This document shows positions 1 through 40,041 of a stretch of 40,041 nt of DNA, one piece after another. Source of the DNA: a virus. A program made the position numbers and the translations under genes. The notes beneath the pieces are model-generated. The model worked only from the letters and a program-made list of their open reading frames with translations. It was not told where the DNA came from and did not search any database. The stretch is taken from positions 1 through 40,041 of IMG/VR virus record IMGVR_UViG_3300031857_000476; one strand, 5' to 3'. Numbering within the stretch: position 1 is the stretch's first letter; every line of letters starts with the position of its first letter.

Positions 1-951
1 TTTTTTATCCTCACGTTGAATACCACGAAGTACATACGGTTGATTTATATACGTGTCGTATATATTTTTAGTGTCGTCACGTAAATTAAGTTTTTTATAC
101 TGTTCTGATAACACAGTATATCCATTAGCTTCAGTTAACTTTTTTAATATACTGTTTGATTTTGTTACTACTGATCCGTATTTTTTAGAATTGTTATATC
201 CTTCCTGTGAAAACGTTACACTTTGTCTAGCATCTTTATTTTCAATGTAATAAAATTTAGATCCATTTCCCAATTGAGTTTGCATTGTACTAATACCGTC
301 AATTGGATATTTTGTGTTTGTTAATGGTAAACTAACTACTGAAGATCCATGTACCCCTATCACGCTCGTTGGATAATCATATGTGCCTGCAGCAACGTTT
401 GCACCAATAAATGCAGTATTGTTTTTATTAACGGCGCCGACTACAAATCCAGTAGCACCGGAACGTTTATCATCAATACCATTTGCTGCTGGAGGCGTTT
501 TTCCAACCCATCGATCGCTAGTAAATGGTATTGTTTTTTCAGATTTATATTTTGACGGTGCCTTTCTTTGTTGAGTCGCGCTATCTGGATCGCCTGTCCA
601 AAATTTAGATAATGAGCTATCAATATTAAATTTAGAAGGAGCTACCGTGTCTTTTGTCCAGGCAGTAGTACCACTATATCTAACTGGTACTGAGTCAATA
701 TTAAGTTTAGACGTTGCTACAAATTTAGGTAAAAATTTAGTACGTCCTGTGTATTTAAGAATAGCGTCTGCGTCTCTGTTCAATTCGGATCTTTCAACTT
801 TTGCATTAGTCCAAGCAGTTCTTCTATTGTATACTTTAGGAGCGGAGTCAATATTCAACTCACTTCCTTTATTAACTGTATCTTCTAAAGGCTTCGTAGT
901 AAACGAACTCCTAAAGTTAGCCAGGTTAGATTTTAAATCAACTAATGCCAT
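1..951 (-). CDS. Partial virion-type protein with SxLNxD repeats (C-terminus beyond the left edge)
   Basis: The frame opens with ATG at 951 (MALVDLKSNLANF) and stays open for 317 codons to base 1, so the gene is cut by the window edge. It starts 10 nt after the tape measure stop and is probably co-transcribed with it. Residues 30-132 hold four imperfect units of about 25 residues built on S-(E/K)-(L/F)-N-x-D-S-x-P-x-x-Y, with GTTAWTKDT in the best copy. Residues 165-235 are rich in Gly, Thr and Val and look beta-structured. Residues 255-317 are more polar and include QPYVLRGIQRED. I do not recognise the family. Position next to the tape measure suggests a baseplate or tail-tip protein, but T4 gp48, which occupies that place in T4, does not resemble it as far as I can recall. 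The same short repeat recurs in the gene at 38011-38217. Confidence 0.85.
   Translation of the reverse strand, partial: MALVDLKSNLANFRSSFTTKPLEDTVNKGSELNIDSAPKVYNRRTAWTNAKVERSELNRDADAILKYTGRTKFLPKFVATSKLNIDSVPVRYSGTTAWTKDTVAPSKFNIDSSLSKFWTGDPDSATQQRKAPSKYKSEKTIPFTSDRWVGKTPPAANGIDDKRSGATGFVVGAVNKNNTAFIGANVAAGTYDYPTSVIGVHGSSVVSLPLTNTKYPIDGISTMQTQLGNGSKFYYIENKDARQSVTFSQEGYNNSKKYGSVVTKSNSILKKLTEANGYTVLSEQYKKLNLRDDTKNIYDTYINQPYVLRGIQREDKK
556..864 (-). repeat. Protein-level SxLNxDSxPxxY repeat, four units
   Basis: Residues 30-132 of the gene starting at 951. Unit cores are SELNIDSAPKVYN, SELNRDADAILKYTG, SKLNIDSVPVRYSGTTAW and SKFNIDSSLSKFWTG. Spacing is about 25 residues. The second unit is degenerate. 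Confidence 0.7.
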
Positions 952-961
952 ATATTAATAA

Positions 962-3898
962 TTATGAAAACGCTCCATAACCTCTATCAGTTTGACTACT
1001 GTAAGATTTTTTCAAATTGATTTGACTTTCAAACTCATCTATAGTTTTAGTTCCAAATTTAATAACGGTAGGCTGATCTACTTTTTTAATTAATTCTTGT
1101 ATTGAAGCGTTAACGGTAGCTAATGAAACTGCATTTGCTCCGCCTGCTCCGGCACTTGATGCGTCGCCGCCTCCTGAAGTTGACACTTGCTCTACTTTTG
1201 GCATAACTGACTCAACCCATTCAAATGCTGAATCAAATATTGATCCTATACCGCTAGCGACTGAATTGACTGCCTGCTCTACTGAATTGTCTGACATAGT
1301 ATCGTGTAATTCAATAACTTTATCTATAGTACCGTCAATTGAGGAAGTGTCTCCTATATTACTAACAGCTGCATTAAAACTAGCAAACGCTGCTCCTAAA
1401 GCTGTTATTGCATTTGCAACTGCCATTAATCGTTCAGCGTCAATTGTAGCAAAACGATTAAATTTTTCTACAGGGTCTTCGTCAAAAAATGATGCAAATG
1501 CCGAACCTAAAGCGCCTATACCCGAGCCTCCTCCAAATGCAGCTAACGCTGCTCCAACTGCTACAATTCCAGCAGCCGTGCCTATTAACTTAGCTGAATC
1601 AATATTTTGAAGTTTAATAATCGAAGACGTAATAGTTTCAATTACCAATGCAATTGACTTTCCTACTGTTTCAATTATACCTCCTATTCCATTAAAAAAT
1701 GCTTCAATTCCTGGAGCAGCTGCTCCGATTCCTTGACCTAACCATTGAAATGCTTTTCCTAGTCCCATTAAAGCTAATGTAACAGCTGCCATTCCTATAA
1801 TAATTTCAGGCGTAGCTAATGCAGCCATTGGCTTAAAAAATGCAACTAGCGCTTCTCCTAATCCTCCTAACACGTCTTTAATAACTCCCATTGCACCTTG
1901 CGCAGCGTTACGTAATATATCAAAAAATGCTTTAACTGTATCTCCTAATCCTTTAAGACGATCAGCCATAGACTTTCCTTGTTTAGCTGCTGCATCAGCA
2001 CCGCCCTCTGCGTCGCCGCCGCCTCCAGTAACTTTATCCATTAGCCCGCCGCCGCCAGCACCGCCGCCCATTAATTTTGAAATACCACCTTTAGCCATTT
2101 TAAAGATTTTCCATCCTGCCATGGCTGCTCCGATACCTAAGGTCCATTTTAAAGCAGTCGACATTGATTTTTCCATTTCAGATGTATTTTCTTTAATTGG
2201 AAACATAACTCCATTAATTTTTTCAATTCCTAATGTTATTACATCTATAACGTTTCCGATGTATCCAAATGCAACGCCTAACGCTTCTACTACAGGCATA
2301 GCTATTTTTTCAAACGCCATCATGAGCTTGTTTAGCGACTCTTGAAACTTTTGAGTAGCTTCTTGTTGCTTCTTCTCTTCTTGTTGCATTTTATAAAATG
2401 CAGCTTCTTTACCTGTAAGTGCAGCTGCCTGGCCTTCTTCCAATGCTAATATTTCTTCCGCACGTGCCGCTGATAATCCGTAATCATCATTTAATTGCTT
2501 TGATTTAGTAAGCATTGCGGTCATTTCTTCAACTGACATATTCATGGCCTCTGCCATTGCTTTTTGCTGCAATGGCCCCATTTTTTGAAACTCTTCTAAA
2601 GATCCAGCTTGCTCTAAAATTTCATCTTGCAACTTTCCATATTCTCCAGTAAGAGCGTATTGTCTAGCAGCGTTTAAATTCAAAGATTTACCTGTTAATA
2701 CTTGTGCAGTAAATTGTTTTTCAATGCTAGATTCAATATCTAACATACCTTCACCAATTTTAGATACTTTTTCTAATGATAATCCTAAAAGCTTTCCTTT
2801 AATAACAGCTTTTTCTAATTCTTTACTCGTACCTTTAAATCCAATAACAACTGATTTAGGTATTTTTGCAATTTCTTTCAACGTTTCTTTAGCTCCTAAT
2901 AAACCTTCGCCCATTGTACCAGCTTCAGCTGCTAATTGATCTACGGACATGTTTAGTGCTGTAGCAGTATCGTAAAATGCTTGTGACTCTTCAGCAGTCA
3001 TACCCATTTCAGTACGTAAAGCTGTCATACTTTTTACTAGCTCATTAGATTGCTCATTAGCCATCACTCCCATACTTTTACGCATTTCTACGAGTGTGGT
3101 TTCAACTTCTTTGCCTGTCACTCCTACAAGATGCATTTCATGAGCTAAATGTTCTGCATGCACTGATAAGGCTAATGCATCATCTTTTGCTATGTCTAAA
3201 TCTTTAGAAAATTTAGTAAGCTCTTTATCAAATTCAAATGCTTTATATACTGCTGCTACTGCTAACATTAGTGGTAATAGTGGTGCTAGCGAAGCTAACA
3301 TATTTTTACCAGCCATTTTACTAGCTGTTAATTGATTGACTACATTTTCTTTTATTTTTTCCTTAATTTTATCTAATCCTAAAGCTGTTGATAGTAGTCC
3401 GCCGCCTGGCAACGTTTTAATCCATGAGTCTAACTCATCAATTGGCTCAAGCATTTCCTCATACTTTTCTACTAATTCTTCGGCATGGTGAACTGCTTTT
3501 TTTAATGCTTTATTATGTTCTAAAGAAATTTTAAGCTGCTTTTCTTTACCAGTTAAATATTGCATCTCATTTTTGAGACGTTTTTTCTGCATCTGCATTT
3601 CTTTAACTAATTCTTTACCTTGTAATCGTTGTTCACGAGTCTGACCTTTTAAAAGTTCAGACATTGTACGTGCATAATCATTATATTCTTTTACAGCTTC
3701 TTTTCGTTGTTGAGCAATTTTAAGAATATCTTTTTCTTCTTCTAGTAAAGTTTTAGATAAATCATTTTCAATTTGGCGATCGCGAATAGCTTCTTTACGC
3801 TGTTTGGTTTGTTCTTTAAGAAATTCCAAAAACAGTTTTTGATCTTTCTCATTAAGTTTAACATTTCCGCCTGACGTATTTGAAGTATTTTTTTTCAT
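962..3898 (-). CDS. gp29-like: Tail tape measure protein
   Basis: A 978-residue protein, long and helical, in the place expected for the tape measure: after the gp26-like assembly genes. Residues 13-150 are charged heptad-like coiled coil (many K/E/Q). A hydrophobic stretch lies at about 200-221 (MLASLAPLLPLMLAVAAVYKAF). The middle is alanine-rich and helical. Further hydrophobic, Gly/Ala-rich segments occur in the second half (for example MAAVTLALMGLGKAFQWLG), next to Gly-rich linkers such as KLMGGGAGGGGLMDK. Hydrophobic segments and low-complexity helices are usual for tape measures, whose length sets tail length. T4 gp29 is 590 residues, so this tail is probably much longer. Identification rests on size, composition and context, not on a catalytic motif. 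The start follows the upstream stop by 12 nt and has no clear Shine-Dalgarno sequence. Confidence 0.85.
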   Translation of the reverse strand: MKKNTSNTSGGNVKLNEKDQKLFLEFLKEQTKQRKEAIRDRQIENDLSKTLLEEEKDILKIAQQRKEAVKEYNDYARTMSELLKGQTREQRLQGKELVKEMQMQKKRLKNEMQYLTGKEKQLKISLEHNKALKKAVHHAEELVEKYEEMLEPIDELDSWIKTLPGGGLLSTALGLDKIKEKIKENVVNQLTASKMAGKNMLASLAPLLPLMLAVAAVYKAFEFDKELTKFSKDLDIAKDDALALSVHAEHLAHEMHLVGVTGKEVETTLVEMRKSMGVMANEQSNELVKSMTALRTEMGMTAEESQAFYDTATALNMSVDQLAAEAGTMGEGLLGAKETLKEIAKIPKSVVIGFKGTSKELEKAVIKGKLLGLSLEKVSKIGEGMLDIESSIEKQFTAQVLTGKSLNLNAARQYALTGEYGKLQDEILEQAGSLEEFQKMGPLQQKAMAEAMNMSVEEMTAMLTKSKQLNDDYGLSAARAEEILALEEGQAAALTGKEAAFYKMQQEEKKQQEATQKFQESLNKLMMAFEKIAMPVVEALGVAFGYIGNVIDVITLGIEKINGVMFPIKENTSEMEKSMSTALKWTLGIGAAMAGWKIFKMAKGGISKLMGGGAGGGGLMDKVTGGGGDAEGGADAAAKQGKSMADRLKGLGDTVKAFFDILRNAAQGAMGVIKDVLGGLGEALVAFFKPMAALATPEIIIGMAAVTLALMGLGKAFQWLGQGIGAAAPGIEAFFNGIGGIIETVGKSIALVIETITSSIIKLQNIDSAKLIGTAAGIVAVGAALAAFGGGSGIGALGSAFASFFDEDPVEKFNRFATIDAERLMAVANAITALGAAFASFNAAVSNIGDTSSIDGTIDKVIELHDTMSDNSVEQAVNSVASGIGSIFDSAFEWVESVMPKVEQVSTSGGGDASSAGAGGANAVSLATVNASIQELIKKVDQPTVIKFGTKTIDEFESQINLKKSYSSQTDRGYGAFS

Positions 3899-3910
3899 TT
3901 ATTAAATGTC

Positions 3911-4219
3911 TTATTTTTCCCATTTCTCTAGGTCAGAACAATCTTTAATTTTGATGCCCATCTTTTTTGCTGCAGCAACTTGTTTTTTACATTGAGCTAA
4001 ATATCTTTCTAATCGACCATTCCATAATTCCATTTCATCTCTAGTAGTATTTATTTTATGTATCAACTCTTTCCAATCTGGAGAGTTTTTTAAAATATTT
4101 ACATCTTTTTTAATTTTTGGAGATAGAAACAGCATAATAAGCGAATCAATAATTCCTTCAGAAATTATTAATTCTTCCGTTACTTCTTGCATTAATTGTT
4201 TTAGTTTACTACGTTTCAT
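3911..4219 (-). CDS. Small protein with capsid-targeting-like N-terminus
   Basis: A 102-residue protein of unknown function. The N-terminus MKRSKLKQLMQEVTEELIIS is an amphipathic helix that ends at I-S-E|G (residue 21), matching the (I/L)xE|(A/G/S) site cut by T4-type prohead proteases. The rest is helical and Lys-rich, ending KKMGIKIKDCSDLEKWEK, with a hydrophobic patch IIDSLIMLFLSPKIKK. It lies between the frameshifted gp26-like unit and the tape measure gene. By position it could instead be a tape measure chaperone or a gp28-like hub protein. It has its own ATATTTAT motif 23 nt upstream. Confidence 0.75.
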   Translation of the reverse strand: MKRSKLKQLMQEVTEELIISEGIIDSLIMLFLSPKIKKDVNILKNSPDWKELIHKINTTRDEMELWNGRLERYLAQCKKQVAAAKKMGIKIKDCSDLEKWEK

Positions 4220-4242
4220 ATAGTAGATAGTATTCGTTTAAT

Positions 4243-4250
4243 ATAAATAT
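4243..4250 (-). promoter_or_regulatory. ATATTTAT late-promoter-like motif
   Basis: Sense-strand GATATTTATATT, 23 nt upstream of the start at 4219. It would drive the 102-residue protein, the tape measure and the gene after it. Confidence 0.5.
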
Positions 4251-4264
4251 CAAACAAAAGAAAA

Positions 4265-4492
4265 TTACCTTGGTCTTATAGCAGGTCGTTGTATTTTAGG
4301 CACGTTTGGAGCTGACATTTTTTTGCTAGCTTTTTTCTGCGCTTCTAAAGTTTCAGAAATTAATCGTATGTAGAATTTACGTAACCAAACTGGAAACGAA
4401 TACACGGCATCCCAAGTGTATCCTCCCTGCCCATGATACACTAAATTGAAAATTTCAGTATGTAATATTGGTCGATAACTAGGATTTAGGCC
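4265..4492 (-). CDS. Frameshifted C-terminal extension of the gp26-like protein (tail assembly chaperone type)
   Basis: A 75-codon open frame runs from GGC at 4492 to the TAA at 4265-4267. It encodes GLNPSYRPILHTEIFNLVYH followed by GQGGYTWDAVYSFPVWLRKF and a Lys-rich tail ending RPAIRPR. It has no ATG or plausible start near its beginning: a TGA closes this frame 10-12 nt upstream, at 4502-4504, and the first ATG is 58 codons in. It therefore seems to be reached only by a shift from the gp26-like frame at a run of seven T (4493-4499 on the complementary strand). The shift needed is +1, or equivalently -2. An upstream ORF plus a shifted tail-assembly extension just before the tape measure is the layout of G/GT-type tail chaperones. 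A one-base assembly error in the homopolymer would give the same picture. Confidence 0.65.
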   Translation of the reverse strand, partial: GLNPSYRPILHTEIFNLVYHGQGGYTWDAVYSFPVWLRKFYIRLISETLEAQKKASKKMSAPNVPKIQRPAIRPR

Positions 4493-5339
4493 AAAAAAAG
4501 CTCACATCCATAGGTACCTCCATTACCTGACTTTCTCCTGTTTGATTAGAAGTAAATACAAACGTCATATCCAAATCAGGAGTTAGACGTTTGATTTCAT
4601 CACGAATAAATCTAGAGTCTTGAGCAAATAATTCATTGTCAACAAAATTGGAAATGTATTGTTGCTCCTTATTACCATCAACTGAAGTTAATAGATATTT
4701 CATTCGTGTAGTCAATTCTTTATCAATACCTGTTAATTTAGTCATTTTTAATTGACCTTTAACAGCATCACGTACTTTTTTATCTAATCCATGAGTCATT
4801 AATTGAAACGTAACTACTCGTTTTGACACTGGAAGAGTTAGCGTGAATTCGTTTTGATGCGGAGTAAGTGAGTCGTAATCGTATGGTTTAGCTTGAATAC
4901 CTGTCAAATCAATAACAACTTTCTGTTTATCGTCTTGAGAAAACGGATCTGTAATTTCAACTTCATAGTCTTTACCGTATCCTAAAATACGAGCTGCAAT
5001 CATAATTGCATTTTTATCTCCTACTAACAATTCGTCGTAATTAATTGGAGACACGATTAACGATTGAAATAAACGATCTAATACAACCCCTTGCTTAATT
5101 AAGCTAGAAGAAGTTAAAATGTCTTCTTCTTTTGCGGTCATATATTTCATTTCAACTTTTCCTGACGCTAAAGCACTGTCTGCACTATAAAGCAACCCTT
5201 TAGATGGTAGCTCAATTATTTCGGTAGGAAATTTTGAATTTTGTGCTTCTTGACGTTGCATGTTTTGAATAGCTAATTGCTTTAATTCTGCGTCAGATAG
5301 CTCGTTTTGATTTGGGTAATTGTTGTTAACTATTGCCAT
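4479..5339 (-). CDS. gp26: T4 gp26-type baseplate hub / tail assembly protein
   Basis: A 286-residue protein with the hallmarks of the T4 base plate protein family (gp26 type): IIELPSKGLLY at about 42-52, then MKYMTAKEEDIL at about 64-75, and a C-terminal MEVPMDVSFFWP. The ELPSKGxxY and MTAxEEDIL blocks are the strongest identifiers. Family knowledge places it in baseplate hub assembly; here it precedes the tape measure. The frame ends at a TAG four codons after the FFWP motif. A 75-codon extension is available in the +1 frame at that spot, so two products may be made. It starts at 5339 and has an ATATTTAT motif 22 nt upstream. Confidence 0.85.
   Translation of the reverse strand: MAIVNNNYPNQNELSDAELKQLAIQNMQRQEAQNSKFPTEIIELPSKGLLYSADSALASGKVEMKYMTAKEEDILTSSSLIKQGVVLDRLFQSLIVSPINYDELLVGDKNAIMIAARILGYGKDYEVEITDPFSQDDKQKVVIDLTGIQAKPYDYDSLTPHQNEFTLTLPVSKRVVTFQLMTHGLDKKVRDAVKGQLKMTKLTGIDKELTTRMKYLLTSVDGNKEQQYISNFVDNELFAQDSRFIRDEIKRLTPDLDMTFVFTSNQTGESQVMEVPMDVSFFWPKS
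4490..4500 (-). other. Putative programmed frameshift site (T7 slippery run)
   Basis: The sense strand reads AGC TTT TTT TGG CCT in the gp26-like frame. A P-site tRNA-Phe can slip one base forward on TTT-T with full re-pairing, then read GGC CTA AAT into the 75-codon extension. The -1 frame instead hits TAA after two codons (TTG GCC), so only +1 or -2 works. The site overlaps the conserved FFWP end of the upstream protein. Confidence 0.55.
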
Positions 5340-5361
5340 AACTATTAGTTTATTATTTTAT

Positions 5362-5369
5362 ATAAATAT
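5362..5369 (-). promoter_or_regulatory. ATATTTAT late-promoter-like motif
   Basis: Sense-strand CATATTTATATAAAA, 22 nt upstream of the gp26-like start at 5339. Confidence 0.5.
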
Positions 5370-5383
5370 GATGCTTGTAAAAT

Positions 5384-5956
5384 TTACAAGTCTCCTGATT
5401 TAGCTGTAAAGTGTATATCCGCTTTATCTTTTAATTTTGCAGAGTCATTAAGCCATTTGCCTAATAGTTCGTCCATATTAGGTAATTCTTCAGACTCAGC
5501 TCCTGGCGATTTAAGTTTAGGCATTATTACTTGATCAATAAACGCTTTTTCTATTTTATCATCAAGCAATTGAGACACTTCCGGAGATAATTTAATTGCT
5601 TCCCAAAATGGTCCTGTCATCTCTTTAAATTCTGATGACTTAGGGTTTTTTAATTCTTTTGCAGTAACTGACTTTCCTAAATCTAATAAAAATGCTCCTA
5701 CGTCTTCTCCGTGATCAGCTACTAAATCTATTATCAATCCAGCAGTGCCTCCAGTAACTAAATTAGCTGCCCATTTAGCTCCTGCCATTCCTACTTTTTT
5801 CAAACTAGACTTTGCAATCTCTCCGGTCGCTCCTTTAGCTCCTCCTGTTTTTTGAGCGTCTATCATAGCGTTTAAAAACGTTTGAACGTCACCCCAAGTT
5901 ACTTTTTCATCAGCTTCTTGTAGTATATTTTCAACTATTGACTTAAGCTTGATCAT
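5384..5956 (-). CDS. Putative internal virion protein with targeting-like N-terminus
   Basis: A 190-residue protein of unknown function. It starts MIKLKSIVENILQEADEK, an amphipathic helix ending at L-Q-E|A (residue 14), a good fit to a T4-type prohead protease site. Residues 55-80 form a Gly/Ala-rich hydrophobic stretch (AANLVTGGTAGLIIDLV). Later comes an acidic helical part, roughly residues 116-145, with KLSPEVSQLLDDKIEKAFID. I believe similar sequences occur in other uncultured T4-like phages, without a known role. The start overlaps the end of the upstream gene by 14 nt, so the two are probably translationally coupled. Confidence 0.75.
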   Translation of the reverse strand: MIKLKSIVENILQEADEKVTWGDVQTFLNAMIDAQKTGGAKGATGEIAKSSLKKVGMAGAKWAANLVTGGTAGLIIDLVADHGEDVGAFLLDLGKSVTAKELKNPKSSEFKEMTGPFWEAIKLSPEVSQLLDDKIEKAFIDQVIMPKLKSPGAESEELPNMDELLGKWLNDSAKLKDKADIHFTAKSGDL

Positions 5957-6287
5957 TAGAATCTACTGTTTTTAATACTCCTTTAATCTTAGATACGATT
6001 TGAGAAAAATCTTTTTCGGATATTCCAAATGCAATAGCAATCGCTCCCATTAATGCAGTACGTTGTGCTGGACTACTTAATGCTTTCGCAGCTCCAGGAT
6101 CTTCAATTAAGTCAATTAATTTAGTACGAATAGAAGCGTCAATAGCTTTAACTGCCATGTTTAAGTTACGTATTACTTGTTGATCTTCAATCTTTTTACC
6201 ATCAGGTCCTACTGGTACTACATCAGCTTCTGTTAAAGCTTTACGAACTTCTTCTCGTATTACTTTCATTAATTGAGCGTTATTCAT
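5943..6287 (-). CDS. Putative internal virion protein with LTE|A targeting-like N-terminus
   Basis: I place the start at 6287 (MNNAQLMKVIREEVRKALTE), giving 114 residues. A longer frame begins at 6476 but would run back through the tail tube gene and the terminator, so it is rejected. The N-terminal helix ends at L-T-E|A (residue 20). The segment EEVRKALTE is identical to that of the 78-residue protein at 6920-7156, although the two bodies are unrelated. The body is helical (residues 38-105), with no known motif. It follows the tube terminator, with an ATATTTAT motif 16 nt upstream. Confidence 0.75.
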   Translation of the reverse strand: MNNAQLMKVIREEVRKALTEADVVPVGPDGKKIEDQQVIRNLNMAVKAIDASIRTKLIDLIEDPGAAKALSSPAQRTALMGAIAIAFGISEKDFSQIVSKIKGVLKTVDSNDQA

Positions 6288-6303
6288 AATAATCAATTTA
6301 TTA

Positions 6304-6311
6304 ATAAATAT
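6304..6311 (-). promoter_or_regulatory. ATATTTAT late-promoter-like motif
   Basis: Sense-strand GATATTTATTAATAAA, 16 nt upstream of the start at 6287. It sits directly behind the tube-gene terminator (6322-6342). Confidence 0.5.
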
Positions 6312-6321
6312 CTTAAACATG

Positions 6322-6342
6322 AAAAATCCCTCCGGAGAGGGA
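6322..6342 (-). terminator. Rho-independent terminator after tail tube gene
   Basis: The sense strand has TCCCTC-TCCG-GAGGGA (6 bp stem, 4 nt UCCG loop closed by C and G) followed by TTTTT. It lies 27 nt after the gp19 stop. Confidence 0.85.
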
Positions 6343-6369
6343 CTTTCGTATATAATATCAAGATGCAGA

Positions 6370-6858
6370 TTAGAACTGCAATATTGCGTAATCGTATTTA
6401 ATTGTAAGCTGAATGTTAATTGCGTCTTCTGTGCTCCAGTCAAAGTCACCAAAGTTAGCGTCTCCAATATAAGCACCTTTCAAAGTCCACTCTTCAACTT
6501 TATCACCAACAGGTCCTAAAGCGTTAAAAGTAATGTCTTTCTTATAAAAGTCAGAGTATCCATTACGACCGGTAACAGACTCGTGAGATAAACGAATCCA
6601 TTCCATTACAGCTTGAGCTGCGGAAGGAACAACTGGATCGTAAAGAGTAATGCTTACGTCATTCCATCTTCCTTTTCCTTTTAATTTACGCTCAACGTTG
6701 ATGTGATCTAACACGACATCGCCAAAAGTAATACCTGGTCGGTTAGCTGCTTTAATTAAGTAAGAAGGAATACCTTCAACGTACATGATGAAACGGTTAG
6801 CCACTTTTGGTTCAAAAGCGGTAAACATTATTTCGGTTGGGTCTAGCAATTCAGCCAT
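6370..6858 (-). CDS. gp19: Tail tube protein (gp19-type)
   Basis: A 162-residue protein, the same size class as T4 gp19 (163 residues). The sequence has features typical of the T4-like tube family: NRFIMYVEGIPSYLIKAANR near residue 21, then WNDVSITLYDP at about 64-74, and SVTGRNGYSDFYKKDI at about 92-107. The C-terminus IQLTIKYDYAILQF is also typical. It polymerises into the inner tube of the contractile tail, inside the sheath. It is a monocistronic unit: an ATATTTAT motif lies 35 nt upstream and a strong terminator follows. A 78-residue tagged gene separates it from the sheath gene. Confidence 0.95.
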   Translation of the reverse strand: MAELLDPTEIMFTAFEPKVANRFIMYVEGIPSYLIKAANRPGITFGDVVLDHINVERKLKGKGRWNDVSITLYDPVVPSAAQAVMEWIRLSHESVTGRNGYSDFYKKDITFNALGPVGDKVEEWTLKGAYIGDANFGDFDWSTEDAINIQLTIKYDYAILQF

Positions 6859-6893
6859 GTTAAATTCGTTTTAAGTTGTTACAATTATTTTAT

Positions 6894-6901
6894 ATAAATA
6901 T
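6894..6901 (-). promoter_or_regulatory. ATATTTAT late-promoter-like motif
   Basis: Sense-strand CGATATTTATATAAAA, 35 nt upstream of the tail tube start. Confidence 0.5.
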
Positions 6902-6919
6902 CGATCTTTTGGAAAAAAA

Positions 6920-7156
6920 TTAACCTATTACACGTAAATCAGATTCATGAAAATAAGCCAAGCCTGATTTTAATTTAACCATGTAAAATTTTCCTGAAGG
7001 AGCTTCGTCTTGCACTTCTCCGGTTTTATTATAATCAGCTAACTCTGGAGAAGACACTTTTACTTTCGCTCCTATTTCTATTTTTCCTTCGGTCAAAGCT
7101 TTGCGTACCTCTTCGTTAACCAACTTTCGTAGGGCAGATATACTCTTGTTATTCAT
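6920..7156 (-). CDS. Targeting-like peptide fused to a small SH3-like domain
   Basis: A 78-residue protein. Residues 1-23 (MNNKSISALRKLVNEEVRKA then LTE) form an amphipathic helix ending at L-T-E|G. Residues 26-78 (IEIGAKVKVSSPELADYNKT ... FHESDLRVIG) read as a small five-strand barrel of SH3/KOW type, with the pattern GxxVxV, GxV, FYMVKL and hESDL. The barrel call is from pattern only. It sits between sheath and tube genes, has its own promoter-like motif, and follows the sheath terminator, so its expression can be set apart from theirs. Confidence 0.8.
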   Translation of the reverse strand: MNNKSISALRKLVNEEVRKALTEGKIEIGAKVKVSSPELADYNKTGEVQDEAPSGKFYMVKLKSGLAYFHESDLRVIG

Positions 7157-7178
7157 TATAGTATCAGTTTATATACTA

Positions 7179-7186
7179 ATAAATAT
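7179..7186 (-). promoter_or_regulatory. ATATTTAT late-promoter-like motif
   Basis: Sense-strand CCATATTTATTAGTATATAA, 22 nt upstream of the start at 7156 and directly behind the sheath terminator. Confidence 0.5.
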
Positions 7187-7202
7187 GGAGGTATATAAAA
7201 AG

Positions 7203-7230
7203 AAAAAGCCCCTGTTTCCAGAGGCTTTTT
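7203..7230 (-). terminator. Rho-independent terminator after tail sheath gene
   Basis: A 12-bp stem (AAAAAGCCTCTG pairing with CAGGGGCTTTTT, one U-G wobble) closed by a GAAA tetraloop on the sense strand, ending in a T run. It begins 20 nt after the sheath stop. Confidence 0.9.
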
Positions 7231-7249
7231 ACTAAATATATTATACCAA

Positions 7250-9703
7250 TTAAGCTCCTGGGAAAGCAGCTCCGGTTGGTAAAATGTTGAAGTCAATAAT
7301 AATGAATTCAGCGGTCTTCGCAGGTTGCAAGAAGATTTGACCATACATAATGTTTCTGTCGATAACGTCAGGAGTATTATTAGTCTCGTCCATTACAACT
7401 TTAAATGCATACAAACCTTGACGTTGTTGAACTGACTCTAAATATGGATTAACAATATTTAAGAATCTGTTACGAGTTGCTGCTGTATTGTTTTCAAATA
7501 CTAAATACTTAGTTGCAGATGCAATAAATTTCTTAACTGCAATCAACAATCTACGTACATTAATACGATCCAATGCTGATGGTTTAGCTTGAAGAGTCTT
7601 TTGACCCCATACACAAACGCCAACGCCTGGGAAAGTAGCAATTGGATTAACACGTCCTTCATACAACTCATCTCTTTCGGCGTGAGTTAAACGAGTATAC
7701 GCGTCTAATACTGAAGTCAATCCACCACGATTTAAACCTGCAGGGGCATACCATTCAGCAGCTACTCTGTCGTTAAATGCTAACACACCAGGAATAACAA
7801 CACTAGGCGGTACCCATACTGGCTTATTAATATTAGTGTCTACAATTTTAACCCATGGATAATAAGTAGCTCCGTAGTTATTATCTAATGCTGTTACAGC
7901 GTCTGTTGCTGAAGCAATATTGTCAGTTAAACCAACGCAGTCAAATACAAAGAAAGTGTCTCCTCTGTCTTGACACATATTAGCAGCGTAGTCAATAACT
8001 GCTGAGTGCTTGCTTTGAATAACACCTGGCATTACTAACATGTTAATGTCTAATTCATCAACGTTGGATACAGCGTCAATTGCATTTTTATAAACTGAGT
8101 AGTCTTTACCAGACGATCCATTTAAATCGTATCCTTGAGTATTGGCAGCAACAATGTCAGCTCCAACTAAAATTCTACGATTTGGTTGAACTCCATCACT
8201 TCCACCTTGGAAAGGTACAATAAACTTACGAGAATCAACGGTAGTGTTGCTAGATAAATCAATTGCTCCAGAGTATGCAGCTGCAGCAGTCGGGAAATTA
8301 GCTGATGCATGTTGATTAAAGTTTGACAATAAGAAATTAACATTTGAACCAGTCGTTGTACTTGTTGCCGGCAATGGTTTCAAATAATTAATATTATCCG
8401 TTCCAGACAAATCGTAATCAAATCCAAAATGCTTACGCTTATTGTATATTCCATTAACTGTTTGAGTTGCAACGTAGCTAGCAGCAGGGAACCAAGTAGC
8501 AGTTCCTAACGTGCTAGGTATTGTATTAAATAGTGCTTGGAATCCAAAAGGAACTAACTGATTAGAATAGTTGCCTTTTGCAACGTTTTCATCAACTTCA
8601 ACGTATACGTATTTAGATTTATTTGGATAATCTCCGTATACAACTGTTTTACCATTGGTAAATGTTTTATAACGATCTCCAATTTTTCTAGCTATGTAAT
8701 CTGCTGAATTAGGATCTAAGTTAACGTTGTCAAAAGTTTCAACAATGTTAGGACGTACGTCAGAGTCAGTTGCTTCGAATGGAGTACCTAATGCTTTTAA
8801 ATAGGTAGTGTCTACTAAACGAATAGCTACTGCAAACGATCCGTATTCAGAGCCTGGTACAGTTCCAGCTGGCTTAATATTGCTAATAGCAACTTTGATT
8901 TCGTAGTTAGTGTGAACTCCATGAGATATAGTGTGAAGCTTAAATAACGTGTTAGTAGACCCGTTAACTGTTTGAGAAATTATCCAAGGAGTTTCAGCTC
9001 TATTATATGTAGTTAAAAAATCAAATGATCCAGAATATAACTCTAATACACACGCTGGTTGAGCTGCTAACGAAGCAGATGCTGCTTTATTAAAGATGTT
9101 GTATAAATACACAGGATCTTTAGTTGCAGTTGCTTTTTGTCCAAATACTTTAGTTAAGTAATTATCGCTATTTGAATTAATTGATGAACTATATAAAGCA
9201 GTTCCATTTGATCTGCCACTAGGGAACGCTGCTGTATCAACGGTATAACTACCAGATACGCTAATTACTGCAGCTCCAGATACGTTAGATGTTAACGCAG
9301 ACTTTTGAAATAATGCGGTAGTACCATCGTAAAATGCGTCTGTCTGAGATAGAATTTGAGTAGGATGAAGAACAGCTACTAACCTTCTTCCACCCGAACC
9401 TGAAGCAACAACTGCTATAGGGTCTTGAAGTTTGTAACCGTCGTCATGTAAAGTACGAACAACTGTTAGCTGTCCTGAATTTTGTAAATATTCCTTAGCT
9501 GTGTAAGGTAAATATAAATTTGGGTCTGTATCACCAAATACTTGCACAAACTCTCCATAGGAAGTTACGCTGGTCGGTACCATTGCCGGTCCTTTAATAG
9601 TAGGACCGATAAAAGCAGCACCAATATTCGCAATTCCTTGTGGTAAGAAAGACAAGTCTTTTTCCTCGGTAAACACACCAGGGCTGACTATTTTCTCTGC
9701 CAT
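7250..9703 (-). CDS. gp18: Tail sheath protein (gp18-type)
   Basis: An 817-residue protein. The N-terminus EKIVSPGVFTEEKDLSFLPQ followed by GIANIGAAFIGPTIKGPA is the classic start of T4-like sheath proteins. The C-terminal part has FENNTAATRNRFLNIVNPYL, a VVMDETNNTPDVIDRNIM block, then the final IFLQPAKTAEFIIIDFNILP. The conserved ends mediate sheath subunit contacts and contraction around the tube. T4 gp18 is 659 residues, so about 160 extra residues are present, most likely in the Ser/Thr/Gly-rich middle (about 100-500) that faces outward in this family. It is the first gene after an ATATTTAT motif 43 nt upstream and ends at a strong terminator. Confidence 0.96.
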   Translation of the reverse strand: MAEKIVSPGVFTEEKDLSFLPQGIANIGAAFIGPTIKGPAMVPTSVTSYGEFVQVFGDTDPNLYLPYTAKEYLQNSGQLTVVRTLHDDGYKLQDPIAVVASGSGGRRLVAVLHPTQILSQTDAFYDGTTALFQKSALTSNVSGAAVISVSGSYTVDTAAFPSGRSNGTALYSSSINSNSDNYLTKVFGQKATATKDPVYLYNIFNKAASASLAAQPACVLELYSGSFDFLTTYNRAETPWIISQTVNGSTNTLFKLHTISHGVHTNYEIKVAISNIKPAGTVPGSEYGSFAVAIRLVDTTYLKALGTPFEATDSDVRPNIVETFDNVNLDPNSADYIARKIGDRYKTFTNGKTVVYGDYPNKSKYVYVEVDENVAKGNYSNQLVPFGFQALFNTIPSTLGTATWFPAASYVATQTVNGIYNKRKHFGFDYDLSGTDNINYLKPLPATSTTTGSNVNFLLSNFNQHASANFPTAAAAYSGAIDLSSNTTVDSRKFIVPFQGGSDGVQPNRRILVGADIVAANTQGYDLNGSSGKDYSVYKNAIDAVSNVDELDINMLVMPGVIQSKHSAVIDYAANMCQDRGDTFFVFDCVGLTDNIASATDAVTALDNNYGATYYPWVKIVDTNINKPVWVPPSVVIPGVLAFNDRVAAEWYAPAGLNRGGLTSVLDAYTRLTHAERDELYEGRVNPIATFPGVGVCVWGQKTLQAKPSALDRINVRRLLIAVKKFIASATKYLVFENNTAATRNRFLNIVNPYLESVQQRQGLYAFKVVMDETNNTPDVIDRNIMYGQIFLQPAKTAEFIIIDFNILPTGAAFPGA

Positions 9704-9746
9704 TGAATTAAGATTTAAAGGTTAAACGTTTAGATTAATATTACTA

Positions 9747-9754
9747 ATAAATAT
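9747..9754 (-). promoter_or_regulatory. ATATTTAT late-promoter-like motif
   Basis: Sense-strand CCATATTTATTAGTAATATT, 43 nt upstream of the sheath start. Confidence 0.5.
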
Positions 9755-9776
9755 GGTAATAAAATCTCAAACGGTT

Positions 9777-10031
9777 TTATTTAGACGCTGTAAATTCGCC
9801 GGTTTGAAGATTTAAAGTACCGTCGCCGTATTTAGCGTTTAACTCTTGACCTAAGGCGTTTTCCTGCTCTTTAAGAGCCTGGTAGTTAGTCTCTAAAGTG
9901 TTTTGATAAATTTTTAAATTGAGTTGTTCAATATGAACCTGACCTAATTTAGCTGTAATTTCAGCATACTGTTCTTGTAGCTCTGTAATTTTAGCTAACT
10001 CTTCTTGACTGATTGTTGTAACGTTTTCCAT
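9777..10031 (-). CDS. Small coiled-coil protein
   Basis: An 84-residue protein, largely one coiled coil (residues 8-68: SQEELAKITELQEQYAEITA and on, Gln/Glu/Leu-rich), ending in a short beta-like tail YGDGTLNLQTGEFTAS. I recall similar small proteins in other T4-like marine and freshwater phages, but no function. It lies between the glycine-rich adhesin genes and the sheath gene. No ATATTTAT motif is upstream; the 89 nt before it is only very AT-rich. Confidence 0.75.
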   Translation of the reverse strand: MENVTTISQEELAKITELQEQYAEITAKLGQVHIEQLNLKIYQNTLETNYQALKEQENALGQELNAKYGDGTLNLQTGEFTASK

Positions 10032-10120
10032 AAAGTTTAAATTATTATTTTTAATACTATTATACTAATTAATATAATATTATTTATTTAATTATAATTA
10101 TATACACCTTTCACGAAACA

Positions 10121-11089
10121 TTACCAACAAACTAAAATAACTAATCCATCACCTCCGTTACCTCCTCTGCCGCCAGTAGTTCCGGCTCCACCACCACCAC
10201 CACCACAACCAATTCCACCATTACCACCATTACCACCAACACCAGTATTATTTCCTGCTCCTCCAGCTCCTGGAAGTGATAAAAATGTTGGTTCAAAAAG
10301 TGTTATACCATCTTCTCCATTCGCTCCTGCAGATGCCCCTCCTAATAAATTTCGACTCCATATAGAGTTCACAGATGTTGTAGGAGCAAATACATTACCA
10401 CCATTAAAAGTTATACCACTTGATACTCCTCCACCTCCGGCTCCTCCTTGCGGTCTTCCTAGAAACGGAGCGTTATTACCTCCAGCTGCAAATCCACCGT
10501 TTTGTCCAGCTCCAGTTGATGCCGGAGTCTGTGAAAAATTACTAAATCCTATTATTCCAGGTTGTGTTGTTGTTGTTGATATTGTTGCAGCTGCTCCTCC
10601 ATTCCCTCCTGCAAGAGCTGTACCGGTTCTACCAGAAGTAGTACCAGTTTGAGTACTTGCCGGATATGCATAGTAAACTCGACTTGTATTTACTGTTGTT
10701 TGACCTACTTCTGGATACCACAATCCAGATGCTAAGGTTGGAAGACCTCCTGCAGTAGAAGCAGCTCCACCCAACCCACCTCTACCAACAGTTACAGCTA
10801 GTGTATCTGGCACTACATAAGCTGGTTGTATAAATTGTATCACTGGGCCAGCATCCCCTCCTCCACCCCCACCACCGGCAGTTCCTGCTCCAAAACTAAA
10901 TCCTCCTCCTCCTCCGGTACCAGGTGATATTAGTATTCCATATACAAAATTTATTCCTTGTGGTTTGTTCCATACTGTCATTCCTCTCCATGGAGGTACG
11001 CCGCCACCGCCTACACTTGTATTTTCAACCGTAAACACATATGTTTTAGCATTTCCTTTTGCTATTGGTAAATTCAAACTTCCTATCAT
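10121..11089 (-). CDS. Glycine-rich adhesin-like protein, copy 3
   Basis: A 322-residue glycine-rich protein, third of three tandem paralogues. Residues 1-60 are the non-repetitive head (MIGSLNLPIAKGNAKTYVFT, then WRGMTVWNKPQGINFVYGIL). From about residue 58 on, glycine dominates with runs such as GTAGGGGGGGD and GCGGGGGGAG. It ends GGDGLVILVCW, matching the C-termini of the other two copies. Glycine-rich domains of this sort occur in phage tail-tip and receptor-binding proteins; T-even gp38 adhesins also use glycine-rich motifs. The role as receptor binder is an inference from this and from its place after the long fibre genes. It starts 4 nt after the previous stop. Confidence 0.8.
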   Translation of the reverse strand: MIGSLNLPIAKGNAKTYVFTVENTSVGGGGVPPWRGMTVWNKPQGINFVYGILISPGTGGGGGFSFGAGTAGGGGGGGDAGPVIQFIQPAYVVPDTLAVTVGRGGLGGAASTAGGLPTLASGLWYPEVGQTTVNTSRVYYAYPASTQTGTTSGRTGTALAGGNGGAAATISTTTTQPGIIGFSNFSQTPASTGAGQNGGFAAGGNNAPFLGRPQGGAGGGGVSSGITFNGGNVFAPTTSVNSIWSRNLLGGASAGANGEDGITLFEPTFLSLPGAGGAGNNTGVGGNGGNGGIGCGGGGGGAGTTGGRGGNGGDGLVILVCW

Positions 11090-11093
11090 AACT

Positions 11094-11999
11094 TTATCCG
11101 CATGTTATTATTACTAATCCATCTCCTCCACGACCACCCGCTCCTCCTAATCCAGGACCTACACTTCCACCACCACCTCCAGAACCAAATCCTCCCCAGC
11201 CTCCAGTACTTCCACTTATAGTGGTTGATGAACTTGCCCCTGTTCCTCCAGCTGAAAGAAATTGTATTAGATTTTCAATCTTTGCGCCAGCACTACCAGC
11301 TGGTAAACTAGCTGCTCCTTGTAGAGCATAATCACCGGCCATAAGAATAGATGACCCTGCGCCTGCAACATTAGCTGCCGAATTTCCACTTCCTCCTCCA
11401 CCTCCTGTAATTCTATAAACTGCTGTTACAACAGTAGCACCATTTTGTCCACCGCTTTGACCATTTTGACCAGCTAAGTAGTTTCGTAAACCTACTTGTG
11501 ATATAGGCATAGATGTGGCAGTGGCAGCTACTGACCCCCCACCTCCAATTGCGCCTGCTGTTCCAGCTGGCACCGTGCCGGCATTACCAGGACCAGCTGA
11601 GCATAAAGCATATCCTGCTGATTGTGCTGGATAAAAAGTAACAAATGTAGAATTAAATCCAGAAAATCCTGCATTAGCTGTACTAGCAACGTTGGAGGAT
11701 GTTCCTCCTGTTCCACCAATACCAATATTAACATACAAGGTATCGGGAACTAAATAAGCTGGTAAAAATACAGAACTCAATGCACCGCCACCACCGCCAG
11801 ATCCACCTCTAGCAGCAACGCCCGCAGTATAAGGAAATGCTCCCGATCCACCCGCTCCTGCTCCTATACAAATAATATGTACAAAACTTATACCAGGAGG
11901 TTTTGACCAAGGCTGAAATCCGTTTAGTGGTCGATTTTGAGATGTATAAACCCAAAAACGTTGATCTTGTTGTGAAGGTAAGTGTTGAAATCCGTCCAT
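11094..11999 (-). CDS. Glycine-rich adhesin-like protein, copy 2
   Basis: A 301-residue paralogue. The head is MDGFQHLPSQQDQRFWVYTS followed by FQPWSKPPGISFVHIICIGA. The body is Gly/Ala/Ser-rich with GSGGGGGAL and GGFGSGGGGGS blocks. It ends GGRGGDGLVIITCG. Hydrophobic strand-like pieces (for example AYLVPDTLYVNIGIGGTGG) recur at equivalent places in all three copies. The start is 1 nt after the upstream stop. Virion tip or fibre adhesin is the likely role, by analogy only. Confidence 0.8.
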   Translation of the reverse strand: MDGFQHLPSQQDQRFWVYTSQNRPLNGFQPWSKPPGISFVHIICIGAGAGGSGAFPYTAGVAARGGSGGGGGALSSVFLPAYLVPDTLYVNIGIGGTGGTSSNVASTANAGFSGFNSTFVTFYPAQSAGYALCSAGPGNAGTVPAGTAGAIGGGGSVAATATSMPISQVGLRNYLAGQNGQSGGQNGATVVTAVYRITGGGGGSGNSAANVAGAGSSILMAGDYALQGAASLPAGSAGAKIENLIQFLSAGGTGASSSTTISGSTGGWGGFGSGGGGGSVGPGLGGAGGRGGDGLVIITCG

Positions 12000-12000
12000 A

Positions 12001-12945
12001 TTAACTTATTGATATCATTATTAAACCATCACCGCCTTTGCCACCGGTACCGCCAATGTTGCCTGCTGCTCCTCCTCCACCACCGCCACAGCCATAAGCT
12101 CCATCGCCTCCATTTCCACCATTATTAGCTCCTATAGCTCCGCCACCTCCACCTGCCCCGCCAGTAGCTATAAAAGGTCTCCATGAAAAATATCCACTAG
12201 ATCCGTTACCACCAGCTGCGCCTACACCAGCAGCCCCACCATTAATAGCAGTTGTTACATAGGCATTTATACTAGCCATGGTTACACTACCACCAGTACT
12301 ACCGTTAATAGCAGCTGCTGTCTTACCAGCACCTCCTGCTCCACCAGTTAATAATCCAGTATATGTAACAGAGCTTCCATTACCCAATCCACCAGCTGAT
12401 GCCCCTAGTTGTGCTACTGTATTACCTACTATACCTAACCATTTTAAATTTAATGAATCAGCTATTGTTATAGCTGTGCCAGCTGTTCCTGACGTAGAAC
12501 CACCGGCTCCGCCTCCTGGAGCTGTATTACTTGATTGTATTACCGCTGAACCAGGGTTAATTTCAGGATATAAGCAAACATACGAAATAGTACCACTTTG
12601 GCCAGATTGTCCTGCTACCGCTTGGTTATTACTTCCCGTACCAGGAGCTCCTCCATACCCTACTTGTAAATATAAAGTTTTAGGAAGTAAAATAGCAGGT
12701 ATAGAAACTGATACCATACCACCGGGAGCTCCGCCGCCACCTCCACTTCTACCAGCTGCTTGTGCTGTTCCACCACAACCTCCTCCTCCTCCAGCTCCCC
12801 CGCCTATTACAGTGAAGTGCAAGAAAGCAGCGTGTTCAGGTACGCTCCAAGCTTGAAAGCTTCCAGAGGTACTGCCAGATGCATTTGCATAAAATACAAA
12901 AGTGTTTTGATCTGATTTACTAGGTAAATGGCCGAATCCATTCAT
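12001..12945 (-). CDS. Glycine-rich adhesin-like protein, copy 1
   Basis: A 314-residue paralogue. The head is MNGFGHLPSKSDQNTFVFYA, then FQAWSVPEHAAFLHFTVIGG. The rest is glycine-rich, with a strand-like piece AILLPKTLYLQVGYGGAPG equivalent to the one in copy 2, and the end GGKGGDGLIMISIS. It starts 15 nt after the preceding gene. A proline-rich frame on the opposite strand is only the complement of its GGN codons. Confidence 0.8.
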   Translation of the reverse strand: MNGFGHLPSKSDQNTFVFYANASGSTSGSFQAWSVPEHAAFLHFTVIGGGAGGGGGCGGTAQAAGRSGGGGGAPGGMVSVSIPAILLPKTLYLQVGYGGAPGTGSNNQAVAGQSGQSGTISYVCLYPEINPGSAVIQSSNTAPGGGAGGSTSGTAGTAITIADSLNLKWLGIVGNTVAQLGASAGGLGNGSSVTYTGLLTGGAGGAGKTAAAINGSTGGSVTMASINAYVTTAINGGAAGVGAAGGNGSSGYFSWRPFIATGGAGGGGGAIGANNGGNGGDGAYGCGGGGGGAAGNIGGTGGKGGDGLIMISIS

Positions 12946-12960
12946 AACTGATTATAGGTA

Positions 12961-13374
12961 TTAATAATCACCACCGATTGTAGTAACATCCAATCCACCA
13001 CCTAATGCAGTTGCTTGAGTACTAAATAAACGATAATTAGCCGGTAAGGCAATATTCATTGGCATTTCAAAATCATTTTGAGCTAAAGTATTACTAACAG
13101 TAATTGCTGGTAATGAAATTTCTCCGTAAAGAATATTATTATCACCTACAGTTGTATCGCCTGCATTGTTAATAAACACACGAATTACTGATGCAGCAGT
13201 TGAGCCGGAAGGTTTAAAACGAATTTTGCTAATATAACTACCGGATGCTCCTGCTGTAAACAAAGAAGCGCTTATACCAGTTGTCATTGTCATATCCGTA
13301 TTAGCTCCAGATGCAACATGACCTATTCCTATTCTAGGAGTTTGAGTGAAAATTGGTGCTGTGTTTTGTGACAT
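12961..13374 (-). CDS. Small beta-rich virion-type protein
   Basis: A 137-residue protein, rich in Thr, Ser, Ala and Gly, with alternating strand-like segments (ISKIRFKPSGSTAASVIRVF, then LYGEISLPAITVS) and the end LDVTTIGGDY. No catalytic motif. I believe close relatives are found beside fibre genes of other uncultured T4-like phages. Context suggests a fibre- or tip-associated structural protein. The exact role is unknown. Confidence 0.75.
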   Translation of the reverse strand: MSQNTAPIFTQTPRIGIGHVASGANTDMTMTTGISASLFTAGASGSYISKIRFKPSGSTAASVIRVFINNAGDTTVGDNNILYGEISLPAITVSNTLAQNDFEMPMNIALPANYRLFSTQATALGGGLDVTTIGGDY

Positions 13375-13398
13375 ATCTTATTCTCTTTTATATAATTA

Positions 13399-14715
13399 TC
13401 AAGGCATTAAATAACCTAATGAAACTGCATATACTAAACCTAAGTTTGTTCCTCCTCCTCCGCTTCCTCCAGTATTTGTAATTGTTACGTTACCAGTTGA
13501 TTGATCTACCGATATACCATCTCCTGCAGTAATGCTTGTTACTCCTCCTGCTACTCCTGCACTAGATAATGCATATGAAGCTGTTAATGCTTGAGTTGCA
13601 TATGATGCCGTACCGGCAAAATAGCTTGCTGCTGAGCCTGTCCAAGCAGCAAATATTGGATCTGACTCTGGACCACTACTTCCTCCGCTACCAAATCCAG
13701 ATGCAGCTGCTGATGCAGAAATAAACGTCGGGTCTATGTAAGAAGCCGTTACTGCATTACTTGCCCATGAAGCTGTTGCTATTACATTTCCAGTAACAGT
13801 TAAACTTCCAGTCACTATGTGAACTGAACCGCTACTGAAAATTTGTGTATCGTTTAAGTGATCTCCTCCATCTCCTCGAGTAATAAACCATTTTGTTAAA
13901 GTAGGTTCATCTCCTAACGATCCTGTATTTCTAGGACCTGACATAAACATACCACCTGAATACGTTGAGCCAGAAGCGTTTTGATACACCCAATGATTGT
14001 GCAATGAGTCCCAAAAGAAACTAGCGGTTGCTTGATGTGATAGTGATCCAGAATCGTATACTATCAATCCACCAAATCTTTCAGCTGGTTCCGCTACGTT
14101 AACTGATATTGTATTCGTACCTACGTCTAATTGCGATGCTGATAATAGTGTGTAAGAAGCTGTACCAATTACGTTTAAGTTACCGACTATGTTTAAGTTC
14201 TGGTTAAGGTCGTTTAAATAGGAAGCCGTACTAGCAAATGAAGCTGATGTCGCATTTGTTACTGTACCTGCGGATGTTAAAGCATATGATGCTGTAATTG
14301 CATTTGTAGCCCAAGATGCAGTTCCTTGTAGTGACGCTGTTATATTAGTTGCTGATATAGTACCAGCAACTGTAAGTCGATTTATGCTAGGATCGTATAT
14401 TATTCCGTTATGATCGTAATACACTTCACTAGGCCCATCAGCTGGATTAAGCAACGCTATTCGATGAGTACCAGTACCTGCCTGTGATCCTGATACTGTT
14501 AATGCTAGTGAAGCAGTTTGTGCAGTAGTACCGCTGCCGCCGGATCCAAAACCAGATGCAGCTGCTGATGCTGATATGAAGGTTGGGTCTATGTAAGAAG
14601 CTGTCTCAGCTGAAGTTGCTAGTGGTACCGCTCCATCTACGTTACCTCCAGCAATATATTGAGCATCTGCTGCTGATATACCTAATCCGTTTATTTTACT
14701 TATATAAGTTGGCAT
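13399..14715 (-). CDS. Short tail fibre paralogue with SASY repeats
   Basis: A 438-residue fibre-like protein. It contains two copies of a hinge reading FISASAAASGFGSGGS (with YIDPT before it), several ASYALTSAG-type repeats, and a cassette HRIALLNPADGPSEVYYDHN followed by GTISATNITASLQGTASWA. That cassette also occurs in the 1530-residue fibre, as HRVALLDPG ... GTISANSITASLEGTGSWA. The end is GGGGTNLGLVYAVSLGYLMP. It looks like a shorter member of the same modular fibre family. Function beyond fibre structure is not visible. Confidence 0.85.
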   Translation of the reverse strand: MPTYISKINGLGISAADAQYIAGGNVDGAVPLATSAETASYIDPTFISASAAASGFGSGGSGTTAQTASLALTVSGSQAGTGTHRIALLNPADGPSEVYYDHNGIIYDPSINRLTVAGTISATNITASLQGTASWATNAITASYALTSAGTVTNATSASFASTASYLNDLNQNLNIVGNLNVIGTASYTLLSASQLDVGTNTISVNVAEPAERFGGLIVYDSGSLSHQATASFFWDSLHNHWVYQNASGSTYSGGMFMSGPRNTGSLGDEPTLTKWFITRGDGGDHLNDTQIFSSGSVHIVTGSLTVTGNVIATASWASNAVTASYIDPTFISASAAASGFGSGGSSGPESDPIFAAWTGSAASYFAGTASYATQALTASYALSSAGVAGGVTSITAGDGISVDQSTGNVTITNTGGSGGGGTNLGLVYAVSLGYLMP

Positions 14716-14730
14716 ATTGTTATCTTATTT

Positions 14731-17700
14731 TTATATTTCATACCAATCATTAGATGGTCTAAATTTAATCATGTAGTTATCAGTTACATTGCTACCTCTA
14801 GCTACTACGTGCCCAACCACTCTTACATATCCAGATGATGGAATTGTACAGCTAAACGAATTTCCAGGTGACCCATCCGCGCTTTCAATAATGTAAACTG
14901 GTCGGCCTAATAAAGGATTTGTAATGTATACGTCAATTCCGGCCTGAGGATTTGCTGCATCGGTCATTATTAAGAAACCGTCAGTTAATACAGTTGGGTC
15001 AGCTCCTTTTCCTTGAGTATTAACACCTAAAAAGTTGATGCATGAATTAGTAGTCTGATCTACTACTGTCCATTTGTTAAGTGTATAATCTAGATAAAGT
15101 AAATAACCAGCATCGTAGTTAGCGTCTAACGTATAGTTATTATGTATTTCTCCTGCATAAAACGAATGTGTATCGTTTAATGCCTCAGCCCACGAATTAC
15201 CATTTAATGTAGTTGTTACATTACCTATTACAGTGAATTTGTTTCTATTATCGTAAGTTGCAATTTCATTGCCAGCAATATCATATAAGCTACGATTTTC
15301 CCAATTAATACTTGGTATTGCTCCGTTTGAATCGTTTAATGCACGATTGCCCCAATCAACGCTAACATCGCCACCTTCAAGTAAGTAACGGTTTGTCCAG
15401 TCAATACTTTGAGTTTCTGCTAATCCTAAAATACCTAGATCCCAATCTACTTTTTGTACATTATTAACTTTTAATTTATACTGTGCAGTGTCAATTGCAC
15501 TTGAAGTAACGTGGCCAGTTAACGATCCAGTAAACGATGCCGATACTGATTGTGCAGTAACAGATGCTGATACGTTTACTGATCCAGTTACCGTAACGTT
15601 TTGATTTAATCTGTTAACAAACGAAGCTGTGTTGGCAAATGAGGCAGATGCCACACTTCCTCCATAGAAAGAAGCTGTGCTAGCAAACGAAGCTGAAGTA
15701 ACACTTCCTCCATAGAAAGATGCTGATACTGCTTGAAGTACGTATGATGCGGTAGTTGCTAAAGTTGATACTGATGACGTTAATGCAAATGAAGCTGATG
15801 TAACACTGCCGCCGTAATACGATGCCGTTTGTGCTTGTATTGCCCAACTTCCTGTACCTTCTAATGAAGCTGTTATACTATTTGCTGAAATAGTACCACC
15901 AACCGTTAACGTATTTGTTAGTGCATTATACGTTATACCTTGGTGATCAACATATATTGGTGATGTGTCATATCCGCCGGCCACTCCAGGATCTAACAAG
16001 GCTACTCGATGAAATCCATTACCAAGACTTCCACTACCAGCTTGTGATTGCGATACTGTTAATGCTATTGATGATGTTAAAGCTTCTGCTGCAGTAAGTC
16101 TGTCAATAGTATTCAAAATACCGCCACTGCTATGACGTAATGAAAGAGTAGTACCAGAATTAGATAAACTAGCGCCTAATGTAGTTGAGAATGAAGCTGT
16201 TTGAGCAGTTCGCACAAAGCTAGCAGTTGCTGCAAATGAACTACTTAATACTGACATTGAACTTGTACTTGCAGTTAGTACATATGGATTTAACATTGAA
16301 GCAGTAACGCTATTTGTTACATAGCTTGAAGTAGCTGATGTTAAATTATCTACTTGCGTTTGAATGGATCCTGTAAATGTATTCAATGCCGATATATCAG
16401 TGGCAGAACTAAATCCAGAGGCGGCTACCGAAGCTGATATAAAATTAGGACTGATATACGAAGCGGTTACAGCATACGATGCAGATATAACACTGCCATT
16501 ATAATACGACGCGGTGCTAGCATAACTCGCAGACAAAACAGTCATAGAGCTCGTTACACTTAATAAAGTATAAGGAGCTAACATAGACGATGTGATGCTA
16601 TTAACTACGTAACTAGAGGTAGCTACGGCAAGATTATTTACCTGATTTTGTATTGATGAAGTAAACGCATTAAACGATGCAGTGCCTACTAATGCTGATG
16701 TATCTACGGTAGGAACGTTGAGAGCATAAGATGCTGTTAATGCGTACGAACTGCTTAGTACGCTCATTGAGCTCGTTGCACTATTCAAGACGTAACTTGA
16801 AGTTGCTGCATTTAAGTTATTAACTTGATTTTGAATCGAAGACGTAAATGCTAGTATTGAAGCACTAAAATTATTTAACGGTCCTAAGTAAGTTGCAACA
16901 TCTCCAATGTTTGCTACAAAAGCCGTTGATGATGTAGTGTACAATTGTCCAGTTGTCGTATCAATGGTAATAACACTATCAGCAATGTCTTGCGACAATC
17001 CTGTCATAAGGACGTCTTGCGTTAATCGAACTTGATTGTTACTATACTCTAGTAGCGTTGTAGAAGATTCGTCACGAAGCTCTCTACTATTGTAGTTAAT
17101 TGATGGTATGTTTAGATTGTCATATAATACTCTGTCAGCCCAGTCAATACTGGTGTTTGTGTTAAAGTCGTATAATCGACGTATTCCGGTTGATGTTTCA
17201 ATTGAAACTATCGAATCGGAGTCGTATATTGTTTGGTTTCCGTAAAAATTATTACTTCCAGTGGTAGCAAATGCTGATGGATCAATTGCATTAGGAGTGA
17301 ATGCACTTGAAGCTGTGTAGTATAATTGGCCCGTTGTGGCATCAATTGATACTAGATAATTTTGTGATGATTCTTGCAATCCTGTAAACTGTACAGAACC
17401 AGTTGTCACTAAATTTCCGTTTATAGTAGCGTTCCTTGTTGTCGTTGATCCTGCTGTTTGGTTTAATGATCCAGATACTAGTACACTTCCTGTAAATTGA
17501 TGAGTATCTAAACTACTAGATCCAAATTTGTTAGAACCAGTTGCATGAAATATCTCAATAATAGTTGTTGTAGATTGAGTAACAAACGTTTGGGCAGTAA
17601 AGGTACCTGACGTGTATATGTTAGGTAACTCAATAGCTCCGGCCGGTGTTGCCGATATTTTAGCTAACTCATTACCTGAGTCATCTACAAAGTGAATAGA

Positions 17701-19323
17701 AGATGAACGAACCCAGATTCTATTCCATGCTGCAGTTGGTGATCCTAATTCAAAAGAAGATGTTAGTGTTGCATCTGCGTTTGGTATAATTGATCCGCTT
17801 ATGTAAAGCGATCCTGATATTGTAACAGTTCTAGCAGTAAAGTTGCCTCCTATTAAAGGATTACCGGCTGTGTTTGCAATGTATAGTTGGTTATTCACTA
17901 CTGTCTTTGCACCTCCACCAGATATAGCAGGTCCGGCATTGTATCCGATAAAGACGTTTCCTCTACTTGATGATATGTATCTTCCTGCACCATATCCAAT
18001 TGCAGTGTTGTTATTCATATCGTTTAACAACGCACCTGCAGTTGCCCCTTCAAGAGCATAGTATCCAATAGCAACGTTACCACTACCTGACAACAACCTA
18101 CCTGAATAGTATCCAATGGACGTATTATCGCTCCCAGAAGCGTAGAATAGTGCACTACTGCCTATAGCTACGTTGTTGGAACCAATCACATTTCTAGTTA
18201 ATGCTGCATACCCAACTACCGTATTGTCGTTACCAGTAGAGCTAAATTGCGATGAGTTATCTCCAATAGCTACGTTTCGTACTCCGGTGTTTGCGTTGCC
18301 AACTACACCTTGTAGCGCCTTGTACCCAACCGCTACACTAGCTGCAGTTATCATAGTGCCGGTGTCAGTGGGATACTGATTTAACATTGCTGACTCACCG
18401 ATTGCAACAACTTGCTGAACTCGTTTTGCGTTTTGTAGCGCAACTCGACCGATAGCTACTACGTCATTTGATTGAGAAATAAACTGGCCAGCTCTGTTTC
18501 CTATGATTGAGTTTCCAGAACCCACCTTAAGCTGCTCAAGGGATTGATATCCAAATGCCAAGTTTTGACCAACTGTACCCGCATTGAACATGGATCGATA
18601 TCCGATTGCCATGTTGAAATCTCCATTTACGCCACCACCATTACCATACAAAGCTTGGTATCCGATAGCCACTGATAATCGAGCTCCGGTTGATCCAGCA
18701 GACTGGTACATGGCTTGGAATCCAATTGCTGCATTTCTACTACCAGTCATAAACCTTCCAGCTTGGTATCCTATACTAGCATTACCCCAATCATTCTCTG
18801 CCACTGACGATGAAGCAAACTCCATAGCACCGGCTCCAATTGCTGTATGAAATCTCTCTACACGAGGACTTTTTAACGCAAGGTTTCCAATTGCAACGTT
18901 GCTAATGCCTGTAGTATTACTTTCTAAGGATGCTGATCCAATTGCTATGTTGGTGGATACGTTACCACCTCCTAAAGATATAAAAGTTCCGTTAATTGAT
19001 CCAGATACTCCTAACGAGCCAGTTACGCGTAAACCAGAACCTGATATTAATAGCGATCCCGTAATAATTGCACTACCTGAGAATGGGAATCCGGTTCCAG
19101 AACCTCCCCCTGCACCAAATCCTGAGGCAGCTGCTGATGCTGATACGAAGGTTGGAGATATATAGGATGCTGAGATTGCTAGATTAACGTATGATGCTGT
19201 TAATGCGTAGCTTGCGGATCCTAATAACGATCCAGTGATACCGCTAGATATACTTAACGATCCAGTTACTTGCGAGTCTCCTTTTGAATGGAAACCATTC
19301 TTAATTACAAATTCATTTGCCAT
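14731..19323 (-). CDS. Long tail fibre protein with YadA-head-like repeats (1530 aa)
   Basis: A 1530-residue modular fibre. Order: residues 1-120, SASYALTASY and ISPTFVSASAAASGFGAGGG hinge modules; 125-464, nineteen NxAIGxxA(L/M) repeats like those of trimeric autotransporter heads (YadA/Hep_Hag type); 478-500, closing NQLYIANTAGNPLIGGNFTA; about 523-618, the HFVDDSG ... SSSLDTHQFTGSVLVSG cassette; then W/Y-x-x-R-x-L-x-D repeats (SIDWADRVLYDN); a long SASYALTASYA region (about 810-1320); further DWxNRxLxD repeats; and a globular C-terminus with PLLGRPVYIIESADGSPGNS. Beta-helical trimeric fibre folding is inferred from the repeats. An ATATTTAT motif lies 33 nt upstream. Confidence 0.9.
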   Translation of the reverse strand: MANEFVIKNGFHSKGDSQVTGSLSISSGITGSLLGSASYALTASYVNLAISASYISPTFVSASAAASGFGAGGGSGTGFPFSGSAIITGSLLISGSGLRVTGSLGVSGSINGTFISLGGGNVSTNIAIGSASLESNTTGISNVAIGNLALKSPRVERFHTAIGAGAMEFASSSVAENDWGNASIGYQAGRFMTGSRNAAIGFQAMYQSAGSTGARLSVAIGYQALYGNGGGVNGDFNMAIGYRSMFNAGTVGQNLAFGYQSLEQLKVGSGNSIIGNRAGQFISQSNDVVAIGRVALQNAKRVQQVVAIGESAMLNQYPTDTGTMITAASVAVGYKALQGVVGNANTGVRNVAIGDNSSQFSSTGNDNTVVGYAALTRNVIGSNNVAIGSSALFYASGSDNTSIGYYSGRLLSGSGNVAIGYYALEGATAGALLNDMNNNTAIGYGAGRYISSSRGNVFIGYNAGPAISGGGAKTVVNNQLYIANTAGNPLIGGNFTARTVTISGSLYISGSIIPNADATLTSSFELGSPTAAWNRIWVRSSSIHFVDDSGNELAKISATPAGAIELPNIYTSGTFTAQTFVTQSTTTIIEIFHATGSNKFGSSSLDTHQFTGSVLVSGSLNQTAGSTTTRNATINGNLVTTGSVQFTGLQESSQNYLVSIDATTGQLYYTASSAFTPNAIDPSAFATTGSNNFYGNQTIYDSDSIVSIETSTGIRRLYDFNTNTSIDWADRVLYDNLNIPSINYNSRELRDESSTTLLEYSNNQVRLTQDVLMTGLSQDIADSVITIDTTTGQLYTTSSTAFVANIGDVATYLGPLNNFSASILAFTSSIQNQVNNLNAATSSYVLNSATSSMSVLSSSYALTASYALNVPTVDTSALVGTASFNAFTSSIQNQVNNLAVATSSYVVNSITSSMLAPYTLLSVTSSMTVLSASYASTASYYNGSVISASYAVTASYISPNFISASVAASGFSSATDISALNTFTGSIQTQVDNLTSATSSYVTNSVTASMLNPYVLTASTSSMSVLSSSFAATASFVRTAQTASFSTTLGASLSNSGTTLSLRHSSGGILNTIDRLTAAEALTSSIALTVSQSQAGSGSLGNGFHRVALLDPGVAGGYDTSPIYVDHQGITYNALTNTLTVGGTISANSITASLEGTGSWAIQAQTASYYGGSVTSASFALTSSVSTLATTASYVLQAVSASFYGGSVTSASFASTASFYGGSVASASFANTASFVNRLNQNVTVTGSVNVSASVTAQSVSASFTGSLTGHVTSSAIDTAQYKLKVNNVQKVDWDLGILGLAETQSIDWTNRYLLEGGDVSVDWGNRALNDSNGAIPSINWENRSLYDIAGNEIATYDNRNKFTVIGNVTTTLNGNSWAEALNDTHSFYAGEIHNNYTLDANYDAGYLLYLDYTLNKWTVVDQTTNSCINFLGVNTQGKGADPTVLTDGFLIMTDAANPQAGIDVYITNPLLGRPVYIIESADGSPGNSFSCTIPSSGYVRVVGHVVARGSNVTDNYMIKFRPSNDWYEI
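17470..17757 (-). repeat. Fibre cassette, copy A (SSLDTHQFTGS module)
   Basis: Encodes SFELGSPTAAWNRIWVRSSS ... GSSSLDTHQFTGSVLVSGS. It is nearly the same protein sequence as copy B (23008-23301) in the next fibre gene and is related to copy C (20074-20370). Confidence 0.8.
17932..18951 (-). repeat. Nineteen NxAIGxxA repeats (YadA-head-like)
   Basis: Protein-level repeats such as NVAIGNLAL, SVAIGYQAL, NVAIGSSAL and NTAIGYGAG at irregular spacing of about 14-25 residues. The pattern matches the left-handed beta-roll repeats of trimeric autotransporter heads. Confidence 0.8.
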
Positions 19324-19356
19324 ACGTCAATCTTTTCCCTTTCCAAGATTATATTA

Positions 19357-19364
19357 ATAAATAT
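19357..19364 (-). promoter_or_regulatory. ATATTTAT late-promoter-like motif
   Basis: Sense-strand GAATATTTATTAATATAATC, 33 nt upstream of the start at 19323. Confidence 0.5.
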
Positions 19365-19371
19365 TCAAATG

Positions 19372-22300
19372 TTAAATACTTCGAATAATTGTTTTAATTG
19401 TCCAGCCACTTGATGGAGCTGTAAAATTAATTAATGCTGTTGAGTCTGTTAGAGCAGCTGATAAGTTAGCACCTGTAGTGTCGCCAATGTCGACAGTTGC
19501 AATTTCATTATACACTATATTACCATTTAACCAAGTTGCAGTCATTTGACCTGCTCTCATATTACTAGCATTTTTTATAGTGTAGTCTAAAAATAGCGAG
19601 TCATATGATGCAGTACTTACACTATACACTGTAATTGGCGTTGTTGTACTAATTCCATATGCTGTATTATATAAAGCGGGTACTGTTAACTGACCTACAG
19701 AGAGTGAGCCGGTTATTTGAGTGTTATATGCAACCCCTACAGTGCTAGCATCGATTTGAGTAAATCCAATACCTGGATCTCCTTGCGGTCCTTGAGATCC
19801 AACGGGGCCTGGAGGGCCTGTTAATCCAACTTGACCTTGAATACCTGCAGGTCCTTGCTCACCTTGAGATCCTGACGGACCAGGAACGCCTGCTAGAGAT
19901 TCAATAAAATCTTGTTCTGTACCACTATTTCCTAAACCTATCCAAGTATCGTATGCGCTAGAACCTGCTGGACCTTGCGGGCCAACTAGAGATAAAGATG
20001 AGGTATAGTACAATCTACCACTTCCAGTATTAAAAGTGATGATGTTATATCCAAAAGCAGGCTGTATATCAGAAACATACATTGCACCAGATACATACAT
20101 ACTACCAGTAAACTGATGAGTATCTAAGCTACTGGATCCAAATATATTTGAGCCAGTAGCATGGTATCGCTCTACTATTATCGTCGTTGATTGAGTAACA
20201 AACGTTTGCGCTGTGAAGGTACCAGCAGTGTATATATCCGGTAATATAATTTGGTTGGGAGCGGCTGATATCTTGGCTAATTCATCTCCGTTATCGTCAA
20301 TAAAGTGAACACTGTTTTTAGAAAAATACGATGCGCTCCAAGGTCTTTCCGGAGTACCTAGCGTAAAGTTATTTTTTCCTGATGCATTTACTGTGGGTAC
20401 AATCGATCCAGATACTGTTACAGTTCCGTTAATTTCCAGATTACGTGTGCCAAAATTTCCTCCAATCAACGGAGACATGGAGGATGTGTTGTGTATGAAA
20501 AGACGACCGCTTCCCATATTCGTGCCGAAAGTGAAAGTAGTTGGACCACCGCCACCGAGAAAAATTGACTCTGATATGTTAGCACCAACGAAAAATCCAG
20601 CTTTATTACCAATAGCTACGTTATTGTTTGCTCCTTGTTGACCAGTATTACCGTACAAAGCTTCGGTTCCAATTGCAACGTTTCCTTGCGATCCGCCAAC
20701 ATTTAACAACGCGTTACTACCAATAGCAATGTTATTTGATCCAGTGCGTATAAATGATGCAGCGTATCTACCAATTGCGATGTTTCCTGACCCACTTATG
20801 AAACGATAGATATCGTAGGTAGTAGCAGAAAACCCGTATAATGCTCGCACGCCCATTGCAAGATTTTCATTACCCGTTTGTAGACCAATCATTGCATTTG
20901 CTCCAAAGGCCATGTTACCGTTACCTCGAAGTGGTGCGGTCGGATTTCCTTGTAACGCTCGATATCCTAATGCTAAATTTTCAGATCCATGATATAAATT
21001 TCCTAACGCCTGAGATCCAATAGCGGTGTTGTATTGACCGCCTGATCCAGTTTTAAATTGTGCAGGTACTGTGGCCGACGATGGATCTAATCCAAGAAGT
21101 GCATTAACTCCTAATGCTACATTTCCTCCTTCACCTCGGCCGGTCATTAATACCGCGGCACCATTAGACCAACTTGATCGAGACCCTAAGAAAAATTTCA
21201 TGCTACGATAGCCAATAGCAACATTTTGGTCAGAAACTCTTCGATCAGCTGCATCACGAAAATACCAATTAACACTTCCACCGGGTTGAAGAGGCGCAGC
21301 TAAGGTTATGGTAAACGTTTGGGATGCTTTTGTGACTGTAGCTGAGTTGCTTGCAGCATCGACTGGGTCTGTAAAGGAACACGATACATTGTATGTAAAT
21401 ACTCCAGCTTCATTTGCAAATGACGCTCCATTCATTTGTAATTCAGTTCCACTAGCAGATCCACCAAAAGGAGCAGGTTGCCTCATACCATAGCTAGCTG
21501 ATGCTGGATTACCTCCAAACGATGCTGATGCTATGGAGCCAGTTGCTTCTATATACTTTTCACCTGCGCCTAAAGCTTCAAAACCAAGTGCAAGGTTGTT
21601 ACTAGAATTTGTGTTGTATAATAACGCGTTATTGCCAATAGCGATTGAGCTGTTTGGTGTTCTTATGTAACGCATTGCTTGGAATCCAATTGCAACGCTA
21701 TTTGCAGCGTTACTAGTGTCGTAGTTTGCATTGGCCATAGCTGCATATCCAATTGCAACACTACTATAGGTACCTAATGAAGCGGACATTGCCAATGAAC
21801 CAATAGCGACCATGTTTACCGCGTTAGAAGCATCATTAGCTTTAGTTGCGGCATATTGACCAATGGCAATAATTTCTGCATTTGCAGGTGCTACTCGAGC
21901 TGCATACGATCCGATAGCTATAGTTTTAGATGCAACTGTAGAAGTGTCTATAGCTGCATATCCAATGGCAATGTTTTCAGCAGCACTGGCGTTTGATAGT
22001 AGCGCCATTGTATTACCGCCAATACCAATGTTGTAGTTTGCTGTTGTTATAGCCCTTAACGAATTTCCTCCTATTGCAATAGTATACGATGCAGCTGTCG
22101 CATTTTGCATTGCATTACTAGCAATAGCAACGTTGAAGACTCCTGTTGTTCCTTTTTGACGCGAACCACTTCCTATAGATACGTTTGTTAGTTTGTCGGT
22201 AGCTGTCGATGTTGATGGACCGGTACCAATGTTAAGTCCAGCTACAATAATATCTGCACTAGAAGTCATTGAACCTGATATCCTCAACGATCCAGTAATT

Positions 22301-25257
22301 AAAGCATTGCCTATGAAAGGAAATGCCGAGCCTCCTCCGCCGCCTGCACTTGTAATAATAACATTACCCGTGGTTTGATTTATACTTAAACCACTCCCAG
22401 CAACGTTTATACTAGAAACTCCGCTGGCACCAGCATTTAAAGCATATGAAGCTGTTACGGCATACGAAGCAGATAATACTGGATTAGTAGAAGTAAAAAC
22501 ACTTCCAGTAATGTATGAAGAGGAAACTGCAAAACTTGAAGAAATTGATCTTGAGGCAGATACTGCAAAAGAAGCTGTAGTAGCGAAACTTGAAGTTAAT
22601 GAATACGATGCAGATGTTGCAAAAGACGCACTTAACGACGCAGACGTAAATTCAGAGTAACTAGCAGTTGTTGCATACGATGCAGATAATACGGTTAATG
22701 AGCTCGTTTGATCAGAAGTTAAGTACACTCCTGAAGGCAATGAGCCATACAAAGAGTTTATAAAATCTTGTTCAGTGCCTACGTTACCTAAATTTAACCA
22801 CGACTGATATGACGACTGACCGGGCCCTCCTTCCGGACCTTGCGGCCCAGGTTCACCTGCACTTCCTTGAGCGCCTGTAGGTCCTGTAGCTCCTGTTGGA
22901 CCAGCTGGGCCTATTAATGATGTTGATGACGTGTAATATAAACGACCGTCTCCAGGATTATACGTTAATACGTTTGTACCTAGCGCCTGCTGCACGTCCG
23001 TCACATACATTGCACCAGATACTAGTACACTTCCAGTAAACTGATGTGTATCTAAACTGCTCGAACCGAATATATTTGATCCAGTCGCATGATACTCTTC
23101 TACTATAAAAGTTGTCGATTGAGTTACAAACGTCTGAGCTGTAAAGGTGCCCGAGGTGTAAATGTTAGGCAATTCAATAGCTCCTTCAGGAGTAGCTGAT
23201 ATTTTAGCTAACTCTGTTCCAGAATCGTCTACAAAGTGAATGGAAGATGAACGCACCCAAATCCTATTCCAGGCCGCCGTAGGTGATCCTAATTCAAAAG
23301 ATGACGTTAGTGTTGCACCGACATTTGGTATAATGGATCCGGAAATTAAAAGTGATCCTGAGACGCTTAATCCATTAGTAATATTTGCAGATCCACTAAC
23401 AATTAATCTGTGTGGGCTAGTTGCAATTACGGCACTGTCAGTCAATCCTCCTAGGTGTACAGTACCTAATCTACTAGGAGTACCATCGGCAGTTATTCGA
23501 TTAGCATAAATTAAATTACCAATGTTTAATAAATTACTTCCAGAATTTCCAGGTAAATTAACTAAAGCGCCTATTAATATATTATTACTTGAATTGACTC
23601 CAGACGCTTGCTGATCGCCTGCTCGATATCCTAGATATGTATTATAGTCACCAGCGACTCGAGTTGTTCCAAACCTATTACCAGTTTGTCCGCCTAAATA
23701 CGTATTATACGAGCCAGTTATTCCCACTCCAGTTCTAAATCCTACTCCAACATTATACGCTGCATTATGATTTATTATATTTAATGCCGAATCTCCGATC
23801 GCTGTATTGTAATTTAATGATGTGTCTGTACGAACAACGGTACGTAATGCCGAATCACCAACAGCAACATTGCTAGAACCAGATACGTTTTGATTAATAG
23901 CAGTATAGCCAATTGCAATGTTATTAGACCCAAATACATTAGCATACGCGGCTTGATATCCAACAGATACACTATTATTACCAGTTCTGTTACTATACGC
24001 TGCATCAGTTCCTATAGCTACAAAACTATTACCTCGAGTGTTTAACGCCCCAGCTCGTACACCTAACGTTGTACCAAACTCATAAGTTAGTAACGACCTA
24101 TTACCAGCACCTATTTCTAAAAGACCGGCTGTTGTATTTGGATATCGATAAGTCCAACTAGTAGCATTAGTTATATTTTGTTGAGTTTCTGAAATTGTAT
24201 CTGTATATATAACCTCAGAATTACCGGGAATAGTAGCTAGTTCATAACAAAAGCTTACTTCAGTACCGTCAAAATTTGGAGCTGTTATACTAGCAGTAGC
24301 AGGCCGTGATCTCCAAAGTTTACGACTCGTAACACGCGCATCAGAGCTAGTAGGCACGGCAATTAATATAGCACTATTTGATTGCGTAACATCGGCGTAT
24401 GGCGTAGAAGTTAATCCTTGTCTAACGTTATAATTAAATGCACCAGTTTCTCCTTCAGCTGATACAAACGTTACTTGATAAAAATATCTTGCTCTTGTAT
24501 CTCCTGTTTTTAATGTTGATAAAGACGTGCCTTGCAATTGACCTGTTATTCCAATATTACCTCCGGTAGTTACAGATATACTACGAGACATGTATTGAGC
24601 TTCGGCACTTCCAGGATCGGCTACTTGCTGTAAGTTTATATTACCGCCAACATCCATTGTTCTAGTATTCACACGAGTATTATCGCCTTGACCAAAACGA
24701 ACTCGTCCAGGTACGAATAACATTGTATTAGAGTTAGGTACTCCATTAATACCGATTGACCCTGATACTAATATTGATCCAGTTACTCGTATTCCTGATC
24801 CTGATACTACTATTGAACCTGATACTACTGCTGGTACAGTTCTTCCATCATACGGAAATCCATTGCCAGTGCCACTGCCTCCACCTGAACCAAATCCGTA
24901 ACTTGCAGCAGATGCTGATATAAAAATTGGAGCGATATAAGATGCTGTGGTAGCAAAACTTGCAGTACCAGCAAACTGACTAGCGCTAGAACTTGTCCAT
25001 GAATTAAAACTACTAGTAGTAAGCAAACTGCCTGTGATATTACCGGAATTAATCAACACCCATCCAGTATCGTTACCAACATTAGACGTGTCGACTAAAA
25101 CATATAATTCATTAGTATCTTGTTGATACATTATAAGACCTTCGTATACCCCGTTAATTGAATAACTTAATCGTTCAGTACGATTCGCAGCAGTAAATCT
25201 AGCATCTGCTGGTTCAACGTTTGTAATTAAAAGACCTCCTCCAAGATTTAATGGCAT
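19372..25257 (-). CDS. Giant tail fibre protein (1961 aa) with collagen-like and YadA-head-like modules
   Basis: A 1961-residue modular fibre and the longest gene here. Order: N-terminal domain 1-75 (DTNELYVLVDTSNVGNDTGW); ASAASYGFGSGGG hinge; fibronectin-III-like domain at 257-355 (ARYFYQVTFVSAEGETGAFN ... SRKLWRSRPA); about nine NxAIGxxA repeats (412-563); SSSLDTHQFTGS cassette (653-750); collagen-like GPAGPTGATGPTGAQG run (783-813) with the SYQSWLNLGNVGTEQDFINS cap; SASYALTASYA region (855-945); about 23 more NxAIGxxA repeats (1025-1569), interrupted by a domain at 1232-1343; a second cassette; a second collagen run and cap; and a C-terminal domain ending GWTIKTIIRSI. Trimeric fibre assembly is inferred from the collagen and beta-roll modules. 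Confidence 0.9.
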   Translation of the reverse strand: MPLNLGGGLLITNVEPADARFTAANRTERLSYSINGVYEGLIMYQQDTNELYVLVDTSNVGNDTGWVLINSGNITGSLLTTSSFNSWTSSSASQFAGTASFATTASYIAPIFISASAASYGFGSGGGSGTGNGFPYDGRTVPAVVSGSIVVSGSGIRVTGSILVSGSIGINGVPNSNTMLFVPGRVRFGQGDNTRVNTRTMDVGGNINLQQVADPGSAEAQYMSRSISVTTGGNIGITGQLQGTSLSTLKTGDTRARYFYQVTFVSAEGETGAFNYNVRQGLTSTPYADVTQSNSAILIAVPTSSDARVTSRKLWRSRPATASITAPNFDGTEVSFCYELATIPGNSEVIYTDTISETQQNITNATSWTYRYPNTTAGLLEIGAGNRSLLTYEFGTTLGVRAGALNTRGNSFVAIGTDAAYSNRTGNNSVSVGYQAAYANVFGSNNIAIGYTAINQNVSGSSNVAVGDSALRTVVRTDTSLNYNTAIGDSALNIINHNAAYNVGVGFRTGVGITGSYNTYLGGQTGNRFGTTRVAGDYNTYLGYRAGDQQASGVNSSNNILIGALVNLPGNSGSNLLNIGNLIYANRITADGTPSRLGTVHLGGLTDSAVIATSPHRLIVSGSANITNGLSVSGSLLISGSIIPNVGATLTSSFELGSPTAAWNRIWVRSSSIHFVDDSGTELAKISATPEGAIELPNIYTSGTFTAQTFVTQSTTFIVEEYHATGSNIFGSSSLDTHQFTGSVLVSGAMYVTDVQQALGTNVLTYNPGDGRLYYTSSTSLIGPAGPTGATGPTGAQGSAGEPGPQGPEGGPGQSSYQSWLNLGNVGTEQDFINSLYGSLPSGVYLTSDQTSSLTVLSASYATTASYSEFTSASLSASFATSASYSLTSSFATTASFAVSASRSISSSFAVSSSYITGSVFTSTNPVLSASYAVTASYALNAGASGVSSINVAGSGLSINQTTGNVIITSAGGGGGSAFPFIGNALITGSLRISGSMTSSADIIVAGLNIGTGPSTSTATDKLTNVSIGSGSRQKGTTGVFNVAIASNAMQNATAASYTIAIGGNSLRAITTANYNIGIGGNTMALLSNASAAENIAIGYAAIDTSTVASKTIAIGSYAARVAPANAEIIAIGQYAATKANDASNAVNMVAIGSLAMSASLGTYSSVAIGYAAMANANYDTSNAANSVAIGFQAMRYIRTPNSSIAIGNNALLYNTNSSNNLALGFEALGAGEKYIEATGSIASASFGGNPASASYGMRQPAPFGGSASGTELQMNGASFANEAGVFTYNVSCSFTDPVDAASNSATVTKASQTFTITLAAPLQPGGSVNWYFRDAADRRVSDQNVAIGYRSMKFFLGSRSSWSNGAAVLMTGRGEGGNVALGVNALLGLDPSSATVPAQFKTGSGGQYNTAIGSQALGNLYHGSENLALGYRALQGNPTAPLRGNGNMAFGANAMIGLQTGNENLAMGVRALYGFSATTYDIYRFISGSGNIAIGRYAASFIRTGSNNIAIGSNALLNVGGSQGNVAIGTEALYGNTGQQGANNNVAIGNKAGFFVGANISESIFLGGGGPTTFTFGTNMGSGRLFIHNTSSMSPLIGGNFGTRNLEINGTVTVSGSIVPTVNASGKNNFTLGTPERPWSASYFSKNSVHFIDDNGDELAKISAAPNQIILPDIYTAGTFTAQTFVTQSTTIIVERYHATGSNIFGSSSLDTHQFTGSMYVSGAMYVSDIQPAFGYNIITFNTGSGRLYYTSSLSLVGPQGPAGSSAYDTWIGLGNSGTEQDFIESLAGVPGPSGSQGEQGPAGIQGQVGLTGPPGPVGSQGPQGDPGIGFTQIDASTVGVAYNTQITGSLSVGQLTVPALYNTAYGISTTTPITVYSVSTASYDSLFLDYTIKNASNMRAGQMTATWLNGNIVYNEIATVDIGDTTGANLSAALTDSTALINFTAPSSGWTIKTIIRSI
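20074..20370 (-). repeat. Fibre cassette, copy C (diverged)
   Basis: Encodes FTLGTPERPWSASYFSKNSV ... GSSSLDTHQFTGSMYVSG. The HQFTGS end and the TFTAQTFVTQSTT core are kept, while the first third differs from copies A and B. Confidence 0.75.
20551..22185 (-). repeat. About 23 NxAIGxxA repeats (second block of giant fibre)
   Basis: Repeats such as NVAIASNAM, SVAIGYAAM, SVAIGFQAM, NIAIGSNAL and NVAIGTEAL. They are interrupted at 21229-21564 by an unrelated domain of about 112 residues (Ser/Ala-rich, then VFTYNVSCSFTDPVDAASN and SVNWYFRDAADRR). Confidence 0.8.
23008..23301 (-). repeat. Fibre cassette, copy B
   Basis: Encodes SFELGSPTAAWNRIWVRSSS ... GSSSLDTHQFTGSVLVSGAM. It is nearly identical in protein to copy A in the downstream fibre gene. 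Confidence 0.8.
23569..24024 (-). repeat. About nine NxAIGxxA repeats (first block of giant fibre)
   Basis: Repeats such as NIAIGYTAI, NVAVGDSAL, NTAIGDSAL and NTYLGYRAG, following the fibronectin-like domain. Confidence 0.75.
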
Positions 25258-25270
25258 TTAGTATTTTTTT

Positions 25271-27844
25271 TTAAGTTATAGTTAAGTTATATGATATCGT
25301 TAATGGATTACCTCCGGGTAATGATTGTATAAATTTAGTTCTATACACTTTATATGACCCGACAGTTACAACAGCGTTCCAGTTACCTGAAATTACAGAT
25401 GTAGTACCAACTCTAATATCCGTAATAGTTCTAGCCGAATCGACTACAAGGTAATAGTACTTATCAGCCCCTGAGTGTGTAAACGACACGGACGGAGATC
25501 CATTTGCAATTCCAGTGCCTTTATAAATTGTTCCTATAGACCCTCCTAATGTAGTGTCCCACAATGCTAGATTATCTAAATCAGCTTGAGTTAACGAAGC
25601 AGCTGTATAAGCTCCTGCACGTAAACTGCGAATTTTAGTGTAAGTAGTAGCCGAATTTCCTGTATTTGTTATAACTGAACTATGCAATACCCCTGAGTTG
25701 TAATTAGCAAAAGCGTTAAACGTAATATTAGACGATCCAGTTGCAGAACCTGTTACAAAAAATGTTGATGTATTTTGCGTTCCATTAGCATTTGCAAATA
25801 ATGGTACTGCAGTAGCTCCAATTGAACCAGACCCTCTAAAATTAGTTATAGTCCATCGATTTGCAGATCCTGTCGACATAGTTACAGATATACTGCCAGT
25901 TGCTCCTTGCTCAATTTGACTCGAAGCAGCATTTAATTGAACTGTTGGAGTAGCCGATATAGTCGATACTGCAGGAGCTACTTTATTTAACGTACCTGCT
26001 ACAGTATGAAATGATGAAGTAACTACTCCATCTAACGGACTACTAGAAGTCAATTCAAATCTATACGTATGAGATCCTATAGATGATGTTGAATGTGCTA
26101 ATGGAGATCCTACGCCTGTCTGAGCTAGTAATGTATTTCCTTCAAATATAGAAGCGCTAATTAATGTGTATCCATTAATATTCCAAGTGCTAGTAACTGT
26201 AAACTCATCTAATTCTAAATCAAAACGATCGGTGTTAAAAGTATTATTAAATGATATTACTTGATTGCTAGCAGTTGTCGGAGTACCAAATATAAATTTT
26301 AATCGACCATTAGTAAATGTCACAGCTACGTTATCTGAAAAGTCGGCTACTTCAATACCTGTTAACGATTGAATGCTATTAGTTACGTATTGAATGGCCG
26401 CTGACGATGCAAAAGATGCTGTTGTAGCAAACGACGAAGATGTTGATATCGATGCGGTTACTGCAAAACTACTAGTTAAATTTTGTATTGTAGTTTCATT
26501 TATACGAGCGTATCTAGCATCTGCAGCTGTTTGATCTAAAGGAGCAATTTGATACCAAACTCCGACTGATCCTGAATCGTATACATACGAAGTACCATTT
26601 TTTGATGCAATAGGATCTTCCGATACAATCCAAACAGTGCCTTCTGCTAATCCTCCAGTAGCATAAGAAGCTAGCGATGCAGAAGTACCAGTTAATACAG
26701 CTGCTAAAGAAACTGCGACGTTGCCAGTGACTGGGTCAGGAGCATTTCCATTTACCGTACGCAACTTAGATGACACGGTCATTCCTGAAACTGAAATTCC
26801 TTCGCCTGCTGTGATTGATACAAAGTCAGCTGTTTGTGCACTAGTAGCAAACGATGCCGAATTAACAGTCATTGAACTTGTTTGTGAAGTAAGCACATAT
26901 GGTGCTAAATACCCTGGCATTTCATTTGCAGGAACGTAGCTTGAAGTAGCTGCAGTTAAACTATCGACTTCAGATTGAATAGAACCCGTAAATACATTTA
27001 CTGTTTCAAATTGACTAGCAACTGAAGAAGTATAATCATTAAACGAAGACGTTGCTACTAATGCAGAAGTGTCAATTTCTGGAATATTAAGTGCATACGA
27101 AGCTGTATCAGCATACGAGCTACTTAATACAGACATTGAAGCTGTAATACTGTTAGTAACGTAACTTGATGTAGCAGTCGTTAAGCTACTTACTTGAGAT
27201 TGTATTGATGAAGTAAATGTATTAAATGAACTAGTTACTACAAAACTACCAGTTTCAATTACTGGAGCGTTAAGTGCATACGATGCAGTTAGTGCATATG
27301 AAGCGGACCCAAGCAACGAGCCTGTTATTCCTGACGTAACTTGAAGACTGCCTGTTAATTGTAAACTTGCAGTTACCTTTAAATTTTCAGAATCTAAAAA
27401 TGTAAGACCTAACCCAACTGGTCCTTGTGGTCCTGTAGCTCCGGTAGCTCCCGCCGGTCCTTGAATACCCTCAGGTCCTATCGGGCCCATGGGTCCAGGC
27501 TCTCCTGCTATTCCTTGTGAACCAATAGGACCTTGTTCTCCTTGCGGTCCTTGAATACCTTGAACACCTTGTGGCCCTTGACTACCAGACGGTCCTTGAG
27601 ATCCTGAAGGTCCTACTGGACCGACATCTCCTTTAGGCCCTAACAATCCAGTTTTAACTTCAACAACTTCTATAGCACCAGACTCTAACTGTATTGGTTG
27701 AGTACGAATTACTTCCACTTCAACAATGTTAGTAACTTGATTGATAACGTTAACAGTATTATTATCAGTATCAATTACATTAACATTGGTGTTGTTAGTG
27801 TTAACTGTAATATTATGCTCGTCTGTTTGAATTTGTTGTGACAT
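25271..27844 (-). CDS. Collagen-like tail fibre protein (857 aa)
   Basis: An 857-residue fibre. Residues 1-65 are Asn/Thr/Val-rich strands (NITVNTNNTNVNVIDTDNNT). Residues 69-146 hold 26 uninterrupted Gly-x-y triplets (GPKGDVGPVGPSGSQGPSGS and on), a collagen-like stem. Residues 155-480 carry SASYALTASYA-type repeats with QSQVSSLTTATSSYV segments. The C-terminal 370 residues have no repeats and look like beta-rich, Ig-like or adhesin domains, ending GNPLTISYNLTIT. Trimerisation through the collagen stem is the usual role in phages. Receptor binding by the C-terminus is an inference. An ATATTTAT motif lies 27 nt upstream. Confidence 0.9.
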   Translation of the reverse strand: MSQQIQTDEHNITVNTNNTNVNVIDTDNNTVNVINQVTNIVEVEVIRTQPIQLESGAIEVVEVKTGLLGPKGDVGPVGPSGSQGPSGSQGPQGVQGIQGPQGEQGPIGSQGIAGEPGPMGPIGPEGIQGPAGATGATGPQGPVGLGLTFLDSENLKVTASLQLTGSLQVTSGITGSLLGSASYALTASYALNAPVIETGSFVVTSSFNTFTSSIQSQVSSLTTATSSYVTNSITASMSVLSSSYADTASYALNIPEIDTSALVATSSFNDYTSSVASQFETVNVFTGSIQSEVDSLTAATSSYVPANEMPGYLAPYVLTSQTSSMTVNSASFATSAQTADFVSITAGEGISVSGMTVSSKLRTVNGNAPDPVTGNVAVSLAAVLTGTSASLASYATGGLAEGTVWIVSEDPIASKNGTSYVYDSGSVGVWYQIAPLDQTAADARYARINETTIQNLTSSFAVTASISTSSSFATTASFASSAAIQYVTNSIQSLTGIEVADFSDNVAVTFTNGRLKFIFGTPTTASNQVISFNNTFNTDRFDLELDEFTVTSTWNINGYTLISASIFEGNTLLAQTGVGSPLAHSTSSIGSHTYRFELTSSSPLDGVVTSSFHTVAGTLNKVAPAVSTISATPTVQLNAASSQIEQGATGSISVTMSTGSANRWTITNFRGSGSIGATAVPLFANANGTQNTSTFFVTGSATGSSNITFNAFANYNSGVLHSSVITNTGNSATTYTKIRSLRAGAYTAASLTQADLDNLALWDTTLGGSIGTIYKGTGIANGSPSVSFTHSGADKYYYLVVDSARTITDIRVGTTSVISGNWNAVVTVGSYKVYRTKFIQSLPGGNPLTISYNLTIT
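27407..27640 (-). repeat. Collagen-like Gly-x-y stem, 26 triplets
   Basis: Residues 69-146 of the 857-residue fibre, every third residue Gly with frequent Pro at the second position. Confidence 0.9.
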
Positions 27845-27871
27845 GTACTGTTTAGTAGAATATTCTCTTTA

Positions 27872-27879
27872 ATAAATAT
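27872..27879 (-). promoter_or_regulatory. ATATTTAT late-promoter-like motif
   Basis: Sense-strand GGATATTTATTAAAGAG, 27 nt upstream of the start at 27844. Confidence 0.5.
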
Positions 27880-27902
27880 CCAATTAAAACATAGTTTGAT
27901 TT

Positions 27903-28784
27903 TTACGCTATCTGAGTTAATGTAGCAATTACTGAAGGCACTACTGGAATTGCTACTGGACTCGTCCTTGCTGCACGCGCTACCATTGAAATGTCATTAC
28001 CTGTAGGAGCTACTAAAATTTCAATGTAACTTCCTGATGATAATTGAGTTACAAAATTCCAAGCAGCTACTAAACGTTCTTGTTTAGCTAACGTTATATC
28101 TGTTGCTGAATTAGCTACATTACTTCCTGTAATTCTAAACCAAATAGCAATATCATCAGTTGTGTTGCCGTCATGATAAAATTGCGAAGAAAATTGTAAA
28201 TTATACAATCCAGTATGAGCAACAGTTATACGAGTATTATTTTCTACTGAAATTCCAGAAGCTATGTCAGTCGTGTCATACGACATTGAATATATTTGAT
28301 TAGCTACGGTCATTGGCTGTGTGATAGTACTTGAAAATGCTCCGTAATTAAATAATTTATTACCCCATAAATAAATTGAAGAGCCACTGATTACGTTTAA
28401 ATTTCCTTGAATATTAGTGTTGCCTAAAAAGTTACTTGATCCAGTAACAGTGAATGAGCTGTTATGGAAGTTTGACGATCCACTTACCTCTATACTACCA
28501 CTTAATGTAGTATTTCCAATTAAAGTATTATTACCAGTTTGTAAAGTAGATCCTGATACACTAAATGATCCAGTTATAGTATTACTACCAAGTTGAATAA
28601 ATGAAGCGGATAAATTTAACGAGCCTGATAATTGTAAGCTACTAGTCGTTCTCCATGCTCCACTTCCTAAATTACTAAACGGTATAGAAGGTCCTTGAAT
28701 GCCTTGAATACCTTGCGGACCAGTATCTCCCTGCGGACCAGTTAATCCAGGAAGTCCAACTGAACTAATAATTACTGTTGCCAT
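27903..28784 (-). CDS. Short fibre with collagen-like stem and C1q/TNF-like C-terminus
   Basis: A 293-residue fibre. Residues 9-31 are a short collagen-like stretch (GLPGLTGPQGDTGPQGIQGI). Residues 45-135 are SGSLxxSGS-type beta repeats. The last 150 residues look like a compact jelly-roll of C1q/TNF type: IYSMSYDTTDIASGISVENN, TGLYNLQFSSQFYHDG, IAIWFRITGSN, LSSGSYIEILVAPTG and the final SVIATLTQIA. The fold call is from the pattern of strands, not from a search. Its ATG overlaps the upstream stop (TAATG), so translation is probably coupled. Confidence 0.85.
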   Translation of the reverse strand: MATVIISSVGLPGLTGPQGDTGPQGIQGIQGPSIPFSNLGSGAWRTTSSLQLSGSLNLSASFIQLGSNTITGSFSVSGSTLQTGNNTLIGNTTLSGSIEVSGSSNFHNSSFTVTGSSNFLGNTNIQGNLNVISGSSIYLWGNKLFNYGAFSSTITQPMTVANQIYSMSYDTTDIASGISVENNTRITVAHTGLYNLQFSSQFYHDGNTTDDIAIWFRITGSNVANSATDITLAKQERLVAAWNFVTQLSSGSYIEILVAPTGNDISMVARAARTSPVAIPVVPSVIATLTQIA

Positions 28785-29164
28785 TATCGAGTTACTTCTT
28801 TACTCAATCTAACTTTACCTTCTAATAAGCGAGCTACGAAACTGCCAGAGTAAATTTCTAAATCGTATACTGCCTCTGAAAACGTTAAAGCTGATGAAGA
28901 CACTGCAGATATATACACTCCTATAGATCCAGATGCAGGTGGAGTAGATCCATTAGACCCACTAAAATTTAATCCAGTACCGTCATCAGCCCTTGAACTA
29001 CTTAATTGAAGAAGTACTGTTGAGTCAGATACTGACGAGCGTATTTGCATCCGACCACTGTATTCAGATAAATTAATTGGATCGTTATTAGCGTCTTTAT
29101 ATTGAAGCTCTAATTGAAAAGTAGCTCCTTGTTCTATTGTAAATGAATATTTTCCTGCTGCCAT
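28784..29164 (-). CDS. Small beta-rich virion protein at head of fibre island
   Basis: A 126-residue protein starting MAAGKYSFTIEQGATFQLEL. The pattern (EQGATFxLxLxYKDANNxPI, then YSGRMQIRS, and AVYDLEIYSGSFVARLLEGK near the end) resembles N-terminal domains of phage baseplate upper or fibre-attachment proteins. I recall very similar small proteins in other T4-like phage contigs. It may anchor the fibres that follow. The function is inferred from position and beta-sandwich pattern. Confidence 0.8.
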   Translation of the reverse strand: MAAGKYSFTIEQGATFQLELQYKDANNDPINLSEYSGRMQIRSSVSDSTVLLQLSSSRADDGTGLNFSGSNGSTPPASGSIGVYISAVSSSALTFSEAVYDLEIYSGSFVARLLEGKVRLSKEVTR

Positions 29165-29176
29165 ATAAACTTTTTT

Positions 29177-29184
29177 ATAAATAT
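29177..29184 (-). promoter_or_regulatory. ATATTTAT late-promoter-like motif
   Basis: Sense-strand AATATTTATAAAAAAG, 12 nt upstream of the start at 29164. Its first base overlaps the stop codon of the gp15-like gene. Confidence 0.4.
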
Positions 29185-29966
29185 TAAATACTGCCTGTTA
29201 TTTCTGCTATAACGACATTTGTAATAGTAGGCAATTTATATATTACCGGTGCCTCCGAACCTTTGGTATTGAGGATGTACGCTTTTGTACGCATAGGCAT
29301 ACTGGCTCTTACTACTCTATCTTCCCCAACATTATTCATATTTTCAAATTGAGGCGGGTCTATATGAGTAATAAATTTATAAGTGTCGCCAAATGCTTTA
29401 CCATCAAACCACATTAATTGTTCTACAATTTCGTTTAACTGCATTGTGTTGTTAGTCCAACACATCATATCGTATTCTACGTTAACAAACTTAGGAACGT
29501 CAATTGAATAAAATTCTTTAACTGGTCTTTTAGTAGTAGCTGAAAATCGATCGTAACGATTTTGCATAGAATACTTTTTTTCAAATGTAATTCTTGAGTC
29601 TGGGCTTTCTCGAACTTTTAAATCTTGAATGTCTTCTCTTTTAGACACGCCATTTCGTTTAATTACAATTAAAGGAGTAAGCAGTTTACCTTGATTGTCA
29701 CGCAAATAACCGTGTCGTTGTATCGACGCCCATTTTTCTCCGTTAGCAAATAGTACAGGCACTGTTACAACAGTATTTTCTTCGGTTATAGTACATCGAA
29801 TTACATTTTCTAAATGCCATTTTACATTATAATCAACATCGTATAACGATACACGAACGTCTTTTACGTTGTCAGTATCTCTGCGTATGTTAGAAAGCCC
29901 AGCTAATCGCTTAAGTTCTTCATCTGAGATAAAGCTGCTTTCTGATCTGTCTGGTTTTTCTTTCAT
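29184..29966 (-). CDS. gp15: Tail terminator / sheath stabiliser (gp15-like)
   Basis: A 260-residue protein. The segment VEYDMMCWTNNTMQLNEIVE followed by QLMWFDGKAFG corresponds to the T4 gp15 region MIYELSIFTRYEDDMFQIVE and what follows it. Near residues 65-85, ITEENTVVTVPVLFANGEKW resembles the gp15 segment with PITYAS. T4 gp15 caps the completed sheath and tube and joins the tail to the neck. Size (T4 272 residues) and position after the gp14-like gene agree. Residues 1-30 are polar. Its start overlaps the upstream stop by one base (TAATG). Confidence 0.8.
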   Translation of the reverse strand: MKEKPDRSESSFISDEELKRLAGLSNIRRDTDNVKDVRVSLYDVDYNVKWHLENVIRCTITEENTVVTVPVLFANGEKWASIQRHGYLRDNQGKLLTPLIVIKRNGVSKREDIQDLKVRESPDSRITFEKKYSMQNRYDRFSATTKRPVKEFYSIDVPKFVNVEYDMMCWTNNTMQLNEIVEQLMWFDGKAFGDTYKFITHIDPPQFENMNNVGEDRVVRASMPMRTKAYILNTKGSEAPVIYKLPTITNVVIAEITGSI

Positions 29967-30499
29967 TATATATTATTTGGTAAAATTGTATTTTTGTTAC
30001 TTGCTACTGAATTTCCAAAACGAGTTTGCACAATATTAAGTTTGGATTGACGAGTTAAATGAGCATCACATATAATTGACACGTTATAACCATGGCTATT
30101 GCCACCAAACCAACTATCTGGATCTTTACCTGCTACAAATTGATTTTCTTTAAAAGAATCAATTTCATAAAATCCAGATTTATACTCTAATACATCTCCT
30201 ATTTGTGGCAATAAATCATTTTCAATTAAATCGTCACGTAGAAATCCAAACGTTGCATTTTGCGTTAATTCCATTCCATAGTCGTCGCCTCCCCATACCT
30301 GCTCTTCCAATGTTACGATAGAATAAATTAATTTAGGAGCGGTATATACTTTTTTATCTGATTCGTCATAAATATTCGTTGACGTTGCATCTAAATTTAA
30401 CTTGTAGAATAACACTTCAGTATCAATATACTTACGAAGCATTTCTTTGTTAACACTTCTAAACAACGACATATCTCTTGCAGATCCGAATATAGCCAT
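29966..30499 (-). CDS. gp14: Neck protein (gp14-like)
   Basis: A 177-residue protein. The C-terminal half resembles the T4 gp14 pattern: WGGDDYGMELTQNATFGFLR, then LPQIGDVLEYKSGFYEIDSF, followed by an Asn/Gly-containing end. In T4, gp13 and gp14 close the portal after packaging and provide the tail docking site. T4 gp14 is 256 residues, so this one is shorter. The start lies close behind the gp13-like stop, with AGGA placed 4 nt before the ATG overlapping that stop region. Confidence 0.7.
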   Translation of the reverse strand: MAIFGSARDMSLFRSVNKEMLRKYIDTEVLFYKLNLDATSTNIYDESDKKVYTAPKLIYSIVTLEEQVWGGDDYGMELTQNATFGFLRDDLIENDLLPQIGDVLEYKSGFYEIDSFKENQFVAGKDPDSWFGGNSHGYNVSIICDAHLTRQSKLNIVQTRFGNSVASNKNTILPNNI

Positions 30500-30500
30500 A

Positions 30501-31649
30501 TTATCCTATATAAATTGGTAATGGAATTTTGTTTAATTGTGACTGCATATTATCAGCTTCTTCTGTTAATTTAGCAATCTGAGCTTGACGAGATACTGCA
30601 TCTAAATTTTCTCTCATTTGAGTTATAAGAGCTTCTCTTTCTGTTTGACCTTGAGAAACTAAATCAGCTCCGTTAAGAGTTAATTCAGATCCTGGAATTG
30701 GAATCGAAGAATATTTGTTACGAATGTTTCCTAACACTTCTTTAACCAAAGCTAATGTATATTTGAATATCCATTGCTTACCTGCAGGATTAATATACTT
30801 ATAGTTATGCAATTCGTATGGTACGTTTGAAAAATCGCTAATACCATTAGCAGAAGTGAACATTAAATTGTTTCGCTCTTCAGTAGTGATATAATTAATA
30901 AATAATTTATAATCGTATGATGGTATAGGAAATATTCTTAATTTTGTTCCATGCACTTCAAAGCTATATCCTGATCTACGAATCATATCGTTAAACTCAA
31001 TAGCTTGTAAACGAATTAAATCAGCATACATTGGCATCATTAAAAACGATACACCCGGAGAGTAACTTCCCCAGCCAAACGATTCCATCATTTGCTGCGA
31101 ACCTAAACCAGTACCAACAAATGGATCAAAATATCTTACGATAGCTGGAGGAGTTTCGTGAAATATTTTTTTAATTTCTATATTCTTAGAAGCGTCACTA
31201 CCAGTTTCAAAAGTAAACTCTGACATATCATATACCTGTTTGCCTGGAGTAATGTCTACTGAAGCAGATTTATAGTTTAAATATCCGCCACTACCTGCTT
31301 CTGTTCCGTAATTTTTAGCTATAGATATTAATCTACCTAATCCAGGAGTAAACGTTTTTCCAGTTAAATTAGATCCTGTAGGAGATCCTTGCAACTGAAA
31401 CATGTTATCTCGTATAGAATATTGATTTACTTGATTGGAATATTCTAATATAGCTTCTTCAAAACAAGCGTAGATTTGATAACTTTGAATTTCTATGTCT
31501 TGAATTGGATATCCTAATCGTTTAGCGCACCAATCCGTTATTTTATCAGCATCGGATTGAAACGATAAATCGTAGTCAAAGTATCCAAAGGGAGTATCCC
31601 CTGGAAAAAATGAACTTGAACCTGGATAGATTGGAATTGTTACTGCCAT
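30501..31649 (-). CDS. gp13: Neck / head-completion protein (gp13-like)
   Basis: A 382-residue protein. Features include FFPGDTPFGYFDYDLSFQSD near the N-terminus, WCAKRLGYPIQDIEIQSYQI at about 39-58, and EEAILEYSNQVNQYSIRDNM at about 64-83. I recall proteins with this start annotated as neck proteins in T4-like marine phages. The assignment leans on position, immediately before gp14-like and gp15-like genes. The start codon lies next to a perfect inverted repeat that also contains an ATATTTAT motif. Confidence 0.65.
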   Translation of the reverse strand: MAVTIPIYPGSSSFFPGDTPFGYFDYDLSFQSDADKITDWCAKRLGYPIQDIEIQSYQIYACFEEAILEYSNQVNQYSIRDNMFQLQGSPTGSNLTGKTFTPGLGRLISIAKNYGTEAGSGGYLNYKSASVDITPGKQVYDMSEFTFETGSDASKNIEIKKIFHETPPAIVRYFDPFVGTGLGSQQMMESFGWGSYSPGVSFLMMPMYADLIRLQAIEFNDMIRRSGYSFEVHGTKLRIFPIPSYDYKLFINYITTEERNNLMFTSANGISDFSNVPYELHNYKYINPAGKQWIFKYTLALVKEVLGNIRNKYSSIPIPGSELTLNGADLVSQGQTEREALITQMRENLDAVSRQAQIAKLTEEADNMQSQLNKIPLPIYIG

Positions 31650-31682
31650 GGCATTCTTTAATAATAAATATCAAAGAATGCC
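31650..31682 (-). promoter_or_regulatory. Perfect 10-bp inverted repeat around promoter-like motif, abutting a start codon
   Basis: Arms GGCATTCTTT (31650-31659) and AAAGAATGCC (31673-31682) with a 13-nt loop that contains ATATTTAT (31664-31671). It begins one base after the gp13-like ATG. It could form a hairpin in mRNA at the ribosome site, or be a protein-binding dyad. No T run follows, so a simple terminator is less likely. Confidence 0.7.
31664..31671 (-). promoter_or_regulatory. ATATTTAT late-promoter-like motif
   Basis: Sense-strand GATATTTATTATTAAAG, 14 nt upstream of the gp13-like start and inside the loop of the inverted repeat. Confidence 0.45.
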
Positions 31683-31704
31683 AAATGACACTAACTTAAA
31701 TGAC

Positions 31705-32301
31705 TTACTTAATATCGGATGATTCGATAAGAGTGTAAGTAAAGGAATTACCATGAACGGCAGAAGCTTTTCTCATAATTTCCATAAACTCGTTGAAATC
31801 TTTTGCACGCTTAAATACTTGACATCCTTCGCTCCAATTTTCTACGTAAGTAGAATCTTCTCCAGCTTTGTGAATATTGATACCGAATACACCTTCTTGA
31901 ATTTTATTTTCATCATAGGTTAAATCTTTGTTAGCATCACGATAAACTTTAACATTAGCTTTTTGTCTTAACGCTTCGTATTTACCTTGATGTAAACCTA
32001 ACATATGCGATCCACGATATTGACCTTCTACTAAACGAGCAACTCCTGCTGCATTATGATACTGCTGAACACCTTTCTTTCCAGGATCCGTAGTGCATAC
32101 CCATTCTTTGTAAATCCAATTTCCATTTTCTTTATAAGAAACAGAAATGCGATCATCAAATAAATTAGTTACTGCTTGACCTGTAGCAGAATTTCTGATA
32201 CCAACAATGTTTACATCATAACCTTTGTTTGCTGCGTCTTCAAACCAAACATAACCTTTGGCCTTTACCGCTGATTCAATTTTTTCTTTTGAATAGTTCA
32301 T
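31705..32301 (-). CDS. Putative murein-active protein, YkuD-like (L,D-transpeptidase type)
   Basis: I prefer the start at 32301 (MNYSKEKIESAVKAKGYVWF), giving 198 residues; an upstream ATG at 32343 would add 14 hydrophobic residues (MINQLLKFFKIVKT). The C-terminal part has GVFGINIHKAGEDSTYVENW followed by SEGCQVF. A His, a spacer of about 13 residues, then S-x-G-C is close to the HX(14-17)[S/T]HGC active-site pattern of YkuD domains, with Glu replacing the second His. RGSHMLGLHQGKYEALRQK precedes it. The position among late genes suggests a lysis or virion-associated murein enzyme. It may act as an endolysin. This is a motif-level inference. Confidence 0.6.
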   Translation of the reverse strand: MNYSKEKIESAVKAKGYVWFEDAANKGYDVNIVGIRNSATGQAVTNLFDDRISVSYKENGNWIYKEWVCTTDPGKKGVQQYHNAAGVARLVEGQYRGSHMLGLHQGKYEALRQKANVKVYRDANKDLTYDENKIQEGVFGINIHKAGEDSTYVENWSEGCQVFKRAKDFNEFMEIMRKASAVHGNSFTYTLIESSDIK

Positions 32302-32349
32302 AGTTTTAACAATTTTAAAAAATTTAAGTAGTTGATTTATCATAACTTT

Positions 32350-33033
32350 TTAATCTCTATATTCAGCATAAATGTTAAGTATTGGCTCTACAATCTCATG
32401 ACGATGATTAGTTTTAAGTGTACATACACGAACACCTTTAACGTTTTCTTCTAAACGAGTAAAAAAGCTAATACCAGAATCTTTTTTATTTTTTAAATCA
32501 GTTTGACTAATGTCTCCGCAGAATACCATTTTACCGCCTTTGCCAAGACGACCTAACATCATTTCAGTTTGCCCATGAGTTATGTTTTGACACTCATCTA
32601 CCAATACAAATGTATTAGGAAAGGTACGACCTCGCATAAACGCAAAAGGAACAATTTCAATATACCCTTCTGCTGCCATTTTGTCTACACCTTCTCTATT
32701 ATACAGCATATACAAGTTAGCATAGATAGGAGCTAACCATGGATCCATTTTTTCTTTTAGATCACCTGGAAGAAATCCAATATCCTCTTTGGCTACTGTT
32801 GGACGAGTAATAACAATCTTTTCAATTTCTCGTTTAAAAAACATATCTAAAGCACATTGACAGGCTAAAAGTGTTTTACCTGAACCTGCTTGACCTTTAA
32901 TTAAAACAACTGGATTGTCAAAAATTAATCCTTTAGCATTTTTCTGCTCTTCATTAAGTTCTAATTTAAACTTGACAGGATTTTTCGGCTTACGCTTTTC
33001 AGTGTTTAATTTTTTTGTAACTTCATTTTCCAT
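32350..33033 (-). CDS. phoH: PhoH-family ATPase
   Basis: A 227-residue protein. Walker A GQAGSGKT lies at about residues 48-55, ITRPTVAKEDIGFLPGDLKE at 75-94, Walker B VLVDECQN at about 144-151, and CGDISQTDL after it. The C-terminal TLKTNHRHEIVEPIL fits the family. PhoH proteins are P-loop NTPases with a helicase-like core, common in marine phages; their role in infection is not settled. The length is about that of the bare PhoH domain. It sits between the capsid genes and the neck genes, 9 nt after the preceding gene. Confidence 0.93.
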   Translation of the reverse strand: MENEVTKKLNTEKRKPKNPVKFKLELNEEQKNAKGLIFDNPVVLIKGQAGSGKTLLACQCALDMFFKREIEKIVITRPTVAKEDIGFLPGDLKEKMDPWLAPIYANLYMLYNREGVDKMAAEGYIEIVPFAFMRGRTFPNTFVLVDECQNITHGQTEMMLGRLGKGGKMVFCGDISQTDLKNKKDSGISFFTRLEENVKGVRVCTLKTNHRHEIVEPILNIYAEYRD

Positions 33034-33042
33034 AATTAATGT

Positions 33043-33291
33043 TTAAGAGTGATTTTCTGTCATATACTGATGTACGCTATGCACGTAGTCAGACGCTAGC
33101 GTTATATATCCTGATACCCAACCTGGCAACTCTTGCCCTTCTTGTATCATTTGATATAATTCTGCTCCTAGCTTTACCATATCACGCAACTCACCACGTG
33201 CCATTTTAGCTTCGTGATCAGGATGTTGCATGTTAGGCAATTCTTCTTGAATTACTTCTCTAATAATGCTTCTTAACTGTTCAGTTTTCAT
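33043..33291 (-). CDS. Small conserved-type protein with targeting-like N-terminus
   Basis: I start it at 33291 (MKTEQLRSIIREVIQEELPN), giving 82 residues. A longer frame from 33327 would add 12 residues and run through the promoter-like motif. The N-terminal helix ends with IQE|E, a weaker cleavage-like site than in the other tagged genes. The body reads MARGELRDMVKLGAELYQMI, then ELPGWVSGYITLASDYVHSV. I recall this GWVxxYITLASDYxxSV pattern in many cyanophage-like contigs, function unknown. It is the first gene after the gp23 terminator. Confidence 0.75.
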   Translation of the reverse strand: MKTEQLRSIIREVIQEELPNMQHPDHEAKMARGELRDMVKLGAELYQMIQEGQELPGWVSGYITLASDYVHSVHQYMTENHS

Positions 33292-33306
33292 ATTATTACC
33301 TTTAAT

Positions 33307-33314
33307 ATAAATAT
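33307..33314 (-). promoter_or_regulatory. ATATTTAT late-promoter-like motif
   Basis: Sense-strand CGATATTTATATTAAAGG, 15 nt upstream of the start at 33291 and directly behind the gp23 terminator. Confidence 0.5.
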
Positions 33315-33338
33315 CGTAACAATCCATTAATTCAGTAG

Positions 33339-33362
33339 AAAAGGGGCTTTAACACCCCTTTT
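33339..33362 (-). terminator. Rho-independent terminator after major capsid gene
   Basis: A perfect 8-bp stem on the sense strand, AAAAGGGG-TGTTAAAG-CCCCTTTT, beginning 28 nt after the gp23 stop. Confidence 0.9.
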
Positions 33363-33390
33363 CATTTATTAAGAAATAAGATTTAGACTA

Positions 33391-35088
33391 TTACACTAAA
33401 TTCAAACCGTGAACTTTAATAGTTCCGTAGAATTCAGGACGAACCATCTTCTTAGCATAACGAGTCATTACACCTTTACGTGGAGTAAAGTTGGTTGGAT
33501 CGTATACTAATGGAGTCATGATCAATGGAATATATGGAGCATATACAGCACCTGTTTCCAAGAACTGGCTACCACGATATCCTAATAAGATCAAGTTCTC
33601 AGTCATATATGGGTTTTTGTATACAGTAAAGCGGTTATTTAAAGCACCAACTTTCTGAACACCCATAGCGAACTGCATTTTATCACCGTTAGTGTCAGCA
33701 GCGTATCCTGGGATAGACTCAAGGATAGTTGCAACGTCTGGAGAACAAACTAAGAAGTTAGCACCACCACGCATTGTCTTTTGGTGAATTTTATTAGATA
33801 CTTTCTGGATCTTAGTACCTAAAGTTTGGAACCAAGTACCTTGATTATAAGCAGAAGCGTACTGACTAGCAGTTAATGAAAACGTGTCGGTAGATGCTAC
33901 ATACTCATATCCAATTTGAGCAGACCACTTATCAGTTGTCACAGCATTTTGAATCAACATATCTAAAATTTCTAAGTCGATCTCTTGAGAGATATACTCA
34001 GACAACATAGAAGTTAATTCAGCTTCAGCGTCAATTGAGTGATAAGCGTTCAAGTCTTGAGCAAATTCTGGACTCCAGATTGCTTTCAACTTACGAGTCT
34101 TAGCAACGATAGCATCGCTACGTAACTCAACGTTGATTTCTGGGATATTGATATCTGTTCCGTTTCCGACAGTATCTTCAAAATCACCACGACCGCTAGC
34201 AGCTGGCTGTTTGTGATACTGTACAGCTAATGGAGTAGCAGCGGTAGCAGCTGTAATAGATCCAGACACAATAAATGTAATAGATGTTCCAGAAACTTTA
34301 GTAAATTGTGGGAAGTAAGCTTCAATTCTACCAGAAGTTGATGAAGTTACTGCATAAGCACGAACTCCATTATAATCAGGATTACTTAAAGCAGAACCTG
34401 TGATAGTAATTTTCTTAAAGTGACCTGCGGCGATTGAAGCTGAATAAGCACTAGTAAATGTACTATCGTAGTTAAACTCATCAAAATCAGCGTCAGCTGC
34501 CATATTCAATGCAGTACTAACAATAGCGTGAGTATCTGATGGAGCAGTTTGAGTAATGTTTGAACCAGTAGCAGATAATGACTTAATAGCGTCGTTAATT
34601 GAATAACCGAAACGACCGGCACCATAAAGACCTTGAGAAACGTCTCCGGTAGTGTTAGTAATACCGAATACAGAATCATTCTGATATCCAGTTACGGTTG
34701 GGTTTTCAGATGTGTTGCTAGTAGTGAATCCTGGCTGAGCTGTATTGTATTTGAAATCCATATAGAATACAAGACCTGATGGTAAATTCATAGGCTGTAC
34801 ACTAACGAAATCTTTAGCAGCAATCTCAGCGAATACACGACGTACTAATGGAAGAGCTACACCAGACCATTCTTCTGCGTTACCAGAAGTACCAGTTGAG
34901 TTAGCTTCAGAAACTAATTGCTTAGCTTGGTTTTCAAGCATGATAGCCATACCGTGCTTCTCATACTCGTTGGATAGACCTTCTAACAAACCTGTCTTAT
35001 TCCATTTTGAAACAAGACCTTTAGTCTCTTCCATTTGGCGACGGATTGCAGAATTACTATCAGTTAAAATGTTTGATAATTTTGACAT
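33391..35088 (-). CDS. gp23: Major capsid protein (gp23-type)
   Basis: A 565-residue protein that aligns by eye with T4 gp23 (521 residues). LVRRVFAEIAAKDFVSVQPM at 81-100 corresponds to MVRRAIPNLIAFDICGVQPM. LKAIWSPEFAQDLNAYHSID matches LKAAYSIELAQDLRAVHGMD, with DAEAELTSMLSEYISQEI after it. The C-terminal PYIPLIMTPLVYDPTNFTPR corresponds to the gp23 segment ending in RGSDPKNFQP. A likely maturation cut is V-S-E|A at residue 61, close to T4's E65|A66. Residues 150-310 hold a Ser/Thr/Ala-rich part with no clear T4 match, probably an insertion domain. It forms the capsid hexamers; no gp24 vertex gene is nearby. The leader is A-rich, without a Shine-Dalgarno sequence. Confidence 0.97.
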   Translation of the reverse strand: MSKLSNILTDSNSAIRRQMEETKGLVSKWNKTGLLEGLSNEYEKHGMAIMLENQAKQLVSEANSTGTSGNAEEWSGVALPLVRRVFAEIAAKDFVSVQPMNLPSGLVFYMDFKYNTAQPGFTTSNTSENPTVTGYQNDSVFGITNTTGDVSQGLYGAGRFGYSINDAIKSLSATGSNITQTAPSDTHAIVSTALNMAADADFDEFNYDSTFTSAYSASIAAGHFKKITITGSALSNPDYNGVRAYAVTSSTSGRIEAYFPQFTKVSGTSITFIVSGSITAATAATPLAVQYHKQPAASGRGDFEDTVGNGTDINIPEINVELRSDAIVAKTRKLKAIWSPEFAQDLNAYHSIDAEAELTSMLSEYISQEIDLEILDMLIQNAVTTDKWSAQIGYEYVASTDTFSLTASQYASAYNQGTWFQTLGTKIQKVSNKIHQKTMRGGANFLVCSPDVATILESIPGYAADTNGDKMQFAMGVQKVGALNNRFTVYKNPYMTENLILLGYRGSQFLETGAVYAPYIPLIMTPLVYDPTNFTPRKGVMTRYAKKMVRPEFYGTIKVHGLNLV

Positions 35089-35116
35089 TCTGTTTGTTTT
35101 TTTAAAGTTAATTTAA

Positions 35117-36013
35117 TTATTTTAATCCCGCTAATTTTTTAAATCTAGCAGCTAAATCAGCACCTTCTGCAATCACTTGCTTCTGCGGTTTGGTAGAAGC
35201 AATAGGCTTCGAAGCAAATGATTCTTTAATAGCTTTCTTAGGAGCTTTAAATGATTCAGCTAGAGTGGAAAACACTAACTTCACTTCACGCAAATTGTGA
35301 GCTCTGTCAAAGTTTTCAATTACTTTCATTTTCTGACCTTCGTTTAGAGCGAAATTACGGAAAAGCTTATTAGAGTAAAGCAACTTAGCGTTCAATAAAT
35401 TTACTTCATTGATTTTGCTTTTCAAGAAACGAATAACGTTGTAAGCTTCTTCTAATTCAGCTTCTTTAGCTTCTTCTTCCTCTTCAGTCATTTCTTCTTC
35501 TTCACCTTCCTCTTCTTCGCGAAGTGAACGAATAATTTCTTCAATGTTGACTTCCTCGTCCTCGTCTTCTTCACCTTCAGCCATTGCAGCTTCAGCATCT
35601 TCGTCGGATACAGGCTCTTCTTCTTCAGTCATTTCATCTTCAGAATGCTCTTCGCCTTCTAATTCGCGAATAATTTCTTCTAAATCTAAATCGTCTTCCT
35701 CTTCCATTTCAGGTTCTTCTTCAGGCATTTCTTCATCGTCGCCTTCAGTTACTTCCTCTTCGTCAGAGTACATTTCGTCATCGCCTTCTGCTACTGGCTC
35801 GTCTTCCATCTCCATATCTTCACCTTCCATTGGCATCTCTTCATCAGCTGGCATTTCTTCGTCTTCTTCAGACATTTCTTCAGCTAATTTAGCAGACAAC
35901 ATAGATTGAAGTCTTGGAGCGAAAGCTTCTTCTAAAGCAAGTTTAGCATTGGCCAAAGCAGTTTCACGTACAGCTTTTGCGTCCGCGATTGCTTCTTTCA
36001 ATAGATCTTTCAT
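35117..36013 (-). CDS. gp22: Prohead scaffold core protein (gp22-type)
   Basis: A 298-residue protein directly upstream of gp23, as in T4. Residues 1-45 are helical and Ala-rich (MKDLLKEAIADAKAVRETAL), with L-E-E|A near residue 29. Residues 45-185 are extremely acidic, with long Glu/Asp tracts punctuated by Met and Pro. The C-terminal 110 residues are helical (NVIRFLKSKINEVNLLNAKL) and carry further candidate protease sites: L-A-E|S and I-A-E|G. In T4 the core protein is chopped by the prohead protease to acidic internal peptides. AAAAGGAC lies 1 nt before the ATG, a rare Shine-Dalgarno-like sequence here. A serine-rich frame on the other strand is a shadow of the Glu tract. Confidence 0.9.
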   Translation of the reverse strand: MKDLLKEAIADAKAVRETALANAKLALEEAFAPRLQSMLSAKLAEEMSEEDEEMPADEEMPMEGEDMEMEDEPVAEGDDEMYSDEEEVTEGDDEEMPEEEPEMEEEDDLDLEEIIRELEGEEHSEDEMTEEEEPVSDEDAEAAMAEGEEDEDEEVNIEEIIRSLREEEEGEEEEMTEEEEEAKEAELEEAYNVIRFLKSKINEVNLLNAKLLYSNKLFRNFALNEGQKMKVIENFDRAHNLREVKLVFSTLAESFKAPKKAIKESFASKPIASTKPQKQVIAEGADLAARFKKLAGLK

Positions 36014-36122
36014 AGTCCTTTTATTAAATAAGTTAATTGGAAATAAGATTATTAGAAATCTTAATGGATAAGTTTAATTATCGCCTCTTACATAGAATAG
36101 TAAGACATTGTGCGTTACGAGT

Positions 36123-36130
36123 ATAAATAT
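36123..36130 (-). promoter_or_regulatory. ATATTTAT late-promoter-like motif with long leader
   Basis: Sense-strand CATATTTATACTCG, 109 nt upstream of gp22 and immediately behind a hairpin. The leader contains a small hairpin (TCTTAC/GTAAGA, 36086-36105) and a six-codon ORF, MSYYSM (36088-36108). Confidence 0.5.
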
Positions 36131-36156
36131 GGGCGTGAATGAGAAAACACGCCCAT
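36129..36156 (-). terminator. Hairpin, probable terminator of head cluster
   Basis: A perfect 9-bp stem (ATGGGCGTG / CACGCCCAT) with a 10-nt loop, starting 17 nt after the stop at 36173. No T run follows, only A/T-rich sequence, so it could instead be an mRNA end or processing structure. Confidence 0.65.
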
Positions 36157-36172
36157 TTGTATAAATTTTATT

Positions 36173-36895
36173 TTAAGCTATTTTTAACTTAGCTTCGTTT
36201 TCTTTAATATGCGCAACTATTTCTTTAGTTAATTTAACTATCTCAACGCCTTTACCGATTAGGCCTGAAATAGCAAATACTAACAATACTCCTGACGTTA
36301 TAGACGGGAACACATATACAGCTACAGACAATAATGCTAGAGTTATTAATAACACTCCAGACACGCCAGCAATTTTTTGTGCAGCTGCGCTAGCTCCTAA
36401 TTTACTAGCTATCCATGCAAACGCTTTTTCCATTACTTTTGCAGGAAATCCAGTAACACTTTTAATAAGTGAAAGTGTTTTTTCTAATTTAGCTTTTAAT
36501 TTATTTTCATCAATATCTTTAAACCCAGCTTTTTGTAATGCTTCAGATAGAACATGTAAAAAAGCTGCATTGCCTAGTACATCAGCTATCAAGTGAATTG
36601 ATCCTAATATGCCCGCAGCTTCAGATAAATATGATCTAGATTCTTTAATTTCAGTTTTAATAGCATCTATATCAGATACGTCAATACTATTAACTTTTCC
36701 TTCCGCATCAATTAATGCAGATAATAGAGCTGCTTGAACTTCTTCGTCAGTTACATCTTCTCCATCTTTTTTAAGCTCATTGCCTAATGAAAATAATTGT
36801 TTTTGTATAGACGCTGCATCTCCTGAAATAGATTCAGTTAACATTTTAATATAAGCACGTTGTACAACAGTTTGAGCTATTACAGATAGTTTCAT
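36173..36895 (-). CDS. Putative internal head protein with transmembrane segments
   Basis: A 240-residue protein. The N-terminus MKLSVIAQTVVQRAYIKMLT ends at L-T-E|S (residue 21), a candidate targeting and cleavage site. Further candidate sites are L-S-E|A at two places. Residues 120-165 are amphipathic helix. Two hydrophobic segments near residues 178-197 (VSGVLLITLALLSVAVYVFP) and 201-220 (SGVLLVFAISGLIGKGVEIV) look like a membrane hairpin. The rest is Lys/Glu-rich helix. A membrane-active protein packed in the head could help DNA entry, but this is an inference. It is the last gene of the head cluster. Confidence 0.75.
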   Translation of the reverse strand: MKLSVIAQTVVQRAYIKMLTESISGDAASIQKQLFSLGNELKKDGEDVTDEEVQAALLSALIDAEGKVNSIDVSDIDAIKTEIKESRSYLSEAAGILGSIHLIADVLGNAAFLHVLSEALQKAGFKDIDENKLKAKLEKTLSLIKSVTGFPAKVMEKAFAWIASKLGASAAAQKIAGVSGVLLITLALLSVAVYVFPSITSGVLLVFAISGLIGKGVEIVKLTKEIVAHIKENEAKLKIA

Positions 36896-36903
36896 TTGAT
36901 GAA

Positions 36904-37638
36904 TTATTTAGAATCTTTTACGCCTTTGTCTTTACCTGGTTCTTCTTTAGCTGTATAGTTTTTATCTACCCATTTAAAGAATTTTTTCTTTTCACCTGGT
37001 TCTTCTAAGTCTGAAGGTTCGTTAATTTTAAACTTCTTCATAGCCTTAGTAAAAAACTTCTGATATTCAGTTTCATTAGCTTCGTTTACCATACCATTAA
37101 TATCGTAATACTTACCTAACGTTTCTCCAATGTCTTCGTATGCAGACTCTAAACGTTGTTGCAAAGTAGTCATTTCATGAGACGTTTTTTCAAAAATCTT
37201 AAACGCTTCACCTAAATGTTTCATGTGACGATTAACAGTAGCTCTGTCAAACCAATCTTCAGTTTCTGAAAGTGTTAAATGATTTGCAGCTTCAATTAAT
37301 TCGCCTAAATACTGCGCAGTTTCTTTTAAAGAGTGTGATCTGTAAATTGAAGGAGCGTGTTCTGCAAAACGATACACAGCTTCCATAAAAGCTTTTTTCT
37401 GCTCTGTAGTCATTCCCTCCATTGGGTTTTCACTTTCGTGTAATTTAAGTAGCGACGCTAATTTAATAGATTTTGGTTTCATATTTTCGTTTTTTAACTT
37501 TTTTGTTTCGTGCATATGCAACGCAGCTAAATATTTACGAAGTGCTTCTTTAGTGCCTTTAGTAGCACCGACTCTTTTACCAGAGTCTTTTTTATACACT
37601 ACGTATTTACCACCTTCTTTTCTAGCTGTGTAAGGCAT
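36904..37638 (-). CDS. Two-module virion-type protein with internal targeting-like segment
   Basis: A 244-residue protein. Residues 1-44 are a small basic module (MPYTARKEGGKYVVYKKDSG, then KRVGATKGTKEALRKYLAAL) of a type often seen alone in T4-like phages. A second Met at residue 53 starts MKPKSIKLASLLKLHESENP, which has the same form as the tagged N-termini (L-H-E|S). The C-terminal helical part has YQKFFTKAMKKFKINEPSDL and KKKFFKWVDKNYTAKEE. The protein may be a fusion, or be cleaved after residue 66 or so. An internal start at residue 53 is possible. Function unknown. Confidence 0.75.
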   Translation of the reverse strand: MPYTARKEGGKYVVYKKDSGKRVGATKGTKEALRKYLAALHMHETKKLKNENMKPKSIKLASLLKLHESENPMEGMTTEQKKAFMEAVYRFAEHAPSIYRSHSLKETAQYLGELIEAANHLTLSETEDWFDRATVNRHMKHLGEAFKIFEKTSHEMTTLQQRLESAYEDIGETLGKYYDINGMVNEANETEYQKFFTKAMKKFKINEPSDLEEPGEKKKFFKWVDKNYTAKEEPGKDKGVKDSK

Positions 37639-37639
37639 A

Positions 37640-38014
37640 TTAGTAAATTCTTACTGTATACTTTCCATTATCAAAAAATACCACTCCGATGTCCTTTCCA
37701 TTAGATCCACCGCCTTTGTGTTTCCAATTAGCGGAAATTGCAAATGCATATCCTCCAATAGAGTTTGGAACGTTTCTGCAAGCCACGTCTAATGTCATAG
37801 CTTCAAATATAGCTAACATCAATGGGCTACGAAGATCTTTAGTCACGTCCATTGTGTAATACAATACATCTGGCTTTGACTTAATCAACGTTAACTGAGC
37901 GTTAATGCCAGTTTTAATTTTAAGAGCTTTCATAGCTCCTTTAATTATTTGCTCTGAAGGCTCAACAACGTTTTCGTTTAAAGTTGATTTTTTAAGTATA
38001 CTAGTTAATTTCAT
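37640..38014 (-). CDS. Small protein with targeting-like N-terminus
   Basis: A 124-residue protein. The N-terminus MKLTSILKKSTLNENVVEPS has L-N-E|N at residue 14, a weaker fit than A/G/S at the cut. The body (residues 20-124) is alternating alpha and beta: MKALKIKTGINAQLTLIKSK, then LMLAIFEAMTLDVACRNVPN, and a final DIGVVFFDNGKYTVRIY. I do not recognise a family. The start overlaps the upstream stop by four bases (ATGA), indicating coupling. Confidence 0.75.
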   Translation of the reverse strand: MKLTSILKKSTLNENVVEPSEQIIKGAMKALKIKTGINAQLTLIKSKPDVLYYTMDVTKDLRSPLMLAIFEAMTLDVACRNVPNSIGGYAFAISANWKHKGGGSNGKDIGVVFFDNGKYTVRIY

Positions 38015-38217
38015 TTTGGGCTGTATTTTGATGGAATGCTATCTAAATTTAATTTAGAAGTGTCTTTTGCAGCTGCAATAGCGCCTGCAGAATTGTAGCG
38101 AGCTGGTATTGTGTCAACGTTTAATTTTGACGTGTCTTTAGCAAACTGAGTCGTTCCATTGTAAACTATTCCTCTAGAGTTTAAGGAACTAGCTTTATAG
38201 CGATCTTCTAAATTCAT
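38011..38217 (-). CDS. Tiny protein made of three SxLNxD repeats
   Basis: A 68-residue protein that is almost wholly repeat: SSLNSRGIVYNGTTQFAKDT (10-29), SKLNVDTIPARYNSAGAIAA (30-49), and SKLNLDSIPSKYSPK (54-68). The same motif, including a (T/A)KDT linker, occurs in the gene that starts at 951. The protein sits between gp21 and the tagged head genes and overlaps the next gene by four bases. No function is known to me. Confidence 0.75.
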   Translation of the reverse strand: MNLEDRYKASSLNSRGIVYNGTTQFAKDTSKLNVDTIPARYNSAGAIAAAKDTSKLNLDSIPSKYSPK

Positions 38218-38223
38218 AATGTA

Positions 38224-38826
38224 TTATTTTATATCAGTTAATATATCAGTTATAATACGACTTACTCGATCGTATTTTGAATTGCTAGCTAATTTTGGAT
38301 CTACTGACTCGTGCATAGGCTTTAAAAACGCTCCATGAGTTGATGGATTTGACACAAAGTCAAATGCAACTAACTCAAAGTCGTCTTGCACCTCAACAGT
38401 ATTTTCACCTAACTGCTTAACAGAGCCTAATCCACGAGAACTAATACCTAATTTAATTCCACACTTGAAAAGCTCTTTTAAAATATTTCCTGAAGGAGTT
38501 GATAACACTTCTACAGTGCCAACTAAATCGTCTCCATTCCAATGCATCTCTACAATATTGTGTGACACGTTGTTTAAGTTAACAATAGAAGAATCTGGAT
38601 GATCTAATTCTCCTAACGCTCTGCGCTCTCGTATATTTACATCGCTGTATTTTTTCGCTTCGCGCATTAAAATTTCTCTAGGATATACTCGGCCATTTTG
38701 ATTTTTAGCTTCGGCTCTTTGAAGTACTCCTTTAACTAATAAACGTCCGTTATTTTTCTCCATTGACTCTGCAATCATATCTGGAGTAGCGGAAAATACT
38801 ATAGTGTCTACTAATAATTGTTTCAT
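38224..38826 (-). CDS. gp21: Prohead protease (gp21-type)
   Basis: A 200-residue serine protease of the T4 prohead protease family (S77 type). It shows VLQRAEAKNQNGRVYPREIL at about 34-53, ALGELDHPDSS at about 69-79 with the probable catalytic His, and KLGISSRGLGSVKQLG at about 124-139 with the probable catalytic Ser. Then comes DFELVAFDFVSNPSTHGAFL. T4 gp21 is 212 residues. A candidate self-cleavage site I-A-E|S lies at residue 20. Its position before gp22 and gp23 is the T4 order. It would cut scaffold, capsid protein and tagged internal proteins at (L/I)xE sites. The start overlaps the upstream gene by four bases. Confidence 0.93.
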   Translation of the reverse strand: MKQLLVDTIVFSATPDMIAESMEKNNGRLLVKGVLQRAEAKNQNGRVYPREILMREAKKYSDVNIRERRALGELDHPDSSIVNLNNVSHNIVEMHWNGDDLVGTVEVLSTPSGNILKELFKCGIKLGISSRGLGSVKQLGENTVEVQDDFELVAFDFVSNPSTHGAFLKPMHESVDPKLASNSKYDRVSRIITDILTDIK

Positions 38827-39311
38827 GATGCTAATTCTTTAATTTGTTGTGAAAGACGTAATAATCGTTCATTAATTTTGTTTAAATTTTCTCGAGACGA
38901 TTTCCAGTACATGGAATTGTCTACATTAGACTCTTGCTTTAATCGTACGTTGTTGCTAACTATTTTTTCCATAAAACGCAAACCACGATTAATCTCTGCA
39001 ATAGAATGATTAATTTTTGCCTTTGGAGATCCTGAAGGATCTTTCTTATATTCATGATAAGCACTTTCTAGAAACATTTCAGAAGACAGTTTCTTAAAAG
39101 TTGACTCTTTCACATTCTTTTTTACTTTCTTTGCTTTTTTATAACCTAGCATTTCAATAGTATCGTTGCCTAACTCACCAAAAGCGTTAGGAGTTAAATA
39201 CGGGCCGGCTCCTGCTGAAGTAGACATTTCGTCTAATTCTTCCTCTTGAGGTTCAGAATCCGCAGACTCGTTTAATAAACGATATTTACGTAATGAATTT
39301 AAGTATGACAT
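38823..39311 (-). CDS. Head-cluster protein with targeting-like N-terminus
   Basis: A 162-residue protein. MSYLNSLRKYRLLNESADSE has L-N-E|S at residue 15. Next comes an acidic stretch, then DEMSTSAGAGPYLTPNAFGE, a Gly/Ser/Pro motif I have seen in many T4-like phage proteins without a known role. Residues 65-162 are Lys-rich helix with SIAEINRGLRFMEKIVSNNV and NKINERLLRLSQQIKEL. The position just before the protease gene is that of T4 genes 67/68, which make small core proteins, so a minor core role is possible. Confidence 0.75.
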   Translation of the reverse strand: MSYLNSLRKYRLLNESADSEPQEEELDEMSTSAGAGPYLTPNAFGELGNDTIEMLGYKKAKKVKKNVKESTFKKLSSEMFLESAYHEYKKDPSGSPKAKINHSIAEINRGLRFMEKIVSNNVRLKQESNVDNSMYWKSSRENLNKINERLLRLSQQIKELAS

Positions 39312-39312
39312 A

Positions 39313-39600
39313 TTATCTGTATAATAAATAAATTGATCCTGCTGTTACGCTATACACTCCTACTTCATGTACAGCAGCGGGCGCATTTGCATTAATTGCT
39401 GGTACTGTAAACGAACCTCCTCCTGTTAATGTTACAGTTGCCGCAGCGGATCCGGATTGATAAAATCCTATTGAGTTTGCATACGATCCAGTAGCTATAA
39501 AAGGTGCAGTTACTAGCTCTGAACGATTAAATTTAGCTATGTTTTGATGATATGTAGTAGCAGGTGCGCTATAAGGACCTGAAATTGGATTGGCTGCCAT
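39313..39600 (-). CDS. Small beta-rich protein in head cluster
   Basis: A 95-residue protein of unknown function: MAANPISGPYSAPATTYHQN, then Gly/Ala/Thr-rich strands (AAATVTLTGGGSFTVPAINA) and the end VYSVTAGSIYLLYR. Its Ser/Ala/Gly-rich, beta-only look resembles decoration or fibre-associated proteins more than core proteins. It starts 3 nt after the preceding stop and ends 1 nt before the next start. Confidence 0.7.
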   Translation of the reverse strand: MAANPISGPYSAPATTYHQNIAKFNRSELVTAPFIATGSYANSIGFYQSGSAAATVTLTGGGSFTVPAINANAPAAVHEVGVYSVTAGSIYLLYR

Positions 39601-39603
39601 ATA

Positions 39604-40041
39604 TTATACTTTTTTAAGTTCTTTTACTAATTCGTGATAACGTAACAAAGAAATTATATGACCATCTTTAACCGTTTTAGATTCTGAAATAGTCTTTAAT
39701 AAATTAGTTACTTCAGCTATTTTAATTTTTACAACCTTATCAGTTATTTTAGCTGCTAACTCTTTTAATTCTTTACGCAATAAAGTTACTTCTTTAAGAA
39801 TAAACTCTTTTAATTCTACATTTTCAGTTACTGAATTAATATATTCTTTTAGCAATCTTTTTTGACCAGAATTTAATCCTGAATATTTTTCGTTAAACTT
39901 GTCTACTAATATTTTATATGATAATAAACGTACATCTTTGTCTTGTTTAACAAAAGCTGACATCTCATTAATAGCAGCAGGTTTTGCAGCTGTTGATTTA
40001 TGAGTTATATGCTCTATTAAAGTATAACGAGAATTAACTAA
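39604..40041 (-). CDS. Partial helical head-cluster protein (N-terminus beyond the right edge)
   Basis: The frame is open through the last base of the window: 146 codons, beginning with LVNSRYTLIEHITHKSTAAK before the first internal Met (39963). The gene is therefore cut by the right edge rather than starting at 39963. The visible part is helical and Lys/Glu/Leu-rich, with LSYKILVDKFNEKYSGLNSG, KRLLKEYINSVTENVELKEF and a final LRYHELVKELKKV. I recall relatives between portal and protease genes in uncultured T4-like phages, without a known role. The next gene upstream, outside the window, may be the portal gp20 by T4 order. Confidence 0.8.
   Translation of the reverse strand, partial: LVNSRYTLIEHITHKSTAAKPAAINEMSAFVKQDKDVRLLSYKILVDKFNEKYSGLNSGQKRLLKEYINSVTENVELKEFILKEVTLLRKELKELAAKITDKVVKIKIAEVTNLLKTISESKTVKDGHIISLLRYHELVKELKKV

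Follow-up and report, generated by a model that had tools for sequence, protein, structure and literature searches.

Leaders and gene neighbourhood

The window analysed here is the whole 40,041-nucleotide stretch of the virus record IMGVR_UViG_3300031857_000476. Nine of its genes, named below by their start positions, carry a short leader, and the window also encodes a prohead protease and a capsid protein of the T4 type. The features are as follows, with a slash marking the end of the leader or the expected cut.

4157..4219, minus strand: leader, 21 aa, ending IISE/G, of a 102-aa protein (3911-4219)
5915..5956, minus strand: leader, 14 aa, ending ILQE/A, of a 190-aa protein (5384-5956)
6228..6287, minus strand: leader, 20 aa, ending ALTE/A, of a 114-aa protein (5943-6287)
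7088..7156, minus strand: leader, 23 aa, ending ALTE/G, of a 78-aa protein (6920-7156)
33244..33291, minus strand: leader, 16 aa, ending VIQE/E, of an 82-aa protein (33043-33291), just after the capsid gene
33391..35088, minus strand: major capsid protein, gp23 type (phrog_138, E 1.5e-75; PF07068, E 4.3e-82)
34906..34908, minus strand: codon of capsid Glu61, expected maturation cut [VI]xE/A
35117..36013, minus strand: acidic protein directly upstream of the capsid gene (from sequence and gene order)
36833..36895, minus strand: leader, 21 aa, ending MLTE/S, of a 240-aa protein (36173-36895)
37435..37482, minus strand: internal leader, residues 53-68, M..LKLHE/S, behind the N-terminal domain of a 244-aa protein (36904-37638)
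37973..38014, minus strand: leader, 14 aa, ending TLNE/N, of a 124-aa protein (37640-38014)
38224..38826, minus strand: head maturation protease, Peptidase_S77, gp21 type (PF03420, E 2.7e-31; phrog_207, E 5.9e-55)
39267..39311, minus strand: leader, 15 aa, ending LLNE/S, of a 162-aa protein (38823-39311)

The original prediction had proposed nine leaders ending at (L/I)xE sites, a gp21-type protease and the presence of some tagged genes inside the tail cluster. All three claims held: the nine sites were read directly in the sequence (9/9), with that of 37638 being internal, at residue 68; the protease is supported by its PF03420 match; and four tagged genes sit in the tail cluster. Genes 37638, 39311, 38014, 36895 and 33291 adjoin the protease and capsid genes.

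In the capsid protein, E61 is present in 91/91 rows, with V or I two residues before it in all 91, and this site has the same form as those at the leader ends. While the site itself is shown, the cut at E61 is inferred from T4. The acidic protein had no family match, and its assignment as a probable scaffold or core protein is inferred from sequence and gene order.

No secure PHROGs or Pfam assignment was obtained for the nine window proteins or the ORF at 39604-39963, the best match (E 0.0019) covering part of 37638. The model of the mature 38014 protein is confident (pLDDT 90.9). It had no match in the PDB at E<=0.001 (best Z 7.3) and one match to an uncharacterised viral structure (E 1.2e-4); given only weak or uncharacterised matches, no function was drawn from it. 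For 36895, a mostly helical protein is predicted with low confidence (pLDDT 76, five models in disagreement), and no match was found in the viral structure library at E<=0.001. Functions of the window's own cargo are a matter of inference.

Motif and profile evidence

The bare LxE motif is weak evidence for leaders. An [LIVMF]xE ending at residue 12-26 occurs in 14/34 window genes, among them those of the sheath and a 978-aa protein, compared to 153/747 (20%) later windows. Across 1,094 head-locus ORFs, [LIVM]xE at residues 16-20 reaches 4.3% per residue versus 1.8-2.9% from residue 26 on. Pair similarity within the window was dropped as evidence because it was hardly above the controls: 10 pairs scored >=30 over residues 1-30, compared to 8 over residues 31-60, 15 over residues 61-90 and 1-9 for shuffled leaders. 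Of the cultured carriers Mel-JY01 and immuto 2-6A, Mel-JY01 showed no clear excess (115 N-terminal pairs >=30 versus 118 and 110 in the controls), and its top pairs resemble paralogues. For immuto, 22 N-terminal pairs scored >=40 versus 3 and 1 control pairs, some of them being paralogues or other N-termini.

The profile search of the tag across the genome and its relatives, suggested with the original prediction, was carried out on 2,442 ORFs from the window, its relatives and two cultured phages. The profile of the nine leaders gave 35 matches of >=6 bits, 27 of which start within the first 40 residues, and no match at this cutoff in the reversed proteins of the same set. Nine of these matches fall in the window or in L082, which is nearly identical to it, leaving 26 independent ones. 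The iterated profile gave 79 matches of >=8 bits, 73 of them in the first 45 residues, with 1 and 0 in the reversed controls. The leaders of 6287, 7156 and 39311 are profile matches, that of 38014 was matched in the iterated profile, and that of 33291 was matched in both via its L082 copy. Profile leaders near an ATG number 2-11 per genome in seven large genomes and 4 in the window, and none was found in the 50 kb of RM378 examined. These counts per genome are modest and speak against the capsid-targeting reading.

Conservation of the join in orthologues

The leader/mature join was compared in orthologues by recording an LxE, with V, M or F also allowed in the first position, within 3 residues of it. 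Rows with more than 95% identity to the window, and those whose alignment began only past residue 8, were excluded. For six of the nine window genes, the join keeps its LxE, with 0-22% in control windows of the same proteins. For 4219, it lies within 3 residues in 4/4 orthologues, whose leaders differ from each other, and for 5956 it is kept in 4/5 (control 0/45 windows), with leaders that are themselves alike. It lies exactly at the join in 7/7 orthologues of 6287, despite at least three kinds of leader, and in 8/8 of 36895. Both orthologues of 7156 have it at the join (2/2), and the mature part of this protein is 87% identical to that of L226, whose leader differs but is of the same type. 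The 38014 orthologues carry two unlike kinds of leader, and 20/22 have LxE within 3 residues (13 exactly; control 4%). The conserved Glu at the join and the replacement of leaders on the same mature protein are thereby shown, LxE being kept for these six genes.

The evidence is poor for the other three. In 33291, LxE was found in 4/9 orthologues (control 23%), and the orthologues inspected mostly have a hydrophobic-x-E-E within the same stretch. For 39311, only 3/34 orthologues have it at the join (control 26%); the join is unaligned because the stretch after the leader varies, and several orthologues begin with a similar leader. The 65/73 orthologues of 37638 with LxE within 3 residues are a weak result since the control reaches 55%; in those inspected, a methionine precedes the internal leader.

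Leaders, cargo and protease across viral contigs

Leaders of the KLIREEVKKALNE type and shorter types such as MIKLKSIVENILQE occur in the window, and Flavobacterium-phage relatives have the type FDLKKFLVENKLTxNSRxLxE. Scans of viral contigs found 160 cargos in 87 clusters of unrelated proteins behind such leaders. The 87 clusters rest on pattern matches only, and the 160 cargos are those of >=40 aa out of 169. A set of 126 cargo representatives was obtained from 266 items, with 24 picked by eye from Mel-JY01 and immuto; as some of these may not be leaders, 87 is the safer figure. The claim that the parts after the site are unrelated held, and the claim that the number and diversity of cargos exceed the T4 set appears to hold across many phages.

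At least 95 of the 126 representatives had no Pfam or PHROGs match at E<=0.001. Matches were to 11 Pfam families and 20 PHROGs, with a single representative in each, and two further rounds with 10 selected cargo proteins each named some of them. The wider set includes SAM-lyase, nucleotidase, cytidylyltransferase and kinase proteins, and the Mel-JY01 SAM lyase carries a C-terminal leader.

Leaders are N-terminal in 95/99 class B and 74/91 class A places of the first locus set, and in 47/48 and 23/29 places, respectively, of further loci. These counts keep near-identical contigs: counting only distinct 40-aa stretches gives 72 for the 91 class A places and 83 for the 99 of class B. Class B conservation ends at LxE, with E in 70/95 and the next column at most 21/95, and LxE lies <=17 residues past ENKLT in 94/95 (control 67/253). 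In L224 and L311, the same cargo stands behind a class A and a class B leader (tag score 18, cargo score 391), showing one cargo behind two unrelated leaders. A second mixed-leader cluster, L194/L304, was set aside, as only part of the cargo is common to both. The class B DNA pattern was found in at least 120 stretches of viral contigs and once in a collection of bacterial and archaeal genomes, on a contig also encoding an S77 protease.

The S77 protease is present in 13/13 class B records >=40 kb and in 4/4 class A records >=100 kb among those retrieved. Among carriers, it was found in 19/38 and 9/39 records, many of them fragments. Among class A records >=40 kb with an N-terminal leader, 6/14 searched have it; the 8 without it (40-73 kb) also lack a gp23 gene and are likely fragments. 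This gp23 negative is backed by a positive control (13/14), and sheath genes were found in 4/13 records without S77. In a small control of random viral contigs, 2/12 records searched, of 15 found, have S77.

Virion proteomes and known systems

No virion proteomics of the window's own phage was found. For the related Synechococcus phage S-CREM2, a virion list by mass spectrometry is available (PMC10665884, Table 3), in which peptide counts and coverage are reported but peptide termini are not. A pattern for the T4 CTS was fixed from T4 positions (PMC9026906): aromatic at 4, F at 7, hydrophobic at 8 and E at 10. Anchored at the start codon, it matched 4 genes in S-CREM2, 1 in immuto, 1 in S-SZBM1, and 0 in the window and in Mel-JY01. 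All four S-CREM2 genes (4/4) appear in the virion list, which shows agreement for one proteome; the N-termini were known before the pattern was fixed, so the test was not blind. In S-CREM2, gp6, gp14, gp136 and gp154 have an LxE. Of the detected non-structural or unknown S-CREM2 proteins in the first 150 kb, 20/26 lack even a loose pattern, and this pattern occurs in one structural protein and in one that was not detected; proteins therefore also enter the virion by other routes. S-SZBM1 gave 0/1, as ORF191 matches the pattern and is missing from the 30 detected proteins; the near match ORF192 is missing as well. As a separate observation, the detected S-SZBM1 cytidylyltransferase begins MRFRQFIIE.

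The S-CREM2 virion enzymes (SAM hydrolase, kinase, cytidylyltransferase) are of the same kinds as the cargo found here. According to the authors, cyanophage virion enzymes and co-purified protein are not fully separable (PMC10665884, PMC9602691). Terms for an N-terminal leader, for targeting, internal proteins and cleavage, or for a propeptide were searched for in PMC10665884 without a hit; the link of these enzymes to T4-type leaders is drawn in this analysis.

In T4, propeptides of 10-19 residues direct proteins to the core, with cleavage by gp21 following L/I-x-E; an Asp in place of the Glu prevents processing while targeting persists (PMC9026906). Like the window genes, T4 IPI, IPII, IPIII and Alt have a short N-terminal leader on otherwise unrelated proteins, and the cut site, the gp21-type protease and the gp23-type capsid are the same. 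Processing of Alt extends to its C-terminus (PMC9026906), a feature reminiscent of the leader at the C-terminal end of the Mel-JY01 SAM lyase. In contrast, the window leaders have 14-23 residues and a different sequence, and leaders here are also internal, unlike those of T4 internal proteins. Since the window has no T4 CTS match, its leaders would function like the T4 CTS but belong to a different sequence class. The T4 analogy thus held partly, for the kind of site and protease but not for the leader sequence. At least 10 Ips are reported in T-even relatives (PMC12373910), compared to 87 or more clusters of cargo here, drawn from many phages. It is likely that targeting and cutting are of the known T4 kind, combined with several non-T4 leader sequences and a much larger cargo.

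In phage P1, a reporter is directed to the capsid by no more than the first 30 residues of DarB (PMC9024508), which is likewise N-terminal capsid targeting. However, only one cargo is described as so directed, and the relevant sections of that paper describe no exchangeable leader family. In the giant phage SPN3US, as in the T4-type system, a prohead protease (gp245) trims head-packaged proteins. Several of its propeptides, however, exceed 100 residues, and among its N-terminally processed head proteins only gp45 has a propeptide of T4 length (20 residues).

Interpretation and alternatives

The leaders are likely T4-type capsid-targeting peptides cut by the S77 protease. The proposal of a modular tag that loads a broad set of cargo into the head and is then removed is supported by the comparative tests; modularity is shown, whereas head loading and cleavage are inferred in this phage. 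Each leader would fold into a short amphipathic helix, by which its protein attaches to the core of the prohead while the head assembles. Cleavage by the S77 protease after the Glu of (L/I/V)xE would follow and release the mature protein inside the head, from which it may be ejected with the DNA. The helix, the docking, the cut and the ejection are all inferred. Lineages use differing leader sequences. Leaders pass from gene to gene, and one gene can exchange its leader for another, with the Glu as the joining point.

In the strongest alternative, the window's tagged genes encode conserved proteins (structural, core or ejection) that the protease trims, rather than variable anti-host cargo, and the leader is an assembly propeptide, as in T4 gp22, gp67 or gp24. 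It is supported by the distinct orthologues of 37638 (73), 39311 (34), 38014 (22), 36895 (8) and 33291 (9), which recur in loci that were chosen in relatives for their protease or capsid gene, by the position of these five genes beside the protease and capsid genes, and by the helical protein predicted with low confidence for 36895. Against it, domains of SAM lyases, nucleotidases and cytidylyltransferases, none of them structural, occur in the wider set. For the genes of the tail cluster, no more than 2-7 orthologues were found; as most loci were fetched around head genes, this count is biased and proves little. On balance, we lean slightly against this alternative. The proposed broad cargo set nevertheless has to be qualified, as these five may encode conserved core or ejection proteins. 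Cargo and conserved structural proteins would share one leader mechanism.

A docking or localisation signal for a non-head target (tail, membrane or chaperone), with a non-proteolytic role of the Glu, is very unlikely. The four tagged genes in the tail cluster and the unproven cleavage would fit it, but the capsid site is invariant and of the same form, leaders track the S77 protease in longer records, and in S-CREM2 the genes with T4-like leaders match the virion list.

That the N-terminal likeness merely reflects coiled-coil or helix composition, with LxE by chance, is all but excluded: the bare motif is common (14/34 window genes versus 20% background) and pair scores within the window hardly exceed the controls, but reversed proteins of the same composition gave 0-1 matches versus 35-79, and the Glu stays at a fixed position while the surrounding leader is replaced. 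The reversed control refutes chance for the whole set, although 33291 and 39311 could individually be chance.

Building on the capsid-targeting reading, a bolder one can be put forward for the T4 superfamily, which we favour by a narrow margin. Several unrelated leader families, swapped onto about 100 or more kinds of protein, would constitute a readable code for proteins carried into the host. Each leader would end in the S77 site of its own lineage and work N-terminally, between fused cargos and C-terminally. If true, the injected protein set of T4-superfamily phages would be readable from sequence alone.

Implications

Proteins injected with phage DNA, which disarm restriction or reprogram the host, are little known beyond a few models and have usually been found singly. 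A leader that can be read in the sequence yields testable predictions for many uncultured phages. Such leaders also provide a natural set for protein delivery work, and they may explain the repeated occurrence of metabolic enzymes in cyanophage virion proteomes.

The window and its relatives

The window is a virus record of 40,041 bp and a fragment of a T4-superfamily myovirus. A gp23-type capsid protein, a sheath, a tube and a baseplate-hub match are encoded in it, as well as the gp21-type head maturation protease (S77):

38224-38826, S77 protease

By capsid protein identity, Microcystis phage Mel-JY01 (58.9 %) and Flavobacterium phage immuto (58.5 %) are the nearest named relatives, and Rhodothermus phage RM378 (35.6 %) is a more distant one. 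Three glycine-rich paralogues lie side by side at 10121-12945. A 68-AA protein (38011-38217), situated between the protease and 38014 genes, repeats the motif DTSKLN(V/L)DSIP, and its counterparts in the relatives L002 and L089 carry extra repeats. The gene at 39604-39963 is incomplete, as its frame runs on upstream beyond the record end; in relatives the protein is longer and has NE, mostly LNE among those shown, conserved immediately ahead of the start in the window.

Support for the nine leaders

The original prediction named nine leaders, short stretches ending in (L/I)xE, in the genes starting at 4219, 5956, 6287, 7156, 33291, 36895, 37638, 38014 and 39311. All nine leaders and their sites held, each in the position it gave. 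If judged on the window only, the claim is modest, since [LIVMF]xE ending at residues 12-26 occurs in 14 of the 34 window genes compared to a background of 20 %, and N-terminal pair scores within the window barely exceed the rest. It is the relatives that decide. A profile of the nine leaders gave 35 matches of at least 6 bits in 2,442 ORFs, 27 of them within the first 40 residues, and none in the reversed proteins of the same set; nine of the 35 are the window itself or its near-identical copy L082. After iteration, 79 matches of at least 8 bits were obtained, 73 near the N-terminus, against one in reversed proteins.

The leader as a module

IMG/VR was scanned with two degenerate DNA patterns, a search that did not depend on the capsid or protease genes. 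Stretches of class A (..IREEV.K.L.E) numbered 104 and those of class B (KKFLVENKLT) at least 120. In the 80 listed loci of each class, 74 of 91 class A places have an ATG a short way upstream and were counted as N-terminal, as were 95 of 99 in class B; the remaining 17 and 4 places were left out of the clustering. The remaining loci (24 class A, 40 class B) gave 23/29 and 47/48. Class B conservation stops at LxE, the Glu being present in 70 of 95 places and no residue exceeding 21 of 95 at the next position. LxE lies at most 17 residues past ENKLT in 94 of 95 places, compared to 67 of 253 control windows. The leaders in these listed loci precede 160 cargos of at least 40 AA, which were grouped into 87 clusters at E<=1e-3; the clusters number 126 once profile hits and cultured phages are included. 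The leader is a module.

Leaders are also replaced on a given protein. The mature part of 6287 carries seven leader sequences in relatives, of at least three kinds (an IREEV type, a type with KQLLKEFAP, and in L170 a longer leader), and every one ends in LxE at the same residue. Two unlike kinds precede the 38014 family (E|..EPSEQ). The loci L224 and L311 share one cargo, which follows a class A leader in one of them and a class B leader in the other; the cargo score is 391 and the leader score 18, and likeness starts two residues past the Glu. The SAM-lyase family PF23780 has members in Mel-JY01, S-CREM2 and a 293-kb viral contig, and these start with five different leaders, all ending at Glu followed by (S/N/A)SL(S/N)R; the contig holds three members, of which two score no higher than the family cut-off.

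Leaders in unusual places

In the 37638 gene, the leader is internal and follows a conserved N-terminal domain. Its orthologue in L011 (about 11260-11300) has an in-frame stop in the leader region (MKLNK*IKLADLLKE), for which error, decay or recoding are all possible. A 530-AA protein in G007 (36342-37931, from L445) has two leaders, each with its cargo: the first leader is class B-like and its cargo is followed by LQE, after which come a class B leader and another cargo. The arrangement resembles a small polyprotein, unless translation begins at the inner methionine. Class B leaders within long proteins were also seen in L282, L284, L289 and L330. The Mel-JY01 SAM lyase (L163 2405-3688; Mel-JY01 52405-53691) has a class A-like leader three residues short of its C-terminus and a leader-like N-terminus (MQFKQYILGE). 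These two stretches suggest processing at both ends, and T4 Alt is likewise processed at its two ends.

In immuto, proteins at L166 25061-25453 and L168 11675-12136 share a further leader-like N-terminus, MKKQILSEQF(K/R)RMQ(F/K)LAGIITE, and are only weakly alike elsewhere. G064 (108719-109006) has a similar stretch too, there preceded by a class A leader.

Published virion proteomes

In T4 IPIII, residues 4 and 7 are important in targeting, and residues 8 and 10 in processing (PMC9026906 section 2.6). The pattern derived from T4 was anchored at the start codon (aromatic at 4, F at 7, hydrophobic at 8, E at 10; ORFs of at least 60 AA) and was set only after the N-termini of Synechococcus phage S-CREM2 had been viewed. 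It matched exactly four proteins in that genome (174,876 bp), namely gp6 SAM hydrolase, gp14 kinase, gp136 and gp154 cytidylyltransferase. All four are in the published virion list (52 proteins detected, PMC10665884 Table 3); by our own arithmetic, four random picks from the 219 numbered ORFs would agree this well with a chance of about 0.3 %. The near match gp13 (MKDLHSFLTE) was also detected. The Cas9-annotated gp12 (L461 7704-10313), which is in the list, has a near T4-like leader ending FASFMAE, and a Pfam search with it gave no match at E<=0.01. A term search of the virion paper returned nothing on leaders, targeting or cleavage. In the second phage, S-SZBM1, the sole pattern match, ORF191, is missing from the 30 detected proteins; a detected cytidylyltransferase starts MRFRQFIIE.

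Protease and capsid

The window capsid protein has a Glu at position 61, near the T4 gp23 cut (65-residue propeptide); all 91 capsid rows share this E61 and have V or I two positions before it. The records searched for S77 were a selection by length among the listed loci. Of the class B records, 19 of 38 encode S77, including every one of the 13 that reach 40 kb; in one of these 13 (G027) the leader is internal to a protein. For class A, S77 was found in 9 of 39 records and in 4 of 4 of at least 100 kb; among those of at least 40 kb with an N-terminal leader, six have S77 and eight (40-73 kb) do not. The gp23 gene was also absent from all 13 S77-less class A records searched (these eight and five with a match not N-terminal by ATG), while the positive control succeeded in 13 of 14. 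For this reason, they are probably fragments missing the head module. Random contigs had S77 in 2 of 12 cases. In the collection of bacterial and archaeal genomes the class B pattern gave one match, and the contig that carries it also encodes an S77 protease. Since all carriers may be T4-type phages, common descent cannot be ruled out as the reason why leaders and protease occur together.

Implications

A leader common to unrelated T4 internal proteins is already known; T-even phages have at least 10 Ips, of which Ip1-3 were demonstrated to inhibit type IV restriction enzymes (PMC12373910). The open-access literature searched, with searches partly aimed elsewhere and subscription papers mostly outside, yielded no description of leaders in distant relatives, of multiple leader families or of leader replacement; the term capsid targeting sequence occurs there in 15 papers. 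Among the tagged window genes, those of the head locus (37638, 39311, 38014, 36895 and 33291) might encode proteins of the core or of ejection, and those of the tail cluster (4219, 5956, 6287 and 7156) might encode accessory cargo. Dividing them in this way is guesswork, since most loci were retrieved by their head genes, which leaves the tail cluster poorly sampled.

In the proposed mechanism, the leader would dock onto the prohead core and S77 would cleave after the Glu. Both steps are likely by analogy, based on T4 experiments and the comparative evidence presented here. The cargo would remain inside the head and leave with the DNA at ejection, as may be expected by analogy with T4 and P1 precedent.

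Follow-up and report, generated by a model that had tools for sequence, protein, structure and literature searches.

On the minus strand of the window, by which we mean the whole 40,041-nucleotide stretch of viral DNA that was analyzed, a gp26-type gene is followed by an extension in a different reading frame, and both are flanked by tail genes. The features are as follows.

4479..5339, minus strand: gp26-type gene read in the zero frame (286 aa), core of the hub/tail assembly chaperone and putative "G-like" product
4491..4499, minus strand: shift site, zero-frame TTT TTT TGG; the T7 run is A7 at 4493-4499
4265..4492, minus strand: extension, +1 frame, 75 aa; gp51 C-terminal-domain-like (putative "T-like" domain)
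4265..5339, minus strand: product predicted from the frameshift (357 aa), which joins the gp26 core to the extension; "GT-like"
962..3898, minus strand: tape measure protein (978 aa), matched by BLASTP at E 7e-20 to the protein annotated as such in Flavobacterium phage immuto, where it holds the same position
3911..4219, minus strand: small ORF (102 aa) that separates the extension from the tape measure gene and matches no family
5384..5956, minus strand: 190-aa ORF that separates the tube gene from the gp26-type gene and matches no family convincingly
6370..6858, minus strand: tail tube protein; phrog_4542, E 4e-24
7250..9703, minus strand: tail sheath protein; phrog_23, E 1e-71

The gene order in the window is tail tube, 190-aa ORF, gp26-like gene, shifted extension, 102-aa ORF, and tape measure. 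The tube-gp26 order was also present in Microcystis phage Mel-JY01, and the annotations of immuto, SP-15, and LIS04 give tube, gp26, and tape measure in succession. The window gene is placed between the tail tube and tape measure genes, which meets one criterion for genes of the G/GT type.

The gp26-type ORF ends in DVSFFWPKS*, and its zero-frame codons at the junction are AGC TTT TTT TGG CCT AAA TCC TAG. When a single base is skipped at this junction, reading continues as GGC CTA AAT ... through 75 open codons (4492-4265), and the +1-frame extension so obtained begins GLNPSYRPILHTEIFNLVYHGQGGYTWDAVYSFPVWLRKFYI.... The -1 frame at the same site reads TTG GCC and then TAA. A TGA closes the +1 frame immediately upstream of the T7 run, and we found no ATG, GTG, or TTG in that frame ahead of the conserved part, the earliest candidate being a GTG that lies 17 codons in. 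The chance of a 75-codon open frame was P about 0.004 (dinucleotide model), and the substitutions that separate close relatives fall mainly at third codon positions of the +1 frame. Given this low chance, the recurrence of the offset in relatives, and the third-position substitutions, the +1 extension is coding and conserved and is not a sequencing error. Around the window shift site, a stimulatory RNA structure was not apparent, with nothing unusual in the folding scores (z -0.2 to -1.2).

The offset between the two frames is strongly conserved. Using the gp26 half and the extension half as separate tblastn queries against annotated phages, we found that the halves adjoin at an exact +1 offset in Mel-JY01, in the Flavobacterium phages immuto, and in an uncultured jumbo phage. 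Among 80 IMG/VR relatives of 100-50% identity, 79 had intact data, and every one of these carried [C/G]TTTTTTTGGCCT followed by the extension at offset +1. In a second, more distant set of 97 loci, reached via immuto and LR756508, 95 carried the extension in the +1 frame. Combined, the +1-offset extension was present in 174 of the 176 IMG/VR relatives with the region intact, at identities down to about 38%, as well as in Mel-JY01, immuto (Immutovirus), LR756508, SP-15, LIS04, and GXN1. The second domain is in the +1 frame also at the distant sites of SP-15 (GAA TTT TTT CAC), LIS04 (GAG TTT TTT AGT), and GXN1 (TTC TTT CGT). A scan of 84,980 prokaryote genomes yielded one relative only (L285), with the same site, in a Flavobacteriales MAG. 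The binning of that contig with a Flavobacteriales MAG, together with immuto, gives a hint of Bacteroidota hosts for part of the clade.

We surveyed the codons of the site in 63 representatives that were at most 90% identical to each other in amino acid sequence. The site read TTT TTT TGG CCT in 39 of them, TTT CTT TGG CCT in 18, and TTC TTT TGG CCT in 3, with one representative each for TTT CTA TGG CCT, TTT CTA TTC CCT, and TTT CTT TAC CCT. The second codon provided UUU_U or CUU_U in 61/63, a zero-frame UUU_Y (UUU followed by U or C) was present in all 63, and the third codon was TGG in 61/63, so that UGG is the usual A-site codon. Where the second residue was Phe, it was encoded by TTT in 42 of 42 cases, compared to a background of 80% TTT elsewhere; where Leu took its place, the codon was CTT (19) or CTA (2). 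This bias in the slip codons is shown, and across the 63 sites the P-site tRNA is able to re-pair one base forward. In the prfB context, UUU and CUU rank with the codons most prone to shifting (PMC10885494). Exceptions to the second-codon pattern were a CTA_U before TGG at four loci (one representative) and a CTA_U before TTC in LR756508. A slip on the second codon would re-pair badly at these CTA_U sites, where a slip on the first codon, UUU_C, would still work, and the LIS04 site is compatible only with a first-codon slip.

These site variants bear on the direction of the shift. Because TTC TTT TGG and TTT CTT TGG replace the T7 run in relatives, a +1 shift is favored over a -2 shift, and a -2 shift is further disfavored because a tRNA-Phe moved by -2 in TTC TTT TGG would face UCU. 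The variants thus point, with good probability, to a +1 slip of a P-site UUU_U or CUU_U (UUU_Y) with UGG in the A site, although this is inferred from sequence alone and no +1 product has been measured. The original prediction had placed a start-less, shifted 75-codon extension at the end of a gp26-type ORF, which held both in the sequence and in the relatives, and had stated that the -1 frame stops after two codons, which held as well; its statement that the zero frame ends four codons after FFWP failed, the distance being two codons. Of its proposed +1 or -2 slip on the T7 run, the +1 part is favored and the -2 part is not, and aligning the region in relatives showed a conserved frame offset (174/176) together with a variable T run that is not kept in all of them.

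In 16 of the 63 representatives, the +1 frame contains no start codon at all between the stop that precedes it and codon 12 of the extension. In 24/63, an ATG occurs in that frame no more than 90 nt upstream, at positions that are not conserved, and since such a codon is present, independent initiation cannot be excluded in those 24. Outside the 16 without any start, upstream starts vary in position, and most of them have no Shine-Dalgarno-like motif. The annotation of Mel-JY01 contains an overlapping ORF begun at TTG, and in Vibrio D510 the extension lies past the gp26 stop, in another frame. As a separate observation, ORFs annotated as "hypothetical" overlap the extension in immuto (L083, 5848-5958), Mel-JY01 (L082, 5845-6081), and SP-15 (L189, 4821-4940), and these start at downstream codons or at an upstream TTG.

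Two loci provide a small but telling natural control. L178 (TTC TTG TAT) and L183 (TTC CTT TGG) are the only loci of the clade without UUU_Y, and in both of them the extension is a downstream ORF past the gp26 stop, in another frame. Both are nested inside the +1 clade in the gp26 domain tree, and they appear to have lost the frameshift secondarily, together with UUU_Y. As L183 retains CTT TGG, UUU_Y may matter more than CUU_U.

The zero-frame product is a member of the T4 gp26 family (PF12322 / phrog_150). It matched phrog_150 (baseplate hub; T4 gp26) with E 7e-10 and PF12322 (T4_baseplate) with E 1e-4 and 22.5 bits, under the 24.5 cut-off, and the relative LIS04 matched PF12322 with E 5e-24. 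Its structure model (pLDDT 86) has a fold that matches predicted T4-like hub proteins in BFVD; against solved structures, Foldseek ranked the HK97 tail assembly chaperone 2ob9 first, a non-significant match (E 0.54, prob 0.63). BFVD also holds longer proteins with the gp26 fold, namely A0A8S5RZL9 (430 aa), phiRSL1 B2ZYI8 (384 aa), and Motura A0A514CT42 (438 aa), which are possibly in-frame fusions with a second domain.

The extension can be linked to T4 gp51 through phages in which the two parts are separately annotated. In KVP40 and cyanophages, gp26 is followed by an ORF of 55-57 aa annotated as gp51, and the KVP40 record describes this small ORF as similar to about 40 C-terminal residues of T4 gp51. 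Residues 1-201 of T4 gp51 match PF12322 (E 4e-52), which makes T4 gp51 a paralogue of gp26 that carries an extra domain at its C-terminus, and this domain matches phrog_634, the family of the small ORFs. In hhalign comparisons, the -1 fusion aligned with T4 gp51 colinearly over its full length (Prob 99.4, E 1e-21), and the +1 fusion aligned with the -1 fusion through the junction (Prob 98.8, E 9e-17). Compared directly with T4 gp51 by hhalign, neither the +1 fusion nor the extension (Prob 1.4 for the extension) gave a significant match, and the phrog_634 profile did not match the window extension; an HMM of the extension, searched against a small database, matched KVP40 (2e-5) and P-SSM2 (2e-3). 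In the absence of a direct profile match, the homology of the extension to T4 gp51 is transitive via the -1 phages, and its counterpart is only the roughly 48-aa C-terminal part of gp51. With these limits, the homology of the parts is shown. Complete genomes contain two PF12322 copies in T4 and one each in P19, KVP40, and P-SSM2, and the extension occurs once in Mel-JY01 and once in immuto. T4 gp28 was rejected as a counterpart, as it belongs to another family (PF11110).

The remaining claims of the prediction fared well. The G/GT-type layout is supported by gene order, and T4 genes 26 and 51 are indeed neighbors, though divergent. The suggestion that the extension plays the gp51 part was right in substance and is limited to the C-terminal part of gp51, the rest of which is a gp26 paralogue. 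In Enterobacter phage EC-F2 (L282, Pseudotevenvirus), the interval 1501-2794 holds a gp51-like gene next to, and collinear with, a probable gp26-like gene, unlike the divergent pair of T4.

In the -1 phages, the putative shift site falls on the same two Phe codons. At the end of gp26, P-SSM2-type loci have NNT TTT TTC in 80 of 80 cases, which is a canonical -1 heptamer, and their -1 frame is open into the small ORF. U_UUU_UUC was also found in KVP40, Atu_ph07, S-CRM01, and LR756511, with variants in Melnitz-2 (U_UUU_UUU) and Rhizobium I1_9 (U_UUU_UUG). Among 28 representatives of the -1 group, the second Phe codon was TTC in 26/27, compared to 24% TTC overall. Many of the small ORFs of cyanophages and KVP40 have an ATG of their own near the gp26 stop. 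Aeromonas phage P19 (L275) has, around 2690-2873, a gp51-type domain that lacks annotation and follows gp26 in the -1 frame, and we found no ATG, GTG, or TTG in this frame over the 30 or so codons listed from the FF onward. Since the -1 frame has no start codon there, a shift is the only evident expression route for the P19 domain.

In a tree of 49 gp26 domains, T4 gp26 and gp51 were sister groups inside the -1 clade, beside KVP40 and P19, and the +1 phages formed the other main clade, with a few long -1 branches (Atu_ph07, LR756511, and L188) near its base. These long branches leave the deep details of the tree uncertain. On its simplest reading, there was a single frameshifting gene whose shift changed direction on a conserved FF and was replaced by a duplication in the T4 line. 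A bolder joint reading, toward which we lean, is that this single frameshifting gene was ancestral to the T4-type tail module, that the FF codons came to be read either -1 (U_UUU_UUN), as in cyanophages, KVP40, Aeromonas P19, and others, or +1 (UUU_Y), as in the clade of the window, and that T4 replaced the shift by duplication, with gp26 as the short G-like and gp51 as the long GT-like product.

Taken together, we consider it probable that the window gene yields gp26 and a frameshift-extended form of it, and that these are the T4-type counterparts of the G/GT tail assembly chaperones; the shift, its efficiency, and the role are inferred, without protein, ribosome-profiling, or reporter data. 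In this model, the majority of ribosomes would terminate at the zero-frame TAG and produce gp26 (286 aa), while some would slip +1 at UUU_U, with an efficiency that is likewise inferred, and add the second domain (357 aa). By analogy to lambda gpG, and without binding data, the short form would act as a coat on the tape measure protein, and the long form, the rarer of the two, would, again by analogy, join the tape measure to tube subunits or to the hub via its extra domain and then depart. In T4, the two products would probably be gp26 (short) and gp51 (long), made from duplicated genes, and in KVP40, cyanophages, and Aeromonas P19, a single gene would probably give both products through a -1 shift at the same FF pair.

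Known systems resemble this proposal in part. The lambda tail chaperones gpG and gpGT (PMC5009743) are, like the window products, encoded between the major tail protein and the tape measure, but lambda shifts -1 at a canonical heptamer where the window would shift +1 at UUU_U/CUU_U, and the window family, PF12322, is a different one for which no significant sequence homology to G/GT was shown. T4 gp26 and gp51 belong to PF12322 and are listed as hub assembly chaperones (PMC3004832); gp51, which is essential, of unknown function, and not in the virion (PMC3004832), is the in-frame equivalent of the window long product, whereas T4 has two divergent paralogous genes and no frameshift. The gp26 gene and small gp51 ORF of KVP40 and cyanophages (phrog_150, phrog_634) share with the window the two parts, their order before the tape measure, and a shift site located at the same FF codons; they differ in having the canonical -1 heptamer U_UUU_UUC and have been annotated so far as two genes. 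The tail shifts of Mu (-2) and haloarchaeal HSTV-2 (+1, "very likely"), both cited in PMC5009743, indicate that chaperone shifts can enter the +1 frame, as proposed for the window. Finally, the +1 site of prfB (CUU_U) involves the same tRNA move as a P-site slip on CUU_U/UUU_U; unlike in prfB, the A-site codon of the window is UGG, a sense codon and not a stop, and no conserved upstream Shine-Dalgarno-like element was seen in the listed site contexts of relatives.

Among the alternatives, the one that survives best grants the frameshift and assigns its two products to the baseplate hub, as parts whose role has nothing to do with that of the lambda G/GT chaperones. Some studies place T4 gp26 in the hub (PMC3004832), and neither sequence nor fold shows a significant match to gpG, with 2ob9 merely topping a non-significant list. 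However, the gene occupies the G/GT position, with the tube gene on one side and the tape measure gene on the other, the logic of one short and one long product persists while the shift changes direction, and T4 gp51 is required for assembly yet missing from the virion; hence, we regard this alternative as unlikely.

Much weaker is the view that the extension is a separate protein whose translation, coupled to gp26 termination, begins by re-initiation or at a start codon that lies upstream or internally. In its favor are the small cyanophage and KVP40 ORFs with their own ATG, the extensions past the gp26 stop in L178, L183, and D510, and the TTG ORF of Mel-JY01. Against it, the +1 frame of the window is closed by TGA before the run and offers no start until codon 17, 16 of the 63 representatives have none up to codon 12, and a separate protein would leave unexplained both the invariant slip codons and the conserved residues (GL..YR) that lie upstream of any start. 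We find it equally hard to sustain that transcriptional slippage on the T7 run, or a -2 ribosomal shift, gives rise to the extension: The T7 run of the window and of most close relatives would permit +1, -2, and transcriptional slippage alike, but relatives with the same offset lack a homopolymer, having runs of three in TTT CTT TGG and a run of four in TTC TTT TGG. That the frame break reflects gene decay or an error in sequencing or assembly is all but ruled out, for although homopolymers are error-prone, the offset is identical across isolate genomes and more than 170 contigs, several of which lack any homopolymer, and the mainly third-position substitutions speak against it as well.

A tail chaperone frameshift in T4-type phages was not described in the literature that we searched, which did not include subscription literature. 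If the proposal is right, it would provide a concrete role for gp26 and gp51, a shift site that changes direction while staying on the same pair of codons, and an example of recoding replaced by gene duplication, and many phage genomes would then carry mis-annotations in which "gp26" and "gp51" figure as separate or truncated genes. The bolder reading, if true, would explain the essential, non-structural gp51 of T4, and the recurrence of the arrangement among T4 relatives, with the shift running forwards or backwards, suggests a testable role for this protein.
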